DNA of 64,000 nucleotides from Spirosoma sp. KCTC 42546 (GTDB lineage: Bacteria; Bacteroidota; Bacteroidia; Cytophagales; Spirosomataceae). Positions 1 through 64,000 of this stretch are shown here, one piece after another. Position 1 is the first letter of the stretch. The number at the start of each line of letters is the position of its first letter. The DNA lies in the NCBI RefSeq assembly GCF_006965485.1, contig NZ_CP041360.1, positions 1,178,001-1,242,000 on the forward strand. Direction: 5' to 3'. The notes beneath the pieces are model-generated. The model made no database searches and had not been told where the DNA came from. It saw nothing but the letters and a program-made list of their open reading frames with translations. The translations under genes were made by a program, and so were the position numbers.

Positions 1-3000
1 GCGCTGCCTGCATCACCTGCACAGGCAAAGGTTCTACGGTCGCTCCATTGATGTAGCCGTTTTTTGAGCCATTAACCCCATTGAGGGACGATGAAGAATA
101 GCCATTTACCGCTGGCAGGTCTGAGGTAACCGATACGGGTATCGCTTTGGCGTTCAGTTGGCTGGCAGAGAGGGTATTGGTATGCATCAGGGCTTTTAAC
201 ATAGCCTCAATTCGACCTTGTTGTTCCAGTAGCGAGGCCAGGTCAGCCTGCATTTGGGTGAGGGTTGGGTTCATGGCTTCGTCTTCGTTTATACTAGAGA
301 GGGACTGTGTCTCAATAGGGGGGAGGCAGAGCGCGTGCTCGTAGCGTTTTTTTGTGGCTTCCGAAACGTGGTTGTAGCCACTGATTTTAATCGTTAGTTT
401 GGGTTTGGCCGCCGGTTCGACGTAGGGTTGCTCGAACGGATCGAATCCCTGAAGTGCCTGCCCCAGCACCGTGAGCTGAACAATAGCTTCCCGTAGCTGT
501 TTATCGCTGTCTTTTTTCGGGTTGGCATTCAAGGCAATCACCTTGTGGGGTTTCCCCGCCAGAATCTCCGTTACCAGATTACTCAGCGTGTTTTTCGGCC
601 CGAACTCAACAAACACCCGACCACCCTGCGCGTAGATAGCTTCGATCTGTTCCTGAAAACGGACTGGCTTTCCGATATGCCCGGCCAGTGTTTCTTTAAT
701 CTGTTCCGGATCGGTTGGGTAGGTTTGTCCGGTTGTATTCGAGAACACTCGACCGGTTGGGGTAGCTATAGAAATTCGTCGTATGGCGTCGGCAAAGGGT
801 TGTTGGGCGTGGCTGACGAGTGGGGTGTGAAAAGCGGCCGATACCGGAAGCAGGGTGGCCTGGAATCCCCGCGCTTTGGCTTCGTCCTGTACCGCCAACA
901 GTGCATCCGTCTGCCCACCCAACACCAACTGTGAGGGCGAGTTCAGATTACATACCCATACGCCAGGGCGGTTGGTGATGAGTTGCTCAATGGCTTCGCG
1001 ATTTCCCTTCACGGCCAGCATCGTCCCCGAATCGCCGGTTGGGGTAGCCGCCATAACTTCACCGCGAATCTTGGATAGACCATAAAAGGCATCATCGTCC
1101 AGAACCCCGGCTGCCCAGAGTGCGGTCAATTCACCATAACTATGACCCGCAAAGAAATCAGCTGTAAATCCCGCATCGGCCAGTAGCTGATACATGCCTG
1201 CGCTCAGGGCACCGATGGCGGGCTGGGCCATCTGGGTTTGCCGGAGAGCATCCTGTTGCCGTTGTCGATCGTCATCCGAGAAAACCGGAATCGGGAACAC
1301 AACATCCGTTAGGGGCTTCTGTCCTTTGGCCTCAAAAAAGCGGTTGGCCTGGTTGAATGCAGTCCGAACGGTTGGGTAAGCGCAGGCTAGCTCCGTTCCC
1401 ATAGTCACGTATTGCGATCCCTGCCCGGCAAACAGAGCCACGACAGATTGGGCCGTATCCAGCGCCGATTGCCGATACCAGATGCCGTCGATCGGGTGCT
1501 GCCATTCCGGCTGGCCCGTGTTCCGATCTAAAAACTCAATGAACCGGGTTAACTTCTGACGAGCTTCGGCTACGGACGAGGCAACAAAGCCCATCCGGGC
1601 ATAATTGGCCGGGATTTTTTCTGTTTTAGACTGGTGTGCCAGCCGATTCAGGTGCTGCGTGGCCTCGTCTGATTGTAGCAATGCCAACTGCTTACGGCAC
1701 GCATCCAGCAATAAGGAATCGTTGGGCTGGTGTACCAGTAGGATGCGGTGAAGCGTATGCTGCCGGTAGTTTTTCGGTGGTTCGTTGCCCACTTCTTCTA
1801 AAGTCGTGTGCAGATTGACGCCCCCAAAGCCAAAGGCACTAACCGCGGCCCGCCGGGGTATATGGGCGGCTTTGCGAAACCAGGGCCGGGTTGTCGTATT
1901 GATATAGAGCGCCGAGTTTTCGATACCTAGCTCAGGATTCGGCTGGTTGACGTTAAGGGTTCCCGGCAGTACTTTATGGTGCAGAGCCAGCGCGGCTTTG
2001 ATCAACCCGGCAATCCCCGCAGCGGCTTTCGTATGCCCAATCTGCGATTTCACACTGCCGATGGCGATATGGTTGGGCGTCAGGTTCGATTTTCCGAAAA
2101 CGGCTTTTGTCGAGGTAATTTCGGCCAGATCGCCCGCTACGGTGCCGGTGCCGTGGGCTTCGATCAGGCCAACGGTTGAGGCATCATAACCCGCTTCGTC
2201 GTAGGCGCGTTGCATGGCGATGGCCTGTCCGTGAGGGCGAGGTGCGTAAATACTTTTGAACCGGCCATCGCTCGAACTGCCCATGCCCTGGATGACTGCA
2301 TATACCCGGTCGCCATCCCGGATGGCATCGTCCAGCCGCTTGCAGACAATGATACCCAGTCCTTCGCCCACCAGCATCCCATCCGAATCCTGATCGAAGG
2401 GACGAATGCTGCCTTTCAGCGAAAAAGCAGGTGTTTTACTGAAATTCATGTACATGAAGGGCGAGTTGTTGGTATCCACGCCACCCGTCAGCATCATGTC
2501 GCAGCGACCTTCGATCAACTCACTCAGGGCCATTTTTACCGCACTCAACGAAGCTGCACAAGCCGCATCGACGGTCGAGTTAATGCCGCCCAGGTCGAAG
2601 CGGTTGGCAATCCGGCCTGCCACCACGTTGCCCAGCAAACCGGGGAACGCATCTTCTGACCAGGGGATGTAAGCCGCTTTTATTTTTTCGATCACCTGCT
2701 CGATCTGCGCAGCTGGCATCCCCGCCGACTCCATTGCCCGGCGCCATACCGGCGACTCCAGCCGGGTGCTGAGGGGCAGAATTAAATTTTGCCCCCCACC
2801 CACGCCCAGGATCACGCCCGTTCGTTCGCGGAGTTGGGCATCCAGTTTGGTCGACCCCAGCCCGTATCCAGCATCCAGCAGGGCATCCCGTGCTACGGCT
2901 AAACTCAGGAGCTGAGCCGTATCGGTGGCTTCCAGTAGCGTTGGGGGTAAGCCAAATTCCAATGGATTGAAGTCGATTTCGGGAATGAAGCCTCCCACTT

Positions 3001-3205
3001 TGCAATAGGTTTTATCGGGCGTAGTGGGGTTTGGATCGTAATAATCGCTGATTTTCCAGCGGTTTTCGGGCACTTCGGTAATACTATCTACTCCCTGAAT
3101 AATATTTTCCCAATACGTTTTTAGGTTCTCTGCATCCGCAAAAATCGACGCCATCCCCACAATCGCAACCGGTGTTCTCCGTAACAGCGTATTTGTATGA
3201 TCCAT
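1..3205 (-). CDS. pfaA: PfaA-like polyketide/polyunsaturated fatty acid synthase, N-terminal part (KS-AT), runs off the window
   Basis: An uninterrupted minus-strand frame runs from ATG at 3205 to the window edge (about 1068 codons; the gene continues outside). Residues ~10-470 are a ketosynthase: active-site DAACAAS with Cys216, EAHGTGT with His351 and GHTKAAAG with His391 complete the Cys-His-His triad. Residues ~590-890 are an acyltransferase: FAGQGSQ at 593-598 and the nucleophile motif GHSYGE around His688. After ~977 comes a Ser/Asn/Gly-rich linker, where PfaA proteins carry tandem ACPs; those lie beyond the edge. Motifs such as FSKTPAFS and RPFDQDSDGMLVGEG are those of PfaA, the first subunit of omega-3 PUFA synthases. 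Related enzymes make other secondary lipids, so the product is not settled. No clear Shine-Dalgarno precedes the start, as is usual in Bacteroidota. The symbol reflects family, not proven PUFA synthesis. Confidence 0.9.
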   Translation of the reverse strand, partial: MDHTNTLLRRTPVAIVGMASIFADAENLKTYWENIIQGVDSITEVPENRWKISDYYDPNPTTPDKTYCKVGGFIPEIDFNPLEFGLPPTLLEATDTAQLLSLAVARDALLDAGYGLGSTKLDAQLRERTGVILGVGGGQNLILPLSTRLESPVWRRAMESAGMPAAQIEQVIEKIKAAYIPWSEDAFPGLLGNVVAGRIANRFDLGGINSTVDAACAASLSAVKMALSELIEGRCDMMLTGGVDTNNSPFMYMNFSKTPAFSLKGSIRPFDQDSDGMLVGEGLGIIVCKRLDDAIRDGDRVYAVIQGMGSSSDGRFKSIYAPRPHGQAIAMQRAYDEAGYDASTVGLIEAHGTGTVAGDLAEITSTKAVFGKSNLTPNHIAIGSVKSQIGHTKAAAGIAGLIKAALALHHKVLPGTLNVNQPNPELGIENSALYINTTTRPWFRKAAHIPRRAAVSAFGFGGVNLHTTLEEVGNEPPKNYRQHTLHRILLVHQPNDSLLLDACRKQLALLQSDEATQHLNRLAHQSKTEKIPANYARMGFVASSVAEARQKLTRFIEFLDRNTGQPEWQHPIDGIWYRQSALDTAQSVVALFAGQGSQYVTMGTELACAYPTVRTAFNQANRFFEAKGQKPLTDVVFPIPVFSDDDRQRQQDALRQTQMAQPAIGALSAGMYQLLADAGFTADFFAGHSYGELTALWAAGVLDDDAFYGLSKIRGEVMAATPTGDSGTMLAVKGNREAIEQLITNRPGVWVCNLNSPSQLVLGGQTDALLAVQDEAKARGFQATLLPVSAAFHTPLVSHAQQPFADAIRRISIATPTGRVFSNTTGQTYPTDPEQIKETLAGHIGKPVRFQEQIEAIYAQGGRVFVEFGPKNTLSNLVTEILAGKPHKVIALNANPKKDSDKQLREAIVQLTVLGQALQGFDPFEQPYVEPAAKPKLTIKISGYNHVSEATKKRYEHALCLPPIETQSLSSINEDEAMNPTLTQMQADLASLLEQQGRIEAMLKALMHTNTLSASQLNAKAIPVSVTSDLPAVNGYSSSSLNGVNGSKNGYINGATVEPLPVQVMQAA

Positions 3206-3783
3206 GACTTACAGCACGTTTTGAGTAGTTGAACCAATCAAAAATAGTGTACGTCTACAGGGGGATTTGGGTAAAGTTGTGGGTGACCTCGTGGTGTAGG
3301 TAAACTACAGAAGTTAGTTGGTGAATGAGAATTGACCACTCATATTGTTTGTTTGCCAAGACCTTTCGGGGATATGCAGCCGACAGAGGGTTCCGTTTTG
3401 TTGTAGTACTTCATACTGGCCATCCAGCTGTTCTATGAGGGAGTTGATGAGCCGTTCCCCCAATGCATTTCGCTCGCTAAGTTATTGCCAATGGGCTGGA
3501 TTGATGCCTATGGTAGCTAGTAAGAAGCCCAGCCATACTGTGTATAGTACTTTCATGGGAGTAAATCGTGAAAGAACAGAACACTTGATCAAGGTGACGT
3601 CCATAGGCTGCATGGGCTAGACTTTAAAGTTGGTAAAACACGGGTTCATGCTGGCTATTTACATGGCATACAAAATCTGGTAACTCACTACACCAGAGCT
3701 GTAACTCACCGACAATAGGGAATTTGCTGGTTCTGCACCCTCTAGTTTAGCGGACCGAATTCCTTACCTCTTTAGCCTTAATC
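3206..3783. other. 578-bp intergenic region with a decayed gene
   Basis: This gap separates the divergent PfaA-like gene (minus) and the TIG-repeat protein gene (plus). The only recognisable content is a minus-strand histidine-kinase remnant at 3314-3556. The remaining ~230 bases before the ATG at 3784 show no convincing coding frame or clear TAnnTTTG promoter. Confidence 0.6.
3314..3556 (-). pseudogene. remnant of a sensor histidine kinase (signal peptide joined to C-terminal ATPase end)
   Basis: Reading the minus strand from ATG at 3556 gives 24 residues that look like a signal peptide (MKVLYTVWLGFLLATIG...), then a TAA at 3482-3484. In the same frame there follow ~55 residues starting LSERNALGERLINSLIEQL and ending with GTLCRLHIPER before a stop at 3314-3316. 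That second part resembles the last segment of Bacteroidota HisKA_2/HWE-type kinases (LGxxLVxxLxxQLxG...GTxxxIxFP). The kinase core is missing. It reads as an internal deletion that joined the two ends of a secreted sensor kinase, or as two unrelated fragments. Confidence 0.45.
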
Positions 3784-6700
3784 ATGATACCATACGTTTA
3801 CGCAGTACAGCTAGCCCGTACCAGTTTGTTGGCGGGACTGATATTTCTTCTGCTGCCGACCATTACGTTCGGCAAATCAACGGAAGCCTTTGCGACGGCT
3901 GACGTTCCGATTATTACAGCTATCTCAATTTCTCATGGGCCCACAGGTACTTCTATGGAGTTAGCAGGGGTGGGCCTAGGAACCAGTGGCACTGTAACGA
4001 TTGGTGGCCTGAATGTTAAGGTGGTTGACGACGGATGGACCAATACCCGGATTGTATGTATGCTCTCGTCAGATCAGGTGACCAACCTGCCGGTGATTGT
4101 TACCCGATCGGATGGGCAGGTCAGCAGTAGTGTACAGGTTAGCTATGACCCGCCTTTCATTACCAGCATCAGCCCCGCCAGTGGACCAACTACAGGAGGT
4201 ACTCCAGTCACGCTGACAGGCCTTAACTTTGGTAACACATCTGCGCTTGTTACCATCGGTGGACGGCCATCGTCGGTCAGTTCACAGTCGCCTACTCAGT
4301 TGGTGGTCACTAGACCGGCAGGTCAGGTGGGTGCTCAGCCAATTGTGGTAACAGCAGGTGGACAGATTTCCAATAGCCTGAGTTTTACCTATGTGGCGGA
4401 AGCGCCCAAGCTGACCAGTATTACGCCCAATCATGGGTCTACCAGTGGTGGTACGTCGTTAACACTAACAGGTACGGGGCTGAGTGCAAGTGGGGTCGTA
4501 TCGATTGGTGGGGTAATGGCCTCTATAACAGGTTCATATTCGGATACAGCCATTACGGTGAACGTACCTTCCGGCGAAGGGATCAAGCGGGAGGTAACCG
4601 TTACCGTGGGTGGTCAGTTTAGTAATGCGCTAGAATTTGACTACGATGCGCCCACGATTACCAGCATCAGTCCCAATCATGGTTCCACCAGTGGTGGTAC
4701 ATCATTGACAGTGCTTGGCACTAGCTTTGGCACTAGTGGCTTTGTGACGATTGGCGGGATAACGGCCCCTGTAACCGGTTCTTATTCCCACACTGCCGTC
4801 GTGGTTAATTTACCTGCTGGCCAGGGTACGAATCTGCCGGTGCAGATGACTGTATCGGGGCAATCGTCAACTAGCTCCGTCACGTTCAACTACGACGCAC
4901 CCGCTCTCATTAGCGTCAGCCCAGCTACTGGAACTAGTGGTAATACAGTAGAGCTGATTGGTACGAGTCTGGGTGCTAGTGGTACAGTGACGGTAGGAGG
5001 TGTATCGGCTACCGTTGTTAGTGGCGGCTGGGGGCATACCCACGTTTCTTTCCTGCTGCCATCAGGTCAGGGTACAAACCAGCCTGTTGTTGTCACTCGT
5101 ACCGACGGTCAGGTGAGTAATTCATTATTGTTCAGTTATAACCCACCTACTATCACAGTAATTACCCCAGCCAGTGGCCCTACGACCGGTGGCATAACCC
5201 TGACCCTGATGGGAACTAACTTTGGCGTACAGTCAGCCAGCGTCAGCATTGGCGGGCAGGCTGCTAGCGTCAGTGCTCAGTCGTCTACTCAACTGGTAGT
5301 TACCAGTCCTGCCGGACAGGCGGGTGCTCAGCCCGTTGTGGTAACGGTGGGAGGACAGGTGTCAAATAGCGTGAGTTTTAGCTACGTAGCCGTTGCCCCC
5401 ACGCTGACCAGCCTTATTCCCAATCATGGCTCGACTAGTGGGGGCACATCACTGACACTGACAGGGACTAACCTGGGAAGTAATAGCCAGGTCAGTATTA
5501 GTGGCGTTACGGCTCCTGTTACGGCCTCTTATTCCACAACTGCGGTTGTGGTTATCTCACCGGCTGGCCAGGGGCTTGATCAGACTGTTGTGCTTACCAG
5601 TGGTGGTCAATTCTCCAATTCGCTCTCGTTTGACTATGATGCACCCACCATCACCAGCATCACCCCTAATCATGGTTCTACCAGCGGAGGTACCTCGCTG
5701 ACGTTAGTTGGAACTAGCTTTGGATTCACCGGCTCGGTAACGATTGGTGGGAATGTCGCTACGACTAGCGCCCGTTCCCACACCTCTATTGTGGTTACAC
5801 TGCCTGCGGGCCAGGGCACTAATCTGCCTGTGTTCATTACGGTAGCCGGGCAAGCATCATCAAGTTCGGTCTTTTTCAATTACCATGCCCCCATGTTGAC
5901 TGCCATCAGCCCTATCAACGGGCCAACCAGTGGTAGCAGCGTGATTAGCCTGAGTGGGACTAACCTGGGTCGGAGTGGGGTTGTGACGATTGGCGGTGTG
6001 ACGGCTACGGCTATTGCAGGCAAGTGGACGGACACCGGGATTGAGTGTATCCTGCCTGCGGGCATGGGTACCAACCTACCAGTGGTGGTCACCGTTGCTG
6101 GTCAGGTGAGTAATAGTCTGACGTTTAGCTACGATGCCCCAACCCTATTGAGTATCAGTCCAGCTACTGGAACCAGTGGAGGATCAATGACTCTGATGGG
6201 GACAAGCCTGGGGACCAGTGGCACGGTGACAATTGGGGGCGTAGCGGCTCCGCTGACGAGCTGGAGCCACACCCAGATTCAGTGCCTGATCCCAGCGGGC
6301 GTGGGCGTGAATCTTCCGGTGATTGTCACCCGGGCGGATGGGCAAGTCAGCAGCCCGCTCCTGTTCAGCTATGGGGCACCGGTGATCAGTAATATCACCC
6401 CAGCCAGTGGCCTTACAACGGGCGGTACCTCCCTGATGCTGATGGGTAGCAATTTTGGTGTACAGTCAGCCAGTGTCAGCATTGGTGGGCAGGCCGCTAG
6501 TGTGAGTTCTCAGACGCCCACTCAACTGGTGGTTACCACGCCCGCTGGTCAGGCCGGTGCTCAACCTGTCATCGTAACAGTAGGTGGTCAGATTTCTAAT
6601 AGCGTGAGTTTTAGTTATGTGGCAGTCGCGCCTATGCTGACCAGTATTATGCCAAATCATGGCTCGACCAGTGGTGGTACCTCACTGACCCTGACAGGGG

Positions 6701-9700
6701 CTAACCTGGGGAGTGGCGGTCAGGTGAGCATTGGTGGCGTCGCGGCACCCATTACTCAATCGTATGCCACGACTGCGGTTGTGGTTACCTCACCAGCTGG
6801 CCAGGGTACTAATCTTCCCGTATTTATTTCGCTGAATGGACAGATATCCAATTCGCTCACGTTCAATTACGATGGTCCTACACTAGCTAGTATCAGTCCG
6901 GCCAATGGACCCACACAAGGGAACATCGAGATTCATTTAACGGGTAGCAGCTTTGGGCGCGGTGGTATTGTTACAATTGGTGGACTAACTGCCACACTTG
7001 TAAAGTGGACCGACACGCAGATTGATTGCATCCTGCCTGCGGGGGAAGGTCTCAACAAACAGGTGTCTGTTTTTGTGGGGAGTACGCCCAGTAATAGCCT
7101 TAATTTCAGTTACGATGCCCCAAGTATAACCAGCATTACGCCTAATCATGGCTCGACCAGTGGCGGTACTTCATTGATAGTACTAGGTTCTAATTTTGGG
7201 CTTACGGGCTCGGTAACGATTGGTGGGGTTTCCGCTCTGACTAAAGTCCGTTCTCACACGTCCATTGAGGTTACCCTGCCTGAAGGCCAGGGCGCTAATC
7301 TGCCCGTAGTCGTCACGGTTTTAGAGCGGCCCAGTAATGGGGTGAACTTTAGCTACGATGCCCCTGTGCTAACGAGTATGAGTCCGGCCAATGGCCCTAC
7401 CCGTGGCGGTCAGGTGATTAGCCTGATCGGAGCTAATTTTGGTCGCAGCGGCACTGTGACCATTGGTGATGCTCCTGTCAGTCTTACTGGCGTTGACTGG
7501 ACCGCTACCCGGATTGACTTTGTCCTGCCTGAGGGAATAGGAACAAATTTGCCGGTGGTTGTTACGGTTTCAGGGCAAGTAAGTAATAGCCTGACGTTTA
7601 GCTACGATGCTCCGACCCTGTTGAGTATCAGTCCAGCTACTGGAACGAGTGGGAGTTCAATGACGCTGATGGGGACAAGCCTAGGAACCAGTGGCACCGT
7701 GACTATCGGCGGTGTGCCCGCTCAGTTGGTCAGTGGTCAGTGGCTTCACTCGCAGGTAGAGTGCCTTATACCACCGGGTCAGGGTATGAATCTCCCTGTC
7801 GTGCTCATTCGTGCTGATGGGAAAACGACGAACAGCCTGAATTTTAGTTACACCCCCCCTACTATCACCGTGATCACTCCAGCCAGCGGCCCTACGACTG
7901 GCGGCACAACCCTGACGCTGATGGGGAGCAACTTTGGCCTCCAGGCGGCCAGTGTCACCGTTGGTGGACAGGCTGCTGTCGTGACTTCGCAGTCACCCAC
8001 TCAACTGGTGGTTACCACGCCCGCTGGTCAGGCAGGTGCCCAACCCGTTGTGGTAACGGTAGGAGGGCAGGTGTCTAATAGCGTGAGTTTTACCTATGTG
8101 GCCGTTGCCCCCACGCTGACCAGTACCAACCCCAATCATGGCGCTACCAGTGGGGGCACCTCGCTCACCCTGATAGGGACTAACCTGGACCGTACTGGTG
8201 TTGTTACCATTGGTGGGGTCATGGCTCCCATCACTCAATCCTATTCCACAACTGCGGTTGTGGTTAGCTCACCGGCTGGCCAGGGGATCGATCGGCAAGT
8301 GATGATCACAATAGGGGCCAGCCAGTCTAATTTGCTCTTGTTTAATTATGATACTCCTGTCATTATCAACGTCAGCCCCAATCACGGCTCGACTTCTGGG
8401 GGCAACTCGCTGACGTTAACAGGGACTAACTTTGGCACTAGTGGCTCAGTAACCATTGGTGGGCTAGCTGCCCCCACAACAGGCGTTTATTCCCATACCT
8501 CTATTGTAGTTACCCTGCCTTCGGGTCAGGGCACCGATCTGCCGGTGGTTGTCACAGTAGCCGGACAAGTTTCATCAAGTTCGGTCCTATTTAGCTACGA
8601 TGCACCTGCGCTGACGGCTATGACCCCGGTCAATGGGCCAACCAGCGGAAGTAGCGTGATTAGCCTGATTGGGACTAGTTTAGGGCGGAGTGGTGTGGTT
8701 ACCATTGGCGGAGTGGCGGCTACGCCTGTGGCGGGGAGGTGGACTGACACCCGGATTGAGTGTATCCTGCCTGCGGGCATGGGCACTAACCTGCCGGTGG
8801 TGGTCACGGTTGCTGGTCAGCAGAGCAACAGCCTGGCGTTTAGTTATGATGCCCCCGCGCTGATCAGTATGACACCCGCCAATGGCTCTATTGGTGGATC
8901 AATGACTTTGTTGGGAACGAGTCTGGGTACCAGTGGTAGGGTGACGGTTGGGGGTGTTTCTATGTCCATTGTAAGTTGGAGCCATACACAGATTCAGTGC
9001 CTAATTCCACCAGGCGAAGGGGTAAACCTGCCTGTAGTGATCACCCGAGCAGATGGGCAGACCAGTAACCAGATACTATTTAGTTATAACCCGCCTGCTA
9101 TCACGACGATCAATCCAGCCAGTGGCCCTACGACGGGTGGTACATCGCTAACCATAACGGGGGCTGATTTTGGGGCCAATCCAGCTAAGGTCAGCATAGG
9201 TGGGCAGGCTGCTACTGTGAATTCTCAGTCGCTTACTCAACTGGTTGTTACCACCCCAGCCGGACAGGCGGGCGCTCAACCCGTTGTGGTAACGGCGAGT
9301 GGACAGGTGTCCAATAGCGTGAGTTTTAGTTATATCGCACCTGCTGGTCGTGTTTCGGTAAGCGTTCAATCCCTGGATGGGGATAATGGACAAACTTCCA
9401 ACAACTCGATCAATCCAACACTTCGGTTGGTCAACACGGGAACAACAGCGGTGCCGTATTCTGAGCTGACAGTGCGGTACTGGTTTACTGCGGAAAACTT
9501 TGCGGGCATAAACACCTGGGTCGATTATGCGCAACTGGGCTCGAATCGGGTCAAAATGAACTATGTTCGGTTCAATAAACCCTATCAGGGAGCCGATGGG
9601 TATATTGAATACAGTTTTGATGCCTCGGCAGGTAATCTAAGCGCTACTACAAACTCAGGGCCAATTCAGTCACGGCTGGCGAATCAAAACTGGGCTTTCT

Positions 9701-10587
9701 TTAATGAATTGGATGATTATTCCTATCAATCAGGAACGGCCTATGCCGACAATAACCGCATTACGGTATACCGGACAATTGCTGGTGGACAGCCGCAACT
9801 GATTTGGGGTACAGAGCCTACAGTTGCCACATTGGTTATGAAATTTGCCGTTCTGTCGGAGAATAGAAACACGAACACCAGTAGCAATCAAATCAGTACG
9901 AATGTGAAGGTAAATAATGTGGGTAATGTACCCGTCAATTATAGCGACCTAACCATGCGCTACTGGTTTACCGCCGATGGGAAATCCAGTTTAAGCTACT
10001 GGATTGATTATGCCGAAATGGGATCAGGTAAGCTAGGTGCGCAGTTTAAATCACTGACTCCGGTTCTTAATGGGGCCGATACCTACCTGGAGCTTAGCTT
10101 TAAGAATAACGCCGGAACCTTTGCCGCGTCGGGCACTACGGGAATCATTCAATTTCGGGCCGCCAAAGCGGACTGGTCCAGCTTCGATGAAACAAATGAT
10201 TACTCATTCAAAACCAGTGCTCCCATAGCGGAGAACAACCACATTGCCTTGTACTACAAGGGTCAGTTGGTCTATGGAACCGAACCCCTCTCATCGGCTC
10301 GATTGATGGCTCCATCTACTGGCGATACCGCGCCTTTACAGATTCGTATTATTGGTAATCCGGCTGAAGGAAATCAAGCACAGATTGAGATTCGCAATGT
10401 ACTCAACCAGATGGTCGATTTAGTCTTGTTCGATTCGAAGGGGGTGGAGGTCAGTCGCCAAACGGTGTATCAGGATTCCCTGATCAAACAGTATACACTG
10501 GGACTCGATGGTGTAGGATCAGGACTTTATTTGCTAAAAGCGACAACATCGCGCGAGTCAATAACGACTAAACTGATCCGACGATAA
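3784..10587 (+). CDS. giant secreted TIG/IPT-repeat protein with two CBM3-like domains and T9SS sorting tail
   Basis: The 2267-residue protein is predicted to be surface-attached or secreted. Residues 1-30 form a signal peptide. Residues ~41-1853 hold 22 TIG (Ig-like, IPT) domains of 80-84 residues, each opening with a form of SITPNHGSTSGGT and closing with SNSLxFSYDAP. Residues ~1854-2008 and ~2016-2165 are two CBM3-like modules (YWFTAEN...WVDYAQLG and YWFTADGK...WIDYAEMG), a family that binds cellulose or related glycans. Residues ~2175-2267 are a type A T9SS sorting domain (GxGLYLLKATTSRESITTKLIRR-like end, quoted loosely), which directs export by the type IX system. No catalytic domain is visible, so adhesion or glycan binding is the likely role. 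The repeats are arranged in a higher-order pattern (see the repeat entry). The gene appears monocistronic, followed by a hairpin at 10601-10625. Confidence 0.93.
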   Translation: MIPYVYAVQLARTSLLAGLIFLLLPTITFGKSTEAFATADVPIITAISISHGPTGTSMELAGVGLGTSGTVTIGGLNVKVVDDGWTNTRIVCMLSSDQVTNLPVIVTRSDGQVSSSVQVSYDPPFITSISPASGPTTGGTPVTLTGLNFGNTSALVTIGGRPSSVSSQSPTQLVVTRPAGQVGAQPIVVTAGGQISNSLSFTYVAEAPKLTSITPNHGSTSGGTSLTLTGTGLSASGVVSIGGVMASITGSYSDTAITVNVPSGEGIKREVTVTVGGQFSNALEFDYDAPTITSISPNHGSTSGGTSLTVLGTSFGTSGFVTIGGITAPVTGSYSHTAVVVNLPAGQGTNLPVQMTVSGQSSTSSVTFNYDAPALISVSPATGTSGNTVELIGTSLGASGTVTVGGVSATVVSGGWGHTHVSFLLPSGQGTNQPVVVTRTDGQVSNSLLFSYNPPTITVITPASGPTTGGITLTLMGTNFGVQSASVSIGGQAASVSAQSSTQLVVTSPAGQAGAQPVVVTVGGQVSNSVSFSYVAVAPTLTSLIPNHGSTSGGTSLTLTGTNLGSNSQVSISGVTAPVTASYSTTAVVVISPAGQGLDQTVVLTSGGQFSNSLSFDYDAPTITSITPNHGSTSGGTSLTLVGTSFGFTGSVTIGGNVATTSARSHTSIVVTLPAGQGTNLPVFITVAGQASSSSVFFNYHAPMLTAISPINGPTSGSSVISLSGTNLGRSGVVTIGGVTATAIAGKWTDTGIECILPAGMGTNLPVVVTVAGQVSNSLTFSYDAPTLLSISPATGTSGGSMTLMGTSLGTSGTVTIGGVAAPLTSWSHTQIQCLIPAGVGVNLPVIVTRADGQVSSPLLFSYGAPVISNITPASGLTTGGTSLMLMGSNFGVQSASVSIGGQAASVSSQTPTQLVVTTPAGQAGAQPVIVTVGGQISNSVSFSYVAVAPMLTSIMPNHGSTSGGTSLTLTGANLGSGGQVSIGGVAAPITQSYATTAVVVTSPAGQGTNLPVFISLNGQISNSLTFNYDGPTLASISPANGPTQGNIEIHLTGSSFGRGGIVTIGGLTATLVKWTDTQIDCILPAGEGLNKQVSVFVGSTPSNSLNFSYDAPSITSITPNHGSTSGGTSLIVLGSNFGLTGSVTIGGVSALTKVRSHTSIEVTLPEGQGANLPVVVTVLERPSNGVNFSYDAPVLTSMSPANGPTRGGQVISLIGANFGRSGTVTIGDAPVSLTGVDWTATRIDFVLPEGIGTNLPVVVTVSGQVSNSLTFSYDAPTLLSISPATGTSGSSMTLMGTSLGTSGTVTIGGVPAQLVSGQWLHSQVECLIPPGQGMNLPVVLIRADGKTTNSLNFSYTPPTITVITPASGPTTGGTTLTLMGSNFGLQAASVTVGGQAAVVTSQSPTQLVVTTPAGQAGAQPVVVTVGGQVSNSVSFTYVAVAPTLTSTNPNHGATSGGTSLTLIGTNLDRTGVVTIGGVMAPITQSYSTTAVVVSSPAGQGIDRQVMITIGASQSNLLLFNYDTPVIINVSPNHGSTSGGNSLTLTGTNFGTSGSVTIGGLAAPTTGVYSHTSIVVTLPSGQGTDLPVVVTVAGQVSSSSVLFSYDAPALTAMTPVNGPTSGSSVISLIGTSLGRSGVVTIGGVAATPVAGRWTDTRIECILPAGMGTNLPVVVTVAGQQSNSLAFSYDAPALISMTPANGSIGGSMTLLGTSLGTSGRVTVGGVSMSIVSWSHTQIQCLIPPGEGVNLPVVITRADGQTSNQILFSYNPPAITTINPASGPTTGGTSLTITGADFGANPAKVSIGGQAATVNSQSLTQLVVTTPAGQAGAQPVVVTASGQVSNSVSFSYIAPAGRVSVSVQSLDGDNGQTSNNSINPTLRLVNTGTTAVPYSELTVRYWFTAENFAGINTWVDYAQLGSNRVKMNYVRFNKPYQGADGYIEYSFDASAGNLSATTNSGPIQSRLANQNWAFFNELDDYSYQSGTAYADNNRITVYRTIAGGQPQLIWGTEPTVATLVMKFAVLSENRNTNTSSNQISTNVKVNNVGNVPVNYSDLTMRYWFTADGKSSLSYWIDYAEMGSGKLGAQFKSLTPVLNGADTYLELSFKNNAGTFAASGTTGIIQFRAAKADWSSFDETNDYSFKTSAPIAENNHIALYYKGQLVYGTEPLSSARLMAPSTGDTAPLQIRIIGNPAEGNQAQIEIRNVLNQMVDLVLFDSKGVEVSRQTVYQDSLIKQYTLGLDGVGSGLYLLKATTSRESITTKLIRR
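4903..9345 (+). repeat. higher-order tandem repeat: blocks of about five TIG domains
   Basis: TIG domains fall into five subtypes by opening and closing motifs: E (LLSISPATGTSG), A (ITPASGPTTGG...GQAGAQPVVVT), B (preceded by VAVAP; AxxTQSYSTTAVVV), C (RSHTSIVVTLPAGQG) and D (GPTSGSSVISL...IECILPAG). The domain order is E-A-B-C, E-A-B-C-D, E-A-B-D'-C-D, E-A-B-C-D, E-A. E domains begin at 4903, 6142, 7615 and 8857, so the block period is 1239, 1473 (one extra D-like domain) and 1242 bp. Confidence 0.8.
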
Positions 10588-10600
10588 ATCCTCACCCCAA

Positions 10601-10625
10601 CCCCTCTCCCAAAACGGGAGAGGGG
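10601..10625. terminator. 10-bp perfect hairpin after the TIG gene
   Basis: The arms 10601-10610 and 10616-10625 are perfect complements (cccctctccc and gggagagggg) around a 5-base loop. It sits 14 bp after the TIG stop codon. There is no long T run, so it may be a dispersed REP-like sequence acting as terminator. Confidence 0.6.
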
Positions 10626-10773
10626 CTAAAAAATGGCAACCTTATACGTTTATGTTGTACCCCTTTCCCAAACAGTAAAGGGGCCAGTAGTGAGGGTAAA
10701 GCGATTAGGTAAATGCCCTGTCGTGCTTTCGTAGGTAGGCATTGTCAAGCCCATTCTAAACCTCGATACTCGT

Positions 10774-12120
10774 ATGAAAACTTCACGCAGGATTTTTTTG
10801 CGGAACTCCGCTCTGACCGCTACCGGAGCGGGATTGATTAGCTTACCTAGTCTGGAAGCCATTGCCAGTCAGCGCAAAACGATTTCCCCGAACGATAAAC
10901 TTCAGGTTGGGTTGATTGGCTGCAATGGCATGGGCTGGTCGGACCTGCGCTCGCATTTGTTGATGAGCGATGTGGAGTGCGTAGCCCTGGCCGATGTGGA
11001 TCAGAGTGTACTGGACAAGCGCGCTGCCGATGTGCAGACCATGCAGAAAAATAAGCCGCTACTCTTCAAAGACTATCGGAAACTGCTGGAGAATAAAGAT
11101 ATAGATGCCGTCATCATTGGTACACCAGACCACTGGCACTGCATGGCCATGATCGACTCGGTATCGGCGGGAAAGCATGTGTATGTGGAGAAACCGTTGG
11201 CCAACAGTATTGAAGAATGTAATCTGATGCTGGCGGCTGCCAAGAAGTACAACAAGATTGTGCAGGTAGGGCAGTGGCAACGCAGTGGATCGCACTATGA
11301 AAAAGCCATTGAGTACATTCGGTCAGGGAAACTGGGCAATATCCGTTTGGTAAAAGTATGGGCGTATCAGGGCTGGATGAACCCCGTTCCGGTTCGACCC
11401 GATAGTGCGCCCCCCGCTGGCGTCGATTACGATATGTGGCTGGGGCCAGCGCCCAAACGGCCATTCAATCCCAACCGCTTTCACTTCAATTTCCGCTGGT
11501 TCTGGGATTATGCGGGTGGATTGATGACCGACTGGGGCGTTCACGAAATTGACATTGCTTTGTATGCCATGAATGCAAAAGCACCCAAATCAGTGATGGC
11601 ATCGGGTGGCAAACTCGCCTATCCCGATGATGCTTCCGAAACGCCTGACACCCTGCAAGCCGTGTATGAATACGATGGCTTCAACATGCTCTGGGAACAT
11701 GCAACGGGCATCGACGGTGGTAACTACGGCCGTACCGAGGGTATCGCTTTTATTGGCAACAACGCAACGCTCGTGCTGAACCGCGATGGCTGGTCGTTAC
11801 TGCCCGAAACCCAAACCAAGAACGGGATCAAGGTCTATAAAGTGGACGACATCCCCGATCAGGCCCGTAACGGCGACTACCTGAACGAGCACACGAAAAA
11901 CTTTGTCCAGGCCATTAAGGCAAACGATCCCGGATTACTGAAGTGCGGCATTGAAACCGGCAGTATTGCCGCCATAAACGCCCATATGGGCAACATTGCG
12001 TACAAAACGGGCCGCAAAGTGTACTGGGACGCTGCCGCTAAAGGCTTCAAAAATGACACGCAGGCCAATGCCTTGCTGGCCGCTCATTACCACAATGGCT
12101 GGAAATTACCGGTTGTTTAG
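10774..12120 (+). CDS. Gfo/Idh/MocA-family oxidoreductase with Tat signal
   Basis: The 448-residue protein starts with a twin-arginine signal (SRRIFLRNSALTATGAG), so it is probably exported folded. Residues 46-54 (GLIGCNGMG) form the Rossmann dinucleotide-binding loop. EKP at 139-141 is the family's conserved catalytic or cofactor-contact motif, and the C-terminal half is the substrate domain (RWFWDYAGG...DWGVHEID). Members oxidise or reduce sugars and sugar derivatives with NAD(P), and Tat-exported ones are common in Bacteroidota glycan degradation. The substrate cannot be read from sequence. The length is normal and the frame intact. The downstream hairpin has been split by an IS element (12156-13610). 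Confidence 0.92.
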   Translation: MKTSRRIFLRNSALTATGAGLISLPSLEAIASQRKTISPNDKLQVGLIGCNGMGWSDLRSHLLMSDVECVALADVDQSVLDKRAADVQTMQKNKPLLFKDYRKLLENKDIDAVIIGTPDHWHCMAMIDSVSAGKHVYVEKPLANSIEECNLMLAAAKKYNKIVQVGQWQRSGSHYEKAIEYIRSGKLGNIRLVKVWAYQGWMNPVPVRPDSAPPAGVDYDMWLGPAPKRPFNPNRFHFNFRWFWDYAGGLMTDWGVHEIDIALYAMNAKAPKSVMASGGKLAYPDDASETPDTLQAVYEYDGFNMLWEHATGIDGGNYGRTEGIAFIGNNATLVLNRDGWSLLPETQTKNGIKVYKVDDIPDQARNGDYLNEHTKNFVQAIKANDPGLLKCGIETGSIAAINAHMGNIAYKTGRKVYWDAAAKGFKNDTQANALLAAHYHNGWKLPVV

Positions 12121-12155
12121 GGGATTTTATCCCACCCTAACCCCTTCCCTGAAAA

Positions 12156-13610
12156 GGTGAGTTTTACCCATAAGTCGGAGGTTTAGGTGGTAAGTGTTCG
12201 TTCTTTGATATATTGTATCCATCTGCAAACGATCTGGAAATGCAGATAGCCTTTCCAGATCGTTTGCCATCCCGGTGGACTGCTATGGTGTACGCCCTGA
12301 TGACCCACCAATCGAGCCAGGAGTTGCCAAAACCAGCCTACGCTGTTGACCACTAAATCGCCCTGCCCATGCGTACTCAGATACGGACGACTTAATACAC
12401 TGGCCACTCGTTGCCCACCAGCATCCTGCCAGTCCATACCCTGGCTGGCCGTCGAGGGCTGACTCTGATGGCGCAACCGCAACAACCGGATGGCCTCAGA
12501 CTTAACAAACGGATACTGTTAGGGAGGCCACCACCTAATCGAAGTCGCGGCTTTCAATGCCACAGCCCGTTTTGAGACACTTGTGGAAGTCTTCGCAGGT
12601 GCGCCAGCGATGGGTATAAATGTCCACTGGCTCCACCCCATCAGCCAGCGTACTAACCCTAACATTGGTGACCAGACACCAACGAGTAGGGGACTCATCA
12701 GCCACCGCATCTGGTGGAGCTAAGTCGACCAGCCAACGGGCCTTCTCAATCTGATGGAGCTCTAGGTTGGCCCACTTAAGGGCACATAACCGCTGGTGAA
12801 GTTGCCCCTTGCTGTCGCCGATGGGCCGGTAAAGCTGGTGTCGGCGGGTTGCTGGGCCAACTAAGCCGATACACTCATAGACGTGTCGGCTAGTTGGGGC
12901 TGGGAGCCCCCGGTCACCACAACCGCCTGATGATGGCTGAGCGCATAGTGGTACCAGGCTATGGCACACTCCGAATCGGCCACCTACAGGATGTGAAAGC
13001 CTGTCCGACGCTCAAAATGGCGGGCGAAGTCCAGGGCTTCGATCCACTTGTAACTTTCTTTTCCGCGAAGGGGGGCTGTTTACGGGCGTGGTGTTTGCCA
13101 AACTCGGTTCGATCTCGCTGAATCACTTGCTCAACGGGCAGTCCCAGGGGCACAAACTCGCCATGGGTCAGTAAGCCCTGATGAAGCAAAAGCCCGTTGT
13201 CATCGGCGTTTTGCATCAAGCTTACACCCATGAAAGCGGGCCACTGTGGTATCCTGAAACAGCTAGTGCTCTTTAGCGGTTTTTGGCTGTCGGCTGGCCC
13301 AGTCGACTACTCCATCCGGGTAGGCTTTGCTCATGGCTTTGGGGGTAAGTTTAGGGCTGTTGACCAACCAATAGAAGGCTTTGAGTTGGGCGCTTTGCTT
13401 GAAAAGCCGAGGCAATGACTGCCCGCAATCGCGGTGCATCAACTGAGTCTGCAGTTGTTGGCAGCGTCGGTCGAGCCGTTTATCCCCTACTTTATAGTGC
13501 TGCATCTGGCAGGCAAGGCCGTCCTCAAGTTGCCTCCACGAGCTAGATACAATATATCAAAGAACGGATAGTTTATGCCCAAAAGCCCCGACTTGTGGGT
13601 AAAACTCACC
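12156..13610 (-). mobile_element. degenerate IS4-family (Tn5/IS50-like) insertion sequence, ~1.45 kb
   Basis: The ends are inverted repeats: 12156 rightwards (ggtgagttttaccca, then aagtcgg after one base) matches the complement of 13610 leftwards over 15 bases, with about 24 of the first 25 matching apart from C/T and A/G differences. A second inner pair shares the 21-base block at about 12198-12218 and 13548-13568. No clear target duplication is visible (flanks gaaaa and gctca). The outer flanks 12131-12150 and 13615-13631 are arms of a C/T-rich and G/A-rich inverted repeat, so the element appears to have landed in a terminator loop. The single transposase gene is broken. Confidence 0.75.
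12183..13547 (-). pseudogene. broken IS4/Tn5-like transposase
   Basis: Pieces in several frames line up in order with Tn5-type transposases. The N-terminal DNA-binding part reads YKVGDKRLDRRCQQL and FYWLVNSPKLTP (13505-13263). The next part is LLTHGEFVPLGLPVEQVIQRD...GKHH (13231-12959). A frameshift near 13055 leads to ESYKWIEALDFARHFERR, then an in-frame TAG. The C-terminal catalytic block (YTHRWRTCEDFHKCLKTGC) carries the Y-x2-R-x3-E/D-x6-K signature around 12560-12620. The C-terminal end has PGWQTIWKGY (12485-12183). Frameshifts and stops mean no functional transposase. Confidence 0.85.
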
Positions 13611-13663
13611 GCTCAAGGGGAGGGGTTGGGTAAAACGCCACGGATCTGTAAATATCCCTACAT

Positions 13664-13704
13664 TCTCACGTTCTCGCTTGGCTTTGTCGACCGAGAACGT
13701 GAGA
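13664..13704. terminator. 13-bp perfect hairpin
   Basis: Arms 13664-13676 and 13692-13704 (tctcacgttctcg and its complement) enclose a 15-base loop. It lies in the non-coding stretch 13611-13894 between the IS remnant and the HAD gene. Apart from this hairpin and the one at 13777-13834, nothing else is recognisable in that stretch. Confidence 0.5.
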
Positions 13705-13776
13705 TGAGTGATTAGGATATGATGGATCAAGTTGGCTAACTGCCTCTATGTTACCGATAGTAAATTATTCTCAAAT

Positions 13777-13834
13777 AACGCTCCTGCCTGAGACGAAGAT
13801 ACATTCATTTAGCTTCGTCTCAGGCAGGAGCGTT
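13777..13834. terminator. 22-bp perfect hairpin downstream of the HAD/adenosine deaminase pair
   Basis: Arms 13777-13798 and 13813-13834 are perfect 22-base complements with a 14-base loop. On the plus strand it is followed by TTTTT. It lies 61 bp beyond the stop of the minus-strand HAD gene and so is well placed as a bidirectional terminator. Confidence 0.75.
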
Positions 13835-13894
13835 TTTAATAGACGCATTTTCTTACTATCCAGCCAACACTAGCTGAAGTATTCCCCCACAGAT

Positions 13895-14605
13895 TTACAG
13901 CAGTTGCCTACCGTTGAGCAGAGCGATTAATTCGCTCATGCGTTCGATCTGTCCATAGCCATTACCGGCCACAGCGATCTGCTCGTGCAATGCAGTCGTA
14001 TAAAAGGGTACGTAAATGGCGTTCGCACCGATATTCACGACCGGCAGCACATCGGACTTAAGCGAATTGCCGATCATTAGAAACTCGGCTGGCTGCAATC
14101 TGTAGCGTTTGAGTAGCTGTTGGTAAGTCAGCTCATTTTTTTCGCTAACAATCTCGACATGGTCGAAATAATGCCCGATACCCGAACGGGCCAGCTTGCT
14201 TTCCTGATCCAGCAGATCACCTTTGGTCAGTACCATCAATGGATAGGCTCCGCTGAGTTGGCGCAGGGTTTCCTCGACCCCATCGAGTAGATCAATCCGG
14301 TACTGGAGCAAATACTTGCCCTGGTCAATGAGCTGCTGAATTTCCCGGCCCAGCACCTGTCCCTCCGTTAGCAGAATGGCTACTTCGATCATCGATAAGA
14401 TGAATCCTTTGGCTCCGTAGCCCATCAGGGCAATGTTTTGGCTCTGTACGGCAATTAGGGCTGCATCGAGCTGATCGGGGGTGCCGTATTGAGCTAAAAA
14501 CGTTCGCAGGTCTCGCTCAACGTCGTCGAACAGAGGCTGATTGGCCCACAGTGTATCGTCAGCATCGAAGGCAATCAGTTTAAGGTTTTCTTTAGCTATG
14601 TTCAT
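13895..14605 (-). CDS. HAD-superfamily hydrolase
   Basis: This 236-residue cytoplasmic protein has the HAD nucleophile motif FDADDTLW (Asp14 and Asp16), a helical cap (residues ~20-100), motif II in LMVLTKGD, and a C-terminal MIGNSLKSDVLPV segment with the conserved Lys and acidic residues. HAD enzymes of this type dephosphorylate small metabolites such as nucleotides or sugar phosphates. It starts 9 bp after the adenosine deaminase stop, so the two are likely co-transcribed, which suggests a nucleotide-salvage phosphatase (inference). The length is normal. Confidence 0.88.
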   Translation of the reverse strand: MNIAKENLKLIAFDADDTLWANQPLFDDVERDLRTFLAQYGTPDQLDAALIAVQSQNIALMGYGAKGFILSMIEVAILLTEGQVLGREIQQLIDQGKYLLQYRIDLLDGVEETLRQLSGAYPLMVLTKGDLLDQESKLARSGIGHYFDHVEIVSEKNELTYQQLLKRYRLQPAEFLMIGNSLKSDVLPVVNIGANAIYVPFYTTALHEQIAVAGNGYGQIERMSELIALLNGRQLL

Positions 14606-14614
14606 AGTTTGGGC

Positions 14615-15631
14615 TTATTGGGCCGGTATCTGTTGGGGCGCCAACGCGTGGTATCGCTTTTGCAGTTGAAACAGTAGGTCCTGCTTTAATTGATTGGGGA
14701 TAAAGGCCGCTAGCAGGGCCTGGCGATTGGTCGCGTAAAAATCAGCAATGTCCCAGCCAAACGTTTGTTGCATCTTTTGATACTCTTCACTCAAGCTAAC
14801 GTTGACGATGGTTCGAGCATCGGTATTGAGGTTAAGTGCCACACCCGCCCGGTAGAGTTTGTCCACCGGATGCTGGGCATACGTATCGTACAGGTCGATC
14901 TGCACATTACAGGTTGGACAAACTTCGAGGTGAATCTGGTGCTTCTTCAGGTGCGCCACTAACTGGGGATCTTCGATGCTACGGACGCCATGGCCGATCC
15001 GGCTGGGGCCAAAATATGCCAACGTTTCCCAGACACTCGACGGCCCTTTCGCTTCCCCCGCGTGAGCCGTGCAGAAAAGACCGTGCTGTCTGGCATACTC
15101 AAATGCGTTCACATGCGCGGCAATAGGGAAGCCCGCTTCGTCGGCGGCAATGTCGAAGCCTGTTACGTGCGTGTCCTTAAACTGCTCGACCAGTCGCACC
15201 GTTTCCATACTTTGGGCTTCGGTATAGTGACGCAGGGTACAGAGTATCAGTCGGGCTTCGATGCCCGTTTCCCGCACGGCCTGCGCCGTAGCCGCTTCCG
15301 TATAATGAACCACCTCTTCCGGAGTAAGGCCTTTCTCCAGATGTTGAAGGGGGGCAAAGCGCAGTTCAGCATAGAGCACATGATCGGCCGCTAATTGCTT
15401 AAATAAATCCCGCACCACCAATTTCAGTTGCTCGGGTGTTTGCATCAACTCAATGCCCTTGGGAGCCCGTGTCAGAAAATCGGCCAAATTGTGGCACTTA
15501 GCCGGGGCAATGAACTCCTCCTGATATTGGGCTTCGGTAATGGTTGGGTCAATAGCATTAACCACGTTGTAGCTTAGGGAGCAATCCAGATGCAGATGCA
15601 GTTCAACTTTAGGTAAGGCTTTAATGTCCAT
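14615..15631 (-). CDS. add: adenosine deaminase
   Basis: The 338-residue protein matches the metallo-dependent adenosine/adenine deaminase family, which converts adenosine to inosine in purine salvage. Zinc and catalytic residues are visible: HLH at 12-14, HAGE with His190 and Glu193, GHGVRSIEDP with His214, and LNTDAR with Asp271. Where many adenosine deaminases have DD, this protein has DA, a change I recall from related Bacteroidota proteins, so adenosine versus another aminopurine substrate is not certain. It lies just upstream of the HAD gene in the same direction. Confidence 0.9.
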   Translation of the reverse strand: MDIKALPKVELHLHLDCSLSYNVVNAIDPTITEAQYQEEFIAPAKCHNLADFLTRAPKGIELMQTPEQLKLVVRDLFKQLAADHVLYAELRFAPLQHLEKGLTPEEVVHYTEAATAQAVRETGIEARLILCTLRHYTEAQSMETVRLVEQFKDTHVTGFDIAADEAGFPIAAHVNAFEYARQHGLFCTAHAGEAKGPSSVWETLAYFGPSRIGHGVRSIEDPQLVAHLKKHQIHLEVCPTCNVQIDLYDTYAQHPVDKLYRAGVALNLNTDARTIVNVSLSEEYQKMQQTFGWDIADFYATNRQALLAAFIPNQLKQDLLFQLQKRYHALAPQQIPAQ

Positions 15632-15636
15632 TTAAA

Positions 15637-15792
15637 TTAAGAGATAAGTAGTGGCATATACTTCGTTACGGTATCAATCAAAAAATAGCGCATTGGGTCA
15701 GCCGGTAAAGCGGTGATTCGGTTTAGAGGATCTAGTCCCCAAGGATTATCTTTACCTTTGTTGTCCACAATATAAGGGCCTGTCAAGGACAT
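15637..15792 (-). CDS. possible small protein upstream of adenosine deaminase, unrecognised
   Basis: A 51-codon frame from ATG at 15792 (a longer version would start at 15828 and overlap the opposite-strand regulator gene) ends 5 bp before the adenosine deaminase start. The peptide begins MSLTGPYIVDNKGK and ends MRYFLIDTVTKYMPLLIS. I recognise no family. Spacing would allow translational coupling, but this may simply be the 5' leader of the deaminase operon. Confidence 0.25.
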   Translation of the reverse strand: MSLTGPYIVDNKGKDNPWGLDPLNRITALPADPMRYFLIDTVTKYMPLLIS

Positions 15793-15811
15793 TTGACCCG
15801 TTGTAACTGGC

Positions 15812-16462
15812 GTGATAATTAAATACAATCCGGATTTACTGACTTACCTCAATCGGCTAGTTGCCGCCGATACGCATTCGTCATCGATTAGTCGGCGAAC
15901 ATTTACCCAGGGCCAGTCGCTGATTAATCAGGGCGATTGTCCGCAGTGGGTTTACCTGCTCACCGGAGGGATCGTTAAGTGTTTCATCACCGAAGAAAAC
16001 GGCCGAAGTTATGTGCTGGAATTTTTAGGCGAAGGCGAAATGCTGGGTGAACTGGAGCTTTTGACCGGGACGGACAATCTGTCTACCGTTGAAGCACTGA
16101 CGGATGTTACGGCCTACCAGATTAGTCAGGACTTGTTTCACTCGTATTTGCTGGAGGAGCCCCATTTTAATCGGCTCCTGCTCCAGGAACTGGCCCTGCG
16201 GCTAAGCCGTACAGCCCAACGAGCGTCCTACCAGCAAATTTTTCCAGTAGAGTATGCTATCCTGAAAGTACTTTTTCTGTTTACTGAGAGTCAGCCTTCC
16301 GTATCCAAACAAAATCTGGCAGACTACTTAGCGATTCCGGTCCGGAGCCTAAACCGAATACTAGCCCGCCTGAGTGCACAGAACCTGTTTACTGCTACGA
16401 CCAAAACCGCCTTGACCGTCTCCAGGGAGAGGCTGACTGAACTTATCATAGCGTATCATTGA
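15812..16462 (+). CDS. Crp/Fnr-family transcription regulator
   Basis: The 216-residue protein has an N-terminal cyclic-nucleotide-binding-type beta barrel (residues ~20-120, including LINQGDCPQWVYLLTGGIVK and FLGEGEMLGELELL) and a C-terminal winged helix-turn-helix (residues ~160-210, KQNLADYLAIPVRSLNRILARL). The effector is unknown; the classic cAMP-contact Arg-Ser pair is not evident. It is divergent from the adenosine deaminase operon and shares its control region, so it could regulate it (inference). Confidence 0.88.
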   Translation: MIIKYNPDLLTYLNRLVAADTHSSSISRRTFTQGQSLINQGDCPQWVYLLTGGIVKCFITEENGRSYVLEFLGEGEMLGELELLTGTDNLSTVEALTDVTAYQISQDLFHSYLLEEPHFNRLLLQELALRLSRTAQRASYQQIFPVEYAILKVLFLFTESQPSVSKQNLADYLAIPVRSLNRILARLSAQNLFTATTKTALTVSRERLTELIIAYH

Positions 16463-16623
16463 AACCGTATACGACAGATTGAATCAGACAGATCGTAAAA
16501 ATGACGGTCTCTTTTAACGCTCCTTTTCATAAGAATGACAATAGTCCTCACTGGTGCGCCAGCCCGGTGGTACGCCAGCCCGATCGGCGAAGTCAGACGA
16601 GAACGTGCGTATCTTTACAACCT

Positions 16624-17652
16624 ATGGAAACCTTACCCATTTTTCGTTTTTTACTAGTTCTATCTCTAGTCCTAAACAGTGGACTACTCTTGGCGCAGCC
16701 CAGAAAACAACCAGTGAAAAACTCCTCAGAACAAGCGGGTTTGTGGAAAGATACCGATGGGCATTTCATCAATGCACACGGTGGGGGGATGCTTCAGCAT
16801 AAGGGAACGTACTACTGGTTTGGGGAAATCAAAAAAGGGAAAACATGGCTCGTTCCCGGCCAGAGTTGGGAATGTTATCGGGTTCCGGCGGGGGGCATTT
16901 CCTGCTATTCATCAAAAGACCTGAAAGCCTGGAAATACGAAGGTGTTGTGCTGTCGGCAACGACGAATAATCGCCGGAGTGATTTAGATACCAGCAACGT
17001 CATCGAGCGACCCAAGGTGGTTTATAACCAGAAAACAGGGCAGTTTGTTATGTGGATGCACATCGACCACAAAGACTACAGCTATGCACATGCGGGCGTT
17101 GCCGTAAGCAACAAACCGACCGGGCCGTATCGCTATTTGGGTAGCCTGAAACCCAATGGACACGATTCGCGGGATATGACTGTCTTTCAGGATGATGACG
17201 GAAAAGCCTACCTGATTCACTCGTCCGAAAACAACAATACGCTGCACATTAACCTGTTATCGGACGATTACCTGAAGCCAACCAATTGGTACATCCGCTT
17301 GCTGGAAGGCAAACGACGGGAAGCACCAGCACTGGTTAAACAGGCCGGAAAATACTATTTAATTACGTCGGACTGCACGGGCTGGAGTCCTAATCCAGCC
17401 TCGGTTGCCGTTGCCGATTCGCCGTTGGGGAAGTGGACAACTCAGGCGAATCCCTGCGTAGGCCCGAATGCTGAAACGACCTTCCAATCGCAAAGCACCT
17501 ACATCGTTCCACTCGACCCGAAGCAAGGCAAGTTCCTGTTCATGGCCGATCGCTGGAACAAAACGAATCTTGAGGATTCTCGATATGTATGGTTACCGCT
17601 GGACATCAAGGCCGGAAAAGTAACAATACCCTGGCAAGCCAATAGGCTGTAG
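16624..17652 (+). CDS. secreted glycoside hydrolase family 43-like protein
   Basis: I chose ATG at 16624 because it gives a clean signal peptide (METLPIFRFLLVLSLVL...LLLAQ). The frame is open from 16501 but its first 41 residues are unlike a leader. The mature ~320 residues form a five-bladed propeller of GH43 type: INAHGGGMLQHKGTYYWFGE near the start, CYSSKDLKAWKYEG, and ERPKVVYNQKTGQFVMWMHID, followed by EAPALVKQAGKYYLITS. The INAHGGG opening recalls exo-1,3-galactanase-type GH43 subfamilies, but the exact substrate is uncertain. It is predicted to act in the periplasm on plant or algal side chains. Confidence 0.85.
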   Translation: METLPIFRFLLVLSLVLNSGLLLAQPRKQPVKNSSEQAGLWKDTDGHFINAHGGGMLQHKGTYYWFGEIKKGKTWLVPGQSWECYRVPAGGISCYSSKDLKAWKYEGVVLSATTNNRRSDLDTSNVIERPKVVYNQKTGQFVMWMHIDHKDYSYAHAGVAVSNKPTGPYRYLGSLKPNGHDSRDMTVFQDDDGKAYLIHSSENNNTLHINLLSDDYLKPTNWYIRLLEGKRREAPALVKQAGKYYLITSDCTGWSPNPASVAVADSPLGKWTTQANPCVGPNAETTFQSQSTYIVPLDPKQGKFLFMADRWNKTNLEDSRYVWLPLDIKAGKVTIPWQANRL

Positions 17653-17673
17653 GTTGGCGTGGGGCCGGGAGCC

Positions 17674-17714
17674 GGGAGCACGGAGTCAGAAACCCCGCCC
17701 GTCTCCGTGCCCCC
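17674..17714. terminator. convergent hairpin between GH43 gene and permease 1
   Basis: Arms 17674-17685 and 17703-17714 pair at 11 of 12 positions. The hairpin lies between convergent stop codons at 17652 and 17731. The 13-base string at 17671-17683 (gccgggagcacgg) recurs exactly at 30838-30850. Confidence 0.55.
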
Positions 17715-17730
17715 CGCTCCAAGCTCCACG

Positions 17731-20181
17731 CTATTCAGAGCGCAAACTTTTCACCGGATTCATCAACGCGGCTTTGATACTCTGGAAACTCACCGTTAAT
17801 AGGGCAATCAGCACGGTCAGTATGCCCGCCAGCGCGAATACCCACCAGCTAATCGTAATTTTGTACGCAAAGCCTGCCAGCCATTTGGTCATGGCCCACC
17901 ACGCCAGGGGCGAGGCAATGACCAGCGCCACCAGCACCAGGATAACGAAGTCTTTCGATAACAGGCCAACCAGGCTGGATACCGATGCGCCCAGTACTTT
18001 CCGAATGCCGATTTCCTTCGTTTTTTGCTGCGTTACCAGCGATACCAATCCGTATAAACCCAGGCAGGAAATCAGGATGGCCAATCCGGCAAAGTAGCCG
18101 ATGAGCTTGCTTAACCGCTGTTCACGCTCGTAGAGTTGGGCAAGGCGTTCATCGAGAAACTGATAGCTAAAGCCTTTTTCGGGAAAGTATTTATCCCATT
18201 CCTGCTGAATGAATTTCAGGGTTTTCGCTTTATCCTGCGCTTGTATTTTAATGGAGAAGAGCGATAAGCGGGGTTGATCAACGGAGAATAATGTGCCTTC
18301 AATAGGATCCAGCAACGACTGATTGTGAAAATCCTTCAGGACCCCCACAATTTTGCCCTCTTTCCCTTCCAGATTCACCGATTTGCCCAGCGCTGCCGAC
18401 GACGACTTCCAGCCCAGTTGCTTGACGCCCGTTTCATTGATCAGAAATGCCGCCGTTTTATCCGTCGGGTAGGCTTCCGAAAAATCCCGGCCCGCCACAA
18501 ATGTCAGCCCGTACGTCTGGGCGAAATTATGGTCGATGCCGACAGAGCCAATAAACATGTTCTCATCAGGCCTATGCCCTTCGGGAATTACATTCCGTCG
18601 GATGGAGCCGTCGCCCATGGGTCGGTTAGAGAGCGTAACCTGCTGAATATGCGGGTTGTTGAGCAGGATTTCCTTGAATGTTTTTAGGCGTAGGTACGTA
18701 CTGTCGTTTCGGTTTGCGAATACATTGGTGATTTTATCACTACGCGTATTGGCCATGATCATAAACGATTTGTCGAATCCTAGTGGCCGATTCTGCATAT
18801 AATCGAGTTGCTGAAACGATACCAGCGTTCCGATAATCAGGGCAATAGACGCTACGAACTGCACCCCCAGCAACACCTGCCGAACGACCCCTCCTTTAGC
18901 CTTACCGCTCACAAAACTGCCTTTCAGGGTGGCAATAGGCTGGAAGCCGGAGACGAAAAAGGCCGGGTAACTACCCGATAATATACCCGTTAGCAAAGCG
19001 ACGCCAATGAAAAGCACAATTAACCCGATGTCGGATAAAAAATAGTTCATGCTGATCGACTTGCCCGTCAGGTTATTCAGGACGGGCAAGAGCGCGCCAA
19101 TAAGCAGGAACGAGAAGACTAACGCAATGAGGCTTAATAGGATCGACTCGCCCAGGAACTGCGCAATCAGTTGTTGTTTATCACTGCCTAACACTTTTCG
19201 GATACCGACTTCCTTTGCCCGTTTTAGTGATCGTGCCGTTGACAGGTTCACAAAGTTGATGCAGGCAATTAAGAGTGTCATCAAGGCAATGCCAATGAAA
19301 ACATAGAGATACGTCATACTGCCCGACGGCTCTGGCGTAGCCTGCGCTTCAGACCGAAGATGGATATCCCGAAGTGGTTCCAGTTTGTACACTATGTCTT
19401 TGGCAAACTGCTTGTTGGCATAGGTCAGCAGAAACTTCGGGAAGCGGGCATTAACCGTTTCGGGCGAACGTCCGGGCCGAAGCAACACATAGGTATACCC
19501 ATGCGAGATTACCCAGTTCTGGGGGAGATTCTGGCGGGCGGCCTCACTTTCAGTCGCATACATCGTCTCATAATTCGCCAGCAAGTCGAGGTGAATGTGC
19601 GAGTTGTCGGGAAGCCGATCCACCACACCCGTTACCCGCAACGGATACTTGCCTTCGTATAGCAGCGTTTTACCCAGTGGATTCTGCCTGCCGAAATACT
19701 TGGCGGCTATCTCATCGGTAATTACCACGGTAAACTTGTCACGCAGGGCCGTACTCGGATTGCCTTGCCGAAAATGAAAGCTGAAAATGTTGAGCAGGGT
19801 GGAATCGCCGAAGAAGAACCGTTCCTCATCGTACTTGATAGGGTGCTCCTGGCGCTGGCTGAGTACTTCAATCGTGGCATTGCTCCGATATAAGCGAGCC
19901 GACGTTTCGATTTCTGAAAAGTTAGCGGGCAGTAAGGGCGATGCGGGCGGAGGAGTCAGCGCCAGCGGTTGTTCCAAACCCGCAAACTTGGGCAGGTACG
20001 TGAGCCGATAAATTCGGTCGTATTTCTGCTGGAAGGTGTCGTAGCTGAGTTCGTGCCGAACAAACAGCAGAATCAGAAAGCAACAGGTCAACCCAACCGT
20101 TAACCCGACGATGTTGATCAGCGAAAACCCCTTCTGCCGAAGCAGGTTTCGATAGGCGATTTTGAGGTAGTTGAAAAACAT
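17731..20181 (-). CDS. FtsX/MacB-type ABC transporter permease (cluster member 1)
   Basis: The 816 residues form a fused two-half permease: TM1 (~22-41), a MacB_PCD-like periplasmic domain (~45-285), three TM segments (~290-430), a further TM and second periplasmic domain (~435-670), and a last three-TM FtsX domain (~690-805). Cytoplasmic coupling loops KEVGIRKVLGS (~322) and KEIGIRKVLGAS (~720) are where such permeases contact their ATPase. The C-terminus is MNPVKSLRSE. Proteins of this class couple ATP hydrolysis to periplasmic work such as efflux or lipoprotein handling and do not themselves hydrolyse ATP. It is the most distal gene of the nine-permease series, whose only ATPase is at 41580-42257. 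The substrate is unknown. Confidence 0.93.
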   Translation of the reverse strand: MFFNYLKIAYRNLLRQKGFSLINIVGLTVGLTCCFLILLFVRHELSYDTFQQKYDRIYRLTYLPKFAGLEQPLALTPPPASPLLPANFSEIETSARLYRSNATIEVLSQRQEHPIKYDEERFFFGDSTLLNIFSFHFRQGNPSTALRDKFTVVITDEIAAKYFGRQNPLGKTLLYEGKYPLRVTGVVDRLPDNSHIHLDLLANYETMYATESEAARQNLPQNWVISHGYTYVLLRPGRSPETVNARFPKFLLTYANKQFAKDIVYKLEPLRDIHLRSEAQATPEPSGSMTYLYVFIGIALMTLLIACINFVNLSTARSLKRAKEVGIRKVLGSDKQQLIAQFLGESILLSLIALVFSFLLIGALLPVLNNLTGKSISMNYFLSDIGLIVLFIGVALLTGILSGSYPAFFVSGFQPIATLKGSFVSGKAKGGVVRQVLLGVQFVASIALIIGTLVSFQQLDYMQNRPLGFDKSFMIMANTRSDKITNVFANRNDSTYLRLKTFKEILLNNPHIQQVTLSNRPMGDGSIRRNVIPEGHRPDENMFIGSVGIDHNFAQTYGLTFVAGRDFSEAYPTDKTAAFLINETGVKQLGWKSSSAALGKSVNLEGKEGKIVGVLKDFHNQSLLDPIEGTLFSVDQPRLSLFSIKIQAQDKAKTLKFIQQEWDKYFPEKGFSYQFLDERLAQLYEREQRLSKLIGYFAGLAILISCLGLYGLVSLVTQQKTKEIGIRKVLGASVSSLVGLLSKDFVILVLVALVIASPLAWWAMTKWLAGFAYKITISWWVFALAGILTVLIALLTVSFQSIKAALMNPVKSLRSE

Positions 20182-20203
20182 GGTTTAAGAAATAGTCATT
20201 AAT

Positions 20204-20277
20204 TGTCATTACTAGTCAGTTATCGTCATTAGTTGACATTTACGGCATGTGATGACGATAACTGACTAGTAATGACA
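20204..20277. repeat. 26-bp perfect palindrome built from 10-bp-phased GTCATT units
   Basis: Arms 20204-20229 and 20252-20277 are perfect 26-base complements with a 22-base loop. Within and beside them, GTCATT-like hexamers start at 20195, 20205, 20215, 20225 and 20235, and complementary TGAC units recur at 10-base spacing on the other arm. It fills the gap between permeases 2 and 1. The same unit recurs at 46081-46203. Confidence 0.85.
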
Positions 20278-20284
20278 GCTATAC

Positions 20285-22654
20285 TTAGTCGTTGTTTTTA
20301 AGGACGTTTGATAGCTGAACATTTGCCATTTTCCAGCTCTGCGTGCCTACGGCGATGGCTGCCGTGATGAAAACGACCGTATTGGCCAGAAAGAACCACC
20401 CGATACCCGGCTGGAATGAACCCGTAAATTCCTGGGTGTTCTGGAGCAATAACTTGATGCCCAAAAAGCAAAGCACATTGGCCAGGAGTCCGGCAATCGA
20501 CAATAAAAGCAGGAATTCACGGTTGACCAGCAAAACGATCTGGGCAATTGTCGCCCCCAGCATTTTTCGTACGCCCACCTCTTTCATCCGTCTGGAAAAA
20601 TGCTGAGCCGCTAATCCATACAGCCCCATGCAGGCAATCAGCAACGCCAGTCCGGCCAGATAGCCAAAACCGTTGGACAGGTTTTGAAACGTGGTGTTAA
20701 AGCCATCGAACACATCTTTCTGGTAAAAATGAGAAGCCGTCGTGTTTGGGAATTTAGCCTGCCAGATTTGTTCCAGATTGGCTACTACCTTGGGGCCGCT
20801 TCCCGGATCGAATCGGGCAACTAAGTAGCTAAACATAGGCGGCTGGGCAGCGAAAAAAATGGCCGGGCGTGCTGCGCCAGAACCCATTAATTTGAAATCC
20901 TTGACGACTCCGGCAATCGTAACTAACTTCTTATCTACCCGTATCGACTTACCAACGGCGGCATCTTTCCAGTTGTGCTTCTGTACAAACGACTCATTGA
21001 CAATGACCGATTCGGTGTTTTCGGCGACACGGTTGTTTTCGAAGAAATGGCCCGACGCCAGGTTGAGCCCCATTGCGTCAAAATAATCGGGGCCAACGTT
21101 GTACTGAAGCACGTTTTCCTGCATATCGCCCAGGTAGATTGTTGCCCGGCCTACTGATTCGCCAACGTGGTTTTCGGCACCCGCAATCGTCCTGACGGAT
21201 GGGTTTCGGGCCAGCTCATTTTTGACGATGGTAAACTGGGTGCTATCGGTCAGGCGAAGGACCAGCGTTTGATCGGGATTGTAGCCCCAATCGAGGTTTT
21301 TCCACTGCACACCGGCACTCGTCAGGACAACCCCCAGAATAACCGACATAAATGCCAGCACAAATTGCGCAACCAACAGCGCCCGGCTGAACGTGTTTTT
21401 GGTGCCAAACTTCAGCTTCCCCGCCAGGACAGCAATGGGCCTGAAGGCGGAAACATACAAGGCCGGATACGCCCCCGACGCAATGGCCGTAAACGCTAAC
21501 AGGCCAGCCAGAAAACCCCACAAAGGCAAGTTTTGACCAAAGGAGATCGATATGCTCATGACCATCAGGTCATTAAACAGGGGAACCAGAAATGCGGTGG
21601 TGATAACCAATGCCAGCAACAGAGCCACAAAACAAAGCAGCAGATTTTCGGTCATGAACTGGGCAATCAATTGCTGGCGCGTACCACCCATCACCTTGCG
21701 TACACCAATTTCTTTTAATCGCTGGGTTGCCGCTCCCAGCGAGATATTGACGTAGTTGAAACACGACAAGCCCATCATGATCAGGGCGATAGCCGAAAAC
21801 AGGACCGTCGTGATTGGGTGGTTGGCTTCGGCCGGACGGCGGTTCACCTCGTAGGCATTCGGGGCCGGATCGCGGAGATTATCGAAGATGAACGATTTAA
21901 TGGGATTCTCCCGGTTCCTGGAATTATACAACGCCACATACCGACCCATTTGCCCAGCCAGCGACTTTACATCGGTTTTTTCCTTAAGCTCAATGAACAC
22001 GCCATAGATGTGAGAGGACCAATCCTGATTCTTCAGCGACGCGTGAACGGGATGATAGCCGGTCAGCAGGTCGAAGGCAAAGCCGGTATTGTTCGGGAAT
22101 TTCTCGGCCACGCCCTGCACGATGAACTGGTTTTGTTCCCGCTCACCCGTAACGATGGCAAAGGATTGCCCGATTGGAATCTGGTTCGGGAAGTACTTCT
22201 CCGCCATTTCGCTGCTGAGAATGATAGCATTCGGATCGGCCAGCGCTGCCGGGTTTCCGTACTTCAGCGGGAACGTGAACAGTTGGAAAAAGTTGGCATC
22301 CGCATAGGTAATCGTTTCGTCGAACAGATTTTCCTTACGAACCACTTGTACCCCTTCCCGCTGGACGCGAACCGCCCGTTTCACCTGAGGAAAGTCAGTA
22401 GCCAAAGCGGCAGCAATGGGAGCCGGGGCATTGCCGTATACCTGCGTTTCCTTATTGACTTCCATCGTGTATTCTACCATGAAAATCCGATCGCCGTTGA
22501 CATGGAAATTATCCAGCGTCCAGAAGTTTTTCAGAATTAAAAAAACGGCGATGCTACACGCAACCGCAATAGATAATCCAACAATGTTGATAAACGACGT
22601 TACCCGGTTAGTAACCAGATTCCGCCAGGCGAGAATGATATAGTTTTTTAGCAT
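20285..22654 (-). CDS. FtsX/MacB-type permease, divergent member (cluster member 2)
   Basis: At 789 residues this is the odd one out of the nine. It starts MLKNYIILAWRNLVTNR, keeps both coupling loops (KEIGVRKVMGG at ~314 and KEVGVRKMLGA at ~690) and the TM pattern, but its last ~80 residues differ from the others and it ends VQLSNVLKNND instead of MNPVKSLxSE. The second loop has RRMKEVG in place of the usual RTKEIG. It may therefore come from a separate permease lineage or handle another substrate. Its leader lies in the purine/pyrimidine hairpin at 22664-22776; its 3' side adjoins the GTCATT palindrome. Confidence 0.92.
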   Translation of the reverse strand: MLKNYIILAWRNLVTNRVTSFINIVGLSIAVACSIAVFLILKNFWTLDNFHVNGDRIFMVEYTMEVNKETQVYGNAPAPIAAALATDFPQVKRAVRVQREGVQVVRKENLFDETITYADANFFQLFTFPLKYGNPAALADPNAIILSSEMAEKYFPNQIPIGQSFAIVTGEREQNQFIVQGVAEKFPNNTGFAFDLLTGYHPVHASLKNQDWSSHIYGVFIELKEKTDVKSLAGQMGRYVALYNSRNRENPIKSFIFDNLRDPAPNAYEVNRRPAEANHPITTVLFSAIALIMMGLSCFNYVNISLGAATQRLKEIGVRKVMGGTRQQLIAQFMTENLLLCFVALLLALVITTAFLVPLFNDLMVMSISISFGQNLPLWGFLAGLLAFTAIASGAYPALYVSAFRPIAVLAGKLKFGTKNTFSRALLVAQFVLAFMSVILGVVLTSAGVQWKNLDWGYNPDQTLVLRLTDSTQFTIVKNELARNPSVRTIAGAENHVGESVGRATIYLGDMQENVLQYNVGPDYFDAMGLNLASGHFFENNRVAENTESVIVNESFVQKHNWKDAAVGKSIRVDKKLVTIAGVVKDFKLMGSGAARPAIFFAAQPPMFSYLVARFDPGSGPKVVANLEQIWQAKFPNTTASHFYQKDVFDGFNTTFQNLSNGFGYLAGLALLIACMGLYGLAAQHFSRRMKEVGVRKMLGATIAQIVLLVNREFLLLLSIAGLLANVLCFLGIKLLLQNTQEFTGSFQPGIGWFFLANTVVFITAAIAVGTQSWKMANVQLSNVLKNND

Positions 22655-22663
22655 AGTAAGGGG

Positions 22664-22776
22664 GAGAAAAGGGAGGAAGGAGGAGGGGAGGAAAGGCGGG
22701 CCGCCATCGCGGAAGAGTAGGATAAAAAGTGAACGTTCTAGTTCCTTCCTCCCTCTCCTCCTTCCTCCCTTTTCTC
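22664..22776. repeat. purine/pyrimidine inverted repeat between permeases 3 and 2
   Basis: Arms 22664-22684 (gagaaaagggaggaaggagga) and 22756-22776 are perfect 21-base complements, with further partial pairing inside. The loop carries the GC-rich element at 22695-22712. In the transcript the purine arm directly follows the stop of permease 3 and the pyrimidine arm directly precedes the start of permease 2. Confidence 0.8.
22695..22712 (-). repeat. GC-rich element (copy 1)
   Basis: On the minus strand it reads ccgcgatggcggcccgcc. It is a near copy, in opposite orientation, of the elements at 27815-27833 and 30882-30900. Confidence 0.6.
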
Positions 22777-22781
22777 CCTCT

Positions 22782-25184
22782 TTATTCCGTTTTTAAACTC
22801 TTCACTGGATTCATCAACGCGGCTTTGATACTCTGGAAACTCACCGTTAACAACGCTACACCCACGGCCAGCAGGCCCGCCAGGGCGAACATCCACCATT
22901 CGATGTCGATTTTATAGGCGAAGTCCTGCAACCACTGATTCATGCCATACCAGGCGAGGGGTGAGGCAATCAGGATTGCGACGAATACAAGTTTCAGGAA
23001 GTCTTTGGAGAGCAGGCCCACAATGCTGAATACCGAAGCCCCCAGCACTTTCCGAACGCCGATTTCTTTGGTCCGTTGTTCGGCCGTGAAGGCGGCTAAG
23101 CCAAACAAGCCCAAACAGGCAATCAGGATGGCCAGGGCCGAGAACACGAATACGACCTGGGCGGTACGTTGCTCAGATCTGTATAGCGTGTTCAGGAAAT
23201 CATCCAGGAAGGTGAATTCAAAGGCCGAATCGGACATGTCTTTCTGGAAAACGCCTTCCAGTTGCCGCATGGTTTCGGGCAAATGAGCCGTCTTGGTTTT
23301 GACAAGCAGATAGGGTCGCGACTCCGTATCGGCATTGTGGAATGCGTAGGCACCAATGGGCATGTGGAGCGATTCGAAATGGAAATCCTCAACAACTCCC
23401 ACAATCTCGGCCCGGTCCCACCCGAACAGATTATGCGCTTTCTGCCCAATCGCTTTTTGGGGTGTGTAGCCTAAATACTGAACCGCCGTTTTGTTCAGTA
23501 CCACCTGTACCGTTGTGTCTTTAGGATCTTTTACGTCAGAAAAAGCGCGGCCTGCCAGCAGTTTTAAGCCCAGCACATTAATAAAGTCACTCCCGACCCG
23601 GTTCGTCCGAATGGCCATGCCATCGCTTGCGTTGTTGCTGTTCTTGTCTGATTTAGTGATCGTTCGGCCACTGCCCCCATAGCCGGGGAAAGCCTGCGCC
23701 CGGCAAACATCAACAACATTACTCAGGCTTCGATAGTCGTTCATCAGGGCATCGATCTGCGTTTTGTCCTTTGCCGCCGAGGTCATGATGGCCAGCACCT
23801 GCGTGGGTTCATAGCCCAATTTCTGCGACTGAATAAACTGCAACTGCTGGTAGAAAATGAACGTACTCACCATCAGCACGACCGAGGCCGTGAACTGAAT
23901 AACCACCAGCGACCGCCGGAATAAACCCGCCCCCGACTGGTTTCGGAAGGTGGTGCTGAGCAGGTATTTGGGCGAAAATGACGACAGGTAAAAGGCTGGA
24001 TAAGAGCCTGCAATAAGGGTAATGAGTAACCCAATGAGCAGCAGGCCACCCACTACTTCGGGCGATATTAGGGCCTGAAAGGGTAATTGCTTGCCGGTTA
24101 GCTGGTTGAATAAGGGTAAACTAAGCGACACTAAGACGATGGCCAGTACCAGCGCGATCGACATCATTAACCCTGTTTCGAGGTAGAAACGGCTGATCAG
24201 TTGCTGCATCGTTGCGCCGACGGTTTTAATAACGCCCACCTCGCGAAAACGAATCTGCGCCTTGGCCGTGGCTAGATTCATGTAGTTGATGGACGCAATC
24301 AGCAGGATGACGATGGCCAGAATCAGGAGAATTTTAACCTGCTGAAAATCGCCGATGCGGGTGGTATTGGCATTGGTAATATCCGCCGAATGCAGGTGAA
24401 TGTCGGTGAGGGGTTGGAGGCCGAGCGTGAAATATTGATTGTCTTTGGGTACGTTTTTATTTAGAACGACCGCCATTTGCTGTTCCACCTGAGCGTGGTT
24501 AGCCTGCGGAGTGAGCAGCAGATAGGTTTCAAAACTGGCGTTGTCCCAGGTTGGATTCTTTGCCCAGCGTACACTACTGAACGACCCGATCATGTCGGCA
24601 TCCAGCGTCGAGGTACCTGGAAAATTCGCGTAAACACCCGTCACTTCCAGCGTATCCTTGTTGTCGACATTCAGGATTTTGCCGATTGGATTTTCGGTGC
24701 CAAAATAGCGGTCGGCGGCTGCCTGACTGAGCACAACCTTACGTGGTCCATCGAGCGCTGTTTTGGGGTTTCCTTTCAATAAACCAATATCGAACACATC
24801 GAACAGGCTATTGTCGGCCCAGTAGAAGTTCTTCTCAGCAAATTTCTTCTCGCCTGAGTTCACGAAAGCGGTCTGCCCGTAATTATGGCGGAGTAGCCGT
24901 ACCTGCTGCGCTACAGTCGGGATGTCGGCTTTCAGCGCCGGTCCAACGGCATTGGGCGAGTTGGCCCATTTCATGGTTTTTCCATCGAAGGAAACCGTTG
25001 CTTTGACCCGATAAATCCGGTCGGCATTCGTATGGTATTTGTCGAACTGAAGTTCGTCTTTTACATACAACATCAGCAGCAGGGCCACGGCTAGGCCCGT
25101 TGCCAGGCCAACTAAATTCAGGAACGTAAACAGGCGGTTTTTCAGAAGCCCCCGCCAGGCGATTTTGAGGTAGTTTGTTAACAT
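22782..25184 (-). CDS. FtsX/MacB-type ABC transporter permease (cluster member 3)
   Basis: The 800-residue protein starts MLTNYLKIAWRGLLKNR and ends MNPVKSLKTE. Its first coupling loop is the most degenerate of the set: REVGVIKTVGA at ~314, where Ile-Lys-Thr replaces Arg-Lys-Val. The second, KEIGVRKVLGAS at ~705, is canonical. That suggests the two halves contact the ATPase unequally (inference). The periplasmic parts lie at ~45-280 and ~450-660 and share little with neighbours, whereas the final FtsX domain is almost identical in type to members 5, 8 and 9. Confidence 0.93.
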   Translation of the reverse strand: MLTNYLKIAWRGLLKNRLFTFLNLVGLATGLAVALLLMLYVKDELQFDKYHTNADRIYRVKATVSFDGKTMKWANSPNAVGPALKADIPTVAQQVRLLRHNYGQTAFVNSGEKKFAEKNFYWADNSLFDVFDIGLLKGNPKTALDGPRKVVLSQAAADRYFGTENPIGKILNVDNKDTLEVTGVYANFPGTSTLDADMIGSFSSVRWAKNPTWDNASFETYLLLTPQANHAQVEQQMAVVLNKNVPKDNQYFTLGLQPLTDIHLHSADITNANTTRIGDFQQVKILLILAIVILLIASINYMNLATAKAQIRFREVGVIKTVGATMQQLISRFYLETGLMMSIALVLAIVLVSLSLPLFNQLTGKQLPFQALISPEVVGGLLLIGLLITLIAGSYPAFYLSSFSPKYLLSTTFRNQSGAGLFRRSLVVIQFTASVVLMVSTFIFYQQLQFIQSQKLGYEPTQVLAIMTSAAKDKTQIDALMNDYRSLSNVVDVCRAQAFPGYGGSGRTITKSDKNSNNASDGMAIRTNRVGSDFINVLGLKLLAGRAFSDVKDPKDTTVQVVLNKTAVQYLGYTPQKAIGQKAHNLFGWDRAEIVGVVEDFHFESLHMPIGAYAFHNADTESRPYLLVKTKTAHLPETMRQLEGVFQKDMSDSAFEFTFLDDFLNTLYRSEQRTAQVVFVFSALAILIACLGLFGLAAFTAEQRTKEIGVRKVLGASVFSIVGLLSKDFLKLVFVAILIASPLAWYGMNQWLQDFAYKIDIEWWMFALAGLLAVGVALLTVSFQSIKAALMNPVKSLKTE

Positions 25185-25209
25185 AAGAATTAGGGAAGAA
25201 GGAGGAGAG

Positions 25210-25299
25210 GGAGTAAAGGGAGGAGGGGGAGGAAAGGGGGAAAATAAGCTTTTGTTGTTTTTCCTTTTCTCCCTTTCTTCCCTCTCCTCCCTTTACTCC
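25210..25299. repeat. 35-bp purine/pyrimidine inverted repeat between permeases 4 and 3
   Basis: Arms 25210-25244 and 25265-25299 pair at 32 of 35 positions around a 20-base loop. The right arm overlaps the last two codons and stop of permease 4 (Ser-Glu-stop, GAGTAA on the minus strand), so the left arm is an inverted copy of a gene end. Confidence 0.85.
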
Positions 25300-27713
25300 G
25301 AACGAAGTGATTTAACTGGATTCATCAAGGCTGCTTTTACGGACTGGAACGAGACGGTTAGGAGTGTGATCAGGGCGGCCAGGACAATTGTTAGCCCGAA
25401 CATCCAGCCCTGAATCTGGATGCGGTAGACATAATCCCGTAGCCAGGCATTCATGAGCCACCACCCGAGGGGAGCAGCGAGCAGAAAACCCAATAGAACC
25501 AATCGGCCAAATTCCCAGCCAAACAGCCAGAGAACCTGAAAGGCACTAGCGCCCAAGACCTTGCGTACACCAATTTCTTTGCTCTTGGTCTCGACCATAA
25601 ACGAGACTAAGCCATACATACCCAGGCAACCAATCAGAATGGCGATTAGCGAAAACACCTGCGTTAGGGCGAGCATAATCCGGTCGCCCCGGTAAAATTC
25701 GTCCAGAATAGTGTCGACAAACTGGTAGCTAAAGACCTTTTCCGGGAAGAAATCGTTGTACGTGGCTTCGACTGTTTTCAGCGTTTTAGGTAAGTCGGTT
25801 GCGCTTACTTTCAGCGCAATCATATGGCTTTGGGCCAAGTCGTTGACGATGACAACGGGTTTTACACTGTTTCGCAACGAATTGGTGTAAAAGTCATTGA
25901 CCACGCCCACAATCGTTTTGTCAGTATCAAAAATGCGAAACCGCTTGCCCAGTACATCGCTGGGTGCCAGTTTGCCCAATCGCTTAACGACCGTTTCGTT
26001 CACGATCACCTCCTGAGAAGTGCTATCGGTTGGACGGAAATTGCGACCGGCCAACAGTTTCATGCCAAATAGGGGCAGGTAATTAGGATCGCCGATTTTC
26101 GACTGGACATCAAATCCTTCGGGTTTCGTTCGGGTGTCATACACGAATGGAAACTGATTGATATTGCCCGAGGCTGGCGGTTGATTGCCCAGGGCCACTG
26201 CCTGAACGCCCGAAATCTGAAGTAGTTGTTGCCGGAACGTTTCCTGTTTGAGCGGGTCGTTCTGGGCTGATTTGGCGTTTGGTAAATCGACCAGCACAAT
26301 GCCGTTGCTCACGAAACCAAGATCGGCCTGCCGGATGTGGCGCAGTTGGGTCATTACCACAACAACGCCAATAGTGAATAACTGGGTCATGAAAAACTGA
26401 ACCACCACCAGGCCTCTGCGTACCGAAAACCCACCAACGGCCTGCGTCGTTAGTCGACCCCGCAGGGCGGTGATTGGATTGAAGCCCGCCATCATCAGCG
26501 CCGGATAAAAACCAGCCAGCAGAATAACGAACACCACGCCCAGAATCATCATGGCCAGCGGTTTCGGATTCAACAAATCCGTCAGTACCATCGTGGCGTT
26601 GAATACTGACATGGCCTTGTTCATGGCCGGAAGGCCCAGATTGGAAAAAAACAGCGCGACGACCACAGCGACCAGCGTAATGATAGCCGTTTCGGTCATA
26701 AACTGACTAAACAACTGCCAGCGGGAACTGCCCATCACTTTCCGGACACCCACTTCTTTGGATCGTTTCAGCGCATGGGCCGTGGCCATATTGATGAAGT
26801 TGATACAGGCTGATATTACCAGAAACAACCCAACCAGCGTCATGGCGAACAAAATCGTTTTGTTCATCCGACCACCATATTGTGTGTTGAAATGAACATC
26901 GCTGAGTGGTTGAAGGGTAAAGTCGTAAACCTTCTGATCATCGGCCTGATAATACTTTTTTCGGATAGCCGGGAACGCGCTGGCTAATCGGTCGGCGGGC
27001 ATATCGGGTGGTAAAACGACGTAACACATCGCTTCACTGTTCACGTCGTTCCAGGCCTGTAATGACTCCTTCGTGTTGGCTAGACTGGCAATGGTGCTGT
27101 AGGAAATAAAAGCTTCATAGGTGAGGTTCGTATTGCCAGGATGATCTTTCAAGACACCCGTTACCGTCAGATCTGCCTGGTTATCGAAGCGCAGCGTTTT
27201 GCCAATTGGGTTGGCTGTGCCGAAATATTTATGCGCATATTTCTCCGTCAGCACCACAGAATTAGGAGTCGATAACGCCGACTGTGGATCACCGATCAAC
27301 CAGTCATAATCGAACACGCTGAACAACTGCGGCTCGGCGAAACAGAAGGTCTTGCTTTCATTGAATTTTTTCAGAAAACCACCTTTGGGATTGGGGACGC
27401 TAACAATCCGCCCATGCAGGCGTTCCACTCGGGCCACCTGTTCCAGAAACGGATAATCCCGGCGTAACACCTCACCCAGCGGTTTAGGCGTTCCGCGAGA
27501 GAACCGTACATCGTCATGCTTGATCTGTGTGACAACGCGGTAAGTTCGCTCGGCTTTCGCGTGATAGGTGTCGAAGCTGAGGTGAAACTGTGTGGTCAGG
27601 TAAATCAGAATCCCACAGGTCAACCCAACCGATAACCCCAGGATGTTGAGCAGGCTATAGGTTCGATACCGAACCAGATTCCGCCAGGCGATTTTAACGT
27701 AGTTTGTTAGCAT
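25293..27713 (-). CDS. FtsX/MacB-type ABC transporter permease (cluster member 4)
   Basis: The open frame could start at 27788, but those first 25 residues (Ser/Leu/Tyr/Pro-rich, reading through the pyrimidine tract) are the translated leader repeat. The family start MLTNYVKIAWRNLVRYR is at 27713, giving 806 residues. Coupling loops are KEVGVRKVMGS (~318) and KEIGVRKVLGAS preceded by ETKS (~710), and the C-terminus is MNPVKSLRSE. The last TM domain (LWLFGWEFGRLVLLGFLL) departs from the LLSKDFLKLV pattern of most members, making this a somewhat separate branch. Confidence 0.93.
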   Translation of the reverse strand: MLTNYVKIAWRNLVRYRTYSLLNILGLSVGLTCGILIYLTTQFHLSFDTYHAKAERTYRVVTQIKHDDVRFSRGTPKPLGEVLRRDYPFLEQVARVERLHGRIVSVPNPKGGFLKKFNESKTFCFAEPQLFSVFDYDWLIGDPQSALSTPNSVVLTEKYAHKYFGTANPIGKTLRFDNQADLTVTGVLKDHPGNTNLTYEAFISYSTIASLANTKESLQAWNDVNSEAMCYVVLPPDMPADRLASAFPAIRKKYYQADDQKVYDFTLQPLSDVHFNTQYGGRMNKTILFAMTLVGLFLVISACINFINMATAHALKRSKEVGVRKVMGSSRWQLFSQFMTETAIITLVAVVVALFFSNLGLPAMNKAMSVFNATMVLTDLLNPKPLAMMILGVVFVILLAGFYPALMMAGFNPITALRGRLTTQAVGGFSVRRGLVVVQFFMTQLFTIGVVVVMTQLRHIRQADLGFVSNGIVLVDLPNAKSAQNDPLKQETFRQQLLQISGVQAVALGNQPPASGNINQFPFVYDTRTKPEGFDVQSKIGDPNYLPLFGMKLLAGRNFRPTDSTSQEVIVNETVVKRLGKLAPSDVLGKRFRIFDTDKTIVGVVNDFYTNSLRNSVKPVVIVNDLAQSHMIALKVSATDLPKTLKTVEATYNDFFPEKVFSYQFVDTILDEFYRGDRIMLALTQVFSLIAILIGCLGMYGLVSFMVETKSKEIGVRKVLGASAFQVLWLFGWEFGRLVLLGFLLAAPLGWWLMNAWLRDYVYRIQIQGWMFGLTIVLAALITLLTVSFQSVKAALMNPVKSLRSE

Positions 27714-27725
27714 AGAAGAAAGGGA

Positions 27726-27870
27726 GGAGGGGGAGTAAAGGGAGTAAAGGGAGGAAGGGGAGTAAAGGGAAGAGAGGGCGGTATACAAGGAGTTGCTATC
27801 GTTTTCCCTTTCGTCCGCAACGGCGGCCCGGCCTCTCCTCCTTCCTCCCTTTTCTCCCTCTTTACTCCGA
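27726..27870. repeat. purine/pyrimidine repeat between permeases 5 and 4
   Basis: The left part has several gggagtaaag-type units in a row (about 27729-27771). The right part is a C/T-rich tract (27834-27868) leading to the Ser-Glu-stop of permease 5. The two sides can pair in several registers. The GC-rich element at 27815-27833 lies between them. Confidence 0.7.
27815..27833 (+). repeat. GC-rich element (copy 2)
   Basis: It reads ccgcaacggcggcccggcc and is identical over 19 bases to 30882-30900. In both places C/T-rich sequence surrounds it. Confidence 0.7.
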
Positions 27871-30300
27871 TTTTAAACTTTTCACCGGATTCATCAAGGC
27901 GGCTTTGATACTTTGAAAACTCACGGTCAACAGCGCAATGCTCACTGCCAGCAGACCGGCTACGGCGAACATCCACCATTCCATGTCAATCTTGTAGGCA
28001 AAATCCTGTAACCATTGGCTCATGATGTACCAGGCGATTGGAGCGGCAATGACAATAGCGATTAAGACCAGTTTCAGGAAGTCTTTCGAGAGCAGCGCCA
28101 CCAGACTTGGAATGGATGCCCCCAGCACTTTTCGAACACCGATTTCCTTGGTACGCAGTCGAATAACATATATGGCCAGTCCCAGCAAGCCCATGCAGGC
28201 AATGAAAATGGCCAGCATCGCAAACAGACCAAAGATTCGCTGGGCTACCTGTTCCGATTTGTATAAATCACTCCAGTCGGTGGCGAGGTAAGAATAGTGA
28301 AAGGGCTGGTCGGGGAGGTAACGTTTCCAGAGGCTCTCCATCTGGCCGACTATGGCTTCTGGTTCATCGGTACGTACCCGCACTACGAGTTGATTATCTA
28401 CTTTTTTGAATAGACGGTCGTTCAGGACAAATAGGGGGCTAATGCGCTGGTGTAATGAGCCAAAGTGAAAATTACGAACGATGCCCACTACCGTGTACGT
28501 AACGGGTTGACCATTGTTCTGCACAAAGTTGTCTGGGCTAGTTATCTGCTTCCCGATGGGGTCCGTCAGGCCAATCTGCCGGGCGGCTTCCTCGTTTAAA
28601 ATAACCGACAGCGAATCATCGAACTGGCGACTAAATGGACGTCCGGCCAGCATGCTCATTTGCATCGTTTGCAGGTATTGCTCATCCACCACACAGCCTT
28701 TTCCCGTAACGGTTTCGTTCTCGCCATTTTTGCGGAACGTAATGCCGAAAAAGCCATCTTCGCCGGGCGTATTCGTGGTGCCCCCCACGCCGGTTACGCC
28801 CGATAATTTAGCCACTTCCGCCTTAAAGGCTTCGGTGTTGTTGCCCAGAAAAAAAGCACCTTTGAGCTTCACAACCGATTCTTTCGTGAAGCCCAGTTCT
28901 TTTTGCTGAATGAAATTCAACTGACTGAATACGACGATGGTACTGACAATCAGGAGCACCGATATGGCAAACTGAAACACCACCAGGCCGTTTCGTAACA
29001 GATGCCCCTGTCGGGTCGAGCTGAACTTGCCTTTTAGCACTTTGATCGGTTCGAAGGCCGATAACACGCCCGCCGGATAGCTACCTGCAAGCAAGCCTAC
29101 AGCAATAGCTCCGCCTACCAATAGCGGCAGCGTTTCCCACCGGACCAGCGAGGTTAACGTAAGCGATTTACTGGCTAATGTATTGAATGGGGTGAGTAAA
29201 CTAGCTACCAAAAAAGCAGCCACGCCTAAACTGAACAGGCTCAGCAAGACCGATTCGGTCAGGAATTGAGCGGCCAGCTGCTGCGTCGTCGAGCCGAGCG
29301 ATTTTCGGATGCCCACTTCACGCGCTCGCTCCGACGACCGGGCGGTGGCTAAGTTCATGAAGTTGATGCAGGCAATCAGCAAGACGAAACCTGCGATGAT
29401 GGAAAAAATAGAGACCAGCGACCGGCTCCCATTGGGTTGAAGTTCGGCTTCGAGATGTGAGTCGAGGTGAATGCTGGGAAGGGGTTGCAGGAAATAGAAA
29501 TACCCATTTCCGGCCTTAAGGTAATCACGGTAAGACACCCCAAAGCTCCGCTCTACCTCTCCAGACGCGTATTTTTCTACCACGGCTGGGAGCTTGGCTT
29601 CGACCGTTTCGGGCTGTGTGTTCGGGCGTAAAAGCAGGTATGTATAGGCCGAAAACCCAATGTGATTGACTTGCTCGGCTTGCGGAAACCCTCGCGTAGA
29701 CGACAGGAAGTTATAGGTAAAGTGAGCATTGTGCGACGGATCGGCGCAGATGCCCGTTACTTCCAGTTTCGGCCCCTGCACAATCTCCAGCATCTTGCCA
29801 ATGGGATTTGTCTGGCCGAACAACCGTTTGGCCGTGCTTTCGGTCAGGACAACCGTATTCGGACGACTCAGCACCTGATTGGGATTCCCGCGCCGAAGGG
29901 GTGTCTGAAACACCTGAAAAAAGGTTGAGTCGACCACCATAAAGTCCTTCTCTTCAACCGTTCGGCCATTCAGTTTAACGAGTACTGGCGCATTGGTGCC
30001 CGCAGAAAAAATGCGTGTTACCTGCTCTATCTCCGGTATTTCCTTCTTAACCGATTGGGCATACGACGGCGGAATGAGCGCGTACTTAGTGCTACGGCCG
30101 GGGTATTTCCGCTCAAGCGCCATCCGATACACACGCGCTCCGTTTGTCCAATGCTGGTCATAACTCAACTCATCGGAAACGTACATCACAATGAGCAGGC
30201 AACACGCCATACCAATGGCTAACCCGGCCACGTTAATGCCCGTATTAACCTTGTGTTTCGCCAGATTCCGCAGGGCGATTTTGAGATAGTTTCGTAGCAT
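27862..30300 (-). CDS. FtsX/MacB-type ABC transporter permease (cluster member 5)
   Basis: The 812-residue protein starts MLRNYLKIALRNLAKHK. Its first coupling loop is REVGIRKSLGS (~326) and the second KEIGVRKVLGAS (~717), and it ends MNPVKSLKSE. The first loop with RKSLG pairs it with member 6, suggesting these two share a more recent ancestor. The TM segment ISVLLIVSTIVVFSQLNFIQ precedes the second periplasmic domain. The Uma2-like gene at 30356 diverges from it, with only 55 bp between the two starts. Confidence 0.93.
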   Translation of the reverse strand: MLRNYLKIALRNLAKHKVNTGINVAGLAIGMACCLLIVMYVSDELSYDQHWTNGARVYRMALERKYPGRSTKYALIPPSYAQSVKKEIPEIEQVTRIFSAGTNAPVLVKLNGRTVEEKDFMVVDSTFFQVFQTPLRRGNPNQVLSRPNTVVLTESTAKRLFGQTNPIGKMLEIVQGPKLEVTGICADPSHNAHFTYNFLSSTRGFPQAEQVNHIGFSAYTYLLLRPNTQPETVEAKLPAVVEKYASGEVERSFGVSYRDYLKAGNGYFYFLQPLPSIHLDSHLEAELQPNGSRSLVSIFSIIAGFVLLIACINFMNLATARSSERAREVGIRKSLGSTTQQLAAQFLTESVLLSLFSLGVAAFLVASLLTPFNTLASKSLTLTSLVRWETLPLLVGGAIAVGLLAGSYPAGVLSAFEPIKVLKGKFSSTRQGHLLRNGLVVFQFAISVLLIVSTIVVFSQLNFIQQKELGFTKESVVKLKGAFFLGNNTEAFKAEVAKLSGVTGVGGTTNTPGEDGFFGITFRKNGENETVTGKGCVVDEQYLQTMQMSMLAGRPFSRQFDDSLSVILNEEAARQIGLTDPIGKQITSPDNFVQNNGQPVTYTVVGIVRNFHFGSLHQRISPLFVLNDRLFKKVDNQLVVRVRTDEPEAIVGQMESLWKRYLPDQPFHYSYLATDWSDLYKSEQVAQRIFGLFAMLAIFIACMGLLGLAIYVIRLRTKEIGVRKVLGASIPSLVALLSKDFLKLVLIAIVIAAPIAWYIMSQWLQDFAYKIDMEWWMFAVAGLLAVSIALLTVSFQSIKAALMNPVKSLKSE

Positions 30301-30316
30301 TTTGTAACGTTTTTTC

Positions 30317-30324
30317 TATATTTG
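30317..30324 (+). promoter_or_regulatory. possible Bacteroidota -7 box for the Uma2-like gene
   Basis: TATATTTG fits the TAnnTTTG consensus and lies 32 bp before the ATG at 30356. No convincing -33 TTG was found at the usual distance. Confidence 0.45.
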
Positions 30325-30355
30325 ATTTCTACTCGGCCAAAAAATACGATCGGTT

Positions 30356-30835
30356 ATGGAAGCAACTATCGAGCAAGTATCTGCTTACGAATTGGAACGC
30401 GGAAAACCTATGCCCACTTTAAATCATGCGTACGTGCAGAAAAATCTGCTAGTTAGTTTAGACTATCGGTATCGAAAAACGCTCACCGTTTTGTCAGAGT
30501 TAAACTTAAGCATGCCCGAACGACCCGATGCTGTACCTGATATTGCTATCTACCCAAAGCTCCAGATCGACTTTCTGCACGATGTTACATCCATGACCCA
30601 AATGCCGCTAACGGCCATCGAAATTGTGTCGCCCTCACAGTCAGATGCTGAAATTCTGGCCAAATTTGAGCGATACTTCAACGCTGGCGTTCAATCCTGC
30701 TGGTTGGTTATGCCCAGCTTTCAGGCTATTTCAGTGTATTCTGCTTTTGGTAAATACCGCTTCTTCTCCGAGAATGATACACTTACTGATGCGTTAACAG
30801 GAATTGAATTGAACTTAAGCGAAATTTTCTCTTAG
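30356..30835 (+). CDS. Uma2-family (putative PD-(D/E)XK nuclease fold) protein
   Basis: The 159-residue protein has the Uma2 layout: NHAYVQKNLLVSL near residue 23, the acidic PDAVPDIAIYP segment, AIEIVSPSQSDAEILAKFERYFNAGVQSCWLVMP (quoted as family landmarks: Glu of EIVSPS and the following Lys), and a short C-terminal beta region. Uma2 proteins are very abundant in Bacteroidota and cyanobacteria; the fold is nuclease-like but the biological role is unknown. It stands on the plus strand inside an otherwise minus-strand permease series, between members 6 and 5. The 13-base string after it (30838-30850) is shared with 17671-17683. Confidence 0.85.
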   Translation: MEATIEQVSAYELERGKPMPTLNHAYVQKNLLVSLDYRYRKTLTVLSELNLSMPERPDAVPDIAIYPKLQIDFLHDVTSMTQMPLTAIEIVSPSQSDAEILAKFERYFNAGVQSCWLVMPSFQAISVYSAFGKYRFFSENDTLTDALTGIELNLSEIFS

Positions 30836-30881
30836 GTGCCGGGAGCACGGTTTTATCCCTTTCCTCCCTCTCCTCCTTCCT

Positions 30882-30900
30882 CCGCAACGGCGGCCCGGCC
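30882..30900 (+). repeat. GC-rich element (copy 3)
   Basis: It is identical to 27815-27833 and again sits beside a C/T-rich tract, just 3' of permease 6 (stop at 30902). Confidence 0.7.
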
Positions 30901-30901
30901 T

Positions 30902-33319
30902 TTACTCCGATCTTAGTGATTTAACAGGATTCATCAACGCGGCTCGCACACTCTGGAAACTCACCGTTACCAGCGCAATGAGAATCGCCAGCGAGCCCGC
31001 CAGCGCAAATACCCACCACTCAATATCAATTTTGTAAGCGAAATCGGATAGCCATTTATCCATAGCGTACCAGGCAATGGGCGAGGCAATGACAATGGCA
31101 GCTACAACCAATTTCAGGAAGTCTTTGGAAAGTAAGGCCACAATGCTCGGAACGCTGGCGCCCAACACCTTCCGAACACCGATTTCCTTCGTCCGCTGCT
31201 GAATCGCGATCAGGGCAATGGAAAACAGACCCATGCACGATAGTAAAATGGCAATGCCAGCCGCCGACGAGAATATAGTGGATAAGCGCTGCTCTTTTTT
31301 GTACCAGCGTTCGGTGTTTGCATCCAGAAACGACCCAATGAATTCCTGCTTCGGCGCAATCGTTTTCCAGACGCTTTTAACCGTTTCCATAGCACCCGTC
31401 AGGTTTTGCGGATTCACCCGAACCAGAATATAGCTTATTGGCCAATTCGACTGCATTTGCAGCGTAATGGGTTTGGCTTCCTGATGCAATGAATACAGGT
31501 TAAAATCCGATACAACGCCCACGATCTGGTATTCTTTGTTGTCGGGTTTGATGAACTTGCCCACCGGATTGGCTTCTCCAAGTGCTTTGGCCATGCTTTG
31601 CGTAATCAGTACGGATGAACTTGAATCCGTACTGAACGCTGGGCTGAAGTCGCGGCCTTGCAGGAGTTTGATGCCCATCGTTTTCAGATAGTCCGTATCT
31701 ATTCGCAGCCAATCGCAGGTAATGTCGCGTTTGCCATACTGGAAGCCGAACATCATCCGCGACGAACTGCCGTCTAACCCAGCACCGATGTTAACACCTG
31801 AACCCGATACGGCTGTGATGTTAGGTTGGTTTGCCAGTCGGTCGCGCATGGCTTTCAGCGCTTCCGTTCCATTCAACTCATTACCGACCGGGATACTGAT
31901 TACCTGTTCCTTGTCCAGTCCCATCGGTTTCTGTTGCAGGTAACTAATCTGCTGGCGCACAATCATCGTGCACACAATAAGCAGGCAGGCAATAGTAAAC
32001 TGCGTGACGATGAGAGAATTGCGTAATAAACCCGGACGGCTCATCTTCACTTTTCCTTTCAGCACTTCCACGGCGTTGAAGCGCGTCACGAACCAGGATG
32101 GATAACCACCTGCCACCAGCGTAATGAGCAGAAAGCCCAGCGCCGTCACCAGGAGAACAACAGGCTTCATGAAGTCGGATAAGGCCAGATAGCTTCGGAA
32201 CAGGCGATTGAACGTAGGCAATGTTAGGTAGGCGAGACCCAGGCCGATGAGCAGTGCGACAAAACACAGTAGCAGCGTTTCGCCCCAGATTTGACCGAAT
32301 AACTGGGCCCGTTTCGCGCCCAGCGATTTTCGGACACCCACTTCCCGCGCCCGCGAGAGCGACTGCGCAATGGTCAAGTTGATGAAATTGATGCAGGCAA
32401 TCGCCAGAATAAACAAACCAACGAGTAACAGCGTGTACACGTAGGCCCGACTGATACCTCCGCCATGCGTGGTAACCGTATCGAAATGCACATCGCGCAG
32501 GGGCTCCAGAAGCAGGCTTCGCTGGAAGCCCAGTTCATTTTTAGGATAGCCCTGTTCCTGCCGTTCTTTGATGTCCTTCGCGAAATATTTATTCATGAAC
32601 GCCTGTGTCCGCCGTTGGAGCGTTTGCGGGTCTGTACCGGCTTTCACCTTTACATACACATCGTGGTTGCCATGATCCCAGCGGGTTTTAAACTCCTGAT
32701 AATCGCCAGCATTTTCACTACGGATCAGCGCATCAAAATCAATGGATGAGTTTTTAGGCGCATTACTCACCACGCCCGTCACGGTAAATGCCTGCCAGGC
32801 ATCGCCCATGCGGAGTTGGAGTGGCTTTCCAATTGGGTCTTCCTTCCCAAAAATATCCTTGGCCATGTTCTCGCTGATGACAATATCGCTCAGGCTGTTC
32901 ATGGCCGTGTTTGCGTTGCCTTTTTGGAGCGGGAAGCTGAACATGTTCAGAAAGTCAGCATCGGCCATGCGGACATCCTTGTTGTAGGTCTGGTTATTCC
33001 GCCGAACACTCGCGCTCCGGTCGAACCAGCGCGTAACGCCTTCGATCTCCGGGAATTCGGCTTTGAGCGAAGGTGATATTGGGTAAGGCATGGTGGCTCC
33101 TTTATCCGTAGTTCCGTCGCGGTTGGTGGAGAGGAAGTTGAGCCGGAAAATACGGTCGGCGTTGGTGTGGAAGTTATCGTATGATAATTCGAACGTGGCT
33201 GTCAGAAATAACAGCACACAGGTGCCGAAGGCGACCGACAATCCCACGATGTTAATCAGCGTGTGTGTACGGTTTTTCCAGAGCGTTCGGAAGGCGATTT
33301 TCAGGTAGTTGCGAAGCAT
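30902..33319 (-). CDS. FtsX/MacB-type ABC transporter permease (cluster member 6)
   Basis: The 805-residue protein starts MLRNYLKIAFRTLWKNR and ends MNPVKSLRSE. Coupling loops are REVGVRKSLGA (~324) and KEIGVRKVLGAS (~710). The first periplasmic domain has a longer segment (~175-285, rich in Lys/Gln) than members 7 and 8. The 5' end overlaps the promoter of the divergent Uma2-like gene (33309-33338), so transcription of one could interfere with the other (inference). Confidence 0.93.
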   Translation of the reverse strand: MLRNYLKIAFRTLWKNRTHTLINIVGLSVAFGTCVLLFLTATFELSYDNFHTNADRIFRLNFLSTNRDGTTDKGATMPYPISPSLKAEFPEIEGVTRWFDRSASVRRNNQTYNKDVRMADADFLNMFSFPLQKGNANTAMNSLSDIVISENMAKDIFGKEDPIGKPLQLRMGDAWQAFTVTGVVSNAPKNSSIDFDALIRSENAGDYQEFKTRWDHGNHDVYVKVKAGTDPQTLQRRTQAFMNKYFAKDIKERQEQGYPKNELGFQRSLLLEPLRDVHFDTVTTHGGGISRAYVYTLLLVGLFILAIACINFINLTIAQSLSRAREVGVRKSLGAKRAQLFGQIWGETLLLCFVALLIGLGLAYLTLPTFNRLFRSYLALSDFMKPVVLLVTALGFLLITLVAGGYPSWFVTRFNAVEVLKGKVKMSRPGLLRNSLIVTQFTIACLLIVCTMIVRQQISYLQQKPMGLDKEQVISIPVGNELNGTEALKAMRDRLANQPNITAVSGSGVNIGAGLDGSSSRMMFGFQYGKRDITCDWLRIDTDYLKTMGIKLLQGRDFSPAFSTDSSSSVLITQSMAKALGEANPVGKFIKPDNKEYQIVGVVSDFNLYSLHQEAKPITLQMQSNWPISYILVRVNPQNLTGAMETVKSVWKTIAPKQEFIGSFLDANTERWYKKEQRLSTIFSSAAGIAILLSCMGLFSIALIAIQQRTKEIGVRKVLGASVPSIVALLSKDFLKLVVAAIVIASPIAWYAMDKWLSDFAYKIDIEWWVFALAGSLAILIALVTVSFQSVRAALMNPVKSLRSE

Positions 33320-33338
33320 GATATTTTAGTTACTTTTG
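33309..33338 (+). promoter_or_regulatory. Bacteroidota-type promoter for the second Uma2-like gene
   Basis: TTG at 33309-33311, a 19-base spacer, then TACTTTTG at 33331-33338 match the TTG-N19-TAnnTTTG consensus. The predicted start is ~33345, and the ATG is at 33362. The -33 part lies inside the first codons of permease 6 on the other strand. Confidence 0.6.
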
Positions 33339-33361
33339 GTCAAAATCAGAGTTTTAAAAGC

Positions 33362-33808
33362 ATGAGTTACACAAATCCAGTTTCACTTAAAAACCTTGTT
33401 CTGGAAGATGAGATGGGAGTTAACGCCCCCATTATTCATCAAAGCGTTATTGCTCGGCTGACGGCAGGGCTGTATCCACTCTACCGGTCAGGACAGATTT
33501 CATTTGAACCTCTTCCGGAGACCATGCTTACGGAAGGTTATAGTACACCCGTTCCTGATTTACTCCTCTATGATCATTCATCTGAGCAGGCAAAAGTTAT
33601 TGTTGAAGTTTGCCAAAATACGGGTCTGAAACACGACATTGGTAAAATCATTCGGCTGATTGACAGTGCTGAGTTCGGCATCCAGGAAGGATTCGTCTTC
33701 AACTATAAAACCCAACAATGGTACAGGTATCGCTTTGGCGATGGTGGCCTGACGACCGAATCCTCCTTTTCTGACATTCTACAACTGGATTTAAATACAT
33801 TTTTATGA
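33362..33808 (+). CDS. Uma2-like (putative PD-(D/E)XK fold) protein
   Basis: The frame is open from 33263, but the ATG at 33362 lies just downstream of a good promoter, and the earlier part only reads through the start of permease 6. The 148-residue protein has YSTPVPDLLLYD (acidic residue of the fold), KVIVEVCQNTG (Glu of the EVC strand) and a following Lys (DIGKIIRLID), the arrangement of Uma2/PD-(D/E)XK proteins. It is only distantly like the Uma2 protein at 30356. It is the second small plus-strand gene placed between permeases of the minus-strand series. Confidence 0.75.
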   Translation: MSYTNPVSLKNLVLEDEMGVNAPIIHQSVIARLTAGLYPLYRSGQISFEPLPETMLTEGYSTPVPDLLLYDHSSEQAKVIVEVCQNTGLKHDIGKIIRLIDSAEFGIQEGFVFNYKTQQWYRYRFGDGGLTTESSFSDILQLDLNTFL

Positions 33809-34053
33809 TTTTACGTACCTACGGGCTTATTGATTTGAACTAATTAACCGCCGTTTTGCTAGTCTTCAGAACCCCCAACCCCCTGAAGGGGGCTTAGTTC
33901 GCTGGGGAGAAAAGCCCCCTTCAGGGGGTTGGGGGTTTGAAAGCCCCAAAAGGATAAGTTTTATTTAGGCGGTTATTTAATACAAATCAAATTAGCCCGT
34001 GTTTTATTTCAAATTTCAAAGCAAACCGGGCTAAAGCCCGTAGGTACGTAAAA
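33809..34053. repeat. 245-bp nested inverted repeat
   Basis: Three nested arm pairs: outer 33809-33828 with 34034-34053 (20 of 20), middle 33830-33852 with 33968-33990 (20 of 23), inner 33870-33895 with 33912-33937 (26 of 26). A further 8-base pair (33992-33999 with 34027-34034) sits between outer and middle on the right side. The inner stem is a C-rich/G-rich hairpin of dispersed-repeat type. This occupies most of the 321-bp gap between the Uma2-like gene and permease 7; a smaller hairpin (cagcgagca type) follows near 34060-34092. Confidence 0.9.
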
Positions 34054-34129
34054 TGGCTTGCTCGCTGAAGGCGCTAGGCCACCAGCGAGCAGAGAAAAGC
34101 AAAAGCTACTTCATCCCGTTTAAGATCAT

Positions 34130-36505
34130 TTATTCACTTTTTAAACTCGTTACCGGATTCACCATAGCCGCTTTAATGCTCTGATAACTGACGGTTAAAA
34201 AGGCAATGGTGATGGCTAATACTCCTGCCACCGCAAAAATCCACCACGCCAAATCGGTTTGATACGCGAACGTGCCGAGCCATTTGCTGACCGCCCACCA
34301 GGCCAGCGGAGAGGCCAGGATAATAGCAATCAGGACAAGCTTCAAAAAATCGGTCGAGAGTAGGCCAATGATGTTTGGTATGCTGGCCCCCAGTACTTTT
34401 CGAACCCCAATTTCCTTAGTACGCTGCTCGGCGGTGAAGGCAGCCAGCGCAAACAAGCCCAGGCACGAAATCAGAATGGCAAGTATCCCGAAGTAATTGA
34501 CGAGCGTATTCACCTGCTGCTCACTGCGGTACATTTTCTCGTATTCTTCATCCATGAAATGGTACGTGAAGGGGTAGTTTGGATTGAACTCCTTCGACAA
34601 CTGCTCCAGATCGGCAATGGCCTGCTGAGTTTGTCCAGGGCGGGTTTTTACCAGTAAGTAACTCGTATTGGCTGAGTTGAAAACCAGAATGAGTGGGCTG
34701 ATGGCCTGATGGAGTGAGTTCAGATGGAAATCTTTCATGAGCCCGATAATCTGACCTTTACCCATCCAGAATTCCACTTCTTTACCAACCGGATCTTTCA
34801 TGCCCATCAGTTTAGCCGCGCTTTCATTGATAAGATACCGGGCCGAGTCAGCCGGACTATCCATCCGGAAATCACGCCCTGCCACCAGTTTGATATTCAT
34901 GGTTCGGGTGAAGTCGCTCCCTACGGCCATCACGGAAACACTCGTGCCCAGGTTAGGATCTTTACCCGGCCATTTTAAATCGCCGGATGTGCTCTGAATA
35001 TTGACCGGTAACGACATGGTTGTTGTGGCCGACGCAATGGAAGGCTTCCGCATCACTTCCTGCCGAAAGACGTCTACTTTTTTGGGTTGGGCAATCTCTC
35101 CTTCCAGCGGTACATACACCACATCCTCCCGGTCGAGACCGAGATTTTTGGTGCGCAGGTAGTTCATCTGCTTGCCTACCACCAGCATGCCCACAATCAG
35201 GAAAATCGAGAGCGAAAACTGAAACACCACCAAGGTTCGCCGGAACAAAGCAGGGCCTGAACCGAATTGCAGGCGACCTTTCAGGATTTTAATCGGTTGA
35301 AGCGAGGATAGGAACAAGGCCGGATAGCTGCCCGACAAGAAACCAGTAACCAGCACCAAAACCAGAATGATAGCCCACAGCATTGGCTCAGCCAGGTTGA
35401 GCATTAATTGTTTCCCGAATACCTCATTGAAGGTGGGCAGTACAGACCAAACCAGTCCTAAAGCCAGTACAACAGCCACCAGACTCGTCAACACCGATTC
35501 GCTCAAAAACTGACCAATCAACGATGAACGTAGTGCCCCAACCACTTTCCGGACGCCAACTTCCTTGGCCCGATTCGCTGAACGAGCCGTGGCCAGGTTC
35601 ATAAAATTGATACAGGCAATCAGCAGGATAAACAGTGCGACGATGGAGAATATTCGTACGTATTCGATGCGTCCGCCAACGCTTTTTCCATTTTTGTATT
35701 CAGCATACAGATGCAGGTCGGTAATGGGTTGTAGTGTTGGTAAGCCCGTCTCGAAGTTTTTACCCGCAAAGCGCGGATAAATGTGTTTCATGGCGGCCTC
35801 AGCCTGCGCTACGGTTGTATTCGGCTTTAGGCGGACATACGTATAGAAGCCATTATTTCCCCAGGTTTTCATCCAGTCCTGCTCTTGTACTTTCCAGTTT
35901 ACGAGCCAGTCGAATTGCAGGCTGGAGTTGTTGGGTAAGTCTTCAATAACGGCCCCAACCACGTAGAATTTGTCGTTGTCGAGTTGTATGGTTTTGCCCA
36001 TAGCTAACCCGGCCGGAAAATATTTTTCCGCTATTTTTCGGGTAATGACAATCTGGTTCGTTTGGGCCAGCGCAGTTTTTGGGTTGCCGTAAATGGCGGG
36101 TAGGTCGAATACGCCAAAGAAGTCATCGGTAGCATAATGCCCTTTTTCTTTAGCTGCTTTTTCGCCTGTTGTCTGATTGCCAACGGGTTTGATCAACAAC
36201 TCAGGGCCGTAGTTGATTTTGGTGACAGCAGCTACTGCCGGTACATCTTTCGCAATGGCCTCCTGCAACGGGCCGGGCGTAACGGAGTTGGTGACTAGCT
36301 CGCCATTGTAAGGAAAGTTGACCCGAACGTACATAATGCGCTCGGCATCGGGCAGAAACCGGTCGTAGCTTAGTTCATCTTTTACCCATAAGCCAATTAG
36401 TAAACTGCACGCCATGCCCAGCGCTAAGCCAAGCACATTGATACTTGAATAGAGTTTGTTCTTCAGCAAACTCCGAACCGCGATTTTGAGATAGTTTCGT
36501 AACAT
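34130..36505 (-). CDS. FtsX/MacB-type ABC transporter permease (cluster member 7)
   Basis: The 791-residue protein starts MLRNYLKIAVRSLLKNK and ends MNPVTSLKSE (its preceding residue pattern is KAAMVNPV). Coupling loops are KEVGVRKVVGA (~313) and KEIGVRKVLGAS (~696). It is a close tandem paralogue of member 8: long stretches around residues 400-460 (GPALFRRTLVVFQFSLSIF, GKQMNYLRTKNLGLDRE) are nearly identical, while the periplasmic loops differ more. That pattern fits a recent duplication followed by change in the external domains. Confidence 0.93.
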   Translation of the reverse strand: MLRNYLKIAVRSLLKNKLYSSINVLGLALGMACSLLIGLWVKDELSYDRFLPDAERIMYVRVNFPYNGELVTNSVTPGPLQEAIAKDVPAVAAVTKINYGPELLIKPVGNQTTGEKAAKEKGHYATDDFFGVFDLPAIYGNPKTALAQTNQIVITRKIAEKYFPAGLAMGKTIQLDNDKFYVVGAVIEDLPNNSSLQFDWLVNWKVQEQDWMKTWGNNGFYTYVRLKPNTTVAQAEAAMKHIYPRFAGKNFETGLPTLQPITDLHLYAEYKNGKSVGGRIEYVRIFSIVALFILLIACINFMNLATARSANRAKEVGVRKVVGALRSSLIGQFLSESVLTSLVAVVLALGLVWSVLPTFNEVFGKQLMLNLAEPMLWAIILVLVLVTGFLSGSYPALFLSSLQPIKILKGRLQFGSGPALFRRTLVVFQFSLSIFLIVGMLVVGKQMNYLRTKNLGLDREDVVYVPLEGEIAQPKKVDVFRQEVMRKPSIASATTTMSLPVNIQSTSGDLKWPGKDPNLGTSVSVMAVGSDFTRTMNIKLVAGRDFRMDSPADSARYLINESAAKLMGMKDPVGKEVEFWMGKGQIIGLMKDFHLNSLHQAISPLILVFNSANTSYLLVKTRPGQTQQAIADLEQLSKEFNPNYPFTYHFMDEEYEKMYRSEQQVNTLVNYFGILAILISCLGLFALAAFTAEQRTKEIGVRKVLGASIPNIIGLLSTDFLKLVLIAIILASPLAWWAVSKWLGTFAYQTDLAWWIFAVAGVLAITIAFLTVSYQSIKAAMVNPVTSLKSE

Positions 36506-36507
36506 AG

Positions 36508-36617
36508 GAAAAGGAGGAGTAAAAGGAGGAGGAAGGGGAGTAGAGGGAGAAAGGAGGAATAACGCTCATATCGTTTTTTCTTCTCTTCCCCCTCCTCCCT
36601 TTCCTCCTTCCTCCCCT
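36508..36617. repeat. purine/pyrimidine repeat between permeases 8 and 7
   Basis: A G/A-rich left side (36508-36556) and C/T-rich right side (36578-36616) surround a loop reading ataacgctcatatcg. Almost the same loop (ataacgctcatgttg) appears in the permease 9/8 gap at about 39050-39066. Confidence 0.7.
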
Positions 36618-39004
36618 CATTCAGTTTTTAAGCTTTTTACCGGATTCATTAACGCTGCTTTTATACTCTGGTAGCTTACGGTTAGGAAAGCAATCAGCAG
36701 AGCTAGTGCACCTGCCAGACCGAAAATCCACCAGCTCAGTTCGGTTTGGTAGGCGAACGTGCCCAGCCATTTGTTGACCGCCCACCACGCTAGGGGCGAT
36801 GCGAGCACCAAGGCAATCAACACTAGTCGCAGGAAGTCGGTCGATAGCAGGGTAACAATACTGGCGACCGATGCACCTAAGACTTTCCGAACGCCAATTT
36901 CTTTCGTTCGCTGCTCAGCTGTAAAGGCGGCCAATGCAAATAAGCCCAGACACGAAATCAGGATAGCCAATATGCCGAAATAATTGACAAGTGTGCTGAT
37001 TTGCTGTTCGGCCTTGTACAGTTTCTCGAAGGCTTCGTCCAAGAAATGATAGGTGAACGGGTAGGTCGGATTGAACTGTTTGCTAACCTGCTCCAGATCG
37101 GCAATGGCCTGTTGGGTTTTGCCAGCCTGCGTTTTCACAAGCAGGTATCTTGTATTTTCTGGATAGAAAACCACGACTAAGGGTGTAATCGCCTGGTGCA
37201 GTGAGCTTAAATGGAAATCCTTCATCAGACCCACTATCTGCCCTTTACCCCGCCAAAACGTAATTTCTTTACCAACTGGGGCTTTTAGCCCCATTAGTTT
37301 AGCGGCTGTTTCGTTGATCAGGTAATTCGAGGAGTCGGCTAAACTGCCTGCTCGAAAATCTCGTCCACCGAGCAGTTTGATATTCGTTGTTCGAATAAAA
37401 TCGCTCCCTACCGACATGGCCGATACACTAACCAGACGCTTGGGGTCTTTGCCGGGCCAACTCAAATCCGTTGAATTACTTCGCACATCGATGGGTAGCC
37501 GATTCGTCAAGGTTGCCGAGGCCACAGATGGATTGCGTAAAATCGCCTGCCGATAGGGTTCCATTGTTTGTGGCTGGGCCAGCGCTCCTTCCAACGGTAT
37601 ATACACCACATTTTCCCGGTCGAGGCCGAGGTTTTTAGTGCGGAGATAATTCATCTGCTTACCCACCACCAGCATGCCCACAATCAGGAAAATCGAGAGC
37701 GAAAACTGAAACACCACCAACGTCCGCCGGAACAAAGCAGGGCCAGCACCAAACTGCAACCGTGACGACGGACCGCTACCTTTCAGGATTTTAATGGGTT
37801 GTAGCGCCGACAGAAACAGCGCTGGATAGCTCCCCGATAAAAAGCCGGTTATCAGCACCAGGCCAGCAATGATAAACCAAAGAGTTGAGTTGGTTAGGTC
37901 AAGTGTCAACTGCCTTTCAAACAGCGCATTGAATGTTGGTAAGATGGCGGAGACAAAACTCAGTGCCAGCACTACGGCTAATAGACTCGTGAGGATCGAC
38001 TCGCTTAGAAACTGCCCAATCAGCGACGAACGTCCTGCACCAACTACTTTCCGAACCCCCACTTCCTTTGCCCGAACCGACGAACGTGCCGTAGCTAAGT
38101 TCATGAAATTGATGCAGGCAATCAGCAGAATAAACAGCGCGACGATGGAGAATATCCGGACGTACTCAATCTGACCGCCAACCACTTTCCCGTTTTTATA
38201 CTCCGAATAGAGGTGCATGTCTGCCATGGGATGCAGAATGGGAGCCTCGTGATTATTGAACTTGGCGTAGCGTGGGAAAATGCCTTTCAGAAGTGCCTCG
38301 GTTTGAGCCACGGTTATGCCAGACTTCAGGCGTGCGTAGATGAGCACGGAGTTTGTGCCCCACTCATTCATCCATGCCTCCTCATAGTTCTTGAAGTTGG
38401 TCAGCCAGTCGAATTGAAGCGTCGAGTTGCTGGGTAAATTTTCAAGGACAGCCCCAACGGTGTAGTTTTTCTGGTTGTCGAGCTGGAGCGTTTTGCCCAG
38501 GGCAACTTCGTTTGGAAAATACTTCTCGGCCAGTCGGCGCGAGATAATGATCTGGTTAAGCTGGCCTAACGCGACTTTGGGATTGCCATAAAGTGCAGGC
38601 AAGTCAAATACATCAAAGAAATCGGACGACGCATATTCTCCCTGTTCTTTCGCCGATTTCTCGGTGCTGGAACCATTAACTGCTTTTACCAGAATTGGCC
38701 CACTATCATTGAGTTTGGTTATGGCTGCTATACCCGGTACATCGCGTGAAATGGCCTCTTTCAGCGGGCCGGGTGTATACATAGCCGTTTCGACCGGGCC
38801 ACCGTTGAACGCATAATTGACCCGTACGTTATAAATGTTTTCAACGCCGGGCAGGAAACGATCATAACTCAGTTCATCGTGTACCCACAACCCGACGAGT
38901 AACGCACACGCCATGCCCAGCGCCAGACCAAAGACGTTGATTGACGAATAGAATTTGTTCTTCAACAAACTCCGAATAGCGATTTTGGCGTAGTTGGTTA
39001 GCAT
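36617..39004 (-). CDS. FtsX/MacB-type ABC transporter permease (cluster member 8)
   Basis: A longer frame from 39061 reads through the C/T-rich leader (Pro/Leu-rich residues). The family start MLTNYAKIAIRSLLKNK is at 39004, giving 795 residues. Coupling loops are KEVGVRKVVGA (~311) and KEIGVRKVLGAS (~700), with C-terminus MNPVKSLKTE. It is the tandem twin of member 7; one difference is a short Gly/Pro/Ser insertion (KGSGPSSRLQFG) before the central TM segment. Confidence 0.93.
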   Translation of the reverse strand: MLTNYAKIAIRSLLKNKFYSSINVFGLALGMACALLVGLWVHDELSYDRFLPGVENIYNVRVNYAFNGGPVETAMYTPGPLKEAISRDVPGIAAITKLNDSGPILVKAVNGSSTEKSAKEQGEYASSDFFDVFDLPALYGNPKVALGQLNQIIISRRLAEKYFPNEVALGKTLQLDNQKNYTVGAVLENLPSNSTLQFDWLTNFKNYEEAWMNEWGTNSVLIYARLKSGITVAQTEALLKGIFPRYAKFNNHEAPILHPMADMHLYSEYKNGKVVGGQIEYVRIFSIVALFILLIACINFMNLATARSSVRAKEVGVRKVVGAGRSSLIGQFLSESILTSLLAVVLALSFVSAILPTFNALFERQLTLDLTNSTLWFIIAGLVLITGFLSGSYPALFLSALQPIKILKGSGPSSRLQFGAGPALFRRTLVVFQFSLSIFLIVGMLVVGKQMNYLRTKNLGLDRENVVYIPLEGALAQPQTMEPYRQAILRNPSVASATLTNRLPIDVRSNSTDLSWPGKDPKRLVSVSAMSVGSDFIRTTNIKLLGGRDFRAGSLADSSNYLINETAAKLMGLKAPVGKEITFWRGKGQIVGLMKDFHLSSLHQAITPLVVVFYPENTRYLLVKTQAGKTQQAIADLEQVSKQFNPTYPFTYHFLDEAFEKLYKAEQQISTLVNYFGILAILISCLGLFALAAFTAEQRTKEIGVRKVLGASVASIVTLLSTDFLRLVLIALVLASPLAWWAVNKWLGTFAYQTELSWWIFGLAGALALLIAFLTVSYQSIKAALMNPVKSLKTE

Positions 39005-39099
39005 AGGAGGGAGGAGGGGGAGTAAAGGGAAGAGAGGGAAGAGAGGGGAAATAACGCTCATGTTGTTTTTTCCTTTCCTCCTTCCTCCCCTTATTCAGT
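39005..39099. repeat. purine/pyrimidine repeat between permeases 9 and 8
   Basis: The left side 39005-39050 is G/A-rich with gggagtaaaggg. The right side 39067-39092 is C/T-rich and runs into the stop of permease 9. The loop is shared in sequence with the permease 8/7 gap. Confidence 0.7.
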
Positions 39100-41475
39100 T
39101 TTTAAACTTGTTACCGGATTCATTAACGCGGCTTTAATGCTTTGGTAACTTACGGTTAGTAGGGCAATGCCTACTGCCAATAATCCGGCCAGGACAAACA
39201 TCCACCATTCCATATCAATTTTGTAGGCAAAATCCTGTAGCCATTGACTCATCAGCCACCAGGCAACGGGTGTGGCAACCAATATGCCGATCAGAACTAA
39301 CTTCAGAAAATCTGTTGAGAGTAGTGTGATAATGCCAGCAATGGATGCGCCTAGAACTTTTCGCACCCCAATTTCTTTGGTGCGCTGCTCGGCCGTGAAG
39401 GCAGCTAAGCCAAATAGACCCAGACAGCATACGATAATAGCGACTCCAGCAAAGAAACTAAATAACTGGCCGGTGCGCTGCTCGGTGCGGTACATCCGGT
39501 TATAGGTTTCATCCAGAAAAGTGTATTCAAATACATTGTCGGGAGAGTCTTTTTTCCAGAGCCGTTCGGCAGCCGCAATGGCCTGAGGTGCCTGTTGACC
39601 TGTTGTTTTGACGTGCATGATGCCATTGTCGCCTGGAATGCTGAACAGCAACATGGGCTGGATTTGGGAGCGGATCGATGCCGTCGTAAAATCTTTTACA
39701 ACACCAATAATATGACCTTCTGTCTGGTGAAACTTGAAGCGCTTGCCAATCGGATTGGTGATGCCTGCCTGCTTTACCGCTGTTTCGTTCAGGATGAAAC
39801 TTGTTGAGTCGGCTTTAGTGCCCGTAAAATTTTTGCCCAGACTTAGTTTGATGCCATAGGCTGGAATGAAATCGTGGCTGATACCGAGCTGATTAACAAT
39901 GAATGAGCGATCTGGTGCTTTGCCATCCCAATCGGTATCGCCGGTGCTGCCACCACCACCAACCAGTCCTCCAGTAGCCGTAACTACAGCACGGATGCTA
40001 CTCTCTTTTTCGAGTTCGCGTTTGTATTGCTGAGCCTTGTTACCCGCATAAAACACGAAGGTATGTTCCTTGTTAAAGCCCGGATCTCGTTCCCGTATAT
40101 AGCGCAACTGTTCGCCAATGACCAGCGTGCCTACGATGAGGCCAGTTGCCAGCGCAAATTGGGTAACGACGAGTACTTTGCGTAATCCTGCCTGCCCTGT
40201 TTGGGCACCTCGTCCGCGCAACGAACGAAGTGGATTAAAGGACGACATCATGATGGCCGGATACAACCCCGCCAAGCCTACCGTAAGTGTCAATGTGCCA
40301 ATCAGCAAGCCCCATACTTCGGGGTTAAGCAACGAGAAACCGAGCGTTTTTCCTGTCAGATCGAGGTAATACGGCATCATCAGTTGGATCAACACGATAG
40401 CGGCCAGCAACGCAATGCCCATCGTCAGTAACGATTCAACGAGCAACTGAACTAACAACTGCTGCGATTCGGCCCCGATCACTTTCCGGACACCTACTTC
40501 GCGCGCGCGCTTGGTTGCCCGGGCGGTGGTCAGATTGATGTAATTGATACAGCCAATACTCAGCAACAGCAAGGCAATTAACCCCAGCATCCGAACCTGC
40601 TGCATGCCGGTATCCTTGCCGTTAGGTTCGTAAAAGTGGGTTTTCGTAAATGCCTGAAGCTGGTAATCAGATGAGGAGTCGCCCGGTTTGGTATTACGGG
40701 CTATAGCCTGAAGCGCGATTAATTTTTTGCCGATGGCGGTAGGCTCAATTGTGGGGCTCAGTTTCAGGAATGTCTGAAAATAGTAATTGCCCCAGTCATC
40801 GTCCAGGCGCTTCCAGTCACCATTCCCACCGAAAGTCCGTTTTTTCAGACTCATCGGAAAGAATACCTTGGCTCGAATCGATGAGTTGTCGGGCATATTG
40901 GCCAATACGGCGCTCACCGTAAAGACCCGGTTACTATCCAGAACCGTTAGCTTTTTTCCAACGGCTTCTGGCGTACCAAAGAATTTTTCCGCCATTTCCT
41001 CGGTCATAACTACCGAGTTTGGCGATGGGAACGGTTTTGTAACGTCTCCGCTCCGTACGGCAAAACCCGTAAACAGATTCAGGAAATTTTCGTCAACGTA
41101 AGCCAGATCATCGTACTGCTCCGAAAACGTTTTGACCCGCGCGCGCTCGTTAACCCGAAATGTACGAAAGTCGTAGAGGGTTGCTACGCGAACAACTTGT
41201 TCAACGCCAGGAACTTTGTTGGCGGCTGCTACGGCAATCGGAGCGGGCGTGCCCGACCAGAAGTTTTCGTCGGCACCTTTCCCAAAATGAGCATTGACCC
41301 GATAAATCCGGTCCGCATCAGCATGGAATCGGTCGAAGCTCAGTTCGTCTTTCACCCACCAGAACAGCAATACGCTCACCGCCAGCACAACCGCCAGACC
41401 ACCGATGTTTAAAACGGAATAGCCGCCACCTGAACGGATGTTTCGCCAGGCTATTTTGAGATAGTTACTGAACAT
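39091..41475 (-). CDS. FtsX/MacB-type ABC transporter permease (cluster member 9, next to the ATPase)
   Basis: The 794-residue protein starts MFSNYLKIAWRNIRSGG and ends MNPVTSLKTE. Coupling loops are REVGVRKVIGA (~324) and KEIGVRKVLGAS (~698). The second periplasmic domain carries a Gly-rich loop (GGLVGGGGSTGDTDWDGK, ~500-517) absent from the others. As the permease nearest the ATPase and adaptor it is the best candidate for the ancestral partner in a three-part machine (inference). Confidence 0.93.
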   Translation of the reverse strand: MFSNYLKIAWRNIRSGGGYSVLNIGGLAVVLAVSVLLFWWVKDELSFDRFHADADRIYRVNAHFGKGADENFWSGTPAPIAVAAANKVPGVEQVVRVATLYDFRTFRVNERARVKTFSEQYDDLAYVDENFLNLFTGFAVRSGDVTKPFPSPNSVVMTEEMAEKFFGTPEAVGKKLTVLDSNRVFTVSAVLANMPDNSSIRAKVFFPMSLKKRTFGGNGDWKRLDDDWGNYYFQTFLKLSPTIEPTAIGKKLIALQAIARNTKPGDSSSDYQLQAFTKTHFYEPNGKDTGMQQVRMLGLIALLLLSIGCINYINLTTARATKRAREVGVRKVIGAESQQLLVQLLVESLLTMGIALLAAIVLIQLMMPYYLDLTGKTLGFSLLNPEVWGLLIGTLTLTVGLAGLYPAIMMSSFNPLRSLRGRGAQTGQAGLRKVLVVTQFALATGLIVGTLVIGEQLRYIRERDPGFNKEHTFVFYAGNKAQQYKRELEKESSIRAVVTATGGLVGGGGSTGDTDWDGKAPDRSFIVNQLGISHDFIPAYGIKLSLGKNFTGTKADSTSFILNETAVKQAGITNPIGKRFKFHQTEGHIIGVVKDFTTASIRSQIQPMLLFSIPGDNGIMHVKTTGQQAPQAIAAAERLWKKDSPDNVFEYTFLDETYNRMYRTEQRTGQLFSFFAGVAIIVCCLGLFGLAAFTAEQRTKEIGVRKVLGASIAGIITLLSTDFLKLVLIGILVATPVAWWLMSQWLQDFAYKIDMEWWMFVLAGLLAVGIALLTVSYQSIKAALMNPVTSLKTE

Positions 41476-41579
41476 GGTTGAGGAAGGAGGAGAGGGAGAA
41501 AAGGGACGAAGGGGAGGAAAGGGCGAAAATAAGCTTTTGTTGTTTTTCCTCTCCTCCTTCCTCCCTTTCCTCCCTGATT
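41476..41579. repeat. purine/pyrimidine repeat between ATPase and permease 9
   Basis: A G/A-rich left side (41480-41528) and C/T-rich right side (41547-41574) surround the loop aataagcttttgttg, which is also the loop of the permease 4/3 repeat (25243-25258). Confidence 0.75.
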
Positions 41580-42257
<678 letters not shown>

Positions 42258-42347
42258 TGTTGTAGGGGAGAAAAGGGAGGAAGGCAGGAAAGGAGGAAAG
42301 AAATTTCTACTTTGTCTCCCAAACCACCGTTTATTACCTCATATTTT

Positions 42348-42710
42348 ATGGCTAAAATTGAAAAATTCGAAGATATGATTGTTTGGCAGGAAGGACTTGC
42401 TCAGGCTGTAAATGTGTATAAATTATTAGCTAATTGCACCGACTACAGCTTAAGGGATCAAATGAGACGTTGTTCTGTATCAGTTCCCTCAAATATTGCA
42501 GAAGGCTATGAGCGCCATACAAATAAAGAGTTTGTGCGTTATTTGCGCATAGCAAAGGGGTCTAATGGTGAACTCCGAACACAAATCCACTTGGCTGTTG
42601 CAGTCGATATCATTGATGCTGAAACTGGACAAATGCTTCTGGGTAAAAGCCGGCTTATCTCTTCCATGCTTCAAAACTTGATTAAAGTTAGATTGGAAAA
42701 ATTTACATGA
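42348..42710 (+). CDS. four-helix-bundle protein (23S rRNA intervening-sequence protein family)
   Basis: From ATG at 42348 the protein has 120 residues and matches the S23/IVP-like four-helix-bundle family: FEDMIVWQEGLAQAVNVY, then SLRDQMRRCSVSVPSNIAEGYER, then FVRYLRIAKGSNGELRTQI. The role of this family is unknown; the name comes from members encoded in rRNA intervening sequences. Here it is a free-standing plus-strand gene placed between the adaptor and the ATPase, inside the purine (42258-42300) and pyrimidine (42755-42790) arms of the gap repeat, as though inserted there. Confidence 0.88.
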   Translation: MAKIEKFEDMIVWQEGLAQAVNVYKLLANCTDYSLRDQMRRCSVSVPSNIAEGYERHTNKEFVRYLRIAKGSNGELRTQIHLAVAVDIIDAETGQMLLGKSRLISSMLQNLIKVRLEKFT

Positions 42711-42716
42711 TGGAAA

Positions 42717-42790
42717 AAGGAGGAAAGGAATAAAGGACCATACTGTTTTTTAGTCCTTTCCTCCCCTTCGTCCCTCTCCTCCTTCCTCCC
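42717..42790. repeat. purine/pyrimidine repeat at the 3' side of the adaptor gene
   Basis: The G/A-rich 42717-42740 can pair with C/T-rich 42758-42769. The C/T-rich tract continues to 42790 and also matches the complement of 42258-42300 across the four-helix-bundle gene. The 19-base string complementary to part of this tract recurs in the ATPase/permease 9 gap. Confidence 0.65.
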
Positions 42791-44037
42791 TAAAATTCCA
42801 ACACTTCGTTATCACCAAAATTTTCGTAAGAACTCGTAATAACTTGCTCGCCGGGTTCCAGTCCGGTCAGGACTTCGTAGAACTCAGGGTTTTTGCGGCC
42901 AAGTGTGATCGGACGTTTCACAGCGCGTTTGCCTGATTTATCCACTACGTATACCCAGTTACCGCCGGTGTCGGAGAAGAAACCACCTACGGGCAGCAGC
43001 GTCGCTTTGGCGGCCTTACCTAACTCCAACTGAATCGGCGATGACTGACCCCGCTTGATCCCTTCGGGCGTTCCCTTCGGAAAGATCATGTCCACTTCAA
43101 ACCGACCACTTTTTACTTCAGGATAGACCCGGCTGATTTCCAGATCGTGCATTTTTCCGTTGAATTCAAAAGAGCCTTTCAGTCCTGAAAACACCCGGCT
43201 GATGTAGTGTTCATCGATACCGACGCGCATTTTGAAACCATTCAGGTCATCAATCTGGCCGATGTTCTGGCCCCGGTTGATGTTTGAGCCAACTTCCACA
43301 TCAATGCTGGACAACTGACCCGAAACGGGGGCTTTAACAACCAGGTTATCCAGTGTCTGTTGCCAAAGAGCCACATTTTTCTGTGTACGTTGCAAGGTGC
43401 CTTCCAATTGTTTGATCTGGAACTTTGCATTCTCCTCCTGGTACTTCTGGGTTTCGATCTCAATGGTACGCTGACCAGTTAGCCGTTCATAAGCGCGTTT
43501 GGCTTTCAGATAATCTTCTTCCGAAACGACTTTGTCCTTGTACAGCTTAGCCTGCCGATCGTAGGAGTCCTTTGCCTGATCGATCTGAGCATCGAGGTCG
43601 GCTAACGTTTTTCGGAGGGTAAAGCGCTCTACCTGAAGGCGTTGGCGGGTGGTTTGTAGGTCGTTGACAAGTCGGTTAGCTTCGGTTTCTGACTGGAGGA
43701 AGCTTAGTTTCAGGCTCTGGTTTTCGAGTTTCAGGAGTACTTCTCCTTTCTTAACCATGTTACCCCCTTCAATTAGTTTCTGCGTTACATAACCCCCTTC
43801 AATAGCATCGAGCCGGATCGTTTTCAGCGGTTGTACAACACCGGTTACGGCAATAAAATCTTCGAAAGGCCCCGTTGATACAGCGGAGACGGTTATTTTA
43901 TCTTTTTCAACGTTCAACTTCGACCGACGGTCGGCAAAGAAGAGGGTGTAAGCTAATAAGCCTAGAACCACCGCACCGCCCCCGAAGATAGCTAGGCGTT
44001 GGACAGTCCAAAATCGTTTAGGTAAGACGCGATCCAT
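42790..44037 (-). CDS. HlyD/MacA-type periplasmic adaptor (membrane fusion protein)
   Basis: The 415-residue protein has one N-terminal TM segment (~15-32), a split lipoyl/biotinyl-like domain (GYVTQKLIEGGNMVKKGEVLLKLE near 75-100 and VVKAPVSGQLSSIDVEVG near 235), a long coiled-coil hairpin (~105-225, rich in Gln/Glu/Arg heptads), then beta-barrel and membrane-proximal domains. Such adaptors bridge an inner-membrane permease to an outer-membrane channel. No TolC-like channel gene is in the window. It is the first gene of the series, 80-100 bp downstream of a sigma-54-type promoter, which suggests it heads the operon. Confidence 0.93.
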   Translation of the reverse strand: MDRVLPKRFWTVQRLAIFGGGAVVLGLLAYTLFFADRRSKLNVEKDKITVSAVSTGPFEDFIAVTGVVQPLKTIRLDAIEGGYVTQKLIEGGNMVKKGEVLLKLENQSLKLSFLQSETEANRLVNDLQTTRQRLQVERFTLRKTLADLDAQIDQAKDSYDRQAKLYKDKVVSEEDYLKAKRAYERLTGQRTIEIETQKYQEENAKFQIKQLEGTLQRTQKNVALWQQTLDNLVVKAPVSGQLSSIDVEVGSNINRGQNIGQIDDLNGFKMRVGIDEHYISRVFSGLKGSFEFNGKMHDLEISRVYPEVKSGRFEVDMIFPKGTPEGIKRGQSSPIQLELGKAAKATLLPVGGFFSDTGGNWVYVVDKSGKRAVKRPITLGRKNPEFYEVLTGLEPGEQVITSSYENFGDNEVLEF

Positions 44038-44128
44038 TTAAGTTAAAGAGTGAATGAGGGAAAGTGTGAAAGACCGGGCTGGCGTTCCAGCGAATACCGG
44101 CCCGGACCTCATTCGTTATAATGACCTG

Positions 44129-44144
44129 TGCCAATGTCATGCCA
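44129..44144 (-). promoter_or_regulatory. sigma-54 (RpoN) promoter match upstream of the adaptor/ABC cluster
   Basis: On the minus strand it reads TGGCATGACATTGGCA. Against the consensus TGGCACG-N4-TTGCA it keeps the -24 GG and -12 GC at correct spacing and differs at two positions (T for C in the -24 box, G for T in the -12 box). Predicted transcription start is near 44118, ~80 bases ahead of the adaptor ATG. Confidence 0.6.
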
Positions 44145-44275
44145 GTTGAGGCCTGTTGCTGATTATCAAGTATTTAATCGGCTGGTATTGTAAAGTGCTG
44201 TCCGCTTTCGGACGCAATTTGTCCGCTTTTGAGGTTTGGCGTAATGGTGGAGTACGTGTAGTAGGTGAAATGGGC

Positions 44276-44347
44276 GGAGTGAGTGAATGGAGTATAGTAG
44301 ATGTAGTAGAACTTACTGCACTTACTTTCACCTACTTCACTCACTCC
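44276..44347. terminator. inverted repeat at the 3' end of the glycosyltransferase gene
   Basis: Arms 44276-44287 (ggagtgagtgaa) and 44336-44347 are perfect 12-base complements, with further imperfect pairing inside. It lies directly after the minus-strand stop at 44349. Confidence 0.55.
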
Positions 44348-44348
44348 A

Positions 44349-46085
44349 CTACTTCCCCTTTTTCACCACGACGAGTACATAAGGCAGCAGCGTTTGCGAG
44401 CGGGTTGCCGGATTGAGGAAATCATACGTCAACTGGCTGACGTGGAAATACGGGAAGATGGCCAGCCGATGAACACTAAAGCCGTGCGTCGTGAGCGAAT
44501 CAACATATTCTGCGGTTGTAAACACCGTTTTTGGCCCCGATTGTACCAGTGTTCTCAATGTAGAATCGGTACGTGCGTACACCGTAGGCCCTTTTGCGTA
44601 AAATTCATACGACCAAAAACTGCCCCCACCCACGCCCGTTCCGGGTTCATACAATATCGTCGGGCGGTTGGCTAGGGCTGGTTGTGTATTGGCATAGTCG
44701 GCCGTTGCCATGCCCGCCTGATAGCGCAAAAAAGTTGGGTACAAAAACAGATTCAGCGAACCCGCTACAACAAACATCACGCCCACCATTCGGCCCATCA
44801 GCGACAGCATATCGTTCTGCCGAAAAAGTACGAACAGGAGAACCGTAAGCGTCAATAGCCAGCCCAGTGCTGTGCCCAGTCCAGCGGGTTGGACGAGCCA
44901 TAAAAGAGCAGCCATGACCATAATTAGCAGGAAGCCGATAATCGATTGTGCAATTGTCCATTTGCGTAGGTTAATGGCTTGAATATCCGCTAAAAACTGT
45001 GCTGTCAGCACTGCGTAGAATGGGAAAACGATATTCAGGTAGTGCGGTAATTGAAAGCCGGAGAATGAAAACAAAAGGAACGTAGCCAACCCGGAACCAA
45101 GCGACATGTATTCGGGCTGGAACGCTGGCCCAATCCAGCGCTTAACCAAATCGATCAGTCGCTTGCCGATGCTTACATAGAGAGGTAACGACCAGGGGAT
45201 AAAGGCCCAAAGCAGCGTGTGCACGAAGAAAAACTTGTCGCCTTCGCCTTTGATTGGCCCTGTGTTGAAGAAGCGCCCGAACTGGCTGTCCCAAAAGAAA
45301 AATCGAATTCCCGAGACACCCGTTTGCCCAAAGATCACCTTCTCTGGATGTAGGTCAAATTGCTGGTATAGGCAATAGATTTCAGGAATTGTGAAAGCGA
45401 AGGATAGTACAATAGCTACATACCAGCGTAGTTTGAGAAGCTCCCGCCAATGGCCGGTCAACAACCAGTGTAGCACTAAACCAGCCCCAATTGGAATAAG
45501 CACAAAAACGCCCTTGGTCATGAGCGCACAGCCTGTCAGGAAGGAGCCAATTAGCAGATGTACCCAATTTTTAGATATGCCATTTCTTGAAGAAATGGCA
45601 TATCCGTCACCTAGAAAAACCCGGTAAAAATGATAAACTGGGCCAATAATGAGTGGCATCAAATAAGGTTCGGCCCGTACATCGCTATTGGACAGAACGC
45701 CGTGAAATGCCGTGAGCAGTACCAGAGAAGCTACCTGAGCGGTTAGTTTTGAATAGGTCAGCCTGGTGAAGTGATACGTATACGCCACGCTGCCTAAGAA
45801 AAACAGCAAGGCTGGAAACTTATAGGCAAACGTATTGATACCGAAAATTCGGTAACTTAGTGCAATGACCCAGAATGGGAAATGAGGCTTATCGAGCCAA
45901 TCGGTATCAACGGCGTAGAGGTTTACAAAATCGCCGGTTTGCGCCATTTGTTTGGCAATACAGGCATACAAGGCACCGTCGAGCTCCATTACGGGTGGAA
46001 ACAGGCCGGTCGCATTCAGAAATACGCCAACGGCCACGAGGGCATAAAACCAGCGGTCGGTAAGAGGAGAAGGAGTGTCAGTCAT
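44349..46085 (-). CDS. GT39/ArnT-like membrane glycosyltransferase
   Basis: From ATG at 46085 the protein has 578 residues. A longer start at 46106 adds seven residues that fall inside the ATGAC repeat array, so I prefer the inner one. It has about 12 TM segments and the early acidic motif ELDGALYACIAKQMAQTGDF in the first external loop, where this superfamily (PMT/ArnT) keeps its catalytic acid, followed by DWLDKPHFPFWVIAL. Such enzymes move a sugar from a polyprenyl-phosphate carrier to lipid A, protein or another envelope acceptor; the acceptor is unknown here. It is divergent from the sigma-54 activator. Confidence 0.88.
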   Translation of the reverse strand: MTDTPSPLTDRWFYALVAVGVFLNATGLFPPVMELDGALYACIAKQMAQTGDFVNLYAVDTDWLDKPHFPFWVIALSYRIFGINTFAYKFPALLFFLGSVAYTYHFTRLTYSKLTAQVASLVLLTAFHGVLSNSDVRAEPYLMPLIIGPVYHFYRVFLGDGYAISSRNGISKNWVHLLIGSFLTGCALMTKGVFVLIPIGAGLVLHWLLTGHWRELLKLRWYVAIVLSFAFTIPEIYCLYQQFDLHPEKVIFGQTGVSGIRFFFWDSQFGRFFNTGPIKGEGDKFFFVHTLLWAFIPWSLPLYVSIGKRLIDLVKRWIGPAFQPEYMSLGSGLATFLLFSFSGFQLPHYLNIVFPFYAVLTAQFLADIQAINLRKWTIAQSIIGFLLIMVMAALLWLVQPAGLGTALGWLLTLTVLLFVLFRQNDMLSLMGRMVGVMFVVAGSLNLFLYPTFLRYQAGMATADYANTQPALANRPTILYEPGTGVGGGSFWSYEFYAKGPTVYARTDSTLRTLVQSGPKTVFTTAEYVDSLTTHGFSVHRLAIFPYFHVSQLTYDFLNPATRSQTLLPYVLVVVKKGK

Positions 46086-46203
46086 TAGGTGGTCATTGGG
46101 TGTCATGGGTCGTCAGGTATTGCCACTAACTTGTTGTGCACTGGTCGACAACAACGAATGACCACCCAATGACAACAATGACCATCTAATGACAATAAAT
46201 GAC
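46081..46203. repeat. 10-bp-phased GTCATT/AATGAC array with inverted halves
   Basis: The left half has GTCATT-like units starting at 46081, 46092, 46102 and 46112. The right half has AATGAC at 46157, 46168, 46177, 46188 and 46198 (spacing 9-11). Segments 46081-46098 and 46176-46193 pair at 17 of 18 positions. It spans the start codon of the glycosyltransferase and the upstream region of the activator gene. Confidence 0.8.
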
Positions 46204-46306
46204 CGTTCAACGACTTTTATTGGGTCAAAGTACGTAAGAAAACCGTAATTCGTTGTTGAATCGAGCGTAGCGTGCAACAAATCGTCTAACTCGTTATCTT
46301 TAGTGT

Positions 46307-47695
46307 ATGCAAGATGCAAAACTCTTACTCGTCGACGATGATCCCGACGTACTGCTGGCAGCCCGGTTGCTGCTCAAGCGTCACGTTGCTTCGGTAGATA
46401 TCGAAAAGAATCCTGAAAAACTGCCGTTCCTGCTTAACAATAATCGATACGATGCCATTGTGCTGGATATGAATTTTCAGCGCGATGTGAGTAGCGGCCG
46501 TGAGGGCTTTGCCTGGCTCGACCGTATTTTAGACATTGATCCCAAGGCGCGAGTCGTATTGTTTACTGCCTATGGCGATGTTGAAATGGCCGTACGGGCT
46601 ATTAAAGCGGGGGCCGTTGACTTCGTCCTGAAACCCTGGCAGAATGACAAATTCCTGGAAACCATTCGCGGGGCCATCAGTAAAGCGGGTGGGAGCCAGC
46701 AGGCAGAGGATGCCGGTAAGGCAGACAGTTCATCATCGCCCACCAAGAAAGCAACCAAACAAACGAATATCATTGGGTCTGCCATGCGGCCCGTTCTGGA
46801 TACCGTAGAACAAGTAGCCCCAACGGATGCCAATGTATTGATTCTGGGCGAAAATGGTACGGGTAAAGACCTGGTTGCGCGTGCTATTCATGACCAGTCG
46901 CACCGGCGCGATAAGCCCTTTGTCAGCGTTGATGTAGGCGCTTTAACCGAAAGCTTATTTGAGAGTGAAGTATTTGGCCACGTAAAAGGCGCCTTTACCG
47001 ATGCCCGCGACGACCGGGCTGGTCGGTTTGAAGAAGCGAACGGCGGTACGATTTTCCTGGATGAAATTGGTAACCTCAGTCCTGCTCAACAGGCTCGTTT
47101 ACTGACGGTTCTGCAACAGCGGCAGGTAACCCGTGTTGGCTCGAATAAAGCCCGTCCCATTGATGTGCGGCTCATTTGCGCCACCAACGCCGACTTAAAC
47201 GAGCGGGTGGCCGAACGAGCGTTCCGGCAGGATTTGCTGTATAGAATCAATACGATTGAATTGCATCTGCCCGCCTTGCGTGAGCGTCCGTCTGATATTG
47301 GGCCACTGGCCGAGCATTTCCTGAAAAAATACGCGAAGCAATATAACCGCTCAATTTCGGGCCTGAGTCCCGCTTTATTGGCTGAAATGAAACAGTATCG
47401 GTGGCCGGGCAATGTTCGGGAGTTGCAGCACGCTGTTGAACGGGCTGTTATTCTGTCTCGGCCTGATGTGCCGGGAGCCACTCAAGGGACTTTGTTGGAA
47501 CCGACGAATTTTATCTTCAAAAACGGGTCGGCGTCGGTATCGCCTGTGAACGAAACATTGCAACTGGAAGACATGGAGCGGCAATTGATTCAACAGGCTA
47601 TGCAAAAGCATCGGGGCAGCATTACCGATGTTGCCAGAGAGCTGGGCTTATCAAGGCAGGCGTTGTATAGAAGACTGGAGAAATTTGGGTTGTAA
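46307..47695 (+). CDS. sigma-54-dependent response regulator (NtrC family)
   Basis: The 462-residue protein has a receiver domain (Asp10/11, phospho-acceptor Asp54 in IVLDMNF, Thr87, Lys109), an AAA+ sigma-54 interaction domain (~155-390) and a Fis-type helix-turn-helix (~425-460, [21 protein letters not shown]). Walker A is GENGTGKD (181-188) and Walker B TIFLDE (248-253). The sigma-54-contact loop reads GAFTDA (228-233) instead of the usual GAFTGA, a variant I recall from related Bacteroidota. When phosphorylated it should open sigma-54 promoters; the nearest candidate is at 44129-44144. The likely partner kinase is NtrY-like at 50142. Confidence 0.95.
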
Positions 47696-47704
47696 TTTTG
47701 CTGT

Positions 47705-48184
47705 CTATTTAATACGATCTAGCAGAAGAGTCAAGATTTGCTGTTGAGTTTGGGATACTTGCTCAAATTTTTGATTCACCTGTAAGAAGCCTTCTCTCAT
47801 TTCTGTTCGTAGATCATCGATTTGATTTTGCTGTTGGTCGAAGCGTTGATCCATCTGGATTTGTTGTTGTTCAAATCGTTGGTCAATTTGAATTTGCTGT
47901 TGATCAAACCGTTCATCAATCCGTACAAATCGATGGTCGACTTGATCAAATCGTTCGTCGACCCGCACAAATCGACGGTCAACTTGCTCAAAGCGTTGAC
48001 GCATTTCAATGGTCAAATCAGCGACTCCTCGAGCCGCTATTTGGGCATTAGCATCTGCACGAGTAGCTATTACGAGAATCTGCCCATTTGATTCGATCAA
48101 ACGGTCAGTTTTCTGAGCTACATCAGCTAATACAGGTTCAATTTGATCGAGTCCGGTCCGGCGTTCCGGTTTATCAGGGGGCAT
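47705..48184 (-). CDS. coiled-coil repeat protein of unknown function
   Basis: The 159-residue protein has a short N-terminal part (PDKPERRTGLDQIEPVLADV) and then a long amphipathic repeat. Residues ~85-110 are in heptads (VDRRFVR, VDERFDQ, VDHRFVR, IDERFDQ), switching to eleven-residue units (QQIQIDQRFEQ, QQIQMDQRFDQ, QQNQIDDLRTE). It is predicted to be a rod-like oligomer with no catalytic motif or signal peptide. The repeats are also visible in the DNA (about 47830-48010). It is convergent with the activator gene; the stop codons are ~10 bp apart. Related to Bacteroidota/cyanobacterial coiled-coil repeat proteins of no known role. Confidence 0.7.
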   Translation of the reverse strand: MPPDKPERRTGLDQIEPVLADVAQKTDRLIESNGQILVIATRADANAQIAARGVADLTIEMRQRFEQVDRRFVRVDERFDQVDHRFVRIDERFDQQQIQIDQRFEQQQIQMDQRFDQQQNQIDDLRTEMREGFLQVNQKFEQVSQTQQQILTLLLDRIK

Positions 48185-48258
48185 TCGACAATCCGTTTTT
48201 GTAAATAAACGAATATTCTTTTAATACTTACAAAAAGGGGGGCAAATTCTATTCAAAT

Positions 48259-49002
48259 TTAAATGTGGCCTAACTCGCTGGCGATGGCTGCACGAGATTG
48301 CTGAACAACCTCATCGGGTGTTCGCCCGGCAGGTTCTATTCCGGGAAGTACTTGCCACGACATTTTTGAAAACGAGGTGAGTGGGAACAAGCCTTTGGGA
48401 TTGAAATGTCCCGTTCCCCGAATGGCAATGGGTACCACAAGCGCATTGGGTGCTCGTTTTAACAATGTTGCTACACCACCTGTTACAAAAGGACGCATCT
48501 CACCGGTTGCAGATCGTGTTCGTGTGCCTTCCGGGAAAATCATTGCCGATAAATTGTGCTGCTGAATGAGTTTACCTAATCGGGCAATCTCGACAATGGC
48601 CTGTTTGGGGTCTTTACGGTCAATGAGGGCAGCTCCGCTTTTCCGTAGGTTATACGACACTCCCGGTATGCCATGCGCCAGTTCGACTTTAGACACAAAG
48701 GTGGGTGTATGCCGACGCAGAAACCAGATAATGGGCGAAATATCGAACATACTCTGGTGGTTCGCCACGAAAATAATTGGCCGGTCGGTGGGCAGGTTGG
48801 GTTGCTGATGAAAACGAATGGTGCTGCCTGTTAAGTACCAGCCGTAAGCGATACTCGCGTTCATCCAGTCAACGGTTTTTTTGTGGGCAGGTCGGCCAAA
48901 TAAATTAAAGGCAACGACCTGAGCCACATGGAAAATACATAATACGAACCCAAAATAAAGCAGGTAAACGCAGCTTAAGAGGTAATCAAGAAGTTTTTTC
49001 AT
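48259..49002 (-). CDS. PlsC-type 1-acyl-sn-glycerol-3-phosphate acyltransferase
   Basis: The 247-residue protein has an N-terminal membrane segment (~8-32) and the acyltransferase motifs NHQSMFD (His82-x4-Asp87) and FPEGTR (156-161), with GVATLLKRAP and VVPIAIRGTG behind. The family transfers an acyl chain to lysophosphatidic acid, giving phosphatidic acid for membrane phospholipids. It is divergent from the acyl-ACP desaturase gene, so two membrane-lipid genes share a control region. Confidence 0.92.
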   Translation of the reverse strand: MKKLLDYLLSCVYLLYFGFVLCIFHVAQVVAFNLFGRPAHKKTVDWMNASIAYGWYLTGSTIRFHQQPNLPTDRPIIFVANHQSMFDISPIIWFLRRHTPTFVSKVELAHGIPGVSYNLRKSGAALIDRKDPKQAIVEIARLGKLIQQHNLSAMIFPEGTRTRSATGEMRPFVTGGVATLLKRAPNALVVPIAIRGTGHFNPKGLFPLTSFSKMSWQVLPGIEPAGRTPDEVVQQSRAAIASELGHI

Positions 49003-49162
49003 ACAGGCGACACGTGTCAGCGCAGCAACTTGTTTACCCCAAAATTAAGCATGAGTCGCGTATAGTCGGGAAGAAAAACGAATGTGAACCTAAAACATCG
49101 ACTCTTTTAGCCGAACTTTGTAGTTATAAGGTAAATTGAACCGTTTCGTTGTTACTTGTTAT

Positions 49163-50140
49163 ATGATTTTATCTGGCACACGTTTGGATGTTATGCGATT
49201 CGTCGGCGAAAAAATCGACGCTTCTGTTGATGAATTTCTTAAACCTATCGAGACCAATTGGCAACCGTCCGATTTGCTGCCCGATTCGACTAAAGAGTCA
49301 TTTCTGGACGATATAAAACTGCTTCGCGAAAGCACCCGCGAGCTTTCATACGATTACGTAGCGGTACTGGTTGGCGATACCATTACCGAAGAAGCCCTGC
49401 CCACCTATGAATCATGGCTGATGGATATGGAAGGGATTGAGCAGGGGAATCCGGCCGGTTGGACGCGCTGGATTCGGAGCTGGACGGCCGAAGAAAACCG
49501 CCACGGCGACTTACTCAACAAATTCCTCTACCTATCGGGACGAGTCAACATGCGGGCGATGGAAGTATCTACGCAGTACCTCATTGCCGATGGGTTCGAC
49601 ATTGGAACGGGTAAAGATCCGTACCGGAACTTCATTTACACCTCGTTTCAGGAATTGGCGACCAACGTATCGCACCGCCGGACGGCCACGCTGGCTAAAC
49701 AGGCCGGCTGCAACCAGTTGTCGAAAATTTGCGGAGTAATCGCTTCCGACGAAATGCGCCACGCCAAAGCCTACAAAGACTTTGTCCGGCAGATTTTCGA
49801 GGTCGATCCTTCCGAAATGATGCTGGCGTTTGAGGATATGATGCGGAAGAAGATTGTGATGCCCGCTCACTTCCTGCGTGAGTCGGGGGTGAAAATTGGC
49901 CAGACATTCAGCCATTTTTCGGATGCGGCTCAGCGTCTGGGCGTTTATACGACCTACGACTATATCGAGATTGCCGAATCCCTGCTGGTCGACTGGAAGA
50001 TCGATACAATTACTGATCTGAACGATGCCGGTCAGCGCGCCCGCGATTATGTGATGGCCTTGCCTGGTCGGTTGCGTCGGATAGCGGAACGGACTAAAGT
50101 GCCTACGCTGGAGTACCCGTTTAGCTGGATTTCGGCTTAG
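49163..50140 (+). CDS. acyl-ACP desaturase (soluble di-iron, FA_desaturase_2)
   Basis: The frame is open from 49136 (TTG); I chose ATG at 49163 (325 residues) because family members begin about ten residues before RFVGEKIDASVDEFL. Another possible start is 49193. The di-iron ligands are present: EALPTYES, EENRH (110-114) and DEMRH (196-200). The enzyme inserts a cis double bond into saturated acyl-ACP with O2 and ferredoxin, adjusting membrane fluidity. Its stop is one base before the ATG of the NtrY-like kinase, so the two are probably translated from one message. Confidence 0.93.
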   Translation: MILSGTRLDVMRFVGEKIDASVDEFLKPIETNWQPSDLLPDSTKESFLDDIKLLRESTRELSYDYVAVLVGDTITEEALPTYESWLMDMEGIEQGNPAGWTRWIRSWTAEENRHGDLLNKFLYLSGRVNMRAMEVSTQYLIADGFDIGTGKDPYRNFIYTSFQELATNVSHRRTATLAKQAGCNQLSKICGVIASDEMRHAKAYKDFVRQIFEVDPSEMMLAFEDMMRKKIVMPAHFLRESGVKIGQTFSHFSDAAQRLGVYTTYDYIEIAESLLVDWKIDTITDLNDAGQRARDYVMALPGRLRRIAERTKVPTLEYPFSWISA

Positions 50141-50141
50141 T

Positions 50142-51503
50142 ATGAACCGATTCGTTCTTGGCATAGGTTGGCGCATCCTCGGCATTGTTGTCCTGACTAG
50201 TGCCATAACGTACTTTCGGTTACAGGAAGTAAATGGCTTAATGCTGTTTCCATTAGCCATTTTACATATAGTTCTAACGGTCAATCTGTATCGCTACGTC
50301 ACCAGCCTGAATCGTAAACTGACCCGGTTTCTGGAATCGGTTCGTTATTCGGATTTTGCCGTATCGTTTCGGGCCGATAACAATCTGGGGCCTTCCTTTT
50401 ACGAACTGAATGACCAGTTCAACGAAGTGTTGGATGCGTTCCGGCAGGCGCGGGCCGAGAAAGAAGCTAACCTGCATTATGTCAACACGATTGTTCAGCA
50501 CGTCAGCGTTGGCCTGCTGACATTCGATGTTGCCGGGCAGGTGGAGTTAGTGAACCAGTCGGCGTTGCGGTTGCTGGGTATTTACCGGCTGCGGACGCTC
50601 AACGACCTGAACGCAACAAACCCTGAATTGAGCGAATTGCTGATGTCGGCCAAATCATCGCCCACGCCGGTTTCGTATCAGACCGGTACCGATGGGGAGC
50701 TATCGGTACGTTGTACGGCCGTACGGCTGCGGGGGCGGCTGGTAACGGTGGTGTCGCTGCAAAACATCCGCTCGGAGCTGCAACAGCGGGAACTCGATGC
50801 CTGGCAAAACCTGACGAAGGTGCTCCGGCATGAGATCATGAACTCCATCACCCCAATTGTTTCTCTGGCGGGTACGATGCGCGATATTGTCGAGACCGAT
50901 TTGTTGCCCTTTGCCTTACCAAGTGACAATGAGTTCAACGCTATACCCTCTGTCGTCGGTGAATCCATCAATGACCTGCGCGATGCCCTGACAACCATCG
51001 AGCAACGGGGCGCGGGTATCATGCAATTTGTTGACGCCTACCGGAATTTCACCACCATTCCACAGCCGATTTTTGCCGATGTGCCCGTTGAGCCGCTGTT
51101 GCGAACGGTTGTGCAGTTGGCTCAGGCGAATGCCCCCCAGTGTCAGATTGCCTGCACGGTTGGGTCACCCAATCTGGCCATTCGTGCCGATGCCTCCCAA
51201 ATTGAAATGGTGCTCCTGAACTTAGTAAAAAACGCAGTCGAGAGCGTCGAAAAAGGGATTACGCCTGTAATTGGCATTCACGCGGAAGCGCTAGGGCCGC
51301 ACGTAGTTATTCGCGTGACTGACAACGGACCGGGTATTGAACCGGAAGCATTAGAGCAGATTTTTATCCCCTTCTACACGACCAAGAAAACCGGCTCCGG
51401 CATTGGCCTGAGTTTATCCCGCCAAATCATGCAGCTCCACAACGGCCAACTCACCGCCGATTCCCACCCCGGCGCAGGCAGCACGTTTAACCTGATATTC
51501 TGA
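50142..51503 (+). CDS. NtrY-like membrane sensor histidine kinase
   Basis: The 453-residue protein has two TM segments (~8-26 and ~32-52) with almost no periplasmic loop, a HAMP/linker region, a PAS-like domain (~112-210), and the kinase core: H-box VLRHEIMNSITPI with His230, N-box LLNLVKNAVES, then DNGPGI, FIPFYTTKKTGSGIGLSLS and a C-terminal GAGSTFNLIF. With no sizeable external domain it would sense membrane state or an internal cue (inference). It belongs to the class that pairs with NtrC-type activators; the activator at 46307 is the only such regulator in the window. It is coupled to the desaturase gene. Confidence 0.93.
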   Translation: MNRFVLGIGWRILGIVVLTSAITYFRLQEVNGLMLFPLAILHIVLTVNLYRYVTSLNRKLTRFLESVRYSDFAVSFRADNNLGPSFYELNDQFNEVLDAFRQARAEKEANLHYVNTIVQHVSVGLLTFDVAGQVELVNQSALRLLGIYRLRTLNDLNATNPELSELLMSAKSSPTPVSYQTGTDGELSVRCTAVRLRGRLVTVVSLQNIRSELQQRELDAWQNLTKVLRHEIMNSITPIVSLAGTMRDIVETDLLPFALPSDNEFNAIPSVVGESINDLRDALTTIEQRGAGIMQFVDAYRNFTTIPQPIFADVPVEPLLRTVVQLAQANAPQCQIACTVGSPNLAIRADASQIEMVLLNLVKNAVESVEKGITPVIGIHAEALGPHVVIRVTDNGPGIEPEALEQIFIPFYTTKKTGSGIGLSLSRQIMQLHNGQLTADSHPGAGSTFNLIF

Positions 51504-51592
51504 TAATTTTCGTTATTCTGGCAGAAATGTAAAGCGCGACATTCATGATGTTTACGTTTACTTTACGCCTTACTTCCTAAACGATAAAATGT

Positions 51593-52966
51593 ATGAAAAA
51601 AGGACTAAACCTGAGGATAGCGCTATTACTTCTGCTTCTGATCAACGCGCTGAATGTGGTTGTTGCCCAATCAACTCCACCGGCTTCGCTTTCGGTGGGG
51701 GCGGCCAAAGTAGACATAACCCCTGCCCTGAACGACCTGAAAAAACCGTATTTCGGTATCAACGACAACATCTACTCCCGGGCGGTTGTCGTCAACAATG
51801 GCAACACGACTGTGGCGCTCGTTTCGGTGGATATTGGGGGCATCAACGACGAAATGGCCGATCGTATCCTGGCTAAAATTACGGCCACATCAGGCATTCC
51901 TACCCGAAACATACTGATAACCGCCACGCACACCCATAGTGTGCCGTTTGGGATCAGTGGAGAGGCCTTTGAGTCGAAGATTGCCAGCGCTGTCAAACAG
52001 GCGAAAGACAAGCTACAGCCCGCCCGTGTCGGCTACGGCGAAGGGGTATCCTACATCAACGTGAACCGCAATATCATCGACCCCGACACCCGCCGGTGGT
52101 GGGAAGGCCCGAATTACGATGGCCCATCCGACAAAACCGTGGCTGTGGTCACCTTCGAATCGCTGGCCGGTAAACCCATTGCCATCTATTACAACTATGC
52201 CATGCACGGGGTTATTTCCGGCATGTTCGATCAGGTGAGCGGGGATGTGCCGGGAGCGGCTTCGCGCTATCTGGAAAACAACTTCGACGATGAAGCCGTG
52301 GCCCTCTGGTCGACCGGTGCCTGTGGTGATCAGAACCCCATTTACTATCAGCAAACCTACGATTTGCGCGAAATCCGCGTTAAAGAGTACGCCAAACGGG
52401 GCATCGACATCAGCAACAAAATGCCTCCCGGTGGCGAAGGACTGGATCGGAAAGACCCGAAGGTGATCAAATTGATGGAGCAGCAAAAGCAGATGCTGCT
52501 GTCGATGGGGCAACTGTTGGGCGAGGAGGTGCTTCACGTGATGCGAAACACCAAACGGAAGGTAAGCAACCCGATTATTCAGGCCGATCAACGCATTATC
52601 ACCTGCCCCGGACGCAAACGGCTGGATGAGGGCCGCGCGGGTTATGCCGGTACGTATGCCGATGCCGACTCGATTCCCCTCCGGCTGGGGTTAATCCGAT
52701 TGGGCGACATTGCCTTTACGGCTGTCAATGGTGAAGTATTTAACCCTATTTCCACCCGTCTGAAAAAAGAATCGCCCTTTGCCAACACCCTGATGACTAC
52801 GCTGACCAATGGTTATGCCCGCTCGGGTTATATTCCCCACGATGCCGCGTTTGGTACCTACACCTTCGAAGTGGTTTCGTCGCGACTCAAACCGGGTTTT
52901 GCCGAAAACGCAATTGTCAATGGCCTGCTCGACATGATGTACGCCAGCCTTCAGCTAAAGCCGTAA
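51593..52966 (+). CDS. secreted neutral/alkaline ceramidase-like protein
   Basis: The 457-residue protein has a signal peptide (MKKGLNLRIALLLLLLINAL...VVAQ) and the N-terminal catalytic fold of neutral ceramidases: VGAAKVDITP, ATHTHSVPFG (zinc-site His residues), NYAMHG and SGDVPGAASRYLE. It lacks the C-terminal beta domain of full-length ceramidases, as many bacterial family members of this size do, so ceramide hydrolysis should not be assumed; the natural substrate may be another N-acyl lipid. It is downstream of the kinase but separated by 90 bp. Confidence 0.88.
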   Translation: MKKGLNLRIALLLLLLINALNVVVAQSTPPASLSVGAAKVDITPALNDLKKPYFGINDNIYSRAVVVNNGNTTVALVSVDIGGINDEMADRILAKITATSGIPTRNILITATHTHSVPFGISGEAFESKIASAVKQAKDKLQPARVGYGEGVSYINVNRNIIDPDTRRWWEGPNYDGPSDKTVAVVTFESLAGKPIAIYYNYAMHGVISGMFDQVSGDVPGAASRYLENNFDDEAVALWSTGACGDQNPIYYQQTYDLREIRVKEYAKRGIDISNKMPPGGEGLDRKDPKVIKLMEQQKQMLLSMGQLLGEEVLHVMRNTKRKVSNPIIQADQRIITCPGRKRLDEGRAGYAGTYADADSIPLRLGLIRLGDIAFTAVNGEVFNPISTRLKKESPFANTLMTTLTNGYARSGYIPHDAAFGTYTFEVVSSRLKPGFAENAIVNGLLDMMYASLQLKP

Positions 52967-53455
52967 TGGGGTGGGTTAGGGATTGAGGGGTATACAATGT
53001 AGACTTAATTTCGGTGGCTTCTGTCGTGCTAGCGTTGCAGTTTGTGGTGGGAGATATGTAGGCGTAAGAATTGAGGGGTTAAGTGCAGACGGTTTCCAAA
53101 TGTTGGCCAGTGCCGTAAAGATTTTCTTTCAGCCGATGGATTGTACTGTATTCAATGCGTATAGACATTTGCTAGCTAGGCAAAAGTAAAACAATGCTGA
53201 TAATTGAATTGACTTATCTAACGGGTGAAGAGTAACTGTTGTTTAAATTGCTCAAATAGGGTGGCTGGCTGGCACATGAAGTAGGAGCAGAATAGGTAGC
53301 GAATGGAATGTGTTGGCATTGACGAGTTCTTGTGAATAGCCTTATGCCAATATATTATGTATGTTTGCCTGATTGCAGATTACGTAATTATGAAGTAGAC
53401 AAAAGTAGCTACTGTACGTAAATAGTATTTGCAAACTCACATCTCTATCTACCCA
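52967..53455. other. 489-bp non-coding boundary region
   Basis: I find no convincing gene here; a 68-codon frame at 52983-53189 has no recognisable features. A TAnnTTTG box (TATGTTTG, 53360-53367) lies ~90 bp before the TrlF-like gene, without a well-spaced TTG. Base composition turns AT-rich through this stretch. Confidence 0.5.
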
Positions 53456-56248
53456 ATGAACCCTATCCACAAAGGAGCAGATTATCGTAAAGCAGACTTA
53501 CAATTACATTCTCCACGGGATCGAAATTGGGAAGGAGTTCATCCCGAACAGAAACTAAGCAATGCATCATTAGAGGATATAAAAGCAGTACGTCGGAAAT
53601 GGGCTAGTGAGTTTATCGATAATTGCTTAGAAAAAGGAGTACAAGTTGCCGCCCTTACTGATCATCATGAGGGAGTATACTGTTGGCATGTTATTGAAGA
53701 ATTGAAATTCAGAAACGCTAGTTTTTCTGAAGATATCGATCTTTGGTTTATGCCTGGTATGGAATTGACTTGTAAAGATTCTGCTCAAGCATTAATTCTT
53801 TTCGATGCGGATATTACCAAGCCACTATTTGAAAAAGCACGAAATTTATTGCGTTTGCCAACCGAGTGTTATGATGATCAGCTTCAAGGTATTGAGGTAA
53901 CTCTACTCGATTTTAATATAGATGAAATTCAAGGCGTGCTGGAGCATGACTCTGAATTACGTGACCGGTTTATAATTCTTCCAAATGTTACACCCGGAGG
54001 ACATAAAACGGTACTTCGGACGGGTTTTCATAAACGTTTTAAGGAACTACCATACGTAGGAGGTTATTTAGATAAAGTATATCCCTCTGACTTGAAAGAT
54101 GGTGATCAGCGAATTCTGGATGGCCAGATACCTGCTTGGACAAGCGAAAAGCGAGGGATAATTAGCACTTCAGATGCAAGAAGCTCTGACTTTTCAGCCT
54201 TGGGCACTTTTGCGACTTGGGTTAAGCTTGCTGAACCTACGGCTGAGTCATTAAGGCAAGCTATGTTAGCTGCTGATTCACGAATACTATATGAAAGCCC
54301 CAATAGGCCAACTCTCTTGGTCAAATCTATTTCTGTTTCAGGGGCTGAATTTTTATCATTACCTGAACCATTAAGTTTTAGCCATCAATTCACTTCTATA
54401 ATTGGTGGACGGGGGTCTGGTAAATCTACGTTACTAGAATTTATTCGTTTTGCAGTCGGTCAATCTGCGCTTGACGTTGGAGATTCTAAATGGGATCCTA
54501 CGCATGACCGTCGAAAAAATATATTAAAGTACGCGCTTAATGAATCTGAAGGAGTGGTGGAAGTTTTGATTGAGAAGGATGGGGCTATAATAGAACTTAT
54601 CCGATCAAGGTCAACGCAAGACAGAATTATAATGCGCGTTCAAAATCTTGAACAAGCTATCAGTCCATCAGATGCGAGAAAATTATTTCCAATTCAAGCA
54701 TATAGTCAAGGGGAGCTGTCGCATTTAGGAGATGAGAAGGCTGAAAAACGACTTTTTGACCTTATTACTGAACCGCAGAGAGAAGCTCTTAACCAGGTAG
54801 AAAAAAACAGACTTAACGTAGCAAGTGAACTGCGTGAACACTTAGAGCAGGCAATAAAAAATTGGCAATACGAAAAGGAGTACCGGAAACTTAATGCGCA
54901 ACTCATCACTTTAAAGGCTGGTCTGGACAATACTATGGTGAAACTTCAGGCAATTCCATCAGAAACGCAGGGAGTAATGGAACGCTATAATATTGAAATA
55001 CAGACAACTAGATGGCTTGAGCAGATAATACAGGAGCACCAACAATCCTATGATTTATTATTTGGAGCATTCCAAAACCACTTGAAGTTAACAGAAGAAC
55101 GCCTTGTTGCGGGTAAAATTCCAACAGCGAAAGTTGCTCAAGATCTTTCTATTTTATTATTGCATCAAATGGAAACTGCTAACGATGCATTACGCCAATT
55201 AGTGACAGAAAATCAACAGTATGAGCAGCAGCAAACAGAATTAATCATCAACTGGAATAAAGGACAAGTAGACAGTAAGAGCCAATATGAGTTAGCGATG
55301 AGCCAATTATCTCAGCATAAGGTTGAACTGGATCAACTTAAAAGGCTTGAGCGAGAGATTAATGAAGCACAACGAAGCGTAGATGATTTAGAACAAAAAA
55401 TACAACATACTAAAGGAGCTTATATTTTACTCACCGAGAAAAGTGGTCAGTATATGGCTCTTCAACGTGAACTGCAACGTTTAGCACGAAAAGGAATAAG
55501 TGTCCTTGCCGAACTTACCGATAATTTAGCTCGTGCAGAATTATCAGAGAAGGCTGATCTTGCAGAATTAGAGCAGGCTATTAAAGATCTCTTTGCAAGT
55601 AGTGGAGTTCGTGCGGATCGGCTAGATAAATTACTTGATCATGTTGCTACGAAGGATCCTATTGTAGGATGGTGGGATTTAATGAAGGAAGTTTTCTTTA
55701 TACTCAAATGGAATACAACTGGCCTTCGAGAGACTGAAAAAAGACCAACTCTAGACTTATTAGATAATATTATCGATCCTGGTGGACTTGAAAAATTCTG
55801 TGAACGCTTAGATATAGAACGGGTAAGTCGAGCGATTACTGCAATAGTGAGACCTCGTGTACGGCTATTACAAAAAAGAGGGATAAATGAAATTGAATTT
55901 AGCCGTGCATCTCAAGGTGAAAAAGCAACAATACTTTTAAACGTCTTGATGCGTCAAGAGGGCGGGCCTCTTTTACTTGATCAGCCAGAAGAAGATCTGG
56001 ATAATCGTATTATAGGTGATATTGTATCAGCAACAAGACAAGCTAAAATTAAAAAACAGTTACTTTTTGCTACTCACAATGCTAATCTGGTAGTAAATGG
56101 TGACGCAGAATTAGTGATAGATTTAACTGCCGGTAGTATAAGTCAAATTGGAGCTATAGATGTAGAGTCGCTTCGTGTTTCAATTACTGACACGATGGAA
56201 GGGGGAAAGGATGCATTTGAACTTCGAAGAAAGAAATACAATTTTTAA
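53456..56248 (+). CDS. TrlF-like protein: PHP phosphoesterase domain fused to SMC/ABC-type ATPase
   Basis: I chose ATG at 53456 (930 residues); an upstream start at 53429 adds nine residues. Residues ~12-280 are a PHP domain: ADLQLHSPRD (13-22), TDHHE (69-73), PGMEL (100-104) and a late STSDAR (237-242). Residues ~290-930 are an SMC/RecN-like ATPase: Walker A GGRGSGKST (317-325), a long coiled coil (~450-700), signature SQGEK (819-823), Walker B LLLDQPEEDLD (839-849) and His874. PHP domains cut phosphoester bonds; the combination suggests an ATP-gated nuclease acting on nucleic-acid ends, and related architectures occur in defence islands (inference). The gene is much more AT-rich than its neighbours, with many ATA, TTA and AGA codons, as expected of transferred DNA. 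Confidence 0.9.
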   Translation: MNPIHKGADYRKADLQLHSPRDRNWEGVHPEQKLSNASLEDIKAVRRKWASEFIDNCLEKGVQVAALTDHHEGVYCWHVIEELKFRNASFSEDIDLWFMPGMELTCKDSAQALILFDADITKPLFEKARNLLRLPTECYDDQLQGIEVTLLDFNIDEIQGVLEHDSELRDRFIILPNVTPGGHKTVLRTGFHKRFKELPYVGGYLDKVYPSDLKDGDQRILDGQIPAWTSEKRGIISTSDARSSDFSALGTFATWVKLAEPTAESLRQAMLAADSRILYESPNRPTLLVKSISVSGAEFLSLPEPLSFSHQFTSIIGGRGSGKSTLLEFIRFAVGQSALDVGDSKWDPTHDRRKNILKYALNESEGVVEVLIEKDGAIIELIRSRSTQDRIIMRVQNLEQAISPSDARKLFPIQAYSQGELSHLGDEKAEKRLFDLITEPQREALNQVEKNRLNVASELREHLEQAIKNWQYEKEYRKLNAQLITLKAGLDNTMVKLQAIPSETQGVMERYNIEIQTTRWLEQIIQEHQQSYDLLFGAFQNHLKLTEERLVAGKIPTAKVAQDLSILLLHQMETANDALRQLVTENQQYEQQQTELIINWNKGQVDSKSQYELAMSQLSQHKVELDQLKRLEREINEAQRSVDDLEQKIQHTKGAYILLTEKSGQYMALQRELQRLARKGISVLAELTDNLARAELSEKADLAELEQAIKDLFASSGVRADRLDKLLDHVATKDPIVGWWDLMKEVFFILKWNTTGLRETEKRPTLDLLDNIIDPGGLEKFCERLDIERVSRAITAIVRPRVRLLQKRGINEIEFSRASQGEKATILLNVLMRQEGGPLLLDQPEEDLDNRIIGDIVSATRQAKIKKQLLFATHNANLVVNGDAELVIDLTAGSISQIGAIDVESLRVSITDTMEGGKDAFELRRKKYNF

Positions 56249-56309
56249 TACTAGAGATTATGTGAATTTGATTTATTGAGTAGAAACCAGTCCAGAACGC
56301 AGACAGCCT

Positions 56310-56729
56310 ATGTTTGATACACTTGATTTCGCACAGGATATTTTGACGCAGGAAATCAACCCGGCTCTGTCTGCTGAAGCTTTGGGCCTGCTGTCGTCAA
56401 ACCGTCAGCATTTAACGGCCATCGTTGCCTATCAGCATCTTACTGATAATTGGGACGAGGATGGTGCCATTGCCCCTGTACATCAAACGGTGCTGGCAGC
56501 TCTCAATCTCGCCTTGTTACTTACTGTAACGGAACAATTGATTTATCACACATCGCCCGGCCCAGTTGGTGAAATTATGATTAATCTCCGCAATGGCGAT
56601 AAGTCAGCTGAGTTACTAGTTTATCCAAACGGCCGGAACAAGTTAGTGCGTATTGGTCATAGCGAGACTCCTCAACAAGGTCTATTAACGCCGGAGTCGT
56701 TGCGGGAAACGTTACAGTGGCTTAACTAA
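56310..56729 (+). CDS. NWD-motif hypothetical protein
   Basis: This 139-residue protein has no signal or TM segment. It contains HLTDNWDEDGA followed by a helix and then a beta-rich part (GEIMINLRNGDKSAELLVYPNG). That resembles a group of small proteins with an NWDxxGA motif that I know from toxin-antitoxin-like pairs, but the match is loose. It is the first of three small same-strand genes behind the TrlF-like gene. Confidence 0.6.
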   Translation: MFDTLDFAQDILTQEINPALSAEALGLLSSNRQHLTAIVAYQHLTDNWDEDGAIAPVHQTVLAALNLALLLTVTEQLIYHTSPGPVGEIMINLRNGDKSAELLVYPNGRNKLVRIGHSETPQQGLLTPESLRETLQWLN

Positions 56730-56847
56730 TGAGGAGCAACAAACCCGCTTTGTTGACTGTTATAACTATACCGTTTCGTCAACCAGCATAGGTAAAACCA
56801 AAACTGGTATTACTTTTGCCTTATAATCTGTGAATTCTCCTTGCCGT

Positions 56848-57324
56848 ATGATACCCTTCGCCCAATCGACTGAACACCAATTAAATGACCAGATGCGGGC
56901 ATGGTTTGATAGTTTCATGAACCACCTCCAGGTGGATCACATGTCACTCGAAACCAATACAGCTACCACCGAGAAACAAGATTTCTACCAGCGCATGGCA
57001 ACCGCCAACGCGACGGATTTAGCCTTTACCTCGCGCATTCAAAGCTCGCGGCACTTTCTTGGACAGTTGATCTTAAGCTATATTGATGAACTAAGGCAAC
57101 GGCATGTGGAACCGCGCCAGCTAGCAATGGATTTTTCGGATGCGAGCGTATTGGTTTGGGCTGAAATTGATGATGATAACGAATTGATGGAAGATCAGCT
57201 TCGATTGGCGCAGGCTAAAATTAATGCCCAGTATAGTCAGTATGGCTTTTACTTATCCTCAACTATCGTAGAGCAAAGCGATTGCCTGGCCATTCCTTCT
57301 CATTATCAATCCATTCTTAAGTAG
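56848..57324 (+). CDS. hypothetical protein, unrecognised
   Basis: The 158-residue protein (a GTG start at 56830 would add six) is mostly helical at the N-terminus (DQMRAWFDSFMNHLQ) with a charged C-terminal half (VWAEIDDDNELMEDQLRLAQAKINAQYSQY...). I recognise no family. The stop is 8 bp before the next gene, so the two probably share an operon. Confidence 0.6.
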   Translation: MIPFAQSTEHQLNDQMRAWFDSFMNHLQVDHMSLETNTATTEKQDFYQRMATANATDLAFTSRIQSSRHFLGQLILSYIDELRQRHVEPRQLAMDFSDASVLVWAEIDDDNELMEDQLRLAQAKINAQYSQYGFYLSSTIVEQSDCLAIPSHYQSILK

Positions 57325-57332
57325 GTGTTAGC

Positions 57333-57818
57333 GTGGCGAGTTTTCAAGATCACATTGCTCAGGCTAACCGAAATTTAGACTTTTTGGAGCAATCAAATAA
57401 GTCCATTACTACTTTTTGGGATTGGCAGGTAACAGCAGCTTTCTATGTTGGCGTTCACCTGATCAATGCACATCTGGCTCAGAAATCGGGTCTAAGCTTT
57501 CGATCTCACCAGCAGGTTGATGAGGCCATAAATCCATTCAATCAGCTGTCCATAACACGTTTGTCGGAAACGAATTATCTGGCATACGATAAGTTACAGG
57601 GATTGGCTCGTCGTGCTCGCTATTTATGTAACGAAGACCGACTAAATAAAGCAACAACCGTTCACTTCACCTACGATAAGCACTTCGCCCGTGCTGTGCG
57701 TAATTTGGATACGCTAATTAGTTTTATGGAGAGTGAATACGGTGTCACATTAAAGAAGATTTCAGTTAAGTGTATTGAACTGAAAAAAGGAAGCCTACAG
57801 AATATCGCTATTGCTTAA
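57333..57818 (+). CDS. HEPN-like protein
   Basis: With a GTG start at 57333 the protein has 161 residues. The pattern DWQVTAAFYVGVHLINAHLA, then SHQQVDEAIN, then AYDKLQGLARRARYLC matches the all-helical HEPN-like layout (helix pair with a charged Arg-x-x-Arg-Tyr segment). Classic HEPN toxins carry RxxxxH; that motif is not clear here, so nuclease activity is doubtful. It is adjacent to two other small unknown genes, an arrangement often seen with toxin-antitoxin or defence genes (inference). Confidence 0.6.
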   Translation: MASFQDHIAQANRNLDFLEQSNKSITTFWDWQVTAAFYVGVHLINAHLAQKSGLSFRSHQQVDEAINPFNQLSITRLSETNYLAYDKLQGLARRARYLCNEDRLNKATTVHFTYDKHFARAVRNLDTLISFMESEYGVTLKKISVKCIELKKGSLQNIAIA

Positions 57819-57996
57819 TTCTATTGAGCTTACATAGCCACTCTTATCACCTGCGGCTGATTTATTGGTAACCCTCTCACTACGTAGCGCTCCATAACGG
57901 CCAGATTGATTTCTGCTGCTGAAGTTTCTACAACATCGTAGAAGGATACGCGTGGATTGGCGTTATTTTTGACTTAACCCCCTAGTCCATTCGACG

Positions 57997-59091
57997 ATGA
58001 AAAACATAGTCCTGCTGCTGTTAGTAACCCAATCGGTATGTGCTCAGTCGACAAAACCCGATAATCGGAAGGAGTTTGTTATCGACAACTTCCAAACCGA
58101 AACCGGGGTTACGCTACCCAAAGCGCGTATTATTTATGGCACCTATGGGCAGCTGAATCAGGCGCGTGATAATGCCATTCTCCTCCCATCGCACTACATG
58201 GCTACGTATCGGGGCTATGAGTGGCTGATCGGCCCCGGCAAGGCGCTGGATACGACCAAATACTTCCTGGTGGCTACCGAACTATTCGGGAATGGACGCT
58301 CCTCCTCGCCCAGTAATACGGCTGAACCCTTTCACGGCCCCCGATTTCCGATCCTGACGATTCGGGATAATGTGAAGGCCGTCCATCAATTACTGACCAA
58401 TCAGTTAAAGATATCGCACCTGACTGCCATTGTGGGTTTCTCAATGGGTGCCCAGCAAGCGTTCCAGTGGGCAGTGAGTTATCCCAGTTTTGCCAATCGT
58501 ATTGTCGCGACGTCGGGAACGGCAAAAACCTATCCGCATGGTGTGGTTCGTCTGGAAGGCCAGATCGCTGCACTGACCGCCGATGAGGCTTTTAAAAATG
58601 GCGATTACACAAGTCCGCCCACCAAAGGGCTTCAGGCATTCGCTGTTGTCTGGACTGGGTGGCTCTACTCGCAGGAGTGGTGGCGACGGGAGTTATGGCG
58701 TGCCCGTGCCAAGCCCGGCACCACGTTTGAACAAGTGCTCGAAAACTACCGAACGCACTTCATTGAGGGAGCAGATGCCAATGATCTGATCCTGCAAATG
58801 CGTACCTGGGAGCGGCATGATGTGGGAGCAACCGAGGGATTTACGGGAAATGTCGAATCGGCGCTACGATCCATTCAGGTGCCGATCTTGTATATGCCCT
58901 CCGCCACCGACTTATATTTCCCGCTGGGCGATGCCCAATATGAAGCGGCCTTTATACCGGGTGTGCAATTACTGCCGATTCCGTCCTTGTGGGGCCATAC
59001 GGCGGGTGCTGCCAGTAACCCCGCCGATGCTACCTTTCTCAATGAACACATCCGCAATTTTCTCTTCGATAATGCACCGACATCCCGATAG
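57997..59091 (+). CDS. alpha/beta hydrolase, homoserine O-acetyltransferase (MetX)-like, exported
   Basis: The 364-residue protein has a signal peptide (MKNIVLLLLVTQSVCAQ), unlike cytoplasmic MetX. The fold matches the MetX group: NAILLPSHYMATYRGYEW near 60, nucleophile elbow GFSMGAQQ with Ser149, Asp in MPSATDLYFP, and His in WGHTAGA. MetX enzymes acetylate homoserine; an exported paralogue more likely hydrolyses or transfers an acyl group on another compound. It ends close to the convergent PIN toxin gene. Confidence 0.88.
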   Translation: MKNIVLLLLVTQSVCAQSTKPDNRKEFVIDNFQTETGVTLPKARIIYGTYGQLNQARDNAILLPSHYMATYRGYEWLIGPGKALDTTKYFLVATELFGNGRSSSPSNTAEPFHGPRFPILTIRDNVKAVHQLLTNQLKISHLTAIVGFSMGAQQAFQWAVSYPSFANRIVATSGTAKTYPHGVVRLEGQIAALTADEAFKNGDYTSPPTKGLQAFAVVWTGWLYSQEWWRRELWRARAKPGTTFEQVLENYRTHFIEGADANDLILQMRTWERHDVGATEGFTGNVESALRSIQVPILYMPSATDLYFPLGDAQYEAAFIPGVQLLPIPSLWGHTAGAASNPADATFLNEHIRNFLFDNAPTSR

Positions 59092-59092
59092 C

Positions 59093-59503
59093 CTAAATCG
59101 TATTCTCTACCAACTGGAGACCTTGAATCCGATAGTAAGGAAAGTTACGGTCTGCGCTGATCATAATCAGTTTTTCAGCGATCGCCTGGCAGATTAGTAG
59201 ATGGTCAAACGGGTCTTTATGATTGGCAGGCGTTTCTAAAGTGTAGAGTTGCTTCAGGTGTTTTGGCTTAACTGTCAATAGGCGAATGCCAAGCTCATCC
59301 TGCAATTCAAAGAGCAGTAAATCAATATCAGCAGGTAATGTTAATTTTCCCGTTTTCGCCTTTAGAATCATTTCTCGGACACTCTCTGTGCTAAAGAAGA
59401 ACTCATTGGTTTCGTCAGCGAGAATGACTTTACTAGTAGAACTGAGTTTAGGATTATCGGTAAGAAGCCAGATAAGAATATGAGTATCCAATAAATACTT
59501 CAT
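59093..59503 (-). CDS. PIN-domain toxin (VapC-like ribonuclease)
   Basis: Starting at ATG 59503, the 136-residue protein is a PIN domain: Asp6 in YLLDTHILIWLL, a conserved Glu in ESVREMILKAKTGK, and Asp in DPFDHLLICQAIAE, with later Asp in SADRNF. These acidic residues bind Mg2+ for RNA cleavage in VapC toxins. Its ATG overlaps the stop of the upstream antitoxin by one base (TGATG), the usual TA arrangement. Confidence 0.9.
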   Translation of the reverse strand: MKYLLDTHILIWLLTDNPKLSSTSKVILADETNEFFFSTESVREMILKAKTGKLTLPADIDLLLFELQDELGIRLLTVKPKHLKQLYTLETPANHKDPFDHLLICQAIAEKLIMISADRNFPYYRIQGLQLVENTI

Positions 59504-59652
59504 CAATCAGGGATGGTCTTTTTTAGGTCTTCATCCCAACAACCATCCTTTTCCACAATGATGCTTTTGTATTTACCCAAAGCCGCTTTTAAATTCGATT
59601 TGGGCTTTTTATCTGACGAGGTTTTGCTGGGTTTCGTTGCAGTTTTCATCAT
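59503..59652 (-). CDS. small antitoxin candidate for the PIN toxin
   Basis: A 49-residue frame begins MMKTATKPSKTSSDKKPK and ends CWDEDLKKTIPD (a second ATG at 59649 is equally possible). The lysine-rich N-terminus and acidic C-terminus fit a short VapB-like or PIN-partner antitoxin, though no known DNA-binding fold is evident. Its position and the one-base stop/start overlap with the toxin gene are the main evidence. Confidence 0.7.
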   Translation of the reverse strand: MMKTATKPSKTSSDKKPKSNLKAALGKYKSIIVEKDGCWDEDLKKTIPD

Positions 59653-59734
59653 GATATACGTTCGATGTGCTAAGATAACGGTTTAAGATTATATCTGGTT
59701 GCGTTGCCCAAGAGAGCCTGGATATCTATAAAGG

Positions 59735-61354
59735 TTAGCTATTCGGAATCAACGATCCCACAAACCCCGGCCGCTCCCGCTTCTTGGATGCCTGCTCATA
59801 CGCATAGCCCATTGCCAGTAACGGGCCTTCCTGATACGCTCCGGCGATGAGCGAAAAGCCGACGGGTAATCCATGAACGGTACCCATCGGGATGGTCAGG
59901 TGGGGGTAGCCAGCCATAGCGGCTGGTGGGCAGAAGTAAAAACCGGTGTCGTAGTCGCCGTTGATCAGGTCGATGCAACCCGCAAAACCGATGCTTGTGC
60001 CGCCAATGGCATCGAGTTTGTTGGCCGCCATGAGTTTGTCAATCCGTTGACGCCAGCTTCGTGTTTTGGCGAGCGCTTCGGTGTATTCTTTGCTCGATAG
60101 ATCCCCTTTCGCTTCACTGCTTTCCAGCGTTTCCTGCTTAAAGAAAGGCATGGCTTTGGCCGGGTTTTTCTGATTAAAGGCGATCACGTCAGCAAGGGTC
60201 TTGACGGAGGCATTGGCTTTGGACAGGTACCGATTTACACCATCTTTGAACTCATATTGCAGTACGGTAAATTCGGCACTGCCCGTTTCCTGAAGCTCCT
60301 TCATCAACTCCACTTCCACGATGGTAGCGCCCTGTTTTTTCAGTACCTCAATCGCTTCTTGGTACAAACCAACAACGCCTTCATGCCCTTTCAGGAACGA
60401 TTTCTCAATTCCAATGCGCTTGCCCGATAAACTGGCTGTTTTTAAAAATTGCGTGTAGTCCGTCACACTCTTGCCACGGCTTTCGCCGGTAACGGCATCG
60501 TCTGGGTCGACACCTACCAGCGCACCCAGCAAAATGGCGGCATCGGTTACAGTTCGGGCCATTGGTCCGGCGGTATCCTGCGTTTTCGAGATGGGAATTA
60601 TGCCACTGCGGCTAACCAGACCAACCGTCGGCTTTAGACCGACGAGGCCGCAATGAGAGGATGGGGCAATGATGGAACCGTCCGTTTCGGTACCCACGGC
60701 CACCGCGCACAGATTAGCCGATGCCGCCGAGCCGGAACCTGAACTGGAGCCGCTCGGATTTCGATCCAGTACGTAGGGGTTTCGGGTTTGACCACCCCGG
60801 CTACTCCAGCCACTGCTGGATCGGGTTGATCGGAAGTTAGCCCACTCGCTCAGGTTGGTTTTACCTAGTATGACCGCGCCAGCCTTCCGCAACTGGGCAA
60901 CAACAAAGGCATCTTTGGTCGCTTTGTGGCCTTCCAGGGCTAACGAACCGGCGGTGGTCATCATCTGGTCGCCGGTGTCGATGTTATCCTTGATAAGTAC
61001 CGGAATGCCGTGCATTGGACCCCGAAGTTTCCCATCTTTTCGCTCCTGATCCATTGATTTGGCTATCGTCAGCGCGTCGGGGTTGAGTTCAATGACGGCA
61101 TTCAGGCGAGGCCCTTTTTTGTCGATGGCCTGAATCCGGTCCAGATAGAGCTGGGTAATAGTTTCGGCCGTGTATTCTCCCGACTGCATTTTCTGTTGTA
61201 GCTCATTGATGGTTAGTTCGTTGAGTGCAAACTCATCAACAAACGGAGCGGAATCGGTTTCCGGACTTTCTGATTTGGGTGTTGAGCAGCCTGCCAACGC
61301 AGATGCCGAGACAGAAAGGACTGAACTGGCTTTAACAAAACTCCGTCTGTTCAT
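59735..61354 (-). CDS. amidase (amidase-signature family), exported lipoprotein
   Basis: I chose ATG at 61354 (539 residues) because it gives a proper leader: NRRSFVKASSVLSVSAS then a lipobox ALAGC (Cys23), so the protein is probably a lipoprotein, with a possible Tat-like RR. The upstream ATG at 61390 adds twelve residues. The Ser-cisSer-Lys triad is present: Lys122 in VLIKDNID, GSSSGSGSA (202-210) and Ser227 in GTETDGSI. The family hydrolyses amides; the natural substrate is unknown and could be a peptide or aromatic amide. The length is normal. Confidence 0.92.
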   Translation of the reverse strand: MNRRSFVKASSVLSVSASALAGCSTPKSESPETDSAPFVDEFALNELTINELQQKMQSGEYTAETITQLYLDRIQAIDKKGPRLNAVIELNPDALTIAKSMDQERKDGKLRGPMHGIPVLIKDNIDTGDQMMTTAGSLALEGHKATKDAFVVAQLRKAGAVILGKTNLSEWANFRSTRSSSGWSSRGGQTRNPYVLDRNPSGSSSGSGSAASANLCAVAVGTETDGSIIAPSSHCGLVGLKPTVGLVSRSGIIPISKTQDTAGPMARTVTDAAILLGALVGVDPDDAVTGESRGKSVTDYTQFLKTASLSGKRIGIEKSFLKGHEGVVGLYQEAIEVLKKQGATIVEVELMKELQETGSAEFTVLQYEFKDGVNRYLSKANASVKTLADVIAFNQKNPAKAMPFFKQETLESSEAKGDLSSKEYTEALAKTRSWRQRIDKLMAANKLDAIGGTSIGFAGCIDLINGDYDTGFYFCPPAAMAGYPHLTIPMGTVHGLPVGFSLIAGAYQEGPLLAMGYAYEQASKKRERPGFVGSLIPNS

Positions 61355-61418
61355 AAAGAGAGGGAAAATGGTTGTCTGGCTGAAGCGCACAAATTAGCAT
61401 ATTTGCACGACAAATTTT

Positions 61419-61493
61419 TTTGACAGGATTTACAGGATGAACAGGATTTTTATAGATAGCGCTAATCCTGTTCATCCTGTAAATCCTGTCAAA
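61419..61493. repeat. 30-bp perfect palindrome of acaggatt units
   Basis: Arms 61419-61448 and 61464-61493 are perfect 30-base complements with a 15-base loop. Each arm holds three copies of acaggatt-like units about 10 bases apart. Dispersed repeats of this kind occur in many Bacteroidota genomes (recalled). It lies between the amidase start and the small gene at 61496. Confidence 0.85.
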
Positions 61494-61495
61494 GA

Positions 61496-61713
61496 AAACA
61501 CTTCACCGAAACCGTAACACCTGCTTCATGAACCGACACACCACCGATCGGGCTAGGGGCTGGTAGGTCCAGCAGACCAGGCTGGATTGGTAAATCAATG
61601 AGCCGAGTAGATTCAGGTGGAGCCAATAGAGATGGCGACACACTATAACGCCCTGTTGTATCATTCGGATCGGTTTCTGTAATGTCCAGCAAGGCATCAT
61701 GATGTTGCTCCAT
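61496..61713 (-). CDS. possible small protein, unrecognised
   Basis: From ATG at 61713 (another ATG at 61734 lies inside the ankyrin gene) the frame gives ~71 residues (MEQHHDALLDITETD... ending VSVHEAGVTVSVKCFL). It is Pro/Leu-rich with no known domain. The overlap with the end of the ankyrin gene suggests coupling, but the frame may be spurious. Confidence 0.35.
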
Positions 61714-62959
61714 AGTGCCGAAGTATGTCCTCAATACGGTCTCTTTGGGTGGGCAACAAGCTTGCCTGATGCGCTAACCAGTGCAACGTTTCTGGTTCAA
61801 TGGCAGCCCCCGCCTTTAGTAATAGCTCGATGATGGGCGCGTAGTCAAGCCCGGAATTTCCAGTAGCGACGCACCACAGCGCTTGCCCTAACGCGGTTCC
61901 GCCATAAACGTTTCGGACGTCGAGTGCGGCATTTCGTTCCAGAAGCCACTTCACCAGGGGGAGTTGGCCGCCTAGTACGGCACAGTGCAAACCAGTTTGG
62001 CCATCCTTGCCCTGTGCATTCGGGTCAACGCCCCGACTTACTAGGAAATCGACAACGTCGATGTGGCCGTAGGTGCAGGCGTAGAAAAAGGCGGTTTCTA
62101 ACTGAGCCGCTGGCTCGTCAGGTAGTCCCCAAGTCGTATCAGACTCGTTGGTTTTGACATGACCCTCTTCGGTAAAGAAACTCTGAACCAGTTTGAGCCG
62201 CCCTAATCCGGCGGCAGCAACGACACTGTCTACACGCGCCCCATTTCGTCTGAGTAGTTCGGCGGCTTCGGGGCATCCGTTGGCCAGGGCTGCCATCAAC
62301 GGTGGCCATCCGGTTGGTGTGCAATCAATGTTGGCACCGTAATTCAGCAGCGTGTCAATCAATGGAATTTGTACGCCAGCCCGCTTTGGGTGGATGCTGG
62401 TAGCCACTAAGCCTAGCGTTGTGCCTTTGCCGTACGTGTCGGCGAGGGCATCGACTTCGGCACCCGCTTTGAGTAATAGTCGGGCTATGTCAACGACATT
62501 ATCGGGCGATTTCTGGCGATAGTTCTCAACGCCATTCGCGCCGACGTAATGAAGAAGCATAGCCCGATGCACCCGCATTGAACGCATTCGAATCAGGTTT
62601 GGATTGGCGATTAGCAGGGAGTCAAGCATGGCTATATTGCCCGTAACAACCGCATCTACTGCCGATTCGAATTGCCAGACCGCTGAATTGGCCAGCGTTG
62701 CTTTCTCGACATAACTTGTCAGCTTGTCCCAATTTTCAAATCCATACACGCGGGCAATGAGTTGCTGAGCATCGGTCAGCAGGCATTCTGTGTCCTGACT
62801 GGTTAATTCTGGCCAGTGTCGGAAATTCAGGTCGTTTTCTTGTATCTGTTGAATCTGCTGAGGGCCTTCTGATTGATAATTCGTGAGAAGCTCGTCAGCT
62901 TGTTTTTCGTACTGGGCAAGGGGGGCGTCGAATGGTAAAGGTTGTATAGGTGGTGGCAT
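61697..62959 (-). CDS. ankyrin-repeat protein
   Basis: The 420-residue protein has a helical N-terminal part (~1-130) and at least six ankyrin-type repeats from ~130 to ~400, e.g. GVDPNAQGKDGQTGLHCAVLGGQLPLVKWLL, GTALGQALWC and GWPPLMAALANGCPEAAELL (shown here as landmarks). Ankyrin stacks bind other proteins; the partner is unknown. There is no signal peptide. Similar stand-alone ankyrin proteins are common in Cytophagales (recalled). Confidence 0.85.
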   Translation of the reverse strand: MPPPIQPLPFDAPLAQYEKQADELLTNYQSEGPQQIQQIQENDLNFRHWPELTSQDTECLLTDAQQLIARVYGFENWDKLTSYVEKATLANSAVWQFESAVDAVVTGNIAMLDSLLIANPNLIRMRSMRVHRAMLLHYVGANGVENYRQKSPDNVVDIARLLLKAGAEVDALADTYGKGTTLGLVATSIHPKRAGVQIPLIDTLLNYGANIDCTPTGWPPLMAALANGCPEAAELLRRNGARVDSVVAAAGLGRLKLVQSFFTEEGHVKTNESDTTWGLPDEPAAQLETAFFYACTYGHIDVVDFLVSRGVDPNAQGKDGQTGLHCAVLGGQLPLVKWLLERNAALDVRNVYGGTALGQALWCVATGNSGLDYAPIIELLLKAGAAIEPETLHWLAHQASLLPTQRDRIEDILRHYGATS

Positions 62960-63061
62960 ATGCGCGACTGAGTAGGAAGGTTAGCTTAGCGTGATAAAGT
63001 AGAAAAACTCGCAGGAGTGATTACCCCCACGAGTTCATGATGTACGCAACTTGCGTTGTGT

Positions 63062-63514
63062 TTAGGCCAGCGCCCTGGAAAACAAACCTACCCGCTCCCG
63101 GAGCAGATAGCTGCTGATATCGGTGCGGAGGTTACCGTTGAGGGTAAAGGCCCGCAACTCGGGCGACAGGTTGGCGTATTTGTCCAGCGCCTTGAACCAG
63201 GCGCTCCGATCCAAGTAAGGGGCTAACAAGATACGCGCCTGGCTCAGGGCACGGTGCTGGCGTGGCGACCAGATAGGGCGCTGCCGATAAATGTATCCCT
63301 GACCATTCAGCAGATCGGGCAGCGATTGTGGCGGTGCCATAGGAACCAACTCGGCCAGCAGGTACAAGCCTAATTCAACGTTTAACAATCGATTCGCCAC
63401 CATTCCCGGTAATGCATGCCGAAACCGAATTCGGGTAGCCAGCGGCTCCTGCCAGCGCAACAGACTGGCAAGGGCCGGGCGGGCAACAGGAGCGGTGGTG
63501 AGGAGCGTGTTCAT
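63062..63514 (-). CDS. hypothetical protein, unrecognised
   Basis: A 150-residue basic, helical protein (MNTLLTTAPVARPALASLL...RIRFRHALPGM) with no signal or TM segment. I recognise no family. The GC-rich codon use matches the host region. Confidence 0.55.
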   Translation of the reverse strand: MNTLLTTAPVARPALASLLRWQEPLATRIRFRHALPGMVANRLLNVELGLYLLAELVPMAPPQSLPDLLNGQGYIYRQRPIWSPRQHRALSQARILLAPYLDRSAWFKALDKYANLSPELRAFTLNGNLRTDISSYLLRERVGLFSRALA

Positions 63515-63603
63515 TTGTATGTTTGTTTATTGTTCTATACAAATATCACCCTACTAGAACGTAATCTTTTTACGTTGTTCTTTATTTTTGATATTATTTT
63601 TCG

Positions 63604-63697
63604 AATAGAACGCTGATTTTTATGATGGTTATGATAAATATGATTTTTAGCTGAATCATAACCTTATCATATTGATCATAAAAATCAGTGTTCTATT
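63604..63697. repeat. nested AT-rich inverted repeat
   Basis: Outer arms 63604-63626 and 63675-63697 pair at 22 of 23 positions, and inner arms 63627-63635 and 63655-63663 pair at 9 of 9. It fills most of the gap between the two flanking small genes and has a T-rich, terminator-like character. Confidence 0.75.
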
Positions 63698-63699
63698 GG

Positions 63700-63957
63700 T
63701 TAATTATTGATTGGCAGCGGAAGCGCTGTCTTTGGAAAGGAATAAATCCGGTGCTTTCCGTTGTCTTTAACGGCCCAGCTTTCCCAGAAACAAATCACCA
63801 GAAGCCATTGCGACACATCGTCCTGCCGGGCTTCGTAGCCGCGTCGGCGTAGTGACTTTTTGACGTCCAGCGTCGTGGTGCTGCCATTCGCCAGAATGAG
63901 TGCCGTGGCAATAAATCGAATCGCCAACGGGTCCAGTTTTTTACGTTGTGTCTCCAT
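63700..63957 (-). CDS. hypothetical protein, unrecognised
   Basis: The 85-residue protein begins METQRKKLDPLAIRF and contains LDVKKSLRRRGYEARQDDV, which could be a small winged-helix-like region, but I cannot assign a family. The frame is complete, with the start at 63957. Confidence 0.5.
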   Translation of the reverse strand: METQRKKLDPLAIRFIATALILANGSTTTLDVKKSLRRRGYEARQDDVSQWLLVICFWESWAVKDNGKHRIYSFPKTALPLPINN

Positions 63958-64000
63958 CTTATAACTGGTTAAAAATTACTTCTTTACAAGTCTGAAAATA

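Follow-up and report, generated by a model that had tools for sequence, protein, structure and literature searches.

Organization of the locus

The minus strand of the window (the whole 64-kb stretch of DNA that was analysed, from the soil bacterium Spirosoma sp. KCTC 42546) encodes an HlyD adaptor, a MacB/DarD-type ATPase and then nine duplicated FtsX/MacB permeases (Table 1). The permease ORFs (789–831 aa) span window positions 17731–41475, and a domain search detected two MacB_PCD and two FtsX stretches in each of the nine; ORF and domain searches therefore agree with the preliminary description, which had placed nine full-length permeases behind a single adaptor and a single ATPase on this strand. 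The 831-aa version of permease 6 begins at an upstream TTG, and a conserved start at residue 26 yields a protein of 806 aa. No match to a TolC-family protein was found within the 64-kb window.

Table 1. Features of the permease row and its upstream flank, in window coordinates
Feature	Position	Strand	Remarks
Permease 9	17731..20181	-	816 aa
Permease 8	20285..22654	-	789 aa; most divergent (26–29%); lacks the conserved C-terminal tail
Permease 7	22782..25184	-	800 aa
Permease 6	25293..27788	-	831 aa from TTG; likely 806 aa
Permease 5	27862..30300	-	812 aa
Uma2-family gene	30356..30835	+	interrupts row; Pfam
Permease 4	30902..33319	-	805 aa; structure modelled
Uma2-like ORF, weak	33263..33808	+	E 0.0047, below cut-off; 5' end overlaps permease 4 start
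Permease 3	34130..36505	-	791 aa; 72% identity to permease 2
Permease 2	36617..39061	-	814 aa; residue 20 is the likely start
Permease 1	39091..41475	-	794 aa; duplicated MacB_PCD/FtsX
MacB/LolD/DarD-type ATPase	41580..42257	-	225 aa; core component; Pfam ABC_tran
23S_rRNA_IVP-family four-helix-bundle gene	42348..42710	+	between HlyD and ATPase; Pfam
HlyD/MacA-type periplasmic adaptor	42790..44037	-	415 aa; core component; Pfam HlyD_3
Sigma54-like -24/-12 site	44129..44144	-	first base 107 nt upstream of HlyD start
Sigma54-dependent NtrC/AtoC-like response regulator	46307..47695	+	Pfam Sigma54_activat, Response_reg, HTH_8
Histidine kinase	50142..51503	+	HATPase_c

Three plus-strand ORFs lie inside the minus-strand row. 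The 23S_rRNA_IVP-family gene is an interruption of the row and no part of the machine; one reading of this ORF begins two codons inside the interval tabulated. Because of the three opposite-strand ORFs and of spacers containing hairpins, it is doubtful that the whole row is read as a single transcript, the co-transcribed unit that had been proposed.

Sequence relations and selection among the permeases

Pairwise identity among the nine permeases is 26–40%, except for permeases 2 and 3 (72%), and the nine are scattered over the tree of the 65 paralogues in the genome; both results exclude the single clade that had been anticipated. The coupling loops and last transmembrane region are conserved among the nine, as the preliminary description had noted, and this conservation is real at the protein level. 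Synonymous sites in paralogue comparisons are saturated in the conserved regions as they are elsewhere along the gene, so that the conservation is attributable to selection, and recent gene conversion is not its cause; for the conserved 3' ends, conversion was ruled out by four-fold sites that are equally saturated along the gene.

Diversifying selection on the periplasmic domains, which had also been put forward, is ruled out between orthologues, no domain that gave a usable value exceeding a dN/dS of 0.15 (22 comparisons of orthologue pairs from five genomes, with dS saturated in some cases, covering seven of the nine permeases; permeases 2 and 6 have no orthologue at ≥75% identity in these five genomes). 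Permease 4 has an orthologue at 81–90% identity in all seven genus arrays compared.

These observations bear on the explanation that tandem duplication produced the array incidentally, leaving most of its copies redundant or in decay. Such an origin would fit the long rows with copy numbers that vary by species (between 0 and 44 permease ORFs follow the adaptor-ATPase pair in fourteen genomes, picked for contiguous or informative loci and not at random) and the split of one permease gene in the relative G018 into parts of 541 and 239 aa. It is rendered extremely improbable, however, by the saturation of synonymous sites between paralogues, by the failure of the nine to form a clade and by the strong purifying selection on orthologues.

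Permeases and ATPases in the genome

Besides the nine permeases in the window, the genome encodes 56 unlinked ones, a total of 65 that leaves out six half-size permeases and an 859-aa permease (957438–960017) adjoining its own ATPase match. No ATPase match lies within 10 kb of 55 of the 56 unlinked permeases, and the remaining one has a weak partial match (23.5 bits) at 1.2 kb, so the possibility that each permease has its own ATPase elsewhere, which would have told against sharing, does not hold. ATPase matches in the genome number 64, seven of which reach 170 bits, and none of these seven is located inside the genome's 16- and 18-gene permease arrays. A second core at 2.546 Mb comprises an ATPase (50% identity to the window ATPase), a TolC-like protein and an adaptor, without a permease, and a lone ATPase of the same group is found at 60 kb. 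The permease-free core at 2.546 Mb could serve some of the permeases.

The paucity of neighbouring ATPases is also what would be seen if the unlinked permeases (and possibly the majority of the nine) needed no ATPase and acted, for instance, as sensors or as scaffolds that bind ligands, and the N-terminal prefix domain carried by all three of the long permeases scanned is in keeping with such a role. Against this very unlikely explanation, coupling motifs are retained in both halves of 56 of the 65 permeases, one or both being missing in the other nine (a count that depends on the motif definition used), and few parts of the permeases are better conserved than the cytoplasmic loops, a pattern to be expected of ATPase docking sites.

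Distribution among relatives

The adaptor is 67–100% identical in the best 80 of 202 named loci, and of 36 genus genomes, 34 have the ATPase at 92–100% identity, one has a 97% ATPase fragment and one, which is incomplete, has none. Chitinophaga and the genome G050 have a second ATPase within the row. Relatives carry up to about 100 such permeases, the totals for the large genus genomes G001, G018 and G048 and for G028 being at least those obtained by scoring the best 130 candidates. The close, window-type ATPase was found in exactly those 71 of 247 Bacteroidota genomes that have these permeases, a co-occurrence that is to some extent trivial, since in most cases the core adjoins at least one permease.

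For 24 of the 56 unlinked permeases, an orthologue lies inside an ATPase-linked row of another Spirosoma when gaps of ≤6 kb are allowed, rising to 28 with gaps of ≤19 kb; for the remaining 32 (or 28), none of the seven genomes compared, which were selected for contiguous or informative loci and not at random, has an orthologue in a linked position. The coupling loops are no different between linked and unlinked permeases.

A further explanation is that only linked permeases use the window ATPase, the unlinked ones relying on other MacB/LolD-type ATPases of the genome, such as that of the 2.546 Mb ATPase-TolC-adaptor core or the lone 60 kb ATPase. ATPases of this kind do exist, are 46–50% identical to the window ATPase and have no MacB_PCD permease alongside. 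However, genomes that lack these permeases also have ATPases of similar relatedness (about 46–50%), whereas the distribution of the window type matches that of the permeases exactly, and orthologues switch between linked and unlinked positions while their coupling loops stay the same; we therefore regard this explanation as unlikely.

A putative sigma54 switch

In 72 of 79 relatives a sigma54-type motif lies upstream of the HlyD gene, with none on the other strand; compared with many relatives, the window genome has an HlyD site that is shorter by one base. The motif was spotted first in permease sites and HlyD upstream regions and then counted with fixed patterns drawn from the same data, so that the HlyD count is descriptive. 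It precedes 14 of 205 permeases (those ≥700 aa, with reverse-strand and mirror controls), none of them among the nine of the window, a count that is likewise not independent of the pattern. With a generic sigma54 PSSM, weighted after the literature, the regions upstream of the 65 permeases scored better than the reverse strand (p 0.01) but showed no enrichment over shuffles. In most loci the HlyD site escaped an early weighted scan. The window contains four matches to the strict pattern TGGYAY-N5-TTGV against 2.0 expected, none of them at array starts within the window.

The sigma54-dependent response regulator, divergent from the core, is a conserved neighbour (71 upstream matches over the best 80 of 202 loci). 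The histidine kinase, with 37 upstream matches over the best 80 of 202 named loci and a position 1.4–1.8 kb from HlyD in several non-Spirosoma loci, is the probable partner of this regulator. Together, the site and its neighbours suggest that the core genes are controlled by sigma54.

Proposed mechanism

The comparisons favour, as a fairly likely reading drawn from sequence, a single sigma54-controlled adaptor-ATPase core that acts in trans as the energy source for many exchangeable DarB/YbbP-like permeases. Adaptor and ATPase form a conserved single-copy core, its genes probably switched on by the sigma54-dependent two-component system encoded alongside. Each permease is a fused pseudodimer of two MacB-type halves; one ATPase copy would bind at each of its two coupling loops, and the two copies would move the periplasmic domains by mechanotransmission. 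The nine window permeases and most of the other 56 would use the same ATPase and adaptor in trans, engaging the core one at a time, and each would handle its own periplasmic ligand, to be taken over by a TolC-family protein whose gene lies elsewhere. Physical sharing of the ATPase, competition among permeases, the export direction and the substrates are features that we infer from sequence comparison, and the permeases may represent a set of substrate options. The earlier proposal of many permeases for one ATPase and adaptor is thus supported by comparison as regards sharing, and the set is perhaps as large as 65 instead of nine.

More tentatively, one core under one sigma54 switch may power nearly the whole permease family (65 here) in trans, a 'common engine, many heads' whose permease genes would freely enter and leave the engine's locus; the so-called orphan permeases would then be no orphans. 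Duplicated FtsX/MacB permease families without ATPases are large and currently annotated as of unknown function, and an ATPase and adaptor that are specific, conserved and single-copy, and whose occurrence follows that of the permeases phylum-wide, are a candidate engine for the family, such that one gene deletion could test the function of dozens of permeases together.

Comparison with known systems

DarBCD, in which a single permease exports an antibiotic peptide (darobactin), likewise consists of three separate proteins, a duplicated permease, an adaptor and an ATPase, but in the window a single adaptor and ATPase face many permeases. DarC (NF038010) is the best NCBIfam match of the HlyD protein (194 bits, below the cut-off of 450) and DarD (NF038007) that of the ATPase (277 bits, below 375); DarB (NF038008, a 777-position model) is second best for all nine permeases at 67–178 bits, short of its cut-off of 700.

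The best NCBIfam match for all nine permeases is ADOP (TIGR03434), at 224–350 bits and below the cut-off of 622.3, six other permeases scoring 289–340 bits with the same model. The internal duplication of the FtsX/MacB_PCD unit that characterizes ADOP is also present in the nine. In the ADOP name, 'orphan' denotes the lack of an adjacent ATPase; the term is unfit for the window array, because an ATPase and an adaptor adjoin it, but holds for 55 of the 56 other permeases at the 10 kb limit. Many ADOP copies per genome are recorded for Dyadobacter, with 28 and 33 by RAST annotation (PMC11573002).

The fused two-half fold of YbbAP, with two periplasmic domains, is also predicted for the one window permease that was modelled (permease 4), although identity to the YbbAP structures (PDB 9ge6, 9ge7) is only 12–14% and the NF041854 scores of the nine (≤37.5 bits) are below the cut-off of 999. 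YbbP is placed among the TEP-independent homologues (PMC5985334), whereas the window encodes an adaptor with the ATPase. Among solved structures, the one closest to the permeases by sequence is MacB of MacAB-TolC (5lil), and those related to the adaptor include MacA. An adaptor gene accompanies the permease genes in both systems; in contrast to MacB, the window has its ATPase on an ORF of its own (225 aa), none of the nine permeases matches ABC_tran and there are many permeases per ATPase.

For the sharing itself, MsmK offers a precedent, a single ATPase being described as energising several transporters (PMC4519317). The systems served by MsmK differ in being sugar importers, few per ATPase; they serve as an analogy and imply no membership. 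ECF group II transporters provide another analogy of ATPase sharing. The duplicated-permease family itself is already known, and no title or abstract in the open-access literature searched deals with a shared ATPase for it. Sharing in the window system, if true, would take the principle beyond importers to the MacB-type (type VII) ABC machines, at a far larger scale.

Organization of the permease row

The row given in the preliminary description, in which one HlyD adaptor and one MacB/LolD-type ATPase (together the core) are followed by nine permeases on the minus strand, is real as judged by open reading frames and domain matches, and all nine permeases contain two MacB_PCD and two FtsX stretches. 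The host genome is a single contig of 8,664,091 bases, of which the window spans positions 1,178,001-1,242,000; its closest named relatives are Spirosoma. The nine-permease row, itself genuine, belongs to a larger system and shows only a part of it.

Features of the row and its surroundings (window positions)
Feature	Position	Strand	Remark
HlyD	42790-44037	minus	core member, head of row
ATPase	41580-42257	minus	core member, after HlyD
Nine permeases	41475 down to 17731	minus	behind ATPase
IVP-family four-helix gene	42348-42710	plus	between HlyD and ATPase
Uma2 gene	30356-30835	plus	inside permease row
Uma2-like open reading frame, weak	33263-33808	plus	inside permease row
TGGCAY-N4/5-TTGV copy	44129-44144		upstream of HlyD
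Hairpin spacers	41476-41579, 36506-36616, 25185-25292, 22655-22781		GA-rich/CT-rich
Hairpin spacer	20182-20284		26-bp stem instead
2267-aa open reading frame	3784-10587		between two permease arrays

Three plus-strand open reading frames lie between row members. Opposite-strand Uma2 and IVP-family genes also occur near the core or inside the permease arrays of relatives, at differing positions (20 IVP matches, and 17 and 11 Uma2 matches, in 80 named loci, the best 80 of 202), as if they were insertions between permease genes. Long hairpins were found in five folded spacers of the row and recur, with unrelated sequences, in other Spirosoma arrays, where 44 of the 82 spacers between permeases that measure 40-200 bp have z below -3; in a second count, hairpins were present in 30/59 permease spacers versus 15/52 other co-directional gaps (p 0.012). 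The genome under study (G000:C1) contains 23 exact copies of the GA-rich spacer word GGAGGAAGGAGGAGAGG, a dispersed repeat; seven of the copies lie at 1.132-1.221 Mb, in and beside the two arrays of ~800-aa permeases.

The core in relatives and its putative regulation

With HlyD as query 202 loci were obtained, the best 80 of which (67-100% identity) were used; the names among them include Spirosoma, Larkinella, Dyadobacter, Runella, Emticicia, Chitinophaga and others. In these best 80 loci the ATPase lies downstream of HlyD, as a single open reading frame in 79 and in two pieces in one. Where at least 9.5 kb of downstream sequence was present (75 of the best 80 loci), 71 loci carry two to five permeases or permease ends in that stretch and four carry no permease there. 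Next to the core, a divergent sigma54-dependent response regulator is conserved (71 upstream matches), followed in some loci by a histidine kinase (37 matches; both counts in 80 named loci, the best 80 of 202). The motif TGGCAY-N4/5-TTGV is located upstream of HlyD in 72 of 79 loci, with ~1 expected and none on the reverse strand, and the spacing of the window copy is one base shorter than in many relatives. When its fourth base may be C or T, the motif lies upstream of 14 of 205 permeases, against ~2 predicted from the background rate and none for either the reverse strand or a mirror motif; four of the 14 belong to the second, 16-permease array of the genome under study and none to the nine of the window. 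An independent genome-scale prediction (PMC12316311) reported that COG0577 permeases of Bacteroidia are controlled by sigma54.

Longer downstream stretches were taken from fourteen other genomes. In those of the same genus (G018, G017, G023, G004, G011, G046 and G008), 44 (including two pieces of one gene), 24, 20, 16, 16, 10 and 3 permease open reading frames, respectively, follow the pair, or 44, 9, 6, 11, 16, 10 and 2 with gaps limited to 6 kb; MacB_PCD matches at E <= 1e-14 number 13 to 108 per genome in seven genomes of the genus. In other genera the numbers are two (G035, G055), one (G028, G050) and zero (G033, a genome with four permease matches in all); the nearest permease of G054 is 24 kb from the pair, and in G025 one ATPase and one permease were seen and nothing else of the system. 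Across 36 genomes of the genus the close ATPase is single in 34, a fragment in G021 and not found in the 71% complete G047. A second ATPase lies behind permeases in the same row in two Chitinophaga (L137 19512, L138 17091) and one relative, G050, scoring 236-243 bits versus 495 for the query itself, so the rules of ATPase sharing may differ there.

Permeases and ATPases across the genome

A profile built from the nine permeases, run on stretches fetched around all MacB_PCD matches of the genome, matched 72 open reading frames of at least 300 aa, 65 of which were counted as full-length duplicated permeases after leaving out six half-size permeases and an 859-aa protein adjoining another ATPase match. 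Besides the nine there is a second array of 16 permeases at 1.114-1.158 Mb, which shares the strand of the row and lies 37 kb beyond permease 9, and a further array of 18 at 2.665-2.721 Mb; the remaining 22 are solitary or in small groups. The permeases do not each possess an ATPase of their own elsewhere, the outcome that, by the preliminary description, would have spoken against sharing. A DarD-model search of the genome gave 64 ATPase matches, seven at >=170 bits with the window ATPase on top, and none inside the 16- or 18-gene array; no such match lies within 10 kb of 55 of the 56 unlinked ones, the sole exception (4376025-4378688) having a partial, weak match (23.5 bits) 1.2 kb off. The second-best ATPase, at 4.219 Mb, stands beside two half-permeases, an HlyD relative and a match to the TolC family in what looks like a complete ordinary set, and a permease-free set at 2.546 Mb (L140 6083-10675) comprises ATPase, TolC-family protein and HlyD adaptor, with an aminotransferase-family gene between.

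In both coupling loops and the C-terminal tail, linked and unlinked permeases are as similar to one another as linked permeases are among themselves, and the periplasmic domains are ~25% identical whichever permeases are compared. Of the 65 permeases, 56 have both coupling motifs and 61 have the tail motif, permease 8 being among the four that lack the latter. In all three long unlinked permeases scanned (L005 10297-12909, L006 1727-4387, L014 7452-10079) the N-terminus bears a 'permease prefix domain 2'; the L014 protein is closest to permeases 2 and 3, both prefix-free, so the domain seems to have been gained or lost more than once.

Ancestry, selection and exchange of linkage

The nine do not form a single clade, a point that the preliminary description had proposed to test. 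In a quick tree of the 65 permeases they are scattered (at least 8 changes), forcing them together lowers the log-likelihood by 1017 units (AU p 2.1e-60), and only permeases 2 and 3 (72% identity) are sisters among them. Third-position identity at shared four-fold residues is 0.26-0.42 in every stretch of the nine, which rules out recent gene conversion behind the well-kept C-terminal part and points to selection. Nor are the periplasmic domains diversifying, the second point of that proposed test: between orthologues of permeases 1, 3, 4, 5, 7, 8 and 9 (22 comparisons, five genomes, some dS saturated) dN/dS is 0.01-0.15, alike in periplasmic and membrane parts, so that each tested permease seems to keep a stable task of its own.

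The 65 permeases were compared by reciprocal best hits (>=65% identity) with the arrays found in seven Spirosoma. With gaps of up to 6 kb, seven of the nine linked permeases also lie behind the ATPase in at least one other species, and an ATPase-linked orthologue exists for 12/16 permeases of the second array, 7/18 of the third and 5/22 of the rest (24 unlinked permeases in all, leaving 32 without); gaps of up to 19 kb give 13/16, 8/18 and 7/22 (28, leaving 28). Since permeases unlinked here have linked orthologues elsewhere, linkage to the ATPase seems, on these comparisons, dispensable for whatever preserves a permease.

Of 247 Bacteroidota genomes, 71 match the permease profile at E <= 1e-60. 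The best match of the window ATPase is at E <= 1.6e-80 in 71 genomes and at E >= 5.1e-77 in the remaining 176; compared directly, the two lists of 71 are identical. The same separation is seen in 59 relatives: in the 46 that have permeases the best ATPase match is at 5.6e-73 or below, incomplete G047 having the weakest, and in the 13 that lack them it is no better than 3.8e-64, or there is no match. Because a permease often adjoins the core, the co-occurrence marks an association of families and not docking. The comparative evidence favours a core ATPase and adaptor shared by permeases, as had been suggested for the nine, but the set sharing them would be larger than nine.

Comparison with known systems

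The best NCBIfam family for all nine permeases is ADOP (TIGR03434), yet they score 224-350 bits versus a cut-off of 622, and all three window components resemble DarB, DarC and DarD, the permease, adaptor and ATPase of the darobactin exporter, with scores below the cut-off. The predicted structure of permease 4 (mean pLDDT 81.9) has YbbP as its best solved match, which covers almost its entire length, MacB, BceB and Lol proteins ranking lower, and the closest solved relatives of the window ATPase include MacB and LolD chains. An ATPase common to several transporters is known for sugar importers (MsmK; PMC4519317). The window system is placed in none of the ADOP, DarBCD and MacB/YbbP families; its mode of working would most resemble that of a mechanotransmission machine of the MacB/YbbP type whose ATPase is a separate protein.
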